A stretch of DNA of 64,000 nt from Nautilus pompilius (lineage: Eukaryota; Mollusca; Cephalopoda; Nautilida; Nautilidae): positions 744,001 to 808,000 of the forward strand of contig JACATO010000691.1 of NCBI GenBank assembly GCA_018389105.1, given 5' to 3'. The translations under genes were made by a program, and so were the position numbers. This document shows positions 1 to 64,000 of this stretch, one piece after another (positions within the stretch are counted from its first letter, which is position 1; every line of letters begins with the position of its first letter). The notes beneath the pieces are model-generated. The model saw only the letters and a list, made by a program, of their open reading frames with translations. It was not told the DNA's origin and did not search any database.

Positions 1-1061
1 CATGACAAACAGTTTATCCATGTTTCTCCTGACATCATTTTGTTTTTTGTTCTTGTTTACAATAATTCTTCAGAAGATGAGCTTTTATAAACTGCATAGT
101 TCTCTGGATTTATCAAGCTGAAATTGCAACATGAAGGTAGGTATAGAGAGAGACTAAGGAAGCCAACAGAAGTTGTAACTTTCCTGCTGTCAGTAAACAT
201 CTGTAATTACCTTTTAAATGAGCTTAAAGCTGATCACCTCTGAAACTGTTTACACATCTCCATGTGTTAAAGCATGACTAAGCTGTCTGCCTGCTTATAA
301 TATAATTAATAATTTCTATTGTTTGCAGTGTAAAAGAGATGATTCATCTTTAATGGTACTCCATTAGAGATAACCAGTGTACTGCACAATTGTGTTAAAA
401 CATTCTGCTGTAAAATGAGATTGTCCTTTTTTTTTCCCCCATTTTGTTTGTTTGCTTTTTAACCTGGTGCTGGTGAGGAGGGGGAAGCTTTACATAAAGA
501 TAGGCAAAACAAAGGGGGAAAAGAAACCACATAAAACCTTTAGTGAATGGTTTTAGGTCCTCTTGCTTGCCATTTGATTAAAATGCACAATATCATTTTA
601 AAACCAGATCAAGACAATGATAAAACAGCCGGGCTTCTTTCTGTGCATGCAGGATACTGACGGTGGGAAAATACGCCGCCATTCAGCTGAGTTCCAGCTT
701 GGCTTGGGAAACTCGATAGTATTGATTTGTGTGAATAGTGTTTTGTGTTTTTAATAAGAATCTACTGCACTGAGAGAGGCAAGACTACATTTAAGCTATT
801 TACATGGACTGCCTGTTTTGGAAATGGCATGATCAAATGCAGTTCGCAGCCATGAGAATATCCGGCATATTCCAGTAGTGTACTGATGCATGGTTGTCTG
901 AAATATTGATTCTGTATTGTAAGCAAGTTCAATCCTTTTAGTCAGATACTGCTGATCAAAGTGATCTTCCCAGCACTGCTTTGAGCAGCCCTGGAATTTA
1001 AATATTTGCACACAAAACATGAAAGCCCTTTTTCTAATATTATCTTCTTCTCAATTTTCAG

Positions 1062-1120
1062 GGATGCTCACTATAACAGATTTTATTAATATACTACAGA
1101 AGTATTACAAGTCTCCACTA
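1062..1120 (+). CDS. PRKAG: AMPK gamma exon: end of CBS1
   Basis: It follows the acceptor tcttctcaattttcag and ends before gtaagt. It encodes (G)[19 protein letters not shown]. The first two bases complete a codon begun in an exon upstream of the window. The Asp of TDF corresponds to the ribose-binding aspartate of CBS1. No earlier exon was found in 1-1061. Confidence 0.93.
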
Positions 1121-1376
1121 GTAAGTGAAATGGCTGTTTTAATTCCCTTTCTAAACTGGCATAGTTAGAAACATGCAGACATTTGCAGCAGAGATAACAA
1201 TAAAACAATGTCTTTCTCATTTTGACATGTAGATAGATAATCTCATATAAAGCTGCATCTGTATCTGAAGAAATTTCTTAAATATTATTGCGTACCAGAA
1301 TTACACTACTAACTGATGCAACAGGCCTTCGAAACTCATGGTTATTGCAAATATTTGTCTCCTTTTCTGTCCTGTG

Positions 1377-1423
<47 letters not shown>

Positions 1424-4400
1424 TGTCTGCGTATACCTCTGCACCCATTGGATATATATCTTGATGTAGCACATTTTTCTATCGTGTTTGTGGTCTGTCT
1501 GTGGACCTTCTCTCATTTATCTCCATCTCATGCACACTCACCCCTATCTGTAAGACCTTTCATGCTCATCTTATTCTCGCTGTCTTGATGACATCCATGG
1601 CCATACCACCTTCAGCCACATATCAGTTTTAAACAGGATTTTCAAATTTCAAGACTTCCAGCATTTCATGTCCATGTCACATAGGTTAATATTTGTAACA
1701 TTTTGTACTATTGGACCTACTTTTCAATTTTCAACTTCAGTGTTACAACTAACCCAGATAATTAAATGATTATATGTATTTTATCTCACATCTTGTCATA
1801 TTCATCAACCCTGATTGGAAAAATAATCGTTCCCTTTTACTTGCATCCATAATCCTAGTTTTACTATTATTGATTCTCAAATTAACTCAATGCTTCCTCT
1901 ATCTCACCCTATCCTCCTTGCCTTTTTCACAGCTGGTCCTCCTTATTCTAGTCTGAAAATCAAAAGCATTGGGGATAGCAGCACCTCTGATGTAGCACTA
2001 AACTTCTTAATTTCCCCTCAGTTTTAATACAGAAATCTCTGTTTTTGTCCAAACATTTAATCATCCTTGTAAGCTTCATCAGGAATCCAGAGCTCTCCAG
2101 AATTGTCCATAACCCATTTTGTCATTCACCAATTTAAAATACAAGAATTATTATGCAAACATTTTATTTCTTTTCCAATTTCCTCCATTTCCCAATTCAT
2201 ATGTTTATCTGCTTATACATTTAGTTTGTTTTGTTTTATTAAAAAAAAAAAAAGAAAAGAAAATTCTTTTTCAAGTGATACATGCCAAATTTGCTTAAAA
2301 ATGTTTGTGAACCAGATTATGGTGTTGAATTTCTAGGAAGGCGATTCTGCAAGTTTTTCTGCTTTATGAAATGTTTTTATTATGCTTTTCTAAACAACAT
2401 AACATAATTTTTACAATACACAGGCACCCATCCCTCCTGATATTCATGGCTAGTGCCGTTTGTTAGTTTACTTTGTTGACAATTCTTGAAGTTAAACATC
2501 AACTGCATAGTTTATGTAGCATAAGTGAACTTCTGTTGTTAATAGATTTTCTTTCCTTTCTTTTAAAGGTGCATATGGATGAATTAGAAGAACACAAGAT
2601 AGAAACTTGGAGGGGTAAGTTCAGTTTGTTGTTTTCCTTTGCATAAATCTGATTATTTGAACTGTAAATATCTTAGTTCCATAAAGAAATATGCAATTTG
2701 TGTTGTTTTAGTAGCAAAGGAAGTTAACTTTTCATTCAAGTGCTCATGCAGGCAGACACAAACATGCATAACATTTTGTTACTATACTCAGGTTTGTGAT
2801 TTGATGGCTGGGAAATCTGACAGAAAAACAGAAATTAATAAATAAATACATTACTGGTTTTAACAACTATGACTAGCTGAAAAGTCTAGCTTTGGAAAAT
2901 TAATGATTATTTAGTTACTGTGTATTGCATATTAGATAAATATCCTTGGATGCTGAAAATTTTGAAATTGAAAAAAACCATACTCTGGATGTATGGATGG
3001 ATTGTCTTAAGTATATATGTAAAAGTGATGGGTTAGTGGGTGAAAAATTTTGTTTCCCTTTAACTTGAAGATTTCCATCTTTTCAAGAATTGGCAAATCT
3101 GCTGTATGCTGCCAGTACCTGCATGCTTGGTTGTTGATATCTTGTTTTCATGTTTACCATGTTAATGTGGCATTACTCATTTCAAATAGAATTTTGCTTA
3201 GGTTGATATCTTGTTTTCATGTTTACCATGTTAATGTGGCATTACTCATTTCAAATAGAATTTTGCTTAGCTGGACAATTTGAACTTTTAGGGTACCATG
3301 CTGTCATCATGAACTCAAATTTATAATTACACAAAAGATACCTGTAATCTCTTTGTTTGCCAAATAGTACATCTTTATTTGCAAGCTGCTTAGCGTTAAT
3401 GCTTAAATGAAACTTCATCAGGTAGTTCATGTGTTTCCAAAATGTTACTATTCTCTCACAAGAAGTGTTTTCTATGATCAGTACAGCCAGCCACTTTTCC
3501 AAGTCTAAAGAAACTAGATTAGCTTGGGAGACTGTTTTAGCTGGTGCTCTTAAGCTGTATGTGTGTGACAGGGATAAAAGATTAATGCACAAGGTGATTT
3601 ACTTTTGTTTTCCCTTTGACCTGCTTTGTTTAGAGCTAGGAGCACAGTTGTTATTTTCATCTGTTTTTACAGAGAAACATGTTCATTTGTCTCATTGGGG
3701 CAAAGGAAGTGTTTTCAGAACTTTTGGTACACCTATCTAAACCAACTCTAATCACTTCCTGGTAACTTGACTGGATTATAGCCAACGACTCTGAACTCAG
3801 TAAACCTCATATATATAATCATTTTTCTACATATTAGTGATGAGGGGAGAAATGATGTAGAGTTTTGGCAAACAAGTAAATCGAAAGTTTTTTTTACAAA
3901 TAACAGACAGCAGTTAGGGAAAAAAATCACAGTAATGCATCTTTTCTTTTTTACGTCTGCCATTGACCCTGTCTCTGGATTAATAGAGGAAATAGACAAT
4001 AAAGCATTGCTGGAAATTCCAAAAATGCCTCATAACAAACTATAAAAGATGCAGATCAGTCATTATGAATAGAACGTTCAAAACACAAGTCTTCCAGACA
4101 GAAAGAAAACGGTCTCATATTATAGAAAGTATTGCCATTGTTTTGTTTCTTGTATATAAGGAAATAGTTTCTGAGATCAGCATGTTGTGATACATAGTGT
4201 AAACATGTAACTTGCATATAATAATGCTTAGTCATTCTTAGTCAATATTCTATTCTGGTGTGTCGAAGGAACCTTTTGGACTGCTAAAATTTCTTCCTTT
4301 GCTTAAAAAAAAAAATTGGGGATGATTGCTTTAAGAAATTTTTAAAACAACCAGCTATGCTGTTATTCTTCCAGAATTAGCCCCTGCTGATTAAATCTTT

Positions 4401-7400
4401 ACTAACTTTGGCAGAAAGCCTCAAGTAAACCTGTCCAGTAGTTGTACTGCTTTAGTGGAAAACAAGTCTGTGACATTCTGACTAAAATTTGGTACCATAT
4501 TTCCTTTATTTTGAGTTTATGTTACCCTAGAACTTGAGGCTTATTTGGGATTAATAGTGAGAGAAATTAAGTCAGATTATCCATGTTTTTTTGTTTTTTT
4601 TTTTTTTTTGCAGAGGTGTTGAAGGATCAGCAAAAATCATTTGTGTATATAAATCCTGATGCTAGCTTATTTGATGCCATGAAGACACTGATAGAGAACC
4701 ATGTTCACCGGTTGCCTGTTGTTGATAAAGTCACAGGAAATGCTATCTATATCCTCACCCACAAACGCATCCTTAGGTTTATGTATCTGTATGTAAGTAA
4801 TCTTGAAAAGATTCCCTAAGCATGTTCTTGATGGAAAAACGTTTTTTTGAATATATGTTTATATTATAGTGTTGTTGTAGTAGTAGTAGTAGTAAACAAA
4901 TGTGTAATTGTTCCCCCAACTTTATTCGTGTGAATTACAGCAGGGTTCCTGCTTGCCAGAATGTCGGTGTGTTTGTGACACCTGATGCAGTCTGACTGTG
5001 ATCTGTGCCATTATGTAGACAGACAACTGCAGCACAAAAAGGAAGATTGTAAAACTTGTTAAAAGATAAAATTAATGGTTAAACAGATTTTTTTAGTTGC
5101 TAGAATGATCACTGTCAGTTATGTAGCAGAGGTAAAATCCAGCTGTGGTCCTGTCATATGACACATTAACAGCTTTCCATCTATCTGTCCTTTTCTCTGG
5201 TTCATTTTATTGCAGACTAATTCACAAACAGTTTTTTCTTGTGCTCGCTCACTTCAGGCCATTATAATGAGTTATCCAGACAAGGTTCACATAAAGGTCA
5301 CAGGCCACACACTTTTGCTGATTACCCTGGTGACAGGTGCATAATGCCATGGGAGGGTTGTCTCCCTGTGTACAAAAGAAAGAAATGAGAATGTAGCTGT
5401 GGAAAGAACTAATGATGTTCTTAAGTTTTGTGTCGCTCACATTGCGCATTTGAATAAATTGGTAGCACACAGACTGGATAAAGAAGACTACAATAAGCAC
5501 AGGAGACAGTTGCTTCATTAGCTTTTAGTACAAGTGGTCCAACCTGAAATTGTGGAGTGCTGATGTGCTTTGTTTTGATTTCTGATTTATTCTTGGTTAC
5601 TACGTATTTAATTGATGATGTAGGGTGGCACACAGTTGTTAGTCTATTGGTATGCTCTGATTGGGGTCTGGAATTCAAATCTTGGTTGGGTTTCTTCTTT
5701 GCCAACCAGCTACATTGGCTTTAGTAGGGACTTCTGCTGTAGGTGTGTAGCTAGTCTTTCTACCCTCTTCTCCTCTTGGTTTAGGTAACTGAAATTAAGG
5801 AGTTTGTTCTGATAGATGTCTTATATGCCTGCTGTTTTATAGTCCGCTCATATAAAACAGGGTTAGTACTCATGCTAACTAAATACTGTGATTCTGCTCT
5901 AATTTAGCCAAATTAGAATGTTAATATTCACTGAATTAAAAAATTTTTTAAATACACACTGGCATTCAAAATTATGAGCCCACTATACGAGAACACTTTG
6001 TTAACAGAAACCATGAAAAGGTATGATGAACATTGTTATCACTTCAAGCCATTTTCATCTAAATGGGTGGCCACCTTTCGTGGAATAAATGTACACACAT
6101 TTGAATATCCTTTTCAGTAACTTTTCAAGATATTACCTTGCAGGGAGTCTTCCATTTTTCTGGCAAGCAGTTACATAACTGATTGACATATTTTTTTCTT
6201 GATTCTTCTTTCTCGTTTATTTCATACAAGTTCATCTGGTGTTCAAATCTGGAGATTACAGATGTCAAATGATGGTTTTTAAGCGCTTTCAATTATTTTC
6301 TAGCTTTGCAATGTGCTTTTGATCATTATCTTATTAATCAGTTATGAAATGATGCTCTGGTGGAATTGCTTAACATTGTAGAATATTGTGATGTCACTTT
6401 TGTGGGAATCTCATCAGTTATTATTGTCACCAGCTAACCAAGAAAACAACTCCAAACTCTCAAATTTCCATTGCCCTGCTAAATATTTCAAACCACCCTT
6501 TTCTAACCAGATTACATGCACCATTGGTCCAAGATGTAGTTTTGATGATGATTAGCCAAGCAAAGTCACTTTGCCAAACTAATGACTTTTTAGCTGCCAC
6601 CCAATCAGTCAATTAAAGTATTCTTAGCCACCTTCTGGTGGTAGAGATTGAGATGATGACTGTTGAAAAAGAATTGAGCTTTTGCATCAGACTTTCAAAC
6701 CAGTCATTATTTTGCCTTTCTGTTTAAAAAACCCTGTGTAACTCCATGGAGTAACTATATGTATGATGGACAATAATGAGTAGCCTTGGCTTTGTTTTGT
6801 TTTTCAAGGCCATTTTCATTTGCCTGACAAAATGAAAGCCATCATCAGTACTGAAGTCCATTAACTTTTATATAAAAGTGTAGTATGTGTTAAAGTTGTC
6901 CAACATAGTAGTGAGAAACAATTTTGAATGAACACAATAGCATTATGTTTTCGGTATGAAGAAAATGTAGCATTTACAGAAGTAAATTGCTGGATTCATA
7001 GTTTTGAGCATATGTGCATGCAGAACACTTTCCCAGAGGAAACTGATATTAGTTGGACTTTACTTTCCTATCAGCCCTGCATCAACTATCAGAAGACACT
7101 GATGATATTTTATGTTGTAAACATTTGCTTGCATTAAGTAAATTTAATACGCCTTTGCAAGATGTTACTGAGAAAGTCCTCTCTGTTTACCAGGAATTTT
7201 GAAGATATTGTTAAATACCTCTCAAAACTATAAGTTTACTTTCAGGCAGTCTCTCTCTACCTTAGAGTTATGGATGCCTTTTTTTTGTTGTTTTTCAGAT
7301 AAATGAGCTTCCTCAACCAAGCTTTATGAGCAAGACCTTAAAGGAACTGAACATAGGAACATTTGAAAATATAATTACAGTAAGTATTACAAAAGCAAAC

Positions 7401-10400
7401 TTGCATGTCTTTGGAAAAGTACTGCTATTCTGGTTTCAAATGGTAATGGCCATAATTGTTGATAACACCCACACCATTGAATGAATTGTTAGGCTTAGAA
7501 CTTATTTTGTGAACTGCCTATTATTTTTTAAAGGGATTGTGTTTTGAAGTGGTGGAAGGAATATGTAATAGCACAGAATCTGGCATTCTGATGCAGGGAA
7601 ATCACCAGATGTCTGGGATAGTGCCAAAGAAAATGTTTGGTGGTACTTGGCACAATATAATATACATGTGATGGTGTGTGTAGATCTATCTTGTGAAATC
7701 TTATACCCTGCAGAGTGTCTGTGTGGGGTGTGTGAAATGTCACTTGAAATTACCTGATTAAATATTAATAGATCTTGTTTTTGAAATTTCATAGTAAAAA
7801 GGGACTGTAAACACTTCGTTGATCATTAGAAATGGATAGATTTGCGATCAATAAGATATACAGTAGGTATACATAATGAACTTTACTAAATTTAGAGAGG
7901 AAAAAAAAACATCAATCAAATCTGTATATAATGTAAAATTCAATTTTCTTCTTAAACGAGTTTAGGTTTTTAATAATGAAAAAACTGAAAAAAAACTGGA
8001 ATCAGATGGGAGGGATATAGAATGGTGACTTTGTTAGTAAACAAAATGGCAGGTGGTGTGAATGAACAGAGGACCTGTGCAAGATGACCTTTTATTTGTT
8101 TGCTGTCATCCTGACAGAAAAAGATGGTGTTTTGAATTCATGTGTATAGTCTACTTTATTACTCTTTTGGAAAAGTCAGAAGACAGGCTGACTGACCCTT
8201 TGAGTATGCTAGCTGTATGTATTTGTTGGTTGGATTACAGTAGCAGGTTTTGACTGGAATTAAAGCTCTAGAAATACTTTGTTGATGATGCTTATTTAAA
8301 TTTTTTGGCTTCTTACACCAATAGAGTACAATTATGGAGGATGTGTATTGAGTAAAAAAAAAAATATGAAGCTAAACAAAGGTTTTGAGTGGTCAGTGGT
8401 AGAATACAGGACTTAAGTTGAGGGCTTGGTTTGGCTTACTTCTCTGACAGTTTATTCTCACTTTGCTTCATCAGCTAGCTGTATGAGATTCCTCCTTCCT
8501 CTAAAGAACATTTTAATAATAGGGTTTTCCAGGTACATGTAGGGGTTCCACAGGTAACACTTGACTGACTTGAACCTTGACCACAGCTCAAGAGCCTCAC
8601 ACTGCCCCTAGGTAACTCATTTGATCACCCAAAGTTGATTAATACCACCTCCCACATCCCCCTGCCAAAACTTCCTCCTCTGAGCTAAAAAATCAGGACA
8701 GGATTTGAAAAGAACAATATTAATGTAAAGTGACTAAAACAATATTTATTTCATTCTCCATCTTTTAACACTTGAAATTCTTTGCATGCTTTTTAGTATA
8801 AGAATGCCCCATACATCTGTTGGAAAGATTTCACCTGTGTTGTTCTTCCTCTATCTCGTACGCATGTCCATACTTACTTACCTTTATTTTTATTATGCTC
8901 CACAGATTGCTAAACCAAGCCCACGCATTCACTGCCTGTTTGATATTGAGCATAACTCTTCACAAAATCTACCATTAACAAAATGGAGAAATATGGGTTA
9001 CTCATTGTCCGTTTACATTTAGATAGTAATAATATCTACAGTATTGTTTTCACAGAATTTCCTCGCTCAACTGTGTAACCCCGAAAATTCTGTTTTTTTT
9101 CTCTCTATTATCTATAAAATGTCGTATACTAATAAAAGGATTTTAAATTGTGTTTAGGCAACTAAAGAAACAGCTATCATCAAAGCTCTCAACTTGTTTG
9201 TTGAACACCGGATTTCTGCTCTTCCAGTCCTTGACAGCCAGGGAAAAGTTGTGGACATTTATGCAAAATTTGATGTCATTGTAAGTAAAAATATATATAT
9301 ATATTCTTATATTAGATTAAATAGTTGACAATTTATATAATTTATATTACAAAACCCAGCTGATTATCAAATCCTTTCATCTTAAATATATATTTATTTA
9401 TTTATTATATCTTCTTTTTAAATATGCTGTACAAATATTCTCAGATTCTCTTATGCAGTCCCTTAGCTATGGATGCATCTGTGCATGTGATTCTCTGCCC
9501 TTTGAATCGAAAATGTCTGATCTTCAGCTGCTTGTTTTCCTCTATACCTTTATCTGCTGAAACAAAAAATACCTGTTTGCAATGTGCAATGGTGGGTTTC
9601 TAATTTCTTATTTTTTTTTCAGTTTAACAAATGTTGAGCTGGTGATGCTACTGTATAAAGATGCACATGGGAATTATTATAATGTTTTTCTTTAAAATAA
9701 ACATTGCATAGTGAAGTGGGCAAACAGAAGCTACCACAGGCATACAAACCTCTGGCAACGAAGTGGATATGTTCACGAAATCCACGGTTCTCAGAAAATT
9801 TTGGTGTCAAAGGTAGTTTCAACATGAGGCGAATGGGAATAGGTTCCATTCTATCATTATTCTGTATTTTGCATACTGTACGAGATGTGCAAGTCCAATA
9901 AACACAACAATTGTCACAGATACACCTTCAATAAAACAGTTATACTCACCGGTGACTTGCCAGAGCTTGCATCACTATGTTTACCACTGTTGCTAATTGT
10001 GTGGTGAGCTGCCAGAATCACAGTTTGATGGGCCTGGCCCTGGATCTTGTAGTTGCTGAATAGAGGAGGACTTTTTGATGAATGCATTGAGTGTTAACTG
10101 TCTTGTCTTTTTTCTCCTTTCTTCTAAAATCTCACGATAGCGGGAGATTTCTTTCAACACTGCTTTCTTGACAGCACTGCCGTGTTCCCAGTCCTGGGTC
10201 ATTAGTTGAGAAGGCCTCCATTGTGTCCATAATTTTTGCAATATTTTCAGACAAAAATTTCAGTTAATACATTTTCTGGCATCTCATCAGCAACTGGGTC
10301 TTGTCATCTCTTATCAGTTGTTGTGTTAGTTATTGCAAATCTTTGTTGGTAAGTAAATCCTCATGAGAGTCAAGAAGCTCTTGCACATGATCAACGTCTA

Positions 10401-13400
10401 CCTCATCAAACCCTATGTCCTTTGCTAGCTTAACAACGTCATGTTTAATTACTGGAATCTCAGTCTCAAAGCCAGCAAAGTCACTGACAACATCTGCCCA
10501 CAGCTCACCCCATTCACGCACTCGCTTGTCACCTCTTGCCAGGCATATCTGATGTTATCAATCGCTTTTATTATGTTATAAGATTTCCAAAAATCTCTAA
10601 TTCTCCATTATGCTGTTGCTGCTCATACGAGTTAATTTCTTAGAAGTTGATACACCTGTTTAACTGAAGCTTTTACACTGTCTGCTTGGTTTAAGATAGT
10701 TTTCGGTGTGGACTGGGCCATACCCAGCGAGTGAGCCTCGTTACACTTCTTCTCCCCTGCCTCAACTCGTCGTACGGTCTGCATTTTTACATCCGGAGAG
10801 ATAGACTGCTGCTTATTTATAGGCACACATGCATCACTACCACTTTCCTTGGCTGGCATAGGAGTGGCTAATAATGAATATTTTCAATAAAAAAGGGGAA
10901 TTGATGAGATACAATCCAATCCGTACGTATGTGCCAGGCGTTAGGTTTAAACTGATGGCAGTTTTTTTTTTTGTTTTTTTTGAGTGACACACTTTGTTCT
11001 GATTGGCTGAAATCAGAACAGAAGACTATGGCAATGCTTTCTTGTTTGATGCCGTTAGTCGTTATCAGAGGCTTCGTTGACAAAGGTTTGCCTGTATAAA
11101 GAAAATGTCTTCAGATAGGCTCTGTGAGCAATTATGGTGTGCCAGCCACCCAGGTGCTACGCTACCCTCGGTGACAGGTGTAAAAAAGGAAGACAACATT
11201 TGTATGATTTATGTTCCTTTGCTTGCAAGGGGGGTAATTGTGCGAACAGTACATGCACAAATTTTTCCCTTAAAGATAATAAACGTCAACAAGTAAAAGT
11301 AGATTTTTCATTATTGAAAAATAGAAATTACTGGAATTTAATTATTTTTAACATTTCTGAAGACTCAGAGTAATGGGTTTTGTTTTTTAAAAAAGGGGCA
11401 AAAAGATTCTTCTCAAATGCTGGTCAGCTTGGTGAGTTGTAGAATAATTTCTACCACTTCATCATTACTGTCTAACCTCTCTGATGAACAGCATTTAGTC
11501 CTCAGCGGCCTTGGAGTTAGATTTTCTAACCACTGTTTCTGTCCAGACCTGAGTCACCAGCCGGCGAGGAGAGAGAGGCGTTGGGGTGGCTAGCTGCCTT
11601 CTGGAAACCCTGATATCACCAGCAGGGGTGTTTGTGCAAACTTTCTGTAAATAATGTAAATTACCTGTTGTGTTAAAGTAAAGGTACAGCAGGTAGCAGA
11701 TATTTGTATAAAGCTGTTTGGTTTATAGCTATTATGTACACTGAAATATGAGGTAAACACAAGGTAAGTAGGTAGGGCTTAATGAACTGCCAAGAAGCCA
11801 GCTATCTATGAAATTAAATATTTTTTTTTTTTTAATACGGTTAATTTCCATTGCCACTATTGTTGACTTTCATACTATACATTATACATGCAGTTGGAAC
11901 TCTGAAAAGAGGGCAGAAATCTATTCATTCCATTTATTTATAAGTTACATTGAGCAGCTGCCCTGTTGCAAAACAAAATAGTAAACAGACTTAATGTGCT
12001 GTTTAACCAAAAAAGTGTAATTACTTACCTGTATGATTAATTTCAAAAATTTAATTTGCTACCTAAAATTCAGTCCGTTTTGTACAAACTCATAAGGTTC
12101 TCTCAAGGTCAGTAGTCTCCATAATAGGTTCTCATGTACATTTAGTATCCAAATGCAAAATATTAAAATTCCAAGGGAATCTCTACAATGGGAGTATCAC
12201 TGTAACTACTGATTATGAATGAAGGCATTTAATTTTGAAGCTAATGTACTCTTATTTGAAATTTAACAAGGGATATAAACTTCTCTTTTTTCACTGAATT
12301 TATTCAGATTTCTTATGAATTGTATTTACTTAAATTATGGAATAATTTGTTTCAAAGTATTTTCTTGTGTTGGTGTGTGAATATAGAATGAACTGCTCAC
12401 CTCTAATAGCTGTCTTTGCTGGCTTAAAAAGAAAGAAAGGGGGTATTCTATAAGGAAATTGGGAGGGTGGCTTAGTTTTAGAGTTTGGAGACAGCTAAAA
12501 ATATCTCCAGCTCAAAAACAACACATCTTGTCGCAAAACACAAGTGTACAGTGACAGGAACTCTAGTAAATGGATGGCTTGGTTGGTGACATGGTTTATC
12601 TTCTCTGCACGGATTGTTTTCCTTCTTTTTTTCCAGAATCTTGCAGCCGAGAAGAGCTACAATAATCTTGATGTGACAATATCTCAGGCCCTGCAGCACA
12701 GGACTGCAGTAAGTTGTATTATTACAGAAGCCTCAAGGAAACTGTTGACTTTTCTTGCAGGGATGCCCGTTTGTTTGGTTGGCATGAGTGACAGAACACG
12801 ACGAAGTTATTCCATCCTATGAATCCTGTTTTAAAAAGGAAAAGAAAAAATGTTTGCAGTGTAAGGCTGCTACAATTGCTGTGTCTTAAAAAGCAGAATC
12901 TTCCAATCTTTAGGATTTTACTGACACCGTGACTCAAACCAAGAACCACCAGATTTTCCTTCATATTAATCAAACATTTTTATGGTGGAGTGATAATTGT
13001 CTGAGCTCTGGTTGTGTTTTCATGTATTTGGTAAATTCTGATCAGGATTGCACGTTGGAAAAGGTTGCCTTTGGAATATGTGATCTGTACATGCAAGCAG
13101 GGTGGATTTATGGTGGTGTGTTTCTCACTGTAGAAGTGTGGCGTTGAGACGCTACTCATAAGCCCAAAGATGGCAGAAATTGAAATGAAAAATTCTGAGT
13201 TTTCTCGTAGGAAACTTGATGAGCACCATTCCATCATCAGTCATATTTTTGTTTGACGTTGTGCTGATTGAGCACATGGTGGCCATCCACATAAAACTAC
13301 AGTTGCTAGCACCACTGACTTGTGGGACTTTTAGTGAACCAACAATAGGGTGTCCAGGAGGAAACATTGGGATTGTTGTCATGCTAGGTGGATCTGTTAT

Positions 13401-15775
13401 GATGTGTATGTTGGAACTGTAGTTTTGATTAATTTACTATGCTTGAGAACCCTAGATTCCAACAAGTACTATGTAAACATTCCTGAGCATGTGGTTTTTC
13501 CCTCATCTTGTTCATCATCCACTTTCTTCTAGACCAATATTAATCTTCCTACCTGGGTTGTATTCGCACTCCACTACCATTCTTATGGAACAGGTTGAGC
13601 CACAGGAGCTGTGACTAGTACCTTTCTCATTGGTATAACCCTTTGCAAAAACAAATCCACATTGCTCCAATCTCATGTTTTGTGTTACAGCTGTGTGTGA
13701 CCAAACACACAGAGCGTTCAACACAAACAGTGGCGGTGTGAATAAAATGAGAAACTGGTGCAGTGCACAGAGAATTCGTCAAAAGCAGCAGTGCCAGGTG
13801 TGTGACTGCCATAGTGCAATTTCCCCAGAGCTATATCACTGAGTTTCTTGCTACTTTGAGCCTCGATCTAACCCTGACTGCACCTGTAGTTCAGAATATC
13901 GCTAAGCTGGCCTGTGCTCGGTGTGGCAGACATCATCACCGTACGTATGCACTCAGTGTCTTGTGAGCAGGGAGTGGATTTAGGAAACCATCCATTTCTA
14001 GGATATTAAGTGGCTAAAATACACATACATGCATCTAACACTGCTTTATAGCAATACTTCTTTTCAATAACCATTTTGAATTTTATTTTTAGCTAAAACA
14101 AAAGCAAATCAATTGAAATGAAAGTGTGAATTTTGAAAAAAAAATCTGATAAATAGTAATAACTGATTTTTTTTTGATTTGTTTATGAAAGGAAATGTGA
14201 ATTTTGTAAAATATCAGCTAGGACTTATACATGCATGTACAGTGTGTGTCTATGAGTGTTTATATATATATGTATACATCTTTTCAGGGATTTGAAGGTG
14301 TAGTGAAGTGTGAAACAACAGAAACATTGGCAAGTATTATGGAAAGAATTGTGAAAGCAGAGGTAAGTTGATGCCTACCTACCATTTTGTTTTAATGTGG
14401 TTTAATTAACTTCAGGATTACACCAGGAAAGGAAGTTATTAGAAAAGAAGGTGTAATATGATATTTATAATATAGAATTCTATTCTATTTTATTTGCTAT
14501 CTTCAAGCCTTAGTGCTACGTCAACTGGGTTGGCCATCTCATTTCACCCTGTGACTCTGTCTAGTAAGAACACAACTGTCCATTTACAGTGGAATCGGCC
14601 ATCACCACCAGAAGTGAACTGCTAGATACATGTTAGCGTTACATCTGTTGCTTCAGGAACTCAGAAGACTTCCAAATCAAACCTACCCAAATTGGTGCAC
14701 TTTCTCCACACTGGCAAATTGGCTTCTTTTTTCTTTTTTTTGTCGGGGTTAGGTTGAAGGGTATTGTAACAGTATCCTGATGACACTCAACTCTCAATGC
14801 ATTGTAAACATAGGTATGAATATTTGTATTACCCACAGCTTTTTGTTGGTTTTTTAACATGCACTGTGATGCTCAATGCAGCAAGACTGAATACAGAGGT
14901 GGTTCTGATGACAGAATGCAGGTTTCCATCTAATGAATATTCTTTTGAAGATGGCAATGAGATCACCCAAAGAAGGTTGAAAAAATCCAAGCCCCTTTTT
15001 GGGTGAAGAGGACATTTAGTTTTTTAATATTTTGAAACTTAAAATGTTATCTTAGCACATTAGGGTTATGCCTTTTGTGAATTTGCTCTATGGTATAGGA
15101 TTTCATTGCTTTAGGCACTCAGCTGGCTGGAAGAAAATAATGACAGTCTTGAGAATTATTGGAACAGTTGGTCACTGAACATGAGTGGTTTGCGATAAAT
15201 CTACAAAGATTACTAGCTTAGCTTGTGTCTTATCAATAGGCCCTTAGCCTGACTGATTTTGTCTATATTGCAGGTTCATAGGTTGGTTGTGGTCGATGAA
15301 AATGACTTTGTGAAGGGAATGGTTTCCTTGTCAGATCTCTTGTGCTTTCTGATCCTCACACCGATGGGTAAGTTCCTCACCTTTTTGCAGCATTTTCTTC
15401 AGCATTTGTTATGCAGTGTTTACAGGCATTGCAAGAGAGAAAACCAGAGTGGCGTCATTCCCCAGGATGTAGGCATAGGCCTGTTTATGGAGAAAGACAG
15501 CAAGGTCTGTTCCACAAGAGCTACCTCTGGGAGAGTCTTATCAGAATTAAAGTTACTGCACTCTACCCTGTTGCCTTTGAAATATTCTAAGAGGGATTCT
15601 GAACCATTGCTTGTTCCATTAGTCATGTTTTGATGGTAGTCTGCTTTGTTACTTTAAGATCATCATAATAAAAGTAGAGCATGTCCTCCAAAAGTGAGAG
15701 GTGAATTTTTTAAAAAAATGTTATTAATTGGATTTGTTTTCATTTTCAGGTTTTGAGCCGACAAAGAAAACTTGA
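1062..15775 (+). CDS. PRKAG: AMPK gamma regulatory subunit (CBS-domain protein), 3' nine exons, 5' part off the window
   Basis: Nine spliced exons join into one open frame of about 250 codons: 1062-1120, 2569-2614, 4614-4792, 7299-7379, 9158-9280, 12637-12708, 14288-14362, 15274-15367 and 15750-15775. Every intron has AG/GT ends. The product is the nucleotide-sensing gamma subunit of AMP-activated protein kinase, a cytosolic and nuclear alpha-beta-gamma heterotrimer that responds to AMP, ADP and ATP. The frame starts at the end of CBS motif 1 ([11 protein letters not shown]), then gives the [11 protein letters not shown] linker, CBS2 ([16 protein letters not shown]), CBS3 ([18 protein letters not shown]) and CBS4 ([19 protein letters not shown]). 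The His-Arg pairs and the Asp in TDF, FDV and LSD match family positions that contact adenine nucleotides. The end ([12 protein letters not shown], stop TGA) differs from the vertebrate tail. The isoform type cannot be told without the N terminus. Identification is secure; exon borders are inferred from splice consensus and homology. Confidence 0.96.
1121..2568 (+). other. AMPK gamma intron with a CT microsatellite
   Basis: AT-rich intron. Apart from the CT tract near 1381-1422 and a few homopolymers, nothing coding or structured was recognised. Confidence 0.8.
1381..1422. repeat. (CT)n microsatellite
   Basis: About 20 uninterrupted CT units inside an AMPK gamma intron. Open frames of L/S or R/E across it are low-complexity artefacts. 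Confidence 0.97.
2569..2614 (+). CDS. PRKAG: AMPK gamma exon: inter-CBS linker
   Basis: This 46-base exon lies between ttttcttttaaag and gtaagt. It encodes [15 protein letters not shown] plus one base of the next codon. The [11 protein letters not shown] core is a hallmark of animal AMPK gamma subunits and joins CBS1 to CBS2. Confidence 0.93.
3133..3270. repeat. Exact tandem duplication of a 69-bp intron segment
   Basis: Copy 1 is 3133-3201 and copy 2 is 3202-3270, head to tail. Both begin gttgatatcttg and end ttttgcttag. No difference was seen, so the duplication is recent or is an assembly artefact. It is in the intron 2615-4613 and touches no exon or splice site. No other feature was recognised in that intron. 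Confidence 0.95.
4614..4792 (+). CDS. PRKAG: AMPK gamma exon: CBS2
   Basis: It follows a long T tract ending in gcag and is followed by gtaagt. It encodes most of CBS2, including [29 protein letters not shown] and [13 protein letters not shown]. The HR pair and the THKR stretch are the expected nucleotide-contacting positions. The segment is the most conserved in the window. Confidence 0.96.
5615..5720 (+). repeat. tRNA-derived SINE-like repeat
   Basis: The stretch from 5624 (ggtggcacacagttg) looks like a decayed tRNA head. It has an A-box-like ttagtctattgg at 5639-5650 and a B-box-like ggaattcaaatct at 5670-5682. The spacing is shorter than in an intact tRNA, so this is read as a SINE head and not a tRNA gene. 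It lies in the AMPK gamma intron 4793-7298. Family unknown. Confidence 0.4.
5955..6937 (-). mobile_element. Tc1-like DNA transposon relic
   Basis: The left end cactggcattcaaaattatg (5957) and a right-end candidate near 6915-6937 share the core attttgaatg as an inverted repeat. Both are flanked by TA, the Tc1/mariner target. On the minus strand a broken transposase can be read: SPDLN-like residues near 6240-6260 and a KGGH motif near 6075, typical of the Tc1 DDE C terminus. Many stops and frame changes are present. At about 1 kb it is shorter than a full Tc1, implying internal loss. It sits inside an AMPK gamma intron. Confidence 0.6.
7299..7379 (+). CDS. PRKAG: AMPK gamma exon: CBS2/CBS3 junction
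   Basis: Exactly 27 codons between tttttcag and gtaagt, phase 0 on both sides. It encodes [20 protein letters not shown] and then the start of CBS3. The FMSKTLKEL stretch aligns with the FMSKSLEEL segment of other gamma subunits. Confidence 0.93.
7380..9157 (+). other. AMPK gamma intron, no recognised element
   Basis: AT-rich with A and T homopolymers. A tRNA-like stretch near 8385-8450 was considered and not accepted. Nothing else recognised. Confidence 0.7.
9158..9280 (+). CDS. PRKAG: AMPK gamma exon: CBS3 core
   Basis: Exactly 41 codons between tgtttag and gtaagt. It carries [20 protein letters not shown] and IYAKFDVI. The aspartate of FDV is the CBS3 ribose-binding position of the family. 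Phase 0 on both sides. Confidence 0.95.
9281..12636 (+). other. AMPK gamma intron (longest in the window)
   Basis: It holds the Tigger/pogo relic near its start. The remaining sequence (10870-12636) is AT-rich with short homopolymers and no recognised exon, RNA or repeat. Confidence 0.75.
9990..10870 (-). mobile_element. Tigger/pogo-type transposon relic with internal deletion
   Basis: Three minus-strand fragments in order resemble Tigger transposases. The N-terminal helix-turn-helix is at 10859-10632 ([21 protein letters not shown]). A middle C-terminal portion runs 10590-10330 ([27 protein letters not shown]). The end is at 10241-9993 ([19 protein letters not shown]). The central CENP-B-type second HTH and the whole DDE core are missing, so it cannot encode an active enzyme. 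Stops and frameshifts separate the fragments. It lies in the AMPK gamma intron 9281-12636, antisense to the gene. Ends were not firmly located; tigger-like end sequence may lie near 9775-9850. Confidence 0.75.
12637..12708 (+). CDS. PRKAG: AMPK gamma exon: CBS3/CBS4 linker
   Basis: Exactly 24 codons between ttttttccag and gtaagt. It encodes [20 protein letters not shown] followed by HRTA. The pattern NLAAEKxYNNLDVxxxxALQHR is typical of AMPK gamma. Confidence 0.95.
12709..14287 (+). other. AMPK gamma intron with unidentified less AT-rich segment
   Basis: The part around 13000-13990 is less AT-rich than the flanks and opens several short frames on both strands. None resembles a known family. 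It may be an old repeat. Confidence 0.5.
14288..14362 (+). CDS. PRKAG: AMPK gamma exon: start of CBS4
   Basis: Exactly 25 codons after catcttttcag and before gtaagt. It encodes [20 protein letters not shown] and then IVKAE. The segment aligns with the FEGVLKC...ETLxxIxxRxVxAE portion of the family. Confidence 0.94.
14363..15273 (+). other. AMPK gamma intron, no recognised element
   Basis: Nothing beyond intron sequence was recognised. A 69-codon open frame near 14797-15006 has no family resemblance. Confidence 0.7.
15274..15367 (+). CDS. PRKAG: AMPK gamma exon: CBS4 core
   Basis: It follows tatattgcag and precedes gtaagt. It encodes [20 protein letters not shown] followed by [11 protein letters not shown] and one base of a glycine codon. 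HR and the SLSD aspartate are the CBS4 nucleotide-binding residues. Reading through the donor gives an open intron, but the splice restores the expected short tail. Confidence 0.95.
15750..15775 (+). CDS. PRKAG: AMPK gamma last coding exon with stop
   Basis: It follows cattttcag. It completes the split glycine, then encodes FEPTKKT and a TGA stop at 15773-15775. The tail is short and lineage-specific. The match in phase with the previous donor supports this exon. Confidence 0.85.
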
Positions 15776-18240
15776 AGTTTAATCTTAAAAATCAGTGTCT
15801 GTGAAAAGCAGTTCTGACGGGGGGGAAAATCAAAAACCAATTCCTTTTGGATGAAGATAACTATACCTGCCTTCCACACACAAGTTCTTTCCCCAGTGAG
15901 CATTACATTCTCGCAGCCTAGATATGTGTATATACTAACAAAGTTGAAATATGTAAAAACAAAAAAAAAAAAAATTAATTTGTACAAGGCCAGGTTTGTT
16001 TGTTTTGTCTCACCTAGTTGTCATCTAGGACTGCCTCCTATCCAGAAAGTCAGTCAGCAGACCACACAGTAAGTTGCCAAGTGCTGCTGCTCTGTACTGG
16101 TAGCACTTCAGGTTAATGTACATAAATAGATGTAACCGAATGTGTGTGTACAGATCACAACAATGGACTGGTTCTGTCTGTCTGTCTTTGTTGTTGTTGT
16201 TTTTTTATTATTATTAAAAGAAATATCTTTTTTTTTTTTTAGTTTTTGAAACCGCAGTGTTGAAAGGGTGTGCTTTTTAAGAAATGGTTAAATATTTGAG
16301 CAGTGGGAGGGAGGACTGATGTTAGTTTTGATCTTTCCATTTGCAGCAAAACGTCTCCACGTTAGGTTGTCGGAAACAACATTACTTTACAGACTGCTGC
16401 CAGATGGAGGGAACGGGGGGGTCTCTCCTATGTCTACATAGGCATAAACACCACCACTGGTTATCATGCTAAATCAGTATCCCCCTTTGAATAATTATTT
16501 TACGTTTAAGTATAATATTTTTAAATGTTATATGTTAGAACAGGAAGTAAATTTGTTAAAAACAAAAAATAAATATAACTTTCAAGTTTAGCTTTTTTTT
16601 GCTCTATGTAATATATTGATGGTCTTACACCATGTAGAGTGGAAATATAATTTTTATTATTATTATTATTGGATTGTACCTAACTGCAAAGCTATTTTCT
16701 TGACACTGCACATACTATGTTAGTCTGATTTGTGTAGTATAGATTTTTGCATATTGCTGCTGTTTCTCTCTCCCCAAGGCCAAAGAAATGGGTGGGAGGG
16801 AGCGTTCTTGAGATGTACTCATGATAACAGCATTGAAATTTACTAGTGCAAGAAGAACAGCCCATAGATTTAGATGGGAGTCTGTAGGAAACAGCAAAAT
16901 CTAGTAAATTAAAACTAAGAGAGAAAACATCCCTCCCATTGTTGTTGTGGTATTTGTTTTTATTTGCATAAACCTGTTTTGCACCTAACTGAAGTGCACA
17001 GCTGAGTAGGATCAGTTCGGTTCCACATAGTGACTCTAGGTAAAAATGCTCCTATATTCATTTACTTCACTATGAAAAGTATTGTGAGCTCTGAAAATAT
17101 AATTTTGTTTTCTTAATGTACTATTATATTCCTCTCTTGTTTTTGATGGTGGGTGACCAGTAGAGCACAATAAATAAATAAATAAATAAATAAATGTAAC
17201 TGAAAACTTTGATAAATTAGATTTGGATGAATTAGCGATCTCTTTCGTGGACTTGTAGATTTGTGGTTTAGTGTGCTGCGGGTTTGCGCTGTCGGAGATT
17301 GGTAACACGCCAGCTAGCCAGGCTGCCTCTCGGGACAGTAAGACTTGTTATTCAAAACTACTTTCTTTTTCTGCTTATAAAATGAACTGTTTGAGTTTGG
17401 TTGCTTTGTATTCCTATCATACCAGTAATGAGCTGGTGTTAGTATTAGTCAGCCATTCTAACTAAGAATTTATGTTTGTATATAACAGCTTTGCAAACCA
17501 TCTGAGGCTCGTATACTTTAATTTCACACTACAAATGTTTCTATGACAAATCAATCTTACATTATTGCAGTTTACATTTTTCCTACCAAAAAAAAATATT
17601 AGAGGTATAAGTGTATTAAATGTTTTATTGTTTTCATCAACTTTATAGGATTATTTAACGTTTTTACTGAGGTTTGAGAACTTAGTTGTTTTTTTTTGTA
17701 TAAACACATATCTTGGTATATTTTACTTTGAAGCCTTAAAATATTACTGGAATACTGTAGATTTAAGTAATTTTTCAATGGTGACATTGATGTATTTTCA
17801 ATATTCAAGATCATTATGTTTAACTTCATGGGAAAGCATGACAACTTTGTATTTAAATTTTGAAGAAAACACATTGACTTGTTTGCGATAGAATATATAA
17901 GGCACTTGTAGTGTTATGTTTACAACTCTGCTTACATGAAAGGTTATTTCTTTAAGAAAAAATAGAAATTAGTTGGTTTTTTTTCCTCTGCAACTGCTAC
18001 ACGCTGCTATGTGTAGGGCTTTTAAAAGTAAGAAATTTTTTCTTTTTTCTCTGCTTGGAAAATAAAGGGTTAAGTAGATGGTACTGCAACCACCTGAGTT
18101 AGTACACACACTTTGGAGATCTCACTGTCTGTAGCAGTGTATTCAAGGAATTGTAGATGTGATGTACATATGTTTGGAAGAATTTGATATTAAAGAAGAA
18201 TTACAGTGTTCATTGTCATGTTGTCATTTGTAAATAAATT
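15776..18240 (+). other. PRKAG: AMPK gamma 3' UTR region with candidate poly(A) signals
   Basis: Non-coding AT-rich sequence downstream of the stop. AATAAA occurs at 16568-16573, in the AAAT microsatellite 17169-17195, near 18059-18065 and near 18232-18237. Which site is used cannot be told. The last one, followed by AT-rich sequence and before the convergent bursicon gene, would give a UTR of about 2.5 kb. Confidence 0.5.
17169..17195. repeat. (AAAT)n microsatellite
   Basis: About seven AAAT units in the probable 3' UTR of the AMPK gamma gene. It creates overlapping AATAAA signals. Confidence 0.95.
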
Positions 18241-19036
18241 TTAAAAGTTATGGAGTACATGCCCACAGCATCAGAAATGTTATAATTTTTAAAATAATTA
18301 AGTCATGATACATCTTTCAAAAGGTAGCACTAAAATCTTCATAATAATTGATTGATTGATTAATTTTATTTATTATTATTATTATTTTGTTATTATGCTA
18401 GATTTTGGAGTTTTTTTTTTCCTTTTCAACGAGCAAGAATAGTGGGTTGTTTCCCCTTGTTTGTTAACTGATATTAGTTTGTATTTATGCACTGAATGTA
18501 TTATCCAAGATAATTATTTGCACATTTAAAAAACAACAAACAAACATTTCAAATTTTGTTTTTGTTGTAAAAATGTTTATGAATGAATGTGTGTGAGACT
18601 AAGTTTGGTTGAAGTTTTAGGAAAACATTTGAATTTTGTTTCATTACTACTTTTTTCCCAATGCACATACAACCATTGAACTGTATGTACAATAGCAGTC
18701 AGCCAGATCTAAGACTCCTCCACCAGCAGCATGAACTCTCTTTTTAATTTCAGATCATCTTCGTCTGTTTTTCCTCCTTTTTTCAAGTTTATTTAAAATG
18801 TTGTGGCTATATTAGCTGGGTGCTAGTAAGTCCTGACTCCAACTCTAGATAGTCAGATTACCAAAGCAAAGGAAGGATTACATTTAGTTTGTGCTAGCCG
18901 AGACATGGGGAAGGAGGGATTCAGTCAGAAGTGTAGGGGAGGTTGGTCTGGACCGAATTGGTGTAGATCAGGCTATCTGAACTTTTCACCATTCTTACGA
19001 GTACCAGTGAAGAGGAAGAGAATTGATTAAGAATTT

Positions 19037-19042
19037 TTATTT
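19037..19042 (-). terminator. Candidate poly(A) signal of bursicon alpha
   Basis: AATAAA on the minus strand about 50 bases past the stop codon at 19092. No A-tract follows, so there is no sign that the gene is a recent retrocopy. Confidence 0.6.
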
Positions 19043-19091
19043 CTCTAGTAGTCATCTGAGCTTTATGGCCGTTCAGCTATTTTCTCGTTTA

Positions 19092-19505
19092 TTATGTCCT
19101 GAGCATTTCAAAATGACGAGTGCGCACTGTGGTAGAGCAAGAACGACACATGCACCTGGTTGGCACCTTGATTCTTATAAACGTAGTCTTGTACAACTGG
19201 GATCCAGGGGAGCGTGGACATAGAAAGCCAATTAGCTGGGTCATTTCTGCAATTTCTTGACAACACCAGCACATGCTCTCCATTTCAGAGAGATCCATTT
19301 GTGATACCTGGGAGTATGAATGGCACGTTCCCTGACAAGCGTAGGAAAGGAGGTTTTTCTTCAAGCAGTCTTTGTACTTGATTGTGTGCACAATTCGGCG
19401 AAGCTTGCATCGTGATTCCTCAAGTGTTCTGAAGCCTGGCAACATCATGACCAACAAGAGGAAGCATGTGGCTGCTGTCACACAACTTTTGTTGAACAAA
19501 TTCAT
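19092..19505 (-). CDS. Burs: Bursicon alpha-like cystine-knot neurohormone subunit, single coding exon
   Basis: A complete 137-residue frame from ATG at 19505 to TAA at 19092. Residues 1-28 look like a signal peptide (hydrophobic TCFLLLVMMLPGF), so the product is secreted. The mature part has exactly 11 cysteines in the bursicon pattern: RCKL, DC, YACQGTCHSYSQVS, MCWCCQE, FLCP, and CMCRSC at the end. SYxQVS, CCQE and PxxCMCRxC identify bursicon alpha rather than GPA2, DAN or beta. Bursicon alpha pairs with beta and activates an LGR-type receptor; in arthropods it controls cuticle tanning and wing expansion. The role here is unknown. The copy is divergent: arthropod QVSGSK is replaced by QVSQMD. 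The coding part is intronless, but ctgccttttgcatttcag just upstream of the ATG could be an acceptor of a 5' UTR intron. Confidence 0.88.
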   Translation of the reverse strand: MNLFNKSCVTAATCFLLLVMMLPGFRTLEESRCKLRRIVHTIKYKDCLKKNLLSYACQGTCHSYSQVSQMDLSEMESMCWCCQEIAEMTQLIGFLCPRSPGSQLYKTTFIRIKVPTRCMCRSCSTTVRTRHFEMLRT

Positions 19506-19525
19506 TTGCCAAAAAGGTTAGTCTG

Positions 19526-20140
19526 AAATGCAAAAGGCAGAAGCTTACTAAACCTCATCAGTGATCATAGTCTCATGTAAGAAAAAAAAGCAAATAGAAC
19601 AGGCAATGGATGTTAGAAAAGCAACTACAGAAATTCTTTAAACCAGCCACTTTAATACCAAATGTTGGCCTTGATAGGTTTTCAGGTTCAGCAGGGTTAT
19701 TTTCAGCAAAGTTTGCTTTATTTCATACAGATAAATACCTTTCTTTTGTTGGATTTTAGAAGCTAGAAGCTGTTATTTTTTTTTTTTTTTGTGAGAGAGA
19801 GTTCATACCTTATCTATTTTTTTATTTTAGCCAGATTTTCTGCCATTATTATGGAATGTGGCATTCTATATGCAGCTTTATTAATCCAGTGTTTATGAAG
19901 CTCTACATAACCAGAAACTGGTTGGTTTTCTACAGTTTTCAAGCCAATGCTTCACTTTGTCTTGTATTAATCAGCCTCTGCAATACCCACTTAATCCATG
20001 TGGAGTGTATTATTATCTTTTTATTTTTCCAAGACCTGGAGTAAGAGATCTTTTGAGTCATCTTGTTGATAGAAACCTAAATTAATGGTTTGTCGTTATT
20101 ATACGTACAGTTAACAGCCAACTTAGTGATGGCTTATAGT
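19526..20140. other. Upstream region of bursicon alpha
   Basis: AT-rich sequence with a T tract near 19771. It is the likely site of the bursicon alpha promoter and a possible 5' UTR exon, but no core promoter motif could be assigned with confidence. Confidence 0.4.
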
Positions 20141-21254
20141 CAGTGCACAGCCAAAAATATATATTCTGAACAAAGTTAATCCATCAACATTCTCATTCTT
20201 GATCCAATGAAAAAGTAATGTTTGTCAATTGTTAATAATCACCATACTTTAGTGTTACAGGCTAAATCTCTTGCTTCATGTGAGACAAACATACTCATTG
20301 CTGGTTGTGCAAGGTAGGTTTTCCAGGTGTGTCTCTCTCGTGATAATCAACATGCAAATTCTGCTACGCATGCTATTGGGTTTGCTACATAAAAAGTAGA
20401 TACTCAGTTGCATAGTGACATTTGCTGTTATTCTGCTAGTGTTGATACTCGATACAAAGTAGCAACAATCAGGAGGCTGCAAGCTGTGGTGATCTGTTCA
20501 GAGGTCACTGCCATCCTGGGTGCCACACACCAGCCATAGGAGCATATGGAACCAGTTTTGACAGACCAGAATCACCACTTCATATGACTACAGTGGCTTG
20601 TGAGATTGGTTCTTGGGGCAACAGTGGTATCAACAACATAGCAGTATTCAGTGATAAACCCCGTTTTCTGCTGTTCAAGGTTGATGGTTAACAGGATTAT
20701 CACTGCAGAAATGAATGTTACAGCCTGGGTGGAGCAAATACTATACAGGACTCTAAACCAATCACACCAACACTGTAAAGAAGACCAGTAGCAATCAGGT
20801 AGAGATTTTTTTGCAGAGACTGATGTTTGGATATTCTAGACACTGCCCGGGTCTTTTGGGATTTTCTGCATGAAGCCCATCAAACACCATTGGGATCAGC
20901 TTAATTACCTTGTATAATGTCATATGGGTGGAATTGTCATGATGAATTTAGCTGTGGTTTATCTAAATAAGATCATATTCACAAAATGGTTCACAATTTT
21001 TTTGTTTTTTAAGGGTTGGTAATGGATTTTATTTTTAAAATAAAAAAATGTGTCGTCCCTACTTTAAAGATGGATAATAGTTTTACTTTACACTTTGTTA
21101 AATATTTTTATGAATTATTTTTGTTTTCATTAAATGGGGATAAATGTACAGCTGTTTATAGATAAATCCACAAATGAATTATTAGTTAGTTATTCTCAGA
21201 ACTAGAACTGAACCAGCAATTTCAGAGTGGTTTACTCACTTTTGGCCACACCTG
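20141..21254 (+). mobile_element. Tc1-like DNA transposon relic
   Basis: The right end (gtttactcacttttggccac, ending acctg before TA at 21255) has the usual form of a Tc1-type terminal repeat. A weak left counterpart starts near 20141 (cagtgcacagccaaaa). Broken plus-strand transposase residues are readable: FSDKPRFLLFKVDG near 20646-20690, like the SDESRF region, and PIKHHWDQL near 20877-20905, like NPIEHLWDQL of the C-terminal DDE part. Several stops and frameshifts make it inactive. It lies just upstream of the bursicon alpha gene. Confidence 0.62.
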
Positions 21255-21259
21255 TATTA

Positions 21260-22550
21260 GCTGCCTGCCTGTCCTACATAAGGTTTTCCATCACTCATGT
21301 TCTGATCAATATCAGCAATATAACCAAACCAAACCATGTTATTAACTTAAATGTATTCTAGAAGATCTTTAAACACCTGTGGTTTGATTTGTGATCAAAA
21401 AGATAGAGATTGAAGCATTGGAAACAGCAGCAGCCCATTATCTTCAAATAAATCCTAGCTTGTTACTTTGTAAGTTATCTGCGTGGAGGATTACAAATGT
21501 AAAATTAATGAAATGCTATTATTTAAAACTACATCAAATAAGAATTTGTATTTGAGACTGGCACCAAGAGGTCGACCTGTGTTAGATTAGGGTAGTTTGA
21601 ATGTAGACAGCAGCTGATTAATGGTAAAGCATTGGAACTACGTGGAAGGGAATAGCAAATTACTTGTACTTACCATGGCAACTGACTATGCACAAGTAGT
21701 TTCTAACTTGTGAATTTAGTAAATTTGGGTGGGGTTCAAGAATTAATATTAGCTGTATGGGTTTCATAGACTTTTGTTCTGATGAACCCCCCAAAAAATA
21801 CTAACTAAAATTGTTTGCACACTTTCTTTAAGTGGAAATACCAAAAAAAAAGAGTATTAAATAAGAAACAAATGCAGAATGCAGAGACACTAGCAGTTGG
21901 ATGGTTTCAGTAAGCAACTATGGTGCTCTCAGCAGTTGATGAAGCAGTACCTATAACTTCTTGTCCAAACTGCAGCTAATCTGTATGATAAAAAGGGTTA
22001 TTCATAAGAAAATTAATTTGCATCTACTTAATAACATACAGCTTTTATAGTTGTAATCCAGTTGCTAAAAGGAAATCAATAGAGCTTACACAGAATGCCC
22101 ATCATACACTAGCATCAGCAACTACTGGTAATTTACTTTATTTTCTTTCTTATAATCAAGTTGTGAAGATCCCTTTTTTTAAAAATTGTAAATAGAGGTA
22201 AAAAAAAAAAAGACTATCCAATTATTCAGAATCATTAATTATTTTCAAAAACATCAGTTTCTCCCTCAAATGTCAAACAAATCAAATATTTTCATTTATT
22301 TGGAATAAACCTGTAAACATTACTGTAAATCTATTCCCCTTTATAATAATTCGTTGTTTTTTTTTACTACATCCATGTCCGAACAGATGTTCAAGGTGTG
22401 AACTAGGAAAACGGTGGAACAAAATTTCCTTTTGACAGTTTGAATAATTATTCCTAACATTCTAGGAGATTTTCATCACCTGAAATAAAGCGTTCTCATT
22501 TAAAACTTTCGTTAATAATAATAACCCCATAACTTTTTCTGGAACTTCAC
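21260..22550. other. AT-rich intergenic sequence, nothing recognised
   Basis: No exon, RNA gene or repeat family was recognised. A and T homopolymers are frequent. Confidence 0.7.
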
Positions 22551-22556
22551 TTCATT

Positions 22557-22790
22557 TGGCCCATAACCCAGAGGTGGTTGGGGCACCTTGAGAGGTGTGT
22601 CTAGGGCATTTTACAGCCTGGCAGAGCCCATCCCTCTTCAGGGTGAATGAATGTCAGCATCCAGAGGAGGGCTGTGCAGCTGTTTCGGGCTTTTGGCCCT
22701 CAGCAGCAGCACATATCTCTGACTCCACCAGGGATTGAACCCATAACACAAGGATGGACAAGCGAAACTCACTACCTGTGGATTTTTTTT
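22557..22790 (-). repeat. tRNA-derived SINE-like repeat
   Basis: Read on the minus strand it begins with a tRNA-like head: A-box-like gtagtgagtttcgc (22775-22762) and a good B box ggttcaatccc (22741-22731). A body of about 170 bases follows that is less AT-rich than its surroundings. It contains a small hairpin, gggcttttggccct, near 22688-22701. The A-to-B spacing of 20 bases equals that of the repeat at 5615-5720, which hints at one family. Confidence 0.5.
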
Positions 22791-23049
22791 AAAATTTAGC
22801 TTCAATATTTAATAATATTTTTTTAAGTTTTGTGCTAAAAGCCATTTTCCACTTTACAGACCAATGCAGTAAGTAATTCCAGTTAATCTGAAACTTATTC
22901 ACATCTTTCTTGGTATTAACTTAATACTTTCAATTATGCTTTTAATAACAAATGTAGAACGAAGAACCCAAAAAATGTACTGTGGCACATCAATATTGAC
23001 TTGTTAATGTGAAGATTATACATTATTTAAAGCCACTTTGTCCTTTTCT

Positions 23050-23300
23050 CCCTAACAAGTATACCATGAGATTGGTCTTTTATATGGAATTTTATCAAAA
23101 GATTTGTGAAATTCACAACATCTATGTACCTTAATGCTAAAAATTCTTGCTGCTGTTTGAAAAATTCCAGTTTTTGCCTGAAACCCATGCTGAGAGTTTG
23201 TTAGAATATTAGCTTAATTAGATGATTTTGTAAATTCTAATAAATTTCATGCACAAAAATATGACCAGCTTGTGGTTGCCAGAGTTATGTATTACCCTTT
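23050..23300 (-). mobile_element. Non-LTR retrotransposon (LINE) reverse-transcriptase fragment
   Basis: Minus-strand reading gives LTNSQHGFQAKT near 23205-23165 and then KSFDKIPYKRPISW near 23115-23065. These match the SQHGFRxGRS and DFSKAFDKVPHKRLL blocks of LINE reverse transcriptases. Frames are shifted and stops are present. No endonuclease domain or 3' tail could be identified in the flanks, so it is a short dead fragment. Confidence 0.6.
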
Positions 23301-26300
23301 TAATCTATTATCTAAACTGAATTCAGGTGTAAGATAGCTATCATTAACATGGTGTTAAAGAAGTGAAGTAGTCAGCGAGTAACACTGATTGGCTTTACAA
23401 TGCAAGAAAAAAATATAGCCATGTCAGCTTATTCTCCTAAATTAGAATTTTGTTCTCTTTAGCACTTAAATTTAGTTTAATCTCCAATTTTGTTATTCTG
23501 TTAGGCCATTCTAGATCTCAATGCTTGCTCCTTGTCTTATGTATGTATTAAAATCAATCCTAGGTGCATTCTAAATTTTGATTTTCCAGACAAATTCGAG
23601 GAATTTTCTTATTTTTCCAAAGTTACTGTCTACTGAATTCAACCCACACATTGTGAATTCGGTGACTGGGATGACAGATAATGAACACTTAGTCAATAAA
23701 AATGTGAAGGAGTCATAAACGAATGACTGGTTTAATAATGTACTTCGTTCCTTACCAAATTATTTCACACTGGATTCCCTGTTTTGCTACAGACAGCTTG
23801 TAAACTGAAGAGAGGCAGTTTCAGAAGTTTTCGGCTATATTAGTGCATTCATTGCTGCCCCCTTATAAAAGATAACTGCATTCAGTTTGAATCAGCGGGC
23901 ATGATGCTTGCTGTATTTGCTACTTGTGACTGTAAAGAAACTCCTCTTGATTGCAATGAGCTGACAAAGTGTTTTGAAATAGAAATATGCTACTTACTCT
24001 TACCTGCATGGTCTAACTTTGCTGATGCAACAAACCGCTCTAAGTGGCTATAGAACATCAAGCTCCTGAAATTTCTGAAATTTGTCCATTGGTTTAAAAA
24101 GGGACTACGATTGAAAATTAAATAGTTAAATCACATTCATGTAGCACATAGATTGGAACTTTACGTAGTCTTCCCTATATCTCGATTTCGCAACATCATT
24201 CAGAATTGCAAAGTAATTCTCCATGATATTAATTATCAATAAAAACTTTAAAAAAAAAAAGGAAATTTATAACAAATGCAGTAATACTCCTTCATCTGCT
24301 TGTTTTGTGCCATCAAAATAGCTGCATCATAAGTATAGCCAGGTTTATCGCTTGTTTGATTTCTTCAATTTGGCTCTTGGCAATACAGATAACACGGAAT
24401 TTTTTAAAATAGCTTTTTGTTTTCTTTTGGGAAGGATTCAAGAGGGATTTCAGCAAGTTATATATGTGTCTCCCAGCACCCTACAACGGGGGAATTTTAG
24501 AACACTCACCGTCAGAGACAAGTTGTATTCTTTTCGAAATTACCAAAGACTTAAAATCTGGAGAGAGAAAACCTCGCCAAACCTTCCAGAGATCAAAGTG
24601 TCATGTGGTTCTGACAAAATGTACTTGCGTTATCTTTTTCCAAACTTGCAGTCTGCCATTCTCTCCGCAGCCTTAACACGCATCAGACTTGTTGATAATT
24701 ACTCCTAAGTATTTCGCAGTTGGTTTTTTTAATACCTGAAAATTACTGTACTTTGCTATGCTTCTTCATAATGTAACTTTGTCTCCACTTCTAAGCAAAG
24801 ACAAATAAATGCGGACTTCTTTTTGTAGTTAATATTTCACCGAGTTAGTATAACCAGCCAAAGAAGATTGGGAAAAGGTGTCTGTCTCCTTCCCATAAGA
24901 TAGGAAAGTAGGGCCTGCCTTAGATTTATCTTGATGTGCGGATGCTAGATAATTTCACAGCAACACCGTACATCTGTCTCTCTAGTGTAACGTCCAGAAT
25001 TTTGGTGGTTATTTACCCGGGTAGATTGCGCTATATATTATTATTTTCTATTTGCTTTAACTAGATGATCGTAAGAGGAACACTTAGGCCAAAGCTGGCA
25101 GCACCGCCATCGTGCAGATAATCTAATCTGCTGAGAGGAGTTGGCGACGTATCTCGGCACCGGAAATCAGCCACGTCCAATTCTGATTTGTCTTGGTCGG
25201 GTGATATATATACCAAAACGTCGACTCACCTGTCTCGAGGTCTGGCTGAGGCGGTAGGGGCGACAGCGCCAATGAAACTAGCCTTTTGCTGCTTTCCCGG
25301 CCCCTTTTAAATTCTTGCTGAGAATGCAAATGAGGCCGTTGAAAATCCAAAACGTCCGCGCAAACAGTTCGACTCGCGTGGGCTTCATCCGTTTCCTTTG
25401 ATTCACCATCTTCGGCTCTCTTTTCTTTTGTTTGTTTCCTTTACATCCGGCGACCAGGAGTCGGTAACGGAATCCACCTGGAGAAAAAGCGAAAGTGCTT
25501 GAACAGAGCCGAGCGCGAGACGGTCTGGGGGTTCTTTAATCCCTCTGGTTGAGTGGGTCTTGGGTGTTTCGAAATCAAATAAGAGAAAAGGGGGCTGCTT
25601 TCCGGCTCATGGAAGAGTCAATCCCACATTCGTTTGTAGCAGGCATCGCCAAATGTTTCAGCAGCGAGGACAGGACAGAGAAGAAAGAGAGAGAGCGCGG
25701 CGTCAATCGGTGATATAAGAGGCAGGAAAAACCCGGATCTGGCCAACTTCAGCGATAAATTAAGGGCTATGATGGTCACAAATTCTTCTGATTATTTACT
25801 GTGGTTCATAACTACGAACTTGCTGAGTTACAGTGTCCCCCACAGATTGTTTTTTTTTTTAAGTAAAAATTATGGAAAGAATAGTAATGCGAAAATATAT
25901 TCAAAATCGTTGATAAACATCTACTTTCCCTGTATGAGAGGCAATGACTTTCTGTTCCCTTGTAGCAACTGAACTGAACATTAGAGCGTGCGAGAGTAGA
26001 GAACATCTCCCCCCCCCCACCTTAACGCTCTCACTTTCCGTCGGAAACAGGAGGCATTTCCGGTCGCTCTATTTTTTCTTTTTCTTTTTAAATAACCAAG
26101 TATGGCGATCATCATGAAGCTGGTGCCGCGAACACGGGAGGGCGTATGCAAAATAGTCGCCCATTTACTTCTGGACATAACAAACTTATCAGCGGTGGGC
26201 TGCAAGAAGCGGCCATCATCTCTGGCTCTTCCTGAATCTAAGGTCTCGCGGAACTCGGGGATAAAAAAAACATTGGCTCTCGTGTGACATTACGATTCTC

Positions 26301-26880
26301 TCGACTGAATTGCGTTAACGGAATAAGTCGACAAGTTCTTAAAGACAGCTCGATCCGCTCTACAAAGTAAATGATCCGAGTTTCTGTGTAGCACAACGTA
26401 GTGGAGATTGGTTCCAATTAAGGAACGATTCCTTGATCTTGGCTGGCAAAAGGAGATGTTTCGGGCAGTCATTTTTAATAGATCTTTCTTTTATCCCAGC
26501 TTCAGTAATGCTTCCACTTGTCGACATCGGCACGCTTAGTGTCTAATTAAGGGCGCTGTTTTCTTGGAGCCCCACTGATAGTTCTTAGCCTAGAGAAACT
26601 GGGACTGGAATTCCGGGCCATCATAGTAATTAATTGTAGAAGTTGTGGGAGCCCTAATTACTTCTCTCCCCCCCCCCTTCAGCGAGCACACATTGAACAT
26701 TTTGTTTCTATGAATTAGATTACACCTTCGTTTTTTTAATGTTTTCCCCATCAATGCTGCTGAAGATGCCTTCACCTGCAGCCTGGTAGTCGGGAAGATT
26801 CCATTGCTAACTAATGTGTACAGGTGGACAGTTTGTGGATGAAGTATCCGTCCCAAAACCTCTCCTGGGGTCCATTTTAT
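23300..26880. other. Intergenic sequence, no supported gene
   Basis: A 118-codon plus-strand frame at 24352-24708 is the longest but has no family resemblance and no gene-like context. Base composition shifts from AT-rich to mixed after about 25000. Nothing else was recognised. Confidence 0.6.
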
Positions 26881-29250
26881 GAGTGGTGTTCTACGCCGAT
26901 CGTTACCCGTAACAGCGTCTGTCAGACTGACCCTGCCGGGGTTCCGAGCAGACGACAATATCCTCCACCGCGCCGGGCTGTGTGGGGGCTCTCACACTAT
27001 TGCAAAAATGGAAGACTTCATCTCGTGCAGGAAAATGGCGAATTTTGTAAAATCTAGGGAAACCGTACCGAGCCCTGTTTAGTGACCCCACATGGGGTAC
27101 ACCACCCCTGAGCAAGTCTGCCGGGCGCGCTGAAGCGCCAATGTCGCACTGCGCCCTCCCTCCCGTCTCCGACATCACCGGAGGCGGAAATGACGTTGCA
27201 ACGGGGCTGGTGCGCAATCGCGGGCGCCGCGTGCATTTGAGCAGAAGGATCCGACCGCTCGCCGGATTATCTTTGCTGTCTGGACTAATGGATTAGAGTG
27301 GGGCTTCCTTCGACGGGCGACGGCCATCATCGATAAGCTATGGAGAACGCAGACGACGGCGCGCGTTAGCGAACGGACATTTTAGGTTAGTACTGAATCG
27401 TAAATGAAACTCCTCACTGTAAGCGGTGGGGTTAGGGTTAAATAATGTTATAGAGCAGACGACGATGACCACCTTTAATAACAGTCGGGGGAGGTGGAAA
27501 TTAGAAGGAAAAAAGAAAACAAAAAAAACCCCAATATTCTCCGCGATCTTAGCGGTATGAAGGGGCCACCGGGAGGGAGTTAAATGGCGATGGCAACATA
27601 CTGCGTCTCGACGGTGCATCGTCTCTAATAATTGGAAATTACAAATTCTAGGTTTTCCTTCGACTTCTAAGCAAACAGTGAAACTGCGATTCTCCGTCCT
27701 TAAGATCCAGAAGTCAGTCAGGCCGGGTAAAGGGCGCGCGATCAATGAACACGAGATGGCGGAGAGGAAGAGCTGGGCTGGGCTGGCTGCGAGTTGTGGG
27801 ACTTCTCCTGTTTACCGAGAGAAAACAGCAGCTCTCGCTCGCCGCACCGGGGCGTTCTGATGGCGGGGGAAGGGGACATGGGTCGCCGAGGCTCGTGCTG
27901 GCTGGGAATTAAAAGAGAGGAAGCCAATTATTCGACTGCGGACTCGAGAAGGGGCAATTAGTCGAGAAACCTGCGTCGTATCGGCGGCTAGAAGACGACG
28001 ACTGAGTCCGTCCGTCGCCGGGCGGTGTACCACCGCCTCTAAAAACGGGCGTCTGCGCAGGGGAGAGAGCGGGTGTGGCGCACCGTTCGGACGGGTATCC
28101 CACGAACCTTCTCGTTAGCCCCGCTCCCTGGTGTCCCGTATTCAGGCTTGCATATCGCGGAGTAAAGTCAGCTTTTGCCTGCCGAATAAATCCCTAAAAC
28201 TGGTTGGCCCGATATCAAAGATCCCGAACCAGACCGTGTCCGAAACGAACTCCGGTGCCCCGACCAACAGAACGCAGAGAGCCGACCGGGCGGGCGGCGA
28301 TCCCGCGCCAGGGGTCAGGGTTGGTTAGCCCACACGTCGTTAGGCCGGTGGACCAGATAACCTTCTGCACAATAAGCTACTGGTTAGAAATGATAGGAAA
28401 ATCGAGTCGCTTCTTTCAATTAGGTATCGACTTATGAGAACCAAACCATTCTACTAAATGCCTAGATATAAAAAGGACACCTTTTCGACCAGCCCATCCC
28501 CTCCCTTTATTGCAGCGTCATCGGAAATCTCGTCAGATTTACTTGTATCCTCCACGCACACGCAAAGACACCTTCCGATCGGACGAGAGAGACAAGCGGA
28601 ATCGCCTGGAGCAAAATGACATGGCGGCTCGGATGTGGCAATATTCTCGCTGGACCAGTTCTGGAGCCGATTGAACCCATCACGTCGGCACGACAACAAA
28701 ACTTTCGAACGCGACCCGCAGGCACCGAAACGGGCAGTGGGGTGGTGTACACGCGAGTTCTTGTCTTCATGGGTCGCTTTTGACTCGGTAAATATTTCTC
28801 CTCTTTGTCGTAGTGGGATAAGACAATCACGGGGAATAAGTACGGGAGCTGTTGACCTTTTTGGTCATCGACTTCGCGGCCACGCGGCATGAACGAGCAG
28901 CGACGATAGAGCAGGGAGATTTAAGAACCCTAGATGTCGGCAAGAAAGAAGCCAAGAGCAATTACAATTCGGGCCCGAATTCTCTCTGGCTGTCGAGTTG
29001 CCGTCGAAGTGGAGAAAGTAGGCGACGCACGTCGGCCAAATGACGTTATAGCCGGTTTCTGCTGTAGCGACCGGGGCTGAGCGGTGAAAGGGGGTGGGGA
29101 CTGATTCGATTTACGGAAACGATAGGGCCGCCAATCGACAGAAACGAAGACTACACTTACGTAGTCGTCGCCGGAGAAAGATACCACTTTCACAAAATGA
29201 TGTTAAATTATCCACATCGACTTCCCAGCCGCCAATTTACCTAGTCCGTT
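26880..29250. promoter_or_regulatory. CpG-rich block, possible promoter or unmethylated island
   Basis: CpG dinucleotides are dense here compared with the AT-rich flanks. A YY1-type element acatggcggc lies at 28619-28628, and gagatggcgg occurs near 27753. Many short open frames arise from high GC. None looks like a known protein, so no gene is called. It may mark a transcription start of an unrecognised gene or non-coding RNA. Confidence 0.35.
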
Positions 29251-29972
29251 TCTCTGCCCAAAGTGGAAATTCGAAGGAATGTTTGGTCATCTGAAAACTA
29301 AGATATATGTGACGTAAATGTTTTTTTTTGTTGTTGTCGTCGTCGTCTTCTCACTGCTTCGGTCATTTGTACAATTTATCATCAGAAATCGCTTCACGCG
29401 CGCCTTGCTTTACTTCCGCCTCACACGGAATTCTGGGAAGAAGAAAAATCTCCAACATCGCCATGCTGTGTGTATTCACAGAATTTTTAAAAGAAAATTT
29501 ATTACGTGAAATTTGAGCTTTTTATTTGTTTTACATTTTAAAGAACACGACAGATCCGTTACCAATAAAAGTAAAGAGGTTTTAATATAAATTTAATCAG
29601 ACAACACTTGGCCTTATATAAACTAACAGTATCCGCCTATAGTGGCCACCAAATGTAATGGACCACGGAAGAGCGTTATGCTCACCCTAACAACAAACAT
29701 ATATCTGCTCTTTCTGTTTTGTCTCCGCTTAATATAAATAATCCTTCGTCATCCATAATCTTCCCTGTGTTATATAAAAAGGGATTTCCCCCTCCAGCAA
29801 TGTAAGATAAATAATTCTTATCTACTTAAAAATCACACTAATACGCAGACGTGTATCGTTAATACTCAGAACTATCCTTTTAGGTAGGAACCTATCGTGG
29901 ATAATAAACTCAACAATGCTATCATTCACCCCACACTCTGCCACCAGGCTCATTAATTTTCCTGTGTTACTA

Positions 29973-31203
29973 TTAGGTTGTTACAAAAGTTGTGTCGGTT
30001 TTGTTACCGCAATAATGAGATATCATATCGTTGCTGAACGTGAAGTTAATTAATCAAAGTAAGTTCCATCACAATCAATACACTTCTTCAACGAATTACA
30101 AGCGCACTGATACCATTTTGGAAAAAACTCTGGATTTTGGAGTTGATAAACTGTTGGAAGGCGGTTTCAATTGCTGCTTGGTTGGAGAAGGATGTCATAC
30201 AGAGGAAGCTGTCGAGGTGTTTGAAAAGATGGTAGTCCTTAGGAGAAAGGTCAGGTGAATAGGCTGGGTGAGGGGGAACTTCGTACTCCAACCTTTTCAG
30301 TTTCTGAAGAGTCACTTTTGCAACATGAGGACGAGCATCGTCGTGGAGCAGGATTGGGCCTCTTCGATTCACCAATTCCAGCTGTCATTGGGAGAGTTGC
30401 TGATGAACAACGTGTAATCCACCACAGTACCTTTCAGCAGTGATGGTTTCGCCAAGTTGCAAGAAGTTATAGTGGATGACACCAGTTGCATTCCACCAGA
30501 CAGTGACCATTACATTCTTTGGGTGAAGGCTGAGTTTTGGAATGTGGTTAGGTGCCTTGTCTCTGTCGAGCCACTGTGCCGATCGTTTGCGATTGTCGTA
30601 AAGGATCCATTTTTCATCACACGTAATGATTCGGTCAAGAAATAGGTCGTTTTTGTTTCTTACGACGAGCGAAGAGCAGATCTCCAATCAACGATTTTGT
30701 TGTTGTTCATTCAACTCGCGAGGCACCCACTTGTCCAGCCTTTTCACCTGGCCGATTGTATCAAGATGCCGGGAACTGTTTTTCTTGGATCGGCGTCAAC
30801 TGTGGCTTTCAGATGGTCGTTATCACGGCTGAAAGGACATCGCTACATTTTTTTATCTTCGAGGCTAACATCCCCCGATCGGAACTTTGCAGACCGTCGT
30901 TGTACTGAGCGCTCAACCGCTGTGTCCTCGCCCCGTGCTTGCTTAATGTTACGAGTTGCCTCGCTCGTTTTGTGGTTTGAACCCGTGAAGCAAAACGGCA
31001 CAAGAAACTTTCTATCCACGCTTCACTCAGAACCCTGAAACAAATATCCATTTTATGATTTGTGAAAAAGTAGGCTTTCATAATATATACCGAAGCACAC
31101 GCTACACAACAACATATAACTTATCTACGTGCACCTTCATGCAAAAAAATGAGCCCCAAATTAACATAATATAAAAACCGACAAAACATTTGCAAAGACC
31201 TGA
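29973..31203 (-). mobile_element. Mariner-family DNA transposon with both terminal inverted repeats
   Basis: The left end ttaggttgttacaaaagttg (29973) is preceded by TA. The right end, read in reverse, starts tcaggtctttgcaaatgttt and reaches 31203. The two ends match at about 24 of 30 bases, including tgtcggtttt. The length of 1231 bp is close to a full mariner (about 1.3 kb). The encoded protein is of the irritans/Hsmar1 type. The right TA is TG, so the target duplication has decayed. Confidence 0.9.
30050..31040 (-). pseudogene. Mariner transposase pseudogene
   Basis: Clear mariner motifs in order: RLDKWVPRELNEQ, ITCDEKWILYDNRKRSAQWL, MVTVWW, ILLHDDARPHVA and YSPDLSPKDYHLFKHL. The three catalytic Asp positions of the D,D34D triad (CDEKW, LLHDD, SPDL) are all present. 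Damage includes several frameshifts in the N-terminal DNA-binding region (30700-31040), an in-frame TGA near 30385 between the first and second catalytic Asp, and a frame loss just before the KKCIDCDGTYFD-like end (30050-30090). It cannot produce an active enzyme. Confidence 0.9.
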
Positions 31204-31980
31204 TGTTTATGGCCTATTGTTTGTGGGTTTTTTTGTTACGACAGAAAGGGAACTAACTCCTCCTACCCTCAATTCTACAAAACAACAGCTAGCCCGATTA
31301 TTTCATATTTACTTGCCATTAATTTTCTTTGTCAGCCATCAGAACATTAAACGGAATAAAAATCCTTTACGTGATGAATATTTTCCAGAAATCATAAAGA
31401 CATCGGTGGACTCCACTTCTTATTCGGCAGCTGATCGTCAAGACCTTTAATCAGGACAGCGTTATGCTCATCCAACAGGCCATCGCCCTGCCGCACGCAC
31501 TGGATTTTAAGAACACGTGGGGGAGGGTTCAGAGATGGAAAAAATGCATTTTGAACCGCGCGGTAGAGCAGGTGAAATGGGAAAAAATCTAATGAATCAT
31601 CGCTAAACCCCGCCACTTCAGAACTACGCGCGTCAGTCAGTATGCTATGAGAATTGCAGGTTTTAGCTTTTGGAAAGAAATAAAAGCTATTCATCAATAA
31701 ATCGAACTAGTCGATATGTCTGCTATCTGAATTGTTTGGTGACAGATAATTTAATATTCAACTTCTCTGACAACTGTTTAACTTTAGCAAAACGTTTGTT
31801 GAATTTTTCCTCTGCTTTTGATTGGTGTTCATGAAACACTCATAAACTCCTAAACATGATCATACTCTTTTATGATATCAAATTCAACAGGTTGGAGAGC
31901 TGATGTTACAGATTGTAGCATCGCCGAATAGCTGGAAATTACAGTCAGACAAAAAATAAATGTCATTGTGCATGAAGCAG
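31204..31980. other. Intergenic sequence, nothing recognised
   Basis: A minus-strand frame of 101 codons (31392-31697) has no family resemblance. No repeat boundary was identified. Confidence 0.6.
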
Positions 31981-32037
31981 ATTCTAATTGGTGCGCATCT
32001 TGTCGTGTTTTACCTGAAGCTGAGGTGGTCAGTATGC

Positions 32038-32660
32038 TTAACTGATCAGAAATGCGTTCAAAGTTGTCGAACAGATTCTAATACATTTGTGTTTTGCAGT
32101 CCAACATGTTTCAGATAGTAGTGACAATACTGGGAAAAGGCATCTTCTCTTTAGACTCTCAAAAAGATATTTTATGATAGCTTCGATTGTACCAATTGTA
32201 TTGTGTATCTCAGGTACACAGAGTTGTCCATACGCAACAAGATTAAGTTTATGGGCAGCCCAATGGACAAACACAGCTTTTGGATATTTAAGTTTTATTG
32301 TAGCTCACAGGTCCCTTTCCTTTCCTGCCACCATAGATCACCCATCGTATCCTTGACCATGCAGTTTTTCTAGATTCAAACCAAACTTTGCACACTGACT
32401 GATAGTTTTCAATTGAAGTAGCATCCAGTTCACGTAGTCTTGCGAATTTAAGAAATTCTTCTCAGATAACATTTTCAGTGTGTCGACGAAACGTACACCA
32501 AGTGACAATTGCTCCTTTCCAGATATTTGAGCACCGTCATCAGTAATTAAAGAAAATCCAATGGAATTTTTTGCTGAAGAAACTATTTCTTCCCTGATAA
32601 TTTTTTTCACAGAGACTGATTGGTTAATTTTCTACACGGACAGATGTACGATAGCGAGCA
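32038..32660 (-). pseudogene. hAT-type (ZMYM1-like, DUF4371) transposase relic
   Basis: Minus-strand reading gives KKIIREEIVSSAKN, then GKEQLSLGVRFVD (like the SNKEQLTxCIRYVD block), LEKLHGQGYDG, VFVHWAAHKLNLVAYGQ and LLSETCWTAKHKCI (like RLCETRWxAR). This is the order found in hAT/ZMYM1-like proteins with DUF4371. Two in-frame TGA codons lie between the GQGYDG and VHWAAH motifs. The N-terminal zinc finger and C-terminal dimerisation region were not recognised, so it is a dead fragment. Confidence 0.75.
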
Positions 32661-32769
32661 TCAGCTGGAGCATTTTCCAAATGGTTTACTAGCGTCTCAT
32701 CTCCTGATTCAATATAAAAATTAAACAGGCTTGAACATTTCCAGCTTTGTTTCCTTTACCATATAAAGC

Positions 32770-33970
32770 AATGTCATGTGTACAACAAAATTGGAAATGA
32801 TACTTTCTGGTTCTGTTCAATGTCCGCTTCAAAGACGTTTTATTTCTGGTTTTTTATTGATGGTCAAATAGTTAGTTGCATCCATCTGCGCATTTCTGTG
32901 CCAAGCGATAAGGATATGACTTCTTGCACCTTTATGAAAGTCTTTATACCTTGTCGGGCTCCCTGTGTTCCCCGTGCTGTAGGAGAACTGTACAATATTT
33001 ACAAATTCCTTCTTTTAGGTGTGGAGAGTAACTAAGTCATGATGAATATTGAATTACACACTCACACGATAGAAGCTCCATGATCCTTTTGAATCCTTTT
33101 TGAAATCACAATTCTCAAGAGTCGAGTCCCTTTTTACAAGTAGATTGTGTTTAAGATTGTTGTATAAACGAATTAACATGCAATCCAATTAGTTCGATTA
33201 ACTAATTAGAACTAACTAATCAAAACACACTAACCAATTGGCGATCCCTTCATTTCTTAGTTAATCTACCAGTTTGTTTCTCAAAGATAGACAGAGAAAT
33301 TGGTGGTTTGGCTATTTGTGCTCGCTCTGCCAGTGCCTTATATTGTATTTCCATATATTGCTGCTCCCTTCCCGGCCTATGACCTTTTTGCTCTCGAAAG
33401 GGAGCGGCCAGACTCGCTATTTATTGCCCGATTCACCACGCAGCAGTCAGCATGCTGAGTCGGGGAAAAGAATAATTCCATCATCATCATCACCAACTCC
33501 CCTCCTCCTTTGCGAACCCATGGGTGGATGAGACAGTTAGGCATGCTCTGGCCCTGTAAAGGCCCAAGGGAATCCCGTTATTGCTCCAACAACGAAAAAC
33601 GGGACATTTTCATCTTATAGCTGCTAATGTGAATGTTAAGGCGTTTGCTTGATATTCTGTTCACCGCTCTCGGTTTATGCCTCGTTACGTTTTACAAACC
33701 CATTCTTTTGACCAGTAGTGTAGCCTATCTTCTTAGGGAAGGTACCGCCGTTCTTGTTACATTGGAAAACTCCCCTAATGGCGCAACCTCGCCTGTCTGG
33801 TCGCGGAGACTCCGACTGTTACCCAATCACGTGACTGAGAATAGGCGTAAGTTCAGCGTGGGTGACGTCAGAGTTTTTATCAGTTCCGCTCTAAGAATCA
33901 ATCCCCTAAATAAAATTCATGGTACCCTATTTATCTGATCCTTTAAACCTGAGTTTAATGAAAAGCTTAC
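32770..33970. other. Intergenic sequence with a CRE site
   Basis: No gene recognised. A perfect TGACGTCA lies at 33863-33870. Confidence 0.55.
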
Positions 33971-33972
33971 TC

Positions 33973-33973
<1 letters not shown>

Positions 33974-34061
<88 letters not shown>
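33974..34061. repeat. (CT)n microsatellite
   Basis: About 43 uninterrupted CT units, one of the longest pure dinucleotide runs in the window. Confidence 0.98.
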
Positions 34062-34063
<2 letters not shown>

Positions 34064-36250
34064 TATGTTTAACTAGTGGTGCATACAGTATATATTATAT
34101 ATCCACTCATTTGAGCTACATTACTTTTTCTCTGGTTTGAGAGTAGGCTTACTGATAATAAATTACGAGTTTCAATCAGAAAATCCTCTTTCTTTTCTTT
34201 TTTCCTCTCCAAAGTTTTGTTTACCGAAATTTGTAACGTCTTTGTTTAATTTTAAATTAAATCCAACTTTGCTCCGTTTCATAAGTGATATAAGTATTTC
34301 CAATTTGATGTCATAGCAGTGCAATTTTATTATGGTCAACATAAAAAAATGTAACTTTTTGGTCTGCTGTCTTACCTGAATCTTGAAGTCCGCGAACTGT
34401 GGCGTGTCCCTTTGTTCAAACTAAACAACTGCATAGGTATTTAGTTTATCCATTAATAGAAGCTGATTCCAACAAACTCTGATCCTACAGTGCATCTTTA
34501 TTAATGTTGGCCCTTGTCCAGTTTATTTATCGAAGATTATATATATAAAGAAATACAATTTTTGCCGATACAAGGTAGATAGCCGGGGAAAAAGTGTAGT
34601 GCTGCTGTTGTCCACTACGAGGCGTTACTAATCCTGCGCTGCATAGAATCCAGAACCTCGACAAAGAATGTCTGCTTGGAGTTTTAAATGTGGAAGGAAA
34701 TTCAGGCGGTCGGTTGGAGAAGAATAGGGAGAAACCATGACAGAAACCTTCGCACAAACAGAGCCACTTGTTCCACGAAAAGCAGAAAACTTCAGACCCT
34801 CAATTTTAACGGTGCAGTGGTCCAACGGCCCAATGGATGATATAAGGAACCGTCTTCGAGGGTATTTTGAGAAGAACTGTTTGCCCCGGTTCAGTTCGGC
34901 AGGGTTTCTTTAGCAGTTGGCCCCGTCGGCTTTCGGTTTCCGGCCAGTTCTGGTAAAGATTTTCCCAGCAGCGCCGGACTCTAGTGAAGCGGGATAACGC
35001 TCTTTTGTGGATAGCCGTGGTACTGCGCTTTCTCATCAGGAAATAGTCTTCCTTGTAAAGACTAGTGAGCGATAAGAATTTTTTTTTTCTTTTAAAACGT
35101 GCATATTTACTTTCGTGTAAAGACAGATTTGATCTCCTAATGTCTTTTATTATGCATTAAGTGAAGATCTCAATTGTTGCTCGGCGAAGGGGAATGTGAA
35201 TAAAATATTAGCTCAAAATTGGTTTCAATAAACTATACATGCGCCTGGAGCGAAAATTAACTAAATAATCTCATTAATAATTCTTTGTTTTATTAGAAAA
35301 CTAATGAAATGATTCTGCGTATTGGTGATTATAAATTAATATCGATTAGGAAAATCTTGGTTTTTGCATAACGCTTCGTCATTTTAAACCCAAACATCTC
35401 AATGTATTGATTGGTTCAGAAAAGAAAGAAAGACAACAAAACCCAATGGCTAAAATCGATACAGATCGTAATAGGCGCATAAAATTGTTTCAATTTATTT
35501 TCGATTGACCATCGAACATCGTTCTTGTCGTTAGTATTCACGGGATGTGGCGGGGGTTGTTTGTTTTCTCCCCTTAGTCGAGTGTCGATAGAATAAAAAC
35601 AAAAGAGTACGGAGATGGGGAGGAGGGGCTATTGTCTTTAGAAGATGGTGCAACCAACAAGCGGAACAAACGGGGCCATTGTTAGGGTAAAAAGTCGCGG
35701 GCTCGGAGACCGTTTTTGGCCGCCGATTCCCCGGCGCGCGGGCGGATGGCCGGTGTCGCGAACCGTGTTTCCCTCGTTCACATTCCAATTATAGACCGGA
35801 GCGGTGTTCAATTGTGCAGTCACATCGATCTCCGCCTGCCCCGTCCCCTCTCTCTCTTTTTAACTAAGTCGCTGCATTAATTTCGCTGATGCGGCTGAAA
35901 ATAGAAACAAATTGGTTTGGCGATAGCGGACCAGACTCCGTCCCTCCTTTATTGCCAGTAGGCCGGGTCTCTGACGAAGCAGAAGTTTGCCACAATCTGT
36001 TTCCGCAACGCATCACAGAGCAGCGTTTTATTTGTCTCTGGAAAGCCATTCTTCTTCTTCTTCTTCCTGCTCTTTAAGGCTGATGGGGAGAATATGATCG
36101 CTTGCTTTAAAAAACAAAGAAAACATGCATTGCTAAGTTTCTGAAGCATTTCCCGCTCGGTTCGCGCATCGCCCCATAACACAGCTTCTTGTTGGCGAAT
36201 CCAGATGTTCAATTTGTGTTCTCCTCGATAATTTCCTGTCTTCGGATCTG
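34062..36250. other. Intergenic sequence, nothing recognised
   Basis: Short open frames on both strands have no family resemblance. A CpG-richer part lies at about 35640-35960. Confidence 0.6.
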
Positions 36251-36255
36251 AGCCC

Positions 36256-36539
36256 CCCCCCTCTCTCTCTCCCTCTCCCCATCTCTCTCTCTCTCTCTGT
36301 CTCTGTCTATTGACGTCATCTCTCTCTCTCTCGCTCTGCTCTCCCTCCCTCCCTCTCCCCATCTCTCTCTCTCTCTCTCTCTCCTCCTCTCTTTTGTACT
36401 GACGTCATCTCTGTCTATTGACGTCATATCTCTCGCTCTCTCTCCCTCTCCCCTCCGCCCCCTCCCTCTCCTCTGCTCTCTCGTCCCTCTGTCTCTCTCT
36501 CTCTCTCTCTCTCTCCTCTCTCTCTCCTCTCTCTCCCCC

Positions 36540-36593
<54 letters not shown>

Positions 36594-36625
36594 CTCTCTT
36601 TTTCTTTTTCTTCTTCTTCTTCATT
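36256..36625. repeat. CT-rich tract with embedded CRE palindromes
   Basis: Imperfect CT/CCT repeats over about 370 bases. They include a longer repeat of about 108 bases that carries gtctattgacgtcat twice (36311 and 36419). Apparent proteins of S/L or R/E are artefacts. Confidence 0.93.
36311..36426. promoter_or_regulatory. Three perfect CRE (TGACGTCA) sites
   Basis: TGACGTCA occurs at 36311-36318, 36400-36407 and 36419-36426, within the CT tract. CREB/ATF factors bind this palindrome. Spread of the motif by local duplication explains at least one pair. Function is not shown by the sequence. Confidence 0.45.
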
Positions 36626-36851
36626 TTTAACTTTCTTAAACCCCTAAAATATCTTTGTCATGAATTTATGCATGAAATCTTCCCTGCTTCCTTTTGCGGG
36701 TCAACTGTACACAACACTGTTGACTACTGCAATCTCGAAGATTATAGAAATGTCAAATGTCTACAGCTGCGGGTTGGAATCTTTTGGAGAGGGTGATTGT
36801 GTGTGTGAATTCTCACGCGATGTCTTCCTCTTCTCTTCTTTCTCTAGGCGA

Positions 36852-36935
36852 AATACACACGATACACACACCCACATCAGACACACACATACCACCCTCC
36901 ATGTAGCAGATACATACCACACACGATACACCTCG
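36852..36935. repeat. AC-rich low-complexity tract
   Basis: Short runs of acac with ataccacac-type interruptions. No sign of coding. Confidence 0.75.
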
Positions 36936-36959
36936 CTACCAACAGACTGTGCGTAGTTG

Positions 36960-39480
36960 CAAGAATCCCAAAATATAATAAATGAGTTGTTTGACATTTC
37001 GTCACATTAAATATTTTCTATTTAAAATATCTCTCTTGATAAATTATTTTATTGATCGTGCGATGGAAACTGCTAAAAGAATTCGGTCGGCTGGACCAAC
37101 GGAAGAGAAGATTAAATTGTTTTATTTATTATTATTATTATTGTGATGCTGCTGAAGGTTAAAGATACAGTTCAGTTTAATACATTGCCGTGTTCTGCTG
37201 AGCCAGTTCGTTTTTCCAGGAGCACAGAGCTGCAAACAGGTTTCTGGCTGACGCCTGGACCGACATATCTATAAATCAGAAAAGTTTGACACCCAGGGGA
37301 GACCAACGGGAGAATTTTGAAGCAAAGGAGTCGACAAACATTGAGGAATTATTACGATCTGTATCGTTCGATGTCATGAGTAAGACGATAGGATATTGGA
37401 ATTTTTACTTTTCGGCTCGGAATATCGTAGATGAAGGTGAAAATCGGTCTGCCAGCGCGTAGCCTCCACCCGCTCGTATCATCCGGGTGGCTGCTTGTTC
37501 TCTTTCGGTCTGTCTTCTCTTCCCGCCCGGTGGCGCCACCGGCAGTTCACAAAATGTGTCGTCCTAATATGGCCGAATCGCTCTCCCTCCCCCTCCTTAT
37601 CTTACATATTGCTGCTTTTACCTGAACGGCGGACTGTGTGTAAACCCTTACTCTTTTGGAGCCCAATAAAACGAAAATAACAACAATAGCATTGATGATA
37701 CACTCCTTTAACCAGAAAGGAAGTCACGTGATAACCTCTGACCCGTGCCATCGTGATTACTTGTCTTAGCAAAACTGTTGCTTAGATTTTTTTTTTAAAA
37801 TCAATCATAAAAGAACCTAGTAATTTTTGTAGCATTTAAAACAAGCAAGGTAACACGGTTAGTATCTCTGCTACTCCCCGCATCCTTTCTTCTTGCAGGC
37901 TCACCGTCCGGTTACGTATAATGGATGAACCAAGTTGCACAAAGGATATTCGATTACAAAATCATTTTGCTGTCACCGCGTGATGTCTCTTCCTCTCGGT
38001 TATCGAATTCCAAGATTAATTAGAAATAGTCTGTTACAGAGCCTGGCAAGCAGTCTGATTACATGAAGATCATCTCCGACCAACTTGGCGTTAGCTATGT
38101 CTGGAAAACACACACACAGGGTGTCTGGTTCTCATTTGTCATGTCTGGCCTTGCGCGGTATTTACGTAACATTAAATGTCATGTAGACACGGCCTTTGAA
38201 GAAGAAGAAAGAGGACAGTTTAAAAAGACGTTCCGAGATCTTTAAGAAGAAAAACTATTTAGAATATTCAACTTTAAGAACTAATTATAAAACGGGAGAG
38301 GATTGGAAATGTTGATACACGTAACCGCGTGAACTAACACATTTATTATGTACCTACTTTTCACACACCGTTCATCTTCTGGCTGAAGAGGATCTGAATA
38401 TTGAGGTGAGAGACCAAACACGACATTTCACGAGTCTTCTCCGAAACTGAGTAAACATGGGAAACTCATGTGCGAATCATTTCTCCCACGTAATCCGTCG
38501 CGTGCATCTTTTCACAAGAGCCATTGCCATTTTCTGTATAAACTGGCCACTTGTGATGCAAGTCGGTTTTGGAATCGTAGACGTCATCGGGATGGTTTGA
38601 GAGGTTAGGGGTGATACAAACTGGCGATTCTTCCCAGTACAATGTCCATTTTCTAGAGCAGTAGAGTGGTACTATCGGACTAGTCAGTTAGGGAAAGACC
38701 TTTTCTGTTTGGCCACCCAAGGGCTATAACCTCCCGCAAGTGGCCTTATCTTGACGGTAGTTTTTTGTTTTTTGCCAGAAGAAACCGTTTATCCCAAAAT
38801 GACCTCCAAAATGTAGCAGTTCGTAGAATTGTGATGCAGACAGTTCGCGGCCGGCTTCATTGATGCCATGGCCCGCAGTCCGGGGCACCGTCTTAATCGT
38901 TATGGGTGCGGATGACAGCGCTCGTGTTTTGAATTCCCTTCTTCGGGTCCACAACTTCACTCTCATGGCGAGACCTTCACGATCCCAGGCTCGAGTCTGA
39001 TTGGACCTGTTGGGGACATCCCGGGGACTCGTGGTCGTGGCGGCATGTCGTCGGCCCGCCGCTTCTTCTTGATCAGACGGAAGTGGCTCTGGTCGAAGAA
39101 TGGCGCGATACGCTACAACTACAGCTGAATCGTCTGATTTGGTCGGTACGAGGACATGTACACTGTGAGTAGTCATACACGTTTTCTGTCAGTGTCAGTT
39201 TGTCTGTGATTATTCTTAGACTTGATCTTTGCTGTTTTGCATGCTTATTTCACCTATCCATTCTGTTTTCGTCCGACGGCTTTCACTAAAACCGAGACTT
39301 TCTTAATTGAGGATTTAGATTAATATACAAATCCTCTTCAAACGGGATATGATCGCGGGTGAACCTGCCATACCAGCTTGGAAATGCTTGCTGCTTATTT
39401 ATCGTGGCAAGTATATATGCTGGCTACTTTACTAGGACTTGTGCACCTTTTTTTAGGTAGGCCTAACCCTGAGCTGCAGA
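36960..39480. other. Intergenic sequence, no supported gene
   Basis: A minus-strand frame of 150 codons (38724-39176) is the longest. It lacks any family resemblance and adjacent splice-supported exons. Nothing else recognised. Confidence 0.55.
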
Positions 39481-39905
39481 TGCAAATTAGATTGACCACG
39501 TGATGTGACAGGTGATTCCTGTAGCAGATGCCACAGTTTAGCTGGTACACAGGGCCCTTCTACATCCAGCGACGCCTCACGCGTATCTGATAGAGACGGC
39601 TACTTTCAAGACGACAACGCTGCCAACATTGAGAGCCAGCCCATAGTTTGAGGAATATGACGTAGAATTTAGGCTCCCCTCGTGGCCAGGACAATCCCTG
39701 GATCTAAATATAACTGAGCATCTGTGAGATAAGCTAAAAGACACTCTGGTTGTCAAGATCATTTTGCTACCTCGTTTCATACATTGCGTACAATATTAAT
39801 GATTAATGAACACGTCTCCCAGAACACCTTCCAGCAACTTGTGGATTTTACGTCGTGTCATGGTTGTTATTTGGGCAAAAAAGTGGCCCATCCAGTTAAT
39901 AGGAA
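39480..39905 (+). mobile_element. Tc1-like transposase fragment
   Basis: Plus-strand reading gives FQDDNAAN (like FQQDNARPH) near 39604-39627, then WPGQSLDLNITEHL (like WPARSPDLNPIEHLW) near 39680-39725, and NTFQQLVDF near 39820-39845 (like the IQxLVxSM block). Stops and a frameshift separate them. The N-terminal part of the transposase and the ends were not found. Confidence 0.65.
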
Positions 39906-39999
39906 CAGGTCCTAATACAATGTCCAGCCAATGTATATTTCATTGGTGAGTCCATAGTTAGTTATGAAAAACAGTGTTCTCTGCGTGCGTGTGTTGCGT

Positions 40000-40092
40000 G
40001 CGTGTTGTGTGTGTGTGTGGTGTGTGTGTGTGCAGATAGAAAGAGAGAGAGAGAAAGATGGATTGAGAGAGATGGAGCGAGAGTGGAGAGAG

Positions 40093-40132
<40 letters not shown>

Positions 40133-40236
40133 TGGAGATATGGAGAGAGAGAGAGAGAGAGATGGATTGAGAGAGATGGAGCGAGAGTGGATGAGAGAGA
40201 GAGAGAGAGAGAGTGGATAATAGAGAGAGAGATGTA
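40000..40236. repeat. GT then GA microsatellite
   Basis: A short gtgtgt run (40000-40035) passes into gagaga with gatggattgagagagatgga interruptions that recur at 40058 and 40163. Confidence 0.95.
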
Positions 40237-40239
40237 TCT

Positions 40240-40910
40240 ACTTTCTAAAAACGGCTTATGGATTATTAACAAAGAATGACAGATAAAACAGGCCATTAGC
40301 AAACGCGAGATCTACTTTGGTTGTACTTGAGAGCTGGTGCCAGCAGCTATGTTGTTTTGCTCCGATCCTTCTGGAATGTCTGTTCTGTAGATTAGATTGA
40401 AAGTGCTTGGGATAAATATAGACGGCGTCTAAAACCCCTAATTTAAAAAAAAAAACTGTTTTGCTAAATTTAAAACTTATTTTAATTCATTCGGACCACT
40501 CAGCTATAATTTTAGTAAAACCGACTTCATTTTCATAGCAGTTTGACTGGCTTTAATCTCGTTTCAGCTTCAGATTCAAAGAAATCTGAATAACAGATTT
40601 ATGCCATGTTTTAAATTAACCAATATTTTATTAATACGTTAGCCAGATCTCGAGCACAGTGCAGATAATCTTTCTGTTATCCTGAAGTGCTGTGGCTCCT
40701 AGTCTATTTTCAGCTTCAAAGATTTTGTAGAGCTCGTCGCATTACGTACATCAGCTGTCGACATTTGTACGCTGAATCAAAAAGGTATTCAGCCATCTCC
40801 GACTAATTAAACATTTTGACAAAACTGGCTGCTGAAATGTGTTTTGCCTGACTGTGGAATATAGAAATTAGTCGGCGGAATCCATAAAAGGAACCGGGGA
40901 CGGAGACAGA
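40240..40910. other. Intergenic sequence, nothing recognised
   Basis: AT-rich, no repeat family or gene recognised. Confidence 0.6.
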
Positions 40911-40915
40911 CAGGT

Positions 40916-41100
40916 ACGTGTGCAAGGATATACTGAAAGAAACAATGGTGCCGCCAGCAAAGAAACTGTTGGGACAGAATTATATTTTTCCTACAGAACA
41001 ATGGCATCGAGCACAACTGCGTGGAGAAGTTTCTCTGGTGGATTACACTGGCTCCAGATCTAAATGGCCTGTGTGTGGAGGAGGAAATGTAACAGAAGAG
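40916..41100 (+). mobile_element. Tc1-like transposase fragment
   Basis: Plus-strand reading gives CKDILKETMVPPAKKLLGQN and then YIFPTEQ. This resembles the xMKDxMxPSAKxLxGxxFxFQQDN stretch of Tc1-like enzymes. In another frame LAPDLNGL near 41048-41070 resembles the SPDLNPI block. The catalytic QQDN motif is altered to PTEQ. Short, frame-shifted and dead. Confidence 0.5.
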
Positions 41101-41149
41101 ACCAGAGAACACCTCTTTGCCGAAGACTGAACGCTGTGGAACTTTGTTT

Positions 41150-42420
41150 GAAAATCGTTATTAAAGCTGAGGTTTACCGTGCCAAATATTAACACCATTG
41201 TCATACGAACATAAATATTTGGCAGCGTAATGTTGTAATAATTAATGCTAGTTAATATAAGACTGGATGTGGCCGCAGTACTACTTCTTACTGCTGTTCG
41301 TCCAACATCGAGTAAGAGTTCCCACAATGCACCGGGCCAACGGAAGCTCTCAAGACTGTACCAACAGCTTCCACTAGCGCCATGAACGTGTCCACCTTTT
41401 CTTCAGGTTTTTTTTTCCTCAGACGGCTCACACGCCAGTCCACAGTAGCGCCCACTAGATGGCGCACCAAACGCCTATTCCACTCTATTATGCACCATAC
41501 ACAAAGTCTCTGGGCTGTTGCAGTTACGCTACGCGCGCGCACGGAGTGGAATAGAGGCAGAAACAGATGTCTTGCCCATCCACTGCGTTAGGAAAGCACC
41601 TGCTTGCGCTCGTGCGGGTAAAGGTATTAATTTTCCCCCGACCTGCTGTGTGATAGCGCGGTCGCGGCTGCAGCGGACCGTGTCTTATCTCCTCAAGAGA
41701 TCTCTGGTTTTTGCTGGCGGGCACTCGGACAGATTAAAGGTGTGCTTTCCGGGCCAGCTGCTCTTCCCTTCTGGTGCTGTTTTCATAATCGGTGATGATG
41801 ATGATGAAGATTAAGATGGAGGCTACGGGTTCCCCATTCTCTTCTACTTACTTAGCTTTATTTACTAGCTGTTCCGTTTTTGTTTGTCTTTTTAGAAAAA
41901 TGTTATTATATAATATAATTTATTTTTTAACAATCCAACTTTCCATCACTTTTACCTGTCTGTGTGTGTGTGGGGGGGGGGGAGGGAGGTACGGTAAAAA
42001 CCCACCCGTTCAGGAAGACAGGCTTCCCTGGCGGCGACGATAGGAGGAAACATCGAGCTCCTCGGTCGCCCTGTCACGACTTTCTCGCTATCGATCCGCC
42101 GCCGTACGAGAATATCGGCCAATTGCTGCCGACGCCGAGGTGGGTGGTGGGGGGAACAGGGGCGGTGACTAACCGGATGACTGACACTTGGGCAGACGTT
42201 CATAGGTAGAGCTGCCGGTCCTCATAAGAGCCGGGCGGCAACAGGTGACGACGGAACCGACGAAGTCTCGCCATTCTTCGGGAGATCCGCCGAAAACCGA
42301 AGTAGCAGAAGACCGGAATTTGTTCTAGTCAGTCAACGAGAACTGCTCCCCAGGTAAGCGGGGTTCGCGTTGTGCCAGTTGGCTAGAACTTAGTTCGAGA
42401 ACAGTTTTAAAAGGTAAGTT
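41150..42420. other. Intergenic sequence, mixed composition
   Basis: A GC-richer stretch from about 41500 to 41760 and again from 42000 to 42340 contains no recognisable exon. Splice-like caggtaag motifs near 42351 and ggtaag near 42413 occur but have no supporting open frame. Confidence 0.5.
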
Positions 42421-42424
42421 ACAT

Positions 42425-43893
42425 ATGTGTGTGTGAGAGAGAGTGTGTGTGTGTGTGTGGTGTGTGAGTGAGAGAGAGTGTGTGTGTGTGTGAGAGAGAG
42501 AGTGTGTGTGAGTGTGTGTGGGTGTGTGTGGGTGTGTGAGAGAGAGAGTGTGTGTGTGAGTGAGAGAGAGTGTGTGTGAGTGAGAGAGTGTGTGTGTGTG
42601 TGAGAGTGTGTGTGATAGAGAGAGTGCGTGTGAGTGAGAGAGAGTGTGTGTGAGAGTGTGTGTGTGAGTGAGAGAGAGTGTGTGTGAGTGAGAGAGAGTG
42701 TGTGTTTGAGAGAGAGTGTGTGTGAGAGAGAGTGTGTGTGTGAGTGAGAAGAGTGAGAGTGTGTGTGAGGTGTGTGTGTGAGTGTGGTGAGAGAGAGTGT
42801 GTGTGTGTGAGAGCGTGAAGTGTGTGTGCGAGAGTGTGTGTGTGAGAGAGAGAGTGCGTGTGAGTGAGAGAGTGTGTGGTGTGTGAGTGTGTGTGGGTGT
42901 GTGAGAGAGAGTGTGTGTGTGAGTGGAGCGTGTGTGTGTGTGAGAGTGTGTGTGATAGAGAGAGTGCGTGTGAGTGAGAGAGAGTGTGTGTGTGAGTGAG
43001 AGAGAGAGTGAGAGTGTGTGTGAGGGTGTGTGTGTGAGTGTGTGAGAGAGAGTGTGTGTGTGTGAGAGAGTGAAAGTGTGTGTGAGTGTGTGTGTGTGAG
43101 AGAGAGTGTGTGTGGTGTGAGAGAGAGAGTGTGTGTGTGAGTGAGAGAGCGTGTGTGTGAGTGAGAGAGTGTGTGTGTGTGAGAGTGTGTGTGATAGAGA
43201 GAGTGCGTGTGAGTGAGAGAGAGTGTGTGTGAGAGTGTGTGTGTGAGTGAGAGAGAGTGTGTGTGAGTGAGAGAGAGTGTGTGTTTGAGAGAGAGTGTGT
43301 GTGAGAGGAGTGTGTGTGTGAGTGAGAGAGAGTGAGAGTGTGTGTGAGGGTGTGTGTGTGAGTGTGTGAGAGAGAGTGTGTGTGGTGAGAGTGAAAGTGT
43401 GTGTGAGAGAGTGTGTGTGTGAGAGAGAGAGTGCGTGTGAGTGAGAGAGTGTGTGTGTGTGAGTGTGTGTGGGTGTGTGAGAGAGAGTGTGTGTGTGAGT
43501 GAGAGAGTGTGTGTGTGTGAGAGTGTGTGTGATAGAGAGAGTGCGTGTGAGTGAGAGAGAGTGTGTGTGTGAGTGAGAGCGCGAGTGAGTGTGTGTGAGG
43601 GTGTGTGTTGAGTGTGTGAGAGCGAGTGGTGTGGTGTGAGAGAGTGAAAGTGTGTGTGAGTGTGTGTGTGTGAGAGAGAGTGTGTGTGTGTGTGAGAGCG
43701 AGAGGCGTGTGAGTGAGAGAGTGTGTGGTGTGTGTGAGAGAGAGAGTGTGTGTGTGAGTGAGAGAGAGTGTGTGTGTGTGAGTGAGAGAGCGTGTGTGTG
43801 TGTGCGCGAGAGAGCGTGAGTGTGTGTGAGTGTGTGAGAGAGCGAGTGTGTGTGTGTGTGCGAAGAGTGAAAGTGTGTGTGTGTGTGTGTGTA
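42425..43893. repeat. GT/GA compound minisatellite array, about 1.5 kb
   Basis: Blocks of (GT)n and (GA)n alternate, with rare variants such as tgtgatagagagagtgcgtg and tgtgtttgag. Rare variants recur at a fixed distance: tgtgtttgag at 42701 and 43280 are 579 bases apart, showing a higher-order duplication. The 508-codon minus-strand frame across it (H, T, S, L only) is an artefact. Confidence 0.97.
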
Positions 43894-44485
43894 CCTTCAG
43901 CGCATCATCTAATCTGAACGGCAATTTTTTCTTCCTTTCTCTCAATCTGAGGAAGCTCGACAGGGATGCTTTTCCTTTGATGTAGTATATGTCTAAATAC
44001 TTTCAGATCTGTGAATGAAAAACCACGGAGCTGGGCTCATCACCTGGAAATAGAATTCGCTTTCATAGGTAAAAGCTGGAGACGCTGTCATACATTCATC
44101 TGGTTACTGCTGTAGCATCCCGCGGGATAGGGATGTTTTAGTTGGGGAAAAACGGAGTCCCCATGTTCGCATCAGCGTTTTCACTTCTCACTACAGGTCA
44201 ACGTGGGCCCAAGCCCCCTCCCCCCCTGATAGTTGAGGAAAGAAGTGAGGGCCTAGCTTCATCCAAGTGCGTGCCCTAAAGTTGTCGCCAGTTGCTTCCT
44301 ACATTATTCTTTATCATTGCGTAAAAATTAGAAAATAATTCAAATGCTTGTGGTAAAAATGACGGCTGTATTTCTTTACGAACAAAAAATCCAGACAATT
44401 TTCTTTTAAAAAGAAAAGTTTTATGTTCTAAATAATAATAATAATAAAACTATTAACAAATTTAAATAATATCGATTATCGATGA
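43894..44485. other. Intergenic sequence between arrays
   Basis: No gene or repeat family recognised. An AAT run lies at 44430-44445. Confidence 0.6.
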
Positions 44486-44527
44486 GAGGGAGGGAGAGGG
44501 AGAGAGAGAGAGAGGGGAGAGAGATGA

Positions 44528-44578
<51 letters not shown>

Positions 44579-44715
44579 GGGGGGGAGATGGAGAGAGAGA
44601 GAGAAAGAGAGAGAGAGAGGAGAGAAAGAGAGAGATGGAGAGGAGAGAGAGAAGATGGAGAGAGAGAGATGGAGATAGAGGGAGGGAGAGAGAGAGAGAT
44701 GATGATGATGATGAT
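44486..44715. repeat. GA-rich tract with an 18-base G run and an ATG repeat
   Basis: GA repeats are interrupted by a run of 18 G (44568-44585) and end in gatgatgatgatgatg. The G run could form a quadruplex or be a polymerase stutter site. Confidence 0.95.
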
Positions 44716-45239
44716 GCGTAACTCGGAGGCTCTGATAATAAATATATATCCCGAATTAATCAGAGGATCAGAGATGCTCTTAACGCCATAGTAAATGCAC
44801 AGAACAGGCTGTTGGTGCTCCGTATCACCCTAGAATACTCCTACGAAATCAGTTAGCGCTGCTTCTAAAGTGAGTACAGAATGAAAGCAAAGAGATAAAT
44901 AAACAGCTCAGTTAAATTCGAAGACGTATTTCACATTTGTAATTCGTAAAAAGAAAAATTCTTAAGTTGGCTTAGACTGTAGTCTGATTCACGATTTTCG
45001 GAAACTTGAAATCTTTAAGAAAACCCAGGATCTGCTATGTACCGTTAGATGATTAGAAGATGGATCTGGACAATTGCTCTGGGAGGCAGGAGAGATGATC
45101 GGTCCATTTTACTGACGTCTGGTGATCATGGATCAATCACAGATGCTGAAATCCGAGATAGCAAACCAACGAGAAACAAAAAGATCATCAGCTTTCTTAA
45201 AGCAGAAGATCCTGATGACATTAATGACCTGAATTGTTG

Positions 45240-46555
45240 AACTTTGGGCTGGAGGTTTAGCGCACTCGGCCGCCATTTTTGCGACCTATCGTTCGGCTCC
45301 CCCCCCCCTGGTTACCCCCGTTCCGGCTCTCCAGCGTGAGCATACTCCGAGCACTATGGTTTCCCCTAGTTGCTTGATGATACTCGTCCAGTTTATTTCT
45401 TCGAGCGACCGAAACCCACAAACACCCGTCTGCCCTCGCGCTGACCACAACCCCGTCACACACACACACACGCGCGCACAAGGGTGGGTGCCACCATATT
45501 GAGCGAGGGGCGTGGAAAGAAGTCGGTGCTAACCCGATATCCAGGCAGGGGTTTTAAAAATGGCTCTGCAAATTAGGGACCATTTTAAATGCTCTAAAAT
45601 GTTTGTGGAAAATTACCTAGATGGCATCAGATTAAAAGGGACTGTAAAAGATTAACTCGCTGCTCGTTACCTTTCTTCGAGGTGCCACAGGTGAGCAATG
45701 GAGTCGATGTCTAGATTTCCCGAAACGTCTCTGGCATAAACACGGCAGGGATAAGTCGGGGTCGTCCACATAGGTGGTTAGCAGTTTCTTCCGCCGCACA
45801 AAGGAGGAAGTTGTATTAGCAGGGCTTAGCTTACCAGACTTTTTGTGGCATCGCCTCACCGGAATTTGTAACCATACCTGGGGAGGGGGGGTAGGTTTGA
45901 GGAAGGGGCCGAATGCTGCTGCTCGGGAACGACGGTTGGACGCGGAAGCTTTGGCCCGGGACGGAAGAGCACCCCTAATGACGGAATAGACTCCGCCGCA
46001 AGAGGGGGCGGCGGCGGCTGTAATATGACTGGACTTTGGACTTTAGGTGGCGTGAGAGTTCATCGTCTATGGCCAACAACAGGGATCGATGGGACGAGAG
46101 AGCAGCGAAACCTTCGAAGTTCACTCCCCAGATCGTCGGTTGACCCCCTATTTGTGGGCGGGCCTTTAAGGGGTTTTAAAGAGGGGCCGGCTCGAGGAGG
46201 TTTATACTACAGCGGCTGGTAGGGTAGGTACTCTCAGCTGTGGAGAAGTACGAACGAGAGGCGGCTCCTTATTCGTCCTGCGAGCGGCCTTAGATGTGGC
46301 GCAGATGGGGCGTTGATTTACTTCCGCTGTCGCCCCGCAGGTGCGGGATGTGGCGATTGGCAGGCGACCGGAAAGAGAGAGCGAGCGAGCACCGACAGGA
46401 ACCGGCTGGAGAGGGGGGGCATCCTCCTCCTTACAGGTGCGTTTACTCCGAAACCACCAGGATACGGTCTACTGCACCGCTGGGGTCGATTACCTGTTGT
46501 TTGTTGTACTGCTCGCGCGGAGGACGGGTAGAGTTAGGGTCTGTACTTTGTGGGT
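45240..46555. promoter_or_regulatory. CpG-rich block, possible promoter
   Basis: CpG-dense sequence with a YY1-type gccgccatttt at 45269-45279 and a short CA run near 45458-45472. No frame resembles a protein family. It could be a promoter or an unrecognised first exon. Confidence 0.35.
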
Positions 46556-46559
46556 TAGG

Positions 46560-47600
46560 GTTGTGTGCGCGCGCGTGCATATGTGTGTGTGTCTGTGTAC
46601 ATGTGTGTGTGTTTCTCTGTCTGTGAGTGTGTATGTGTGTGTTTGTCTGTCTGTGAGTGTGTATGTGTGTGTGTGTGTCTGTTACATGTGTGTGTGTGTT
46701 TCTCTGTCTGTGAGTGTGTGTGTGTTTGTCTGTCTGTGAGTGTGTATGTGTGTGTGTGTGTGTGTGTGTGTTGTCTGTCTGTGAGTGTGTATGTGTGTGT
46801 GTGTTTCTGTGTACATGTGTGTGTTTCTCTGTCTGTGAGTGTGTGTGTGTGTTGTTTGTCTGTCTGTGAGTGTGTGTGTGTGTTTGTCTGTCTGTGAGTG
46901 TGTACATGTGTGTGTTTCTCTGTCTGTGAGTGTGTATGTGTGTGTACATGTGTGTTTGTCTGTCTGTGAGTGTGTATGTGTGTGTGTGTGTCTGTGTACA
47001 CGTGTGTGTTTGCCTGTTTGTGAGTGTGTATGTGTGTATTTGTCTGTCTGTGAGTGTGTATGTGTGTGTCTGTGTACACGTGTGTGTTTGTCTGTCTGTG
47101 AGTGTGTATGTGTGTACATGTGTGTATTTGTCTATCTGTGTGTGTATGTGTCTGTGTACACATGTGTGTTTGTCTGTCTGTCTGTGAGTGTGTATGTGTA
47201 GATCTGTGTATTTGTCTCTCTGTGAGTGTGTATGCGTATGCGTACATGTGTGTTTGTCCGTCTGTGAGTGTGTATGTGCGTGTGTGTGTCTGTGTACACG
47301 TGTGTGTTTGCCTGTTTGTGAGTGTGTATGTGTGTATTTGTCTGTCTGTGAGTGTGTATGTGTGTGTCTGTGTACACGTGTGTGTTTGTCTGTCTGTGAG
47401 TGTGTATGTGTGTACATGTGTGTATTTGTCTATCTGTGTGTGTATGTGTCTGTGTACACATGTGTGTTTGTCTGTCTGTCTGTGAGTGTGTATGTGTAGA
47501 TCTGTGTATTTGTCTCTCTGTGAGTGTGTATGCGTATGCGTACATGTGTGTTTGTCCGTCTGTGAGTGTGTATGTGCGTGTGCCTGTGTATCTGTGTGAA
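46560..47600. repeat. TG-rich minisatellite with 298-bp higher-order repeat
   Basis: Units of the type tctgtctgtgagtgtgtatg repeat for about 1 kb. A segment with distinctive variants is duplicated: gtagatctgtgtatttgtct is near 47199 and again near 47497, and gtttgcctgtttgtgagtg is in the block near 46993 and again near 47291. Both pairs are 298 bases apart. Frames on both strands (C/V/S or H/T/Q) are artefacts. Confidence 0.96.
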
Positions 47601-47779
47601 AATAATGAAATTAATAAAAATGCTTTCACGTACATCTTTAGTATTAAAAATATCATCTTTAAATATTCGGTTTAATAGCAAAGAAATGTTTTAAATTGAA
47701 CTAATTATCTTCGCTTCTTCCTTCACCATCCTTGTTTTGCTTTTTTCTTTCTTCTTCTGGGAACACTCAGCTTAGAGAC

Positions 47780-48760
47780 AGAGAAGAATCCCGATCATTA
47801 ACGTCTACGTCGCGTTCCTGCTAACAGTTTGTCGGGTCACGGCGCGACTTTTACGATGACGTCACCGATCGAACCGCGTGTTGTTCGGTGATGCGATTGT
47901 TGTTGGTGACGAACCAGGATTCTTCGACCGGTCCATCCCCCGGTGTCAGGTTCCTTTTTCCAGGCTTGGCGCAATAACAGCCATGTCTGCTGGAGCTCGC
48001 CGTGGTGTCCCCGTCACTGAGAGCCCGAGATCGATCGAGGCTGGAATAGATCCGGCAAAATAGCTGAGTGCTGTCGTCGGTTTTGTCTCGGCCCGCGGCA
48101 AGCGCCGAACCAACAGGTCAGCGGTCCGCCAGTCTGTGTATTTTGCGAACCATGAGTCTGGCACCGTTGACTCGGGGGATGAAATCGCGCAACAAATCTG
48201 AGCTGGAGCCGAGAGAGAAACGACTGATCCGGTCGGTGGTGGGTTTTTGAACATGACGTCTACCCAGACCATGAGGCTGCAGCCGATAAAAAAGATAAAC
48301 AGGCAAAAACAAAAAGCATGGGTTTTAATCATCGTGGCCCATCTGGGATCGCCTTCCCCGCCCCCTTTCCCTCCCTCCCAACCGCTCCAAGCGAGATTTG
48401 TCATTGCGACGAACGAAGGATTTCCCTCCTCCGTTTTCTCTGTCGGCCATCTCCATCTGGTCACGTGGCCGGTCTGTTACAACCTTTCAGCATCTGGAGG
48501 CAAAAAAAAAAAAGAAGAGAGGGTTCCGTTCTCAGCCAATTCAAAGCAACTCAGCGGACTGCGCCGTGTGTGGCGATTTGTCCGGAATTCTCGCGAAACG
48601 ACGGCTCATTTTCTTTTCCGAACTAATCCAGTTCGCTTAAATCCGCGATAGGATCGCAGCAACCCCGACTGGCTCAGCTCAGCGCCGGGGCGACGACCTG
48701 AAGCGGCTCGCGGCAGTCACGCGCCGTTTACTTTCATTTTCACTTTATTCGAATAACTGA
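47780..48760. promoter_or_regulatory. CpG-rich block with CRE site
   Basis: CpG-dense sequence with a perfect TGACGTCA at 47857-47864. No coding region recognised. It lies about 5 kb upstream of the bursicon beta start. Confidence 0.35.
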
Positions 48761-49364
48761 TTTCTAAGGATTTGTTTTCACCTGTAGACGAACGAGACTC
48801 TCCCGTTTTCCTTATGAGATGGCGCGGCGATCCTGAAGTATCGATTCGGAGGAAGAAGATCGATGTGACTGGAAGCCCCTGTTCTCGCTCAGATTGTCCA
48901 GCACAAAAAGGATGTCAAAATATACCGTGGCATTTATCTGAACTCGTAACCTATAAGACTTCAGCCTCCAGCCGAGAAGCGGTTTCAGCGGAGGAAATGA
49001 AACAAGAAATTAGAATCCGATTTTGGTTTGTACGGGTTGGCAAAATAATTAGAAGCCTAAAGATAAAATGTGGGCATTAAGAGATTGTTGATGTTGTGAG
49101 TAAGATGTTAGTTTGGTTTATTCAGTTAAGAGCTGGCCTGGAAATGTGGTTTCGAATAATGGAAAAATTCCCTCTTCTATTTAGAACTCGAAATAATTTA
49201 CATTATTACTCATCTAATTGGCAGATGTGGTGATTCCTGCCGAATGCCTCGATCTTCCTTTTCTTCTAGTTTCTTCCCACGAAAGATTTATCTCCAGTTC
49301 TTCTGAATATCTTATGGAGCATCTGTTATTACCATATTCCGACAATTTACGGAAATAACTGACG

Positions 49365-49670
49365 TGCAGCGGATTATAAGCCAATAAAATACAATGAGCG
49401 AAAAATCGCGTAAGTAATAAGGGAAAGATGAGCTAAGAAAGAAATATGAAGCTTATTATAGACTATTACATAAAGGATCAAAAAGTCGTATTAAAGAATT
49501 TTACTGCTCGATAATCCAAACCATTAAAATAAAGCTGATTATTGACTCTGGGGTAAAAATGCACGATTATGCTAACAAGTAGAATGAAGATGATTATAGA
49601 TTGCTGCATTAAATTAAACTGTCTGATGATACCAAACAGGTAATATAAAGCCAATCACTGGTGTAGATGT
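49365..49670. repeat. Degenerate ~60-bp tandem units, left flank of the retroelement
   Basis: About five diverged copies with cores such as gattatagattgctgcatta, aaataaagctgatta and gataatccaaac. Similar units occur at 52540-52780. Confidence 0.55.
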
Positions 49671-49939
49671 AATGCAGTTCTACCATTTTAATGAAGTTCC
49701 ATGTGTTTGTGTTTAAATATGGACGGAGGTAACGTGCTCTAATACAGATAGCTAAAGATGGCAAATTGTGTTTTTCTTATGCTGTAGTTGAATCCGTGCG
49801 CATATTAAGGTACAGCGAGGAGAAAGATATCGCAAGTGGTGAGGAGAATGGATAAGGTAGGAAATAGAGAATAATATAAGAGTGACAGATGGAATGGCAC
49901 TAGATATGGGTGGTAACAAAGTAAATTAAACGGTTTAGA

Positions 49940-51760
49940 AATTATGCTGGAGACGAGTACCGCTCAGAAGCTGAACTTAGTACTACAGTGTAGTTATGCA
50001 GACGTTCAAGGCAAATATGATTAACTGAAAGAAGAAAGCCTCTGTTAAAGGTGAGTGTCGCGGTAGGGAAGCTGTTGCTGAAAGCGCAGGATCTGACCAG
50101 GCCAAGCCACGAATTGTTGAACATCAGATGAAGCCGAAGCAGGCAGAGATCTATGCAACGAAGATTTCTGGTACAGATGAGGTTATAAGAGTCGCATAGC
50201 AAAAGATCCAAGATGTCCAGTTGAAGGTACAAACTGCTACGGCTGTGGTCAGAGCGGACATTTTGCAAGCAGGTGCAAAACCAAGAACAGTGCAAAGTTC
50301 ACTCGAGACGGTACCAGGGGCGATGTCCGAGTCAGGTTAGTCTGTCTTTTCTGTGTGTTCTGTGCTAGACCCCGGCCCTGTACTCACGTGAAAGCAAGAA
50401 TTGTTATAAACGATAGTATCAAAATGAACACTGGCTCTGTACGAGTACAGTTTTAATAGCTAAGCGTCTGTGAGAGCAGCTGAAAAGGACAGGAACGAAG
50501 TGACAGTCACAACAAAATTGTAAACAACCTTTCCCTATAGCTTCAAAACACCTTTACTCCTTAGAGCCACATCCACAACCATAATTAAGGTTAATAATAA
50601 CATCGCGAAGACAGAGACTGCGGTCATTGATGAAGACGTCGAGCCTTTGCTGAGTAAGAAAACAGCTACAGAATTAAGAGTTTTAAAGATTGATGCACCA
50701 GAGACAGAGTCAAAGAACATGGCGGACTTGCTTTCAAGATTTTTGAAAAACGGAAATCTAATCATTAGCATCTTCCTCGCAGAAAGATGTGCCAGTAGCA
50801 TAAATTCGAAGAAACCCTAAAGTTGTCTCAGCTTTGACATTTGAAATGAGATTAAGTACAGAAAATACCTGATGAGTTGTGTGCAATTAGGCAAATGGCG
50901 CTCGGGAAAACAAGAATTGTGGTTTCAGGAGAACTCAAACAGCGTTTTAAAGAACTGCACATGATGGCCATATGAGATCGTTAATGCTTAACGAAAACTG
51001 GCGGTTTCGTATTGATAAGGATGCTGAGAAACATTACACAATACATGAACCAATGACAGAATTAATCTGCCATCTAGAAATCGGAAAGATCCACCGGCGA
51101 ACTATCTTGCTCTGTTATGACAAGACCATTAAATCTTTGTTATAGTGAACTACTACAGCAGATACTATGAAAGTCAGAACAGTAAAGTTCACCAGCACCA
51201 AGAAGTTCATAAAAACTCTTGCGAGACTGTATTTGCTGTCTATGGCTTGCAGTATACATTAAGCAGTGACGAGTGAGTATTAGGAAATGGAACGGCAGAA
51301 TCATTGTGTATTCAAACGTCTCAGGATTGCACAAGCAGAGAAGGAAGATTGGAGAAAATATTTACAGAAATATCTGGTTGTGTATGGTGCAATACCAAAT
51401 GCGACTGGTGGCTTGAGTCCGGCTGGATTCTAGTTTGGCCGTAAAATAAGAACTAACTGCCAGAGTTTTTAGTATCGAACATGGCACTCGAGTGACAGAT
51501 ATAATAAAATGAAGTCTAAGAACCTATATCCCGATGAGAAAGTAGATTCTAAAGTAAATGATATTGTAGTAGAAGATAATTCCTTGTAGAGCAGAAAGAA
51601 AGAACAAACTGCAAACATCCAACAATCTAGTTTTCTACGATGTAGTAGGGAAAGAAAAAAATCGCGTGACTGTTAGATTTCAAGATGGTGTAAGAGACAA
51701 AAGGAAATATACACACACGAGGAAGTATATTAAACGAGCTGAACTGTGCCGAGACCTGAC
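49940..51760 (+). pseudogene. gag-pol remnant of the gypsy-type element
   Basis: CYGCGQSGHFASRC (50235-50276) is a perfect C-x2-C-x4-H-x4-C knuckle. LLSKKTATELRVLK near 50647-50690 resembles the block after the retropepsin active site. NMADLLSRF near 50717-50743 resembles the NIADxLSR end of RNase H. The integrase part shows YYSRYYESQ near 51148-51175, RLRIAQAEKEDWRKYLQKYL near 51315-51375 and FGRKIRTN near 51435-51457. Many stops and frame changes are present; no active product is possible. Confidence 0.72.
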
Positions 51761-52539
51761 GAACCTATCAATAAGTCGAACATGATAGATATTTCCAATG
51801 ATCCTGACCCTATGATCTCATAGACAGTTCCAGATACTTTTTAGAAGAATACTTCCGTTAAAGTCGCACCTCAGAGGAGTGGAGTCGTGCCAAGCAAGTT
51901 TAAAGACTGTGTGTCAATCTAAGAAAGTGTCCAAGTTGAACACTTCATACTTTTGAAATGCGTTAATATCGACTTCATAGAACCATTCTGTTTAACCTGA
52001 ACCAACATTTTATAAAGTCGGAATAGATTTTTTATTTGATAATTATGAGCACAGAGTACCATGGGTGTATCTATTTAAATTCAATGGCCAGTTTATTTTG
52101 AACACTTATTGCTGTAGAGCTTTGAGTTAGCATATTTTTAAGAAAAGAAAAAAAAAGATTAAATGGAATTTGAATGAAAGGTCCTAACAGAAATAATACA
52201 GTTATAAAACTCACGATATATAAGCTCCTAGACGGCTACCACGAATCTGTTTAATTTAGATGGAATTGTTCTTTCTCATTTTTTTTGTTGATAATTTTAA
52301 CGATTAAAAGCTGCTTCAAACCATCTGTCGAAAACCATAGATGCACTGCTCTCATTTCCGAAAGAAGGTAAAGACGAGATGTAATTCTATCTTTTTAGTA
52401 AAGTTCCGCTTACGTGTTTTTTTTGTTTAAAAAATGGATTGATGAATTGTGGGATGGTGCAATTTAACAAAGATGGCTGGAGCTGGCAGCGAGTTGCGTC
52501 GTTACAATAGAACGTTGCTTTCAAATGTAAAGCCGAGTT

Positions 52540-52780
52540 GAGATTATTACATTAAATTGTGTGATAATCAAAACAAGTGGCATAAATCCGATCACAGACT
52601 GGTCCACTAAAACGCGCGATAATCTATACAAGTAAAATAAAGCCGATTACAGATTGCTAAAAATGTACGCCAATCAAAACCTAATTATAGATTATCACCT
52701 CAAGATGGGGAATGATCCAAGCAGATAATATAAAATTGATTATAGATTGCTGTATGAAAATGTGGGCGTGATTCGAGCAT
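52540..52780. repeat. Degenerate ~60-bp tandem units, right flank of the retroelement
   Basis: About four diverged copies, for example aaataaagccgattacagat, aatataaaattgattataga and gataatcaaaacaagtggca. They match the units at 49365-49670 in the same orientation, as expected for paired LTRs. Confidence 0.55.
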
Positions 52781-52899
52781 CTCTGTACTATTCTGTCGAT
52801 GTCTTCACTACAATGTCGCTTTTATTATATCTTAGTTGAAGATTTTATAACCACTTATTTGTAACTGAGCGTTAGTAGTCAGCCATCATGCTGGAGATC

Positions 52900-53539
52900 A
52901 TACATATGTCATAATGGCGTCTGACCTTCGAGAGTTAAGCAAATCAATACCGAGTGGCAGTACTGAAAATTAATATTGCCTATTTGTGTATGTCTGCTCT
53001 TTATAATGTTCATTTTGCTTCTGGTTTATTTTTATTATTTTTGTAATTGACAAAAAAGGTACTTTTCTTGATTGCCGAGGCCTCTTGGAACTGTTGTCAA
53101 ACACCTGTAACATTTATTCGTGATTAAGATCTGACTACGGTGTCTAAATTCCCACGGATTTTAACTCTGACCTATGACGTCGTTATTAGTACTGGCGCCA
53201 GGAATATGTTCGTTGGAGTAGCCATGAATACTTTAAATCCATTTGTAAGCCAAATTAAAGTCCTTTTGTTGAGTTTTTTATATATATATATATATAATTC
53301 CGTTGGATGTTGTGGTGTCAGAAACTGGAAATTTCCTGGAGCAATATTAGCCAAAGTTACCTCCCCATTTCAAATATTGTGTCAAAATAATATTGTTTTT
53401 GCCAAAAAAAATAATAATAATACAAAAATAAAAGGTAATAATAAAAAAGGGAGATATATATGCGAAATTTTAATCTGCGCGCGGTGTAAACGTGATATTT
53501 CATCTTTTATGGATGTCTGCCTTTCGTTCTCACTGCAGA
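52900..53539 (+). other. Upstream region of bursicon beta
   Basis: AT-rich sequence with a TA run at 53279-53296. It is the likely place for the proximal promoter if the 5' UTR is unspliced. If the acceptor at 53521-53538 is used, the true promoter lies further left. Confidence 0.4.
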
Positions 53540-53788
53540 ATGAGAAACCTGAGCCTGGTGATCATCGTTCTGGTGGTGGTCATGGTGACGCCTAGGGACG
53601 CGGACGGCCAGGCCGATAACTGCCAAACGCACAGGGGAGAGGTGAACGTGGTGAAGAAAGTGTTTGTAGATCGCGACGGGGGCGCCCAAGAGGTGCAGTG
53701 CTCGGCCAGGCTGGCGATAAACAAATGCGAGGGGACGTGTTCATCGCAGGTCTCGCCGAGTGCGAGAATTCCCCGTGGTTTCCGTAAG
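53540..53788 (+). CDS. Pburs: Bursicon beta exon 1
   Basis: Signal peptide and the first half of the cystine knot, ending RGFRK before gtaagc. GC-rich compared with its flanks. Confidence 0.92.
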
Positions 53789-54453
53789 GTAAGCCCCGCG
53801 CCATTTCCTTTTATTTATTAATTTATTTATTTCCAACTCCAGGACGCCATAGAAACTCCGACGGTCTGAAAGCGGGTTCGAAGAAGTAAAAAAAATGACT
53901 CGCGGTCGGGGAGACGAGCGTCGTTAGCTGACCGTCGGACCCCGGACGTGCTCCCATTCGTGGAGGTTCGGTTCGGCTCCGAGCTGCTGGTGCCTTAATT
54001 TTATAATAAACATCGGCCTGCTAGGTTGCAGTACAGACTCGCAATAACGGCAACAAGAGCGTTTCCGGTCACGCCCACCCCGCCACAGCGGGGGTCCGTT
54101 TAGCGGAGTTATCGTTCGTTGAATGTCAAACCGGGATCCGAGTCTGCGCAATGTTTCCAACAACTTGGCCGCTAGTAGTAGAAAATGCTCAGCCACTTGT
54201 CGCATGCTTGTGTTATCTGCTCACGCCTCAGTTGTTCGTTGTTGTATTTTTTTGGTTTTCATGCGGGTTTTTTATTCAAGTTTCCAATATTTTCCAGGAG
54301 TGTAACTGCTGTCGAGAGGGGAGCCTCATTTCAAGGACCGTCAGCGTGAACGAATGCTTCGACGCGATCACGGGAGTTGCCATTCCAGACCTGCAGCCGA
54401 CCATAATTTTGCAAGAACCCTCTAACTGTTCATGTCAAGAGTGTCCTAATTAA
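53540..54453 (+). CDS. Pburs: Bursicon beta (partner of bursicon) neurohormone subunit, two exons
   Basis: Exon 1 is 53540-53788 (83 codons, donor AAG|gtaagc) and exon 2 is 54298-54453 (acceptor ccaatattttccag, stop TAA). Together they encode 134 residues, close to the usual length of about 140. Residues 1-24 form a signal peptide (SLVIIVLVVVMV). The mature chain has 11 cysteines in the beta pattern: NC, VQC, NKCEGTCSSQVSPS, then KECNCCRE, NECFD and CSCQEC. The intron falls exactly before ECNCC, in phase 0. KCEGxCSSQVxPS and the KECxCCRE block spanning the splice are diagnostic of bursicon beta. It forms a secreted heterodimer with bursicon alpha, and homodimers are also known in insects. The ATG at 53540 is chosen because it gives a good signal peptide; an upstream in-frame ATG at 53513 exists. 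The motif ctttcgttctcactgcag just before the ATG could be an acceptor of a 5' UTR intron. Confidence 0.93.
54298..54453 (+). CDS. Pburs: Bursicon beta exon 2
   Basis: Begins ECNCCREGSLISRTVS and ends SCQECPN plus TAA. It supplies seven of the eleven cysteines. Confidence 0.93.
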   Translation, partial: ECNCCREGSLISRTVSVNECFDAITGVAIPDLQPTIILQEPSNCSCQECPN

Positions 54454-54517
54454 TAATGTAAGGCACTTACCAATCCAATCTGTTTAAAAAAAAGAAAAGA
54501 AACAAAATTAAATAATT

Positions 54518-54527
54518 AATAAATAAA
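54518..54527 (+). terminator. Poly(A) signal of bursicon beta
   Basis: AATAAATAAA, two overlapping AATAAA hexamers 65 bases past the stop codon. Confidence 0.7.
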
Positions 54528-54529
54528 CC

Positions 54530-55131
54530 ATTACTAATTTCCCCCTTTCTATCACAAATGATCCACTGTACTCAGAATTTTCTGTATTATGTACATATAT
54601 ATATTTATCAAAACTGTTAGTAAATTCACTTGTTTCAAAATTAAATTATTGAAATATTTTTTTTTAGTTTTTACAAATTGAATTTTTATTTCATTTTATA
54701 CATCAAAATTAGATAAGAATGAAATGAAAATTAAAAAAAAAAAAAGAAATCTGTTAGATTGTCCTTTACTATCTGTTGTTTTTCTCAGCCATTTGGATCA
54801 ACAGAGGCCTAAAGTACCAGCTGGTAGCATGAAAACTACGCAAGAAAAACTTTATCTTTGACTTAACCCTCCGTACACCACATCAGTTTTTATCTCTCTC
54901 ACTTTTGAAACACCGGTTAGTAGCATTTATGTTAAACTGTCTCTGTATTTAGTGAACACGCTTGTAATACAAAACATGAGTGGGTGGGCCCGATATAACG
55001 ATCTGTCGTTACAGAGCGTTATACTGATGAGGAGAAAACTAGCTATGACTCAGGCTGTGCTGAGTATCGCAGATTTGAAGAATAGTGGGATGTAAATGCA
55101 CCGAAGGTAGTATTTAGGGAATTAACTAAGC

Positions 55132-55176
<45 letters not shown>

Positions 55177-56330
55177 TATTATTATTAGTTAAATTACATC
55201 TTGACATTTAATTTATTCTCTCTAAGAAGTTCAGAAATAAAATTATAAAAGTATCTTTCGCCGATAACTGATTTCCAATAAAATACAGGTTTCGATTTAA
55301 GTAGTGAGAAAGGTATAGATCTGAAAAGTAAATTTGAATTCTAAAAATTCTCACGAGAAACTTGTGTTTGTTTTTTTTTCTAAATCCTGAATTTGTCTTG
55401 TGTAATTCGGCAAGTAGTTTTCATCAAAATGATCTAGAAAAGTGCAATTTGTTACTGCGACCTTTCTGACTGTTAAAGAAGAAAATCACATCAGACGGAT
55501 GTAGGGAGTGACATCTGTTAAGCAATAAGGTCGGAGATAACTCTGGACGGGCTGACACTACTAGGAAAGGAAGTTTACAAATATGAGAAAGACTGATGAT
55601 GTTGGGTTGCTGAATGAATATAATCTATTAGCACTTCTGAGAATATCTTTTTTTTTTTAATGATTGAATATAAAATGCTAATTATATATTCCAAGCTAAA
55701 GCATCGATAAACACGATGGTGATTTTATAATAATAATGATGATGATGATAAAATCAATTACTCCCAAATTTTCCGAATGAAACATTCATGCAGCAGTCAA
55801 GCACTAATGGTTTTATGATAGCTTATCTTTGTGCTTACTGTAACGACCGATATTTATTCATGTGTATACTGAAAGTAGATTTTTTTCCATGTAAATAATC
55901 AACGTTCTTTAAGTAAATAAATAAACGATCGAAACACTTTATTTAATTAACCAATCAATTAGTACCTTAAATCCATCATCCTATCAAAACAATGCCATTT
56001 CGAAATGTCGAACCTTTCGAGGAAGAATGCAGTACTACGGTAACGTTAGCCGTGCAAGGGAAGGAACCGGCAGCGACACATTTGTCTCCCTTGCCGATTG
56101 CCTCGTTTTTTCGGTCGGCCAGCTTGGTAAATCGCTTCTTTTACTGAACACCGGCCATGTTTTCGATTCAAGCATCGCCAAGCGGCAAGAATGGTAAAGT
56201 AATTCGTCCCTTAAAAACAAATTAAACTGAATTTATAAACTTCTTACATAAGAGTTCCTTCAGAGTCAAGGACACGATAAAAAGGAAAAAAAAAAAAAAT
56301 TGGGGAAAGTTATCTCCCTTGAGTTGTTTT
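54530..56330. other. Intergenic AT-rich sequence with TTA microsatellite
   Basis: A (TTA)n run at about 55133-55187 is the only clear structure. No gene recognised. Confidence 0.7.
55133..55187. repeat. (TTA)n microsatellite
   Basis: About 18 TTA units with a single-base slip near 55172. Confidence 0.95.
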
Positions 56331-56339
56331 TTTTGATCT

Positions 56340-57216
56340 CCGCTCCCCAAGACAAACCCAGACTAACCCTTGCGAGGCGAATAGGTAGGAACTTTTAGAT
56401 GCCCTGGTGGGTCGTGTTTGGGGTGGAAACCCCGGGTCCTGACATATCTATTTCACGTTATATCCGAGCACCGCAGCAGACCAAATGGCGGGAAACAGCG
56501 CACGTACCGCTCCCCGCGAGCAGGGACGGTCGGGGTGTGTGTGTGTGTGTGGACCCTCGAAAATGTGCGTCTGATGATGATCCTGTCCCGTCCGGTTTTT
56601 TTTCATTTTTCTCCCCTCCCCTCCCCTCCCCTCATCATCCATCCAGTCCATGCTCATCGTCTGGCGGTTAGTGATCAGCGCCAGCGCCCCCACCCGGGAC
56701 AGGACAGGACGACGGCCAGCGCCCCGCTCCCTGTCGGACGGTAAACAGAACCTCACAGCCGCCATCTCTCTCTCTCTCTCTATTTAAGGTTTATCCGCAT
56801 CTCGGTTTTGTTCTGAATTATTATTATTATTAAGTGAAATCACAGACCGCCATAGGGGGTCCCTTTGTTGGTTTTAATCTAATTTAATGTGGAGAAAATA
56901 AATCACGGGGAATTTTCGAGAGAGAAGCCATCAGGGTGCCCTTCCATCCCGAACATTATGGGCTGTTGTTCTCCTTCCTCCTCTTCACTGCGCATGCGAT
57001 GTTGGTCAGGGCTGAAGGGTGGGCGGCAGATCTGCTCTGGCTGTAGTAGACACGGACAGCCGGTTAGTTCCGTCTGGAACGTCCCCCCCCCCCTCTTCCC
57101 AGTCCTGTCTGTGACAAGAGTACAACGAGCGGCTTCTGCTGAACCATGTTTAAGGTCTGAACACCTCTGCTGCGGGAGACATCCGAGTTTAATCTGCGTT
57201 GAGGGCGACAGCTGGC
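56340..57216. promoter_or_regulatory. CpG-rich block, possible promoter or first exon
   Basis: CpG-rich sequence with a YY1-type gccgccatctc at 56758-56768 and a short TG run near 56536-56551. It ends in gctggcacag followed by gtaaac, a fair splice donor that also begins the minisatellite. A non-coding first exon of an off-window gene is possible but unproved. Confidence 0.35.
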
Positions 57217-58366
57217 ACAGGTAAACTACGTGCTGGTATTATTATTATTATTACTATTACTATTGGTAATGATGGCATTGACTCTCTGGCGAGATGGGGC
57301 ACAGGTAAACTACGTGCTGGTATTATTATTATTATTACTATTACTATTGGTAATGATGGCATTGACTCCTGGCGAGATGGGCACAGGTAAACTACGTGCT
57401 GGTATTATTATTGTTATTACTATTACTATTGGTAATGATGGCATTGACTCTCCTGGCGAGATGGGGCACAGGTAAACTACGTGCTGGTATTAGTATTGTT
57501 ATTACTATTACTATTGGTAATGATGGCATTGACTCCTGGCGAGATGGGGCACAGGTAAACTACGTGCTGGTATTATTATTGTTATTACTATTACTATTGG
57601 TAATGATGGCATTGACTCCTGGCGAGATGGGGCACAGGTAAACTACGTGCTGGTATTAGTATTGTTATTACTATTACTATTGGTAATGATGGCATTGACT
57701 CCTGGCGAGATGGGGCACAGGTAAACTACGTGCTGGTATTATTATTATTATTACTATTACTATTGGTAATGATGGCATTGACTCCTGGCGAGATGGGGCA
57801 CAGGTAAACTACGTGCTGGTATTATTATTATTATTACTATTACTATTGGTAATGATGGCTTTGACTCCTGGCGAGATGGGGCACAGGTAAACTAACGTGC
57901 TGGTATTATTATTATTATTATTACTATTAGTAATGATGGTTTTGACTCCTGGCGAGATGGGGCACAGGTAAACTACGTGCTGGTATTAGTATTATTATTA
58001 CTATTACTATTGGTAATGATGGCTTTGACTCCTGGCGAGATGGGGCACAGGTAAACTACGTGCTGGTATTAGTATTATTATTACTATTAGTAATGATGGC
58101 TTTGACTCCTGGCGAGATGTGGCACAGGTAAACTAACGTGCTGGTATTGTTATTATTATTACTATTAGTAATGATGGCTTTGACTCCTGGCGAGATGGGG
58201 CACAGGTAAACTAACGTGCTGGTATTGTTATTGTTATTAATATTAGTAATGATGGCATTGACTCCTGGCGAGATGGGGCACAGGTAAACTAACGTGCTGG
58301 TATTGTTATTGTTATTAATATTAGTAATGATGGCATTGACTCCTGGCGAGATGGGGCACAGGTAAA
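57217..58366. repeat. Minisatellite of ~83 bp units, 14 full copies
   Basis: The motif acaggtaaac recurs at 57217, 57301, 57383, 57468, 57551, 57634, 57717, 57800, 57883, 57963, 58047, 58124, 58202, 58280 and (as acaggtaaaa) 58358. Units are 82-85 bp in the left part and 77-78 bp in the right part, because the TTA/ACT block is shorter. Right-hand units also share actaacgtgctgg. The gradient shows local homogenisation. Each unit reads ctggcgagatggggcacag followed by gtaaac, a splice-donor-like junction. Confidence 0.97.
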
Positions 58367-58369
58367 ATG

Positions 58370-60910
58370 CGTGGTGTTATTCAAATAGGTGTGAAGGTGA
58401 CAAGTGATTAGCACATCCAACCTTGATGAATACTTTCCTGTAGCTTCACAACTTTCAGCTGAGAATAGTAACCTCTCTAAGTGAGACACCCACGAACCTC
58501 AGCTAGCTGATAGAATCCAAGCCAGATATATAATTCATACTTTCTGCCCTTTTATAGATAGTATCATTATCTATTGAGTATTTTATTAAGTAGCTATTGC
58601 AGAGTAGTTTATAAATGTGTGCACCAGTAATTAAATTCTCAGAAGGAATTACAATTTAGGAATAATTTCAGAAACTAGTTCTTTGCAGAAAAGTAGTTCA
58701 GTTACTTCCATTTGAAAAAAAAATATATTACAAGCAACAAAATCACTTGGCATTTTAGATTTAATGATATAGAAAATTAAAAGATAAAAAACATTTTATG
58801 AAATAACTTTAATAAGACTAATTTTCTTAAGCAATGTTAGTTTTAGATGTACTTTTTCCTCAAATCTTCAATTGCAAAAGAACATTTAGCTATAATTTTT
58901 ATCTGATTAGAAACCTAAATATATGCAATAAGGAAATCTGTCTTCCATATATGTGAAACATTTTTGTTGATTATTTTGTTTTGCTACTTTGTCATTGTTG
59001 AAGAGGCCTTTGGATTTTCTAGTCCAGCTACAAATTAACTTTTGTTGTCTCATTTAATAACTTTAAGAGCGGCAGCTGTGAACAAAATATCCCAATTATG
59101 AATAAACAGGGCCCTCTATTTACGTTCCGACTTTCTTAATTATAAAATGTTTTAAGTGCTTTGTGGAAATTAGATTTTAACGACGGAAGGCTTCCTTTTT
59201 TTTTTTTACCTGAGATTTTATTACAAAAGTTTTTTTAAAAATGCGGCATGGTAGAGTATCTCTGCATCTCTTTCTTTCTGTAAGCATCTTTGTCTTACAC
59301 AAATCTCTGGAACATGTTAAAATAGAATAATTTTTATCAAAGAATCTTAGAATCAGTATTGTATGGCACTACTCTGCTGCAACTACAATTGCTTGCAGTA
59401 GTTAGAATGAATAGTACTTCAGTGTTATACACGGGTGAAAACACCTAAAGCTATTTCTCAGGTGCAAGTTTATCACATGACAACTTGGCAGGGGGTCAAG
59501 TTCCAAACTTGAATCTAAGATAATTTAAAATAAATTGTAAAGTTCAGTCTTACGGAATGTTAATGCACGACTTAGCCTGACAGTTTTCAGAAGTTGAACA
59601 AGTCAAGGATTTCAGTTTAGTATGAGTGGGTCTGTTTCAGATTAACATCTTATTTATTATGGCAAAGTTTTCAATTTGAAATGCAGATGAGAAGATTATC
59701 ATTTCAATGCAAATGTTTCTACCTGTCTGAGAAAGTTTTTTTTTTAAGTGCATATATGAGGACTTAAAACATTAAAAAAAAAATTGATTTAAATTATAAA
59801 TTGTGTGTAGATTTAATAGGATGACAGAATTTCTGTAAGAATATTATCAAGTTACTTTTCATGTTCTCATTTTTAAAGAAACCAGATTATAAAAGAAATC
59901 TTCATTTTAAATTCTGTAAGATGGCCAGCTTATTACGTCAAAGATGTTAGCACCTAGGTAGGTGGTGTGCAAGCATGTTGGTGATTTATCTTCAGTGGAG
60001 AGATTTAAATTTTAGGCTGTAGTTCTAAAATGAACATCTTTTTTTATTTTAAATTAAAGAAAGATTCCTTTGTGTGTGTGTGTGTGTGTGTCTTCATTTC
60101 TGGCGAGACATTAATAGATGTAGAAAGAATGGCTGGAGCTTCTAGAACAGATGCTAAAATTAAGAACAGCATAGAACTGATTTTAATGGCAGAGATTGGC
60201 TTATGCATGCACTCTGTAGTGTGGTATTTGTGGAAGTTTCCATAGCTACCAGAATTTTGCCCAGCAGTCGTCTGTGTTTTGGTCCTAATAAAAGTCTGTT
60301 CTTACCAAGCTGCAATAGAAAAGTAATCTCCTCTTCAGCTTTTTCTTTGCTTATCTTGCTGCAATCAATACATGAAGTACTGGAAGTTAATGACATTTTT
60401 TTTATAGATGTGATTGGTCCTTTGTAAACCAGGCTTTCTGGATAAAACTGAAAGCAGATATTTTAATTCGAATTTATAATTAAGTGGATGGATGCTTCCA
60501 TCTTTTTTGTTTGTGTGTAGTTTTGTTTTCAGCTCTTTCTATACACTGCAAAACCTTGGTATATGAATATTCGACATATGAAGTTTCAGTATAACAGACT
60601 ATCTTTTACCATTATTGTTATGCAATAAGCTAAAAATAAAATAAAATAATAAATACACTGAAATTGTATCTTATAAAAATCAAGTCGCTGTCTCACTGAG
60701 CATCGTGGTCTCACACGAAGACAGGGATAAACCATCGAACTTGCTGCCCACCTCTAATAAAAGCCCAGCTACCTGGTCGCATCTCATTACATAACTCTGT
60801 TAGTCGTCTACAGTATCTGGATCGCTAGAGTTAGTAACTGACTATATGCAGTGACCCCCCCCAGACTTCCAAAAGTGTCTTCTCCACATTATCGTCTAAC
60901 TTTTCCTAAT
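58370..60910. other. AT-rich intergenic sequence with a short TG run
   Basis: A TG run lies at 60070-60091. No gene or transposon recognised. Short frames near 60030-60430 have no family resemblance. Confidence 0.65.
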
Positions 60911-60911
60911 T

Positions 60912-63261
60912 CTCTGGTCACCAAACTACGACCCGCGGGCCGGATCAGGCCTGTGACGTCAGTTCATCAGGCCCGCCAACGGTACTTGCATTTGCGTGAT
61001 AAAACGGATGGAACATGAGATGTTGTGAAATAAAATTTTTTAGATTTTTTCATGGATAATTGACACATCATGGGCAAGAAGGCTCAGAAAAATTCCCCAG
61101 TCAAGGTGTTAATCGAGCTGGTCTCTAGGCTGGTTTCTTCACCCTTTATTATGGCTACTAAGAAAAGAAAAGTGGATGCCGAGTGTCGCGTTTTCAATGA
61201 AGAATGGGGAGTAAAGTACTTCTTTGTGGAAACAAAGGACCAGAAAGCTAGTTGCGTGGTATACAGCGAAAGTGTTGCCGTTTTGAAAGAGTACAATCTT
61301 CGGCGTCACTATGAAACAAAACATCTATCAACATATTCAAAGTTTTCTGGAAAGTTACGCTCTGAGAAATATGAGTCCATGAAACGTGGTTTATAAACTC
61401 AAAGAAATCTCTTCACGAGAAAGTTTGCTGAAAATGAATCTGTCACTCGTACAAGTTACAAAATAGTGCATAAGTTGGCAGAGCGAGGAAAATCGTTTAC
61501 TGATGGCAACTTCATCAAAGAGTGTATGATGAAAGCAGCAAATGACTTGTGTCCTGAGAAAGCCGATTTGTTTGGAAGTATCAGCCTTTCGGCAAGTTCA
61601 GTTGTGCGGAGAACAGAAGAACTTGGAGAGAACATAGTGCTACAGATACGTGAGAAAGCTAGGAACTTGTTGTGGTATTCTCTGGCGCTGGATGAGTCTA
61701 CTGATCTCTCGAGTACGTCACAACTTCTTGTGTTCATTCGTGGTGTCAATTTTGACTTTCAGATAACGGAAGAGTTGGCATCCGTTTGCTGCATGCATGG
61801 AACAACAACTGGAAAAGACATTTTCATGGAAGTGCAGAAAACTTTGCAAGACTATAACCTTCAGTGGAATCAGCTTCGAGGTGTTACAGTTGATGGAGGA
61901 AAAAACATGGCTGGAGTGAGGAAGGGTCTGGTCGGGCAGATCAGGACTCAGTTGGAAGATTTGCAAATTCCAGGCGCTCTGTTCATACACTGCATCATAC
62001 ATCAGCAAGCACTCTGTGGGAAAGACTTGGATATTTCTTGTGTACTGAAACCAGTCGTTTCTGCTGTGAACTTCATTTGGGGACATGCACTCAATCACCG
62101 TCAGTTCCAGGCTTTTCTTGAAGAAATTGATTCTGATTTCTGTGACTTGCCTTATCACACAGCAGTGAGGTGGCTCAGCTGTGGTAAAGTCCTGTTTCGT
62201 TTTTACAAGCTCCAAAACGAAATAGATGTTTTTCTCACTGAAAAAGATAGAGCTGATCCACAGCTGTCAGATCCTACCTGGCTGTCAAAGTTGTCATTTT
62301 TGGTCGACATTACATCCCGCATGAATGAACTGAACTTGAAACTTCAGGGAAAGGATAACCTCATCTGTGATCTCTACAGAATCATCAAAGGATTTCGGAG
62401 AAAGCTGTCATTGTTTGAAGCACAACTGGAAGGAGAAAACTTCTCTCATTCTCACTGTTTCAAAGAGTTTTGCGCTACAATTGCTGAAGATGTCAACCTC
62501 TATTTTCCTAAAAAGATTATTCGTGACTTGAAGAGCATTTTTTGGAGAGATTTTCAGATCTCGACAGAATTGAGAGTGACATTCTTCTGTTCCAGAATCC
62601 GTTTGATTGTAACCTTGATGATATGCCAGTTGAACTACAGTTGGAACTCATTGATTTGCAAGCAAATGACTTGTTGAAAGAGAAGCACAGAGAAGGAAAA
62701 CTTGTTGAATTTTACCGCTTCATACCTGATGTTGAGTTTCCGAAATTGAAGAAATTTGCCGCTGGTATGGCATCATTGTTTGGAACAACTTATGTCTGTG
62801 AGCAAACATTTTCAAAAATGAAGTATGTGAAGTCAACACATCGAACGAGATTGACTAATGAACATTTGAAAGCAATTCTCTTGATTGGATGCAGCAATTC
62901 CAAACCAAACATTGATGATATCTTGAAAGCCAAACGTCAGTTTCACAAATTTCACTAACCTTTTTTGCTGCTTAGTTTGTAAGATTCGGATATGTGCACA
63001 CTAGGTCTGATGTAACTATATTTTTGCTAACGTCACCTTCTTTGATAACTTTTTAGTAAATAAATATGTTGGTTGTCTTTGTTTTTTGTGCATTGCACGC
63101 CACTCACCCATGATTAACATGGAATGCTAAGCTTAGTGTTTCGTCTTTTTCCCCAGAGCTTTCGTTCTGGCTTGCAAGTATTGAAAAGAATGATTATGCG
63201 GCCCACGCTCGTCATTCTTTCAGTTATCCGGCCCACTGTGAAAAATGTTTGGTGACCCCTG
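60912..63261 (+). mobile_element. hAT/Charlie-type DNA transposon, nearly complete
   Basis: The left end ctctggtcaccaaactacga (60912) and right end (reverse reading caggggtcaccaaacatttt, ending at 63261) form short inverted repeats. gggccggat follows on both sides, as in Charlie elements. The element is about 2.35 kb and contains one long transposase region. The flanking 8 bases (tcctaatt and cgttagat) do not match well, so the target duplication has decayed or the ends are slightly off. Confidence 0.88.
61151..62958 (+). pseudogene. hAT transposase, GTF2IRD2-like, two lesions
   Basis: About 600 codons resembling the hAT-derived part of GTF2IRD2 proteins. Start ATKKRKVDAECRVFN, BED-like region NLRRHYETKH, then SLALDESTD-like ALDESTDLS, TVDGGKNMAG, HCIIHQQALCGKDL, LNHRQFQAFLEEID, YHTAVRWLSCGKVL and the C-terminal FGTTYVCEQTFSKMK dimerisation block. 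Acidic residues expected for catalysis (ALDES, VDGG, VCEQ) remain. Lesions are a TAA at 61394-61396 in frame with both sides and a frame change near 62530-62545 at a T7 run. The first Cys-x2-Cys is CVVY, so the zinc finger is impaired. Either lesion could be a sequencing error, but the two together suggest a recently dead copy. Confidence 0.9.
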
Positions 63262-63719
63262 CGTTAGATGGACAGTCTCTTGCTCTATGGGAAGAAGCCA
63301 AGTTATCACATGACTCTTTGTTGTAATTGTGTGCTTACTAACTTGCTGCTCTTAAACTGTTTTCAGTTATCTTCCTACCACCGTTTTTGTTATTGTGAAT
63401 TGTGGCTTGCTTTAGTGAATTCAACACGTTGAACATACAGGAGATGTTGAATTCTCACAGGGTGAGTCAGAGTTTAAGTCCTTAACTGTTTTGCTGCTAA
63501 GTTTTCTCATTGTATAGCACACCCACAGTTTTCTACATTATATTACAGTGAAAAACGACCTTTTTGTTGTAGTGCAACAAACATGTTTTACAATCACTAC
63601 TTGGCTTTTTGTTATTGTTCAGTCATTCTCTAAATGTATGTACATGACAAGTCATCTATCTGAGGTATGAAAAAGCTTAGTTGGGCCACAATGCTGGTGG
63701 GCCTGCCACAGCGAAACAG

Positions 63720-63990
63720 TTAAGGAGCTGGACAAACAGTTGCAGAAGAAGACGACGATGATGACAGTGTTCAAGAGATTGTTCCTGAGAGAAACCTCAA
63801 CCAAAGTTCTTTCTGAGGCTTTAAATCAAACTCTTAGTTTGCTCTATCAGAACATGATCCAAAATTTGGTCAAAGCAGTGCTGTCAAGAGGGCTGTTATG
63901 AATGAAATCAACTGCTACAATGTCATTCTTAGTGAGAAGTGGGAGAAGACAAAACAGTCCACACTTTGACTACTTTGAATCAACACCCTT
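63720..63990 (+). mobile_element. C-terminal fragment of a second Tigger/pogo-type transposase
   Basis: Plus-strand reading, across frames, gives a DDDDD acidic run near 63752, SEHDPKFGQSSAVKRAVMNE near 63846-63905 and NCYNVILSEKWEKTKQSTL near 63909-63966. This matches the ending of Tigger/TIGD proteins (DPNxERSxKVKRAVxxxIxCYxxIxxEKxxxxxQTTL). It is likely truncated on its left side, since no DDE core was seen from 63262 to 63720. Confidence 0.62.
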
Positions 63991-64000
63991 TATTAATGGA

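Follow-up and report, generated by a model that had tools for sequence, protein, structure and literature searches.

Features of the locus

The window analysed here is a stretch of 64,000 nucleotides of the Nautilus pompilius genome (assembly GCA_018389105.1), and positions are counted from its first letter. It is part of a contig of 1,558,097 bp, and no N was found in the 264 kb around and including it. A COI reading looked molluscan by its motifs. The following features were annotated in the window.

1..15360, plus strand: 3' part of the AMPK gamma (PRKAG) gene, tail-to-tail neighbour of bursicon alpha
19092..19505, minus strand: bursicon alpha (burs) CDS, a single coding exon of 137 aa plus stop
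19523..19524, minus strand: AG resembling a splice acceptor, 17 nt upstream of the start codon of alpha, with 13 pyrimidines in the 16 positions ahead of it
24487..58293, no strand: CpG-undepleted domain of 33.8 kb, from two-state segmentation of 264 kb and the dinucleotide profile
29968..31204, minus strand: mariner copy with retained CpGs (Transposase_1, E 6.6e-24)
32041..32631, minus strand: DUF4371/hAT-like transposase fragment (DUF4371, E 8.3e-10 for 32341-32631)
50181..50453, plus strand: fragment carrying a CCHC zinc knuckle of gag-like type (Pfam zf-CCHC, E 3.1e-4)
53537..53538, plus strand: AG resembling a splice acceptor, 1 nt upstream of the start codon of beta, with 13 pyrimidines in the 16 positions ahead of it
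53540..53788, plus strand: bursicon beta (pburs) coding exon 1, ending AAG/gtaagc
54298..54453, plus strand: second coding exon of bursicon beta (pburs), stop included, beginning ttccag/GAG

The two bursicon genes are divergent, and their start codons lie 34,034 bp apart. The chance that two given loci sit this close in the 727.6-Mb assembly is about 9e-5, a value that has to be read in the light of the pair having been chosen post hoc. On the far side of alpha, a tblastn search with a human PRKAG1 sequence matched a series of exon pieces in collinear order between -2938 and 15360. A bidirectional-promoter pair is one whose starts lie within about 1 kb, and such a pair was ruled out here by the 34 kb between the start codons.

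Identity of the two bursicon genes

Working copies of the Drosophila burs and pburs sequences served as references, that of pburs being partial and approximate. The reference set consisted of these two sequences and loci of the Nautilus genome itself, and the comparison was based on pairwise scores. The alpha protein contains 13 cysteines, two in the leader (judged by hydrophobicity) and 11 beyond it, and the spacing of the 11 is the same as in the burs reference in 9 of the 10 intervals. In BlastP, the best partner of alpha was burs (37% identity across 94 aa, E 1e-21), followed by pburs (2e-5); the gremlin-like protein L025 and the DAN-like protein L027 of the same genome matched it at 6e-5 and 0.002. 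In a tblastn search of burs against all frames of 17 loci, alpha was found at E 2e-18 and L027 came second at 3e-4. Thus, with this burs reference and in pairwise comparison, alpha is closer to burs than to gremlin/DAN. Furthermore, alpha was assigned to the DAN family by Pfam (E 1.6e-5), and the solved structures nearest to it were those of NBL1/DAN and the gremlins. The mean pLDDT of a single-sequence structure prediction for alpha was 34.6.

Meanwhile, the two exons of beta can be spliced in frame into a protein of 134 aa with a leader and 11 cysteines, and the spacing agrees with the partial pburs reference in 8 of the 10 intervals. The best BlastP partner of beta was pburs (37% identity across 109 aa, E 7e-21), followed by burs (0.014). 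In the tblastn search of pburs against all frames of the 17 loci, the beta exons matched at 1e-7 and 1e-6, ahead of the alpha locus at 3e-4. No Pfam family was found for beta at E 0.001, and no solved structure resembled it at E 1 or better.

The gene identities, the orientation and the distance given in the preliminary description (alpha on the minus strand with its start at 19505, beta on the plus strand with its start at 53540, 34 kb apart) were confirmed. The full 11-cysteine pattern that it had reported for both subunits was also recovered, after a hydrophobic leader and with near-Drosophila spacing. However, L027 has 11 cysteines with similar spacing too, and thus the pattern alone is not diagnostic. 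In the whole assembly, alpha was found in one place (search at E 0.001) and beta likewise in one place (search at E 10), a third beta match (E 0.43) being a low-complexity frame. Judged from sequence similarity, the two genes are orthologous to bursicon alpha and bursicon beta, and each is present in one copy. Five other DAN-domain matches and 11 Cys_knot matches were found in the assembly, all of them off this contig, and thus no larger cluster was seen around the bursicon pair.

Partial texts of earlier studies report that molluscs have both bursicon subunits (PMC6425005) and that the subunits of starfish bursicon have 11 cysteines (PMC4772807). By analogy with the family, the Nautilus subunits would be expected to heterodimerise and to act on an LGR-type receptor. 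When the core of human LGR5 was used as a query, no more than two matches were obtained, each with 29% identity.

The acceptor-like AG at 19523..19524 suggests that alpha may have a 5' UTR intron, and that at 53537..53538 suggests the same for beta. An acceptor-like AG within 20 nt upstream was seen for 161 of the 2105 ATGs in the window, low-complexity stretches excluded. Since such an AG stands just before both start codons, both genes may begin further into the gap. Such 5' UTR introns could shorten the distance between the bursicon transcript starts.

Contents of the interval between the start codons

There were 198 ORFs of at least 60 aa in the gap, and 162 were retained after removal of low-complexity sequence and a slight trimming of the ends. 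We ran 89 of them against Pfam (9 and then 80) and inspected the remaining 73 visually. At E 0.001, the first nine gave Transposase_1, DUF4371, the CCHC knuckle, and one DUF3112; the 80 gave no Pfam family. The DUF3112 match lies inside the mariner stretch and, at E 8.8e-4, is under the family cut-off. In addition, Pfam found no family for 32041-32304, and the hAT-like assignment of this part was made by eye. Simple arrays are also present in the gap, and an Rfam scan of the window gave no match.

Thus, no host gene was recognised between the two starts, and, apart from the sub-threshold DUF3112 match, only transposon-type families were found among the 89 of 162 ORFs scanned. As a positive control, the known exon pieces of PRKAG (23-64 aa) were searched in the same way, and CBS matches were obtained in three of the eight. 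Within this scope, the statement of the preliminary description that no recognisable host gene lies between the starts is borne out; at the sensitivity of the control (3/8), the scan may have overlooked a small host gene there.

CpG composition and the mariner copies

The CpG-undepleted domain covers most of the gap between alpha and beta and all of beta, and in the segmentation it is interrupted only by TG-rich arrays at 42402-43783 and 46576-47531. Within it, the observed/expected ratio of CpG is 0.86-0.99 by segment, and outside it the ratio is about 0.2-0.3, a few short islands excepted. The depleted surroundings have an excess of TpG/CpA. The gap had earlier been described as holding CpG-rich blocks: it is indeed CpG-rich, but instead of separate blocks there is one nearly continuous domain of 33.8 kb. 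Alpha lies in CpG-depleted DNA, 5 kb from the edge of the domain, and beta lies in undepleted DNA. The rise in CpG near 24.5 kb is gradual, extending over about 2 kb, and similar transitions occur elsewhere in the region. Eight other CpG-high segments were found in the 264 kb, and at 0.24-2.7 kb each they are far smaller than the domain. Furthermore, a 2-kb block of the domain had itself as its sole match in the assembly. CpG-high DNA was also seen at several other loci of the genome, which are not a random sample, and the domain may perhaps be an ordinary unmethylated stretch.

The genome search with the mariner sequence gave 4135 first-look candidates, of which 40 were scored, and 46 matches were listed. 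The best-scoring six of the 45 other listed matches and two copies from the region were included in the comparison, a sample that is biased by the CpG-rich query. Among the nine mariner copies, the CpG ratio was 0.76-0.93 in the five with CpG-high flanks (at least 0.96) and 0.39-0.65 in the four with CpG-low flanks (at most 0.33). Their mean divergence outside CpG sites was 0.098-0.145. The CpG level of the copies tracks that of the flanks, and so we read it as a record of germline methylation. This composition suggests that germline methylation is present outside 24487-58293 and absent inside it. Because copies of one mariner family occur in both compartments, mosaic germline methylation could be tested naturally at this locus.

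CRE sites (TGACGTCA) were dropped as a signal, as three of them fall in one CT-rich tandem array; there were five in the CpG-high domain (0.55 expected) and six in the window (0.78 expected).

Linkage of hormone subunit genes in other animals

Roch and Sherwood 2014 (PMC4079206) write that in certain insects the genes of the two bursicon subunits appear to be near each other, and they credit this observation to Mendive 2005 and Van Loy 2008. The same text contains an ambiguous sentence on a limpet, which may mean that the bursicon genes are apart in another mollusc. In Nautilus, as in these insects, the same two subunit genes are near each other. However, Nautilus is a mollusc and its pair is divergent with a 34-kb gap, and the insects can be compared by closeness only.

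Thyrostimulin is a similar case: it is a heterodimeric hormone whose two cystine-knot subunits, GPA2 and GPB5, are encoded close together. In the available parts of the sources, these genes are described as close in bilaterians almost always (PMC4079206) and as being in tandem in most invertebrate species (PMC4079206, PMC8522476), which agrees with the earlier remark that linkage of GPA2/GPB5 is known. However, these are other subunits with another receptor class, and they are in tandem, whereas the bursicon pair is divergent here.

No report of a head-to-head bursicon pair was found in the literature searched, which leaves out most subscription papers. Linkage of the bursicon genes is unmentioned in the accessible portions of PMC11521371, PMC4888303, PMC4244043, PMC4414376, PMC8286064, PMC5818035, PMC2990333, PMC8522476, PMC6425005, and PMC4772807. 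The preliminary description had suggested that such a pair may be undescribed. As a kind of linkage it is not new, since the closeness of the insect genes is already in print in the part of PMC4079206 that we cite; the search found no precedent for the head-to-head order. The Nautilus pair is thus a modest addition to the history of bursicon, as closeness in insects was already known.

Origin of the linkage

We consider it somewhat probable that the linkage is a relic of an ancient duplication of the subunit gene, which would predate the split of molluscs and insects, and that the pair was later inverted and spread apart by transposons. An ancient duplication, as put forward in the preliminary description, is a plausible source of the linkage, so that the interpretation given there is partly supported: it would have given rise to both subunits side by side, and their linkage would have been kept in some lineages since before the mollusc-insect split. 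A plain tandem duplication gives a head-to-tail order, and thus an inversion must be assumed, which would later have turned the pair divergent. Insertion of transposons would then have pushed alpha and beta apart. In this account, alpha and beta would be ordinary genes that are transcribed separately from their own upstream promoters, probably via a 5' UTR intron. The secreted cystine-knot subunits would pair into a hormone acting, as the family suggests, on an LGR-type receptor, and the linkage would require no regulatory role today.

The old linkage is favoured by the transposon pieces in the gap, the lack of a recognised host gene among the 89 of 162 ORFs scanned there, the single place of each gene in the assembly, the gap-free stretch, the absence of further DAN-domain or Cys_knot matches on this contig, and the report in PMC4079206 that both bursicon genes are near each other in certain insects and that GPA2 and GPB5 are so in bilaterians almost always; the ambiguous limpet sentence in that text counts against it. 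If the linkage is old, the origin of the bursicon subunits would be fixed as a local duplication, in parallel to GPA2/GPB5. In addition, PRKAG, alpha, and beta would form a simple synteny marker across animals.

It is also possible, but clearly less probable, that alpha and beta were brought together secondarily by a rearrangement in this lineage, so that their closeness would be recent and coincidental. The pair was picked post hoc, the genes are possibly apart in the limpet (the ambiguous sentence in the accessible part of PMC4079206), and transposon pieces in the gap fit this explanation as well. However, the chance of such closeness is only about 9e-5 for a given pair, and the same source reports the same two genes close together in certain insects.

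We find it rather improbable that the CpG-undepleted domain is a common regulatory block through which shared control holds the pair together. In favour of such a block, the domain takes up most of the gap and dwarfs the eight other CpG-high segments, and its 2-kb block matched only itself in the assembly. However, alpha is outside the domain, several other loci of the genome are CpG-high too, so that the domain may be no more than ordinary unmethylated DNA, and the coding-exon numbers of the two genes differ. Shared regulation, which had been proposed for the pair at the outset, thus found no support in genes that lie 34 kb apart, in opposite CpG compartments, and with different numbers of coding exons. 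Little credence is given, too, to the combined proposal that the pair has been linked since before the arthropod-mollusc split and that the domain is a conserved unmethylated regulatory block holding the genes together.

Compared with an ancient duplication followed by inversion, it is very improbable that the linkage is an assembly artefact, in which two unlinked loci were fused into a chimeric contig. In favour of an artefact, the base composition shifts near 24.5 kb, in the gap that separates alpha from beta. However, the rise in CpG there is gradual over about 2 kb, the region has other transitions of like kind, and the 264 kb examined in this 1.56-Mb contig contain no N.

Cytochrome-oxidase-1 matches and ribosomal RNA genes in the assembly

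A total of 153 cytochrome-oxidase-1 matches were found in the assembly (for example, at the fetched locus L035). In many of these copies, residues 3-75 and about 120-220 are separated by only about 60 bases, and the intervening part is absent. The gapped copies resemble what amplification of a shortened mitochondrial insert would produce. In addition, ribosomal RNA genes were matched at 16 places in the assembly, including the loci L031-L033. The 18S sequence is divergent, contains many A+T stretches and shows 89-90% identity to a metazoan 18S core.

CpG content and repeats in the window

The 33.8-kb domain at 24487-58293 is CpG-undepleted, whereas the rest of the surrounding 264-kb region is strongly CpG-depleted. 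Comparison of nine copies of one mariner family showed that the CpG content of the flanks is mirrored by that of the copies themselves. Furthermore, five TGACGTCA palindromes lie at 33863-47864 in the gap between bursicon alpha and beta, where the expectation for the CpG-high domain is 0.55, and one CT-rich array contains three of the five.

The following repeats and frames were also recorded in the window:

3133-3270, perfect tandem duplication of 69 bp
57214-58381, 83-bp unit repeated in tandem (14.3 copies, 94% matches)
61064-62958, + strand, three long frames judged by eye to be hAT-transposase-like

The middle hAT-like frame gave a Pfam match to DUF4371 that is too weak to pass the cut-off (E 0.0055). 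The 83-bp-unit array sits where the CpG-high domain ends on the right.
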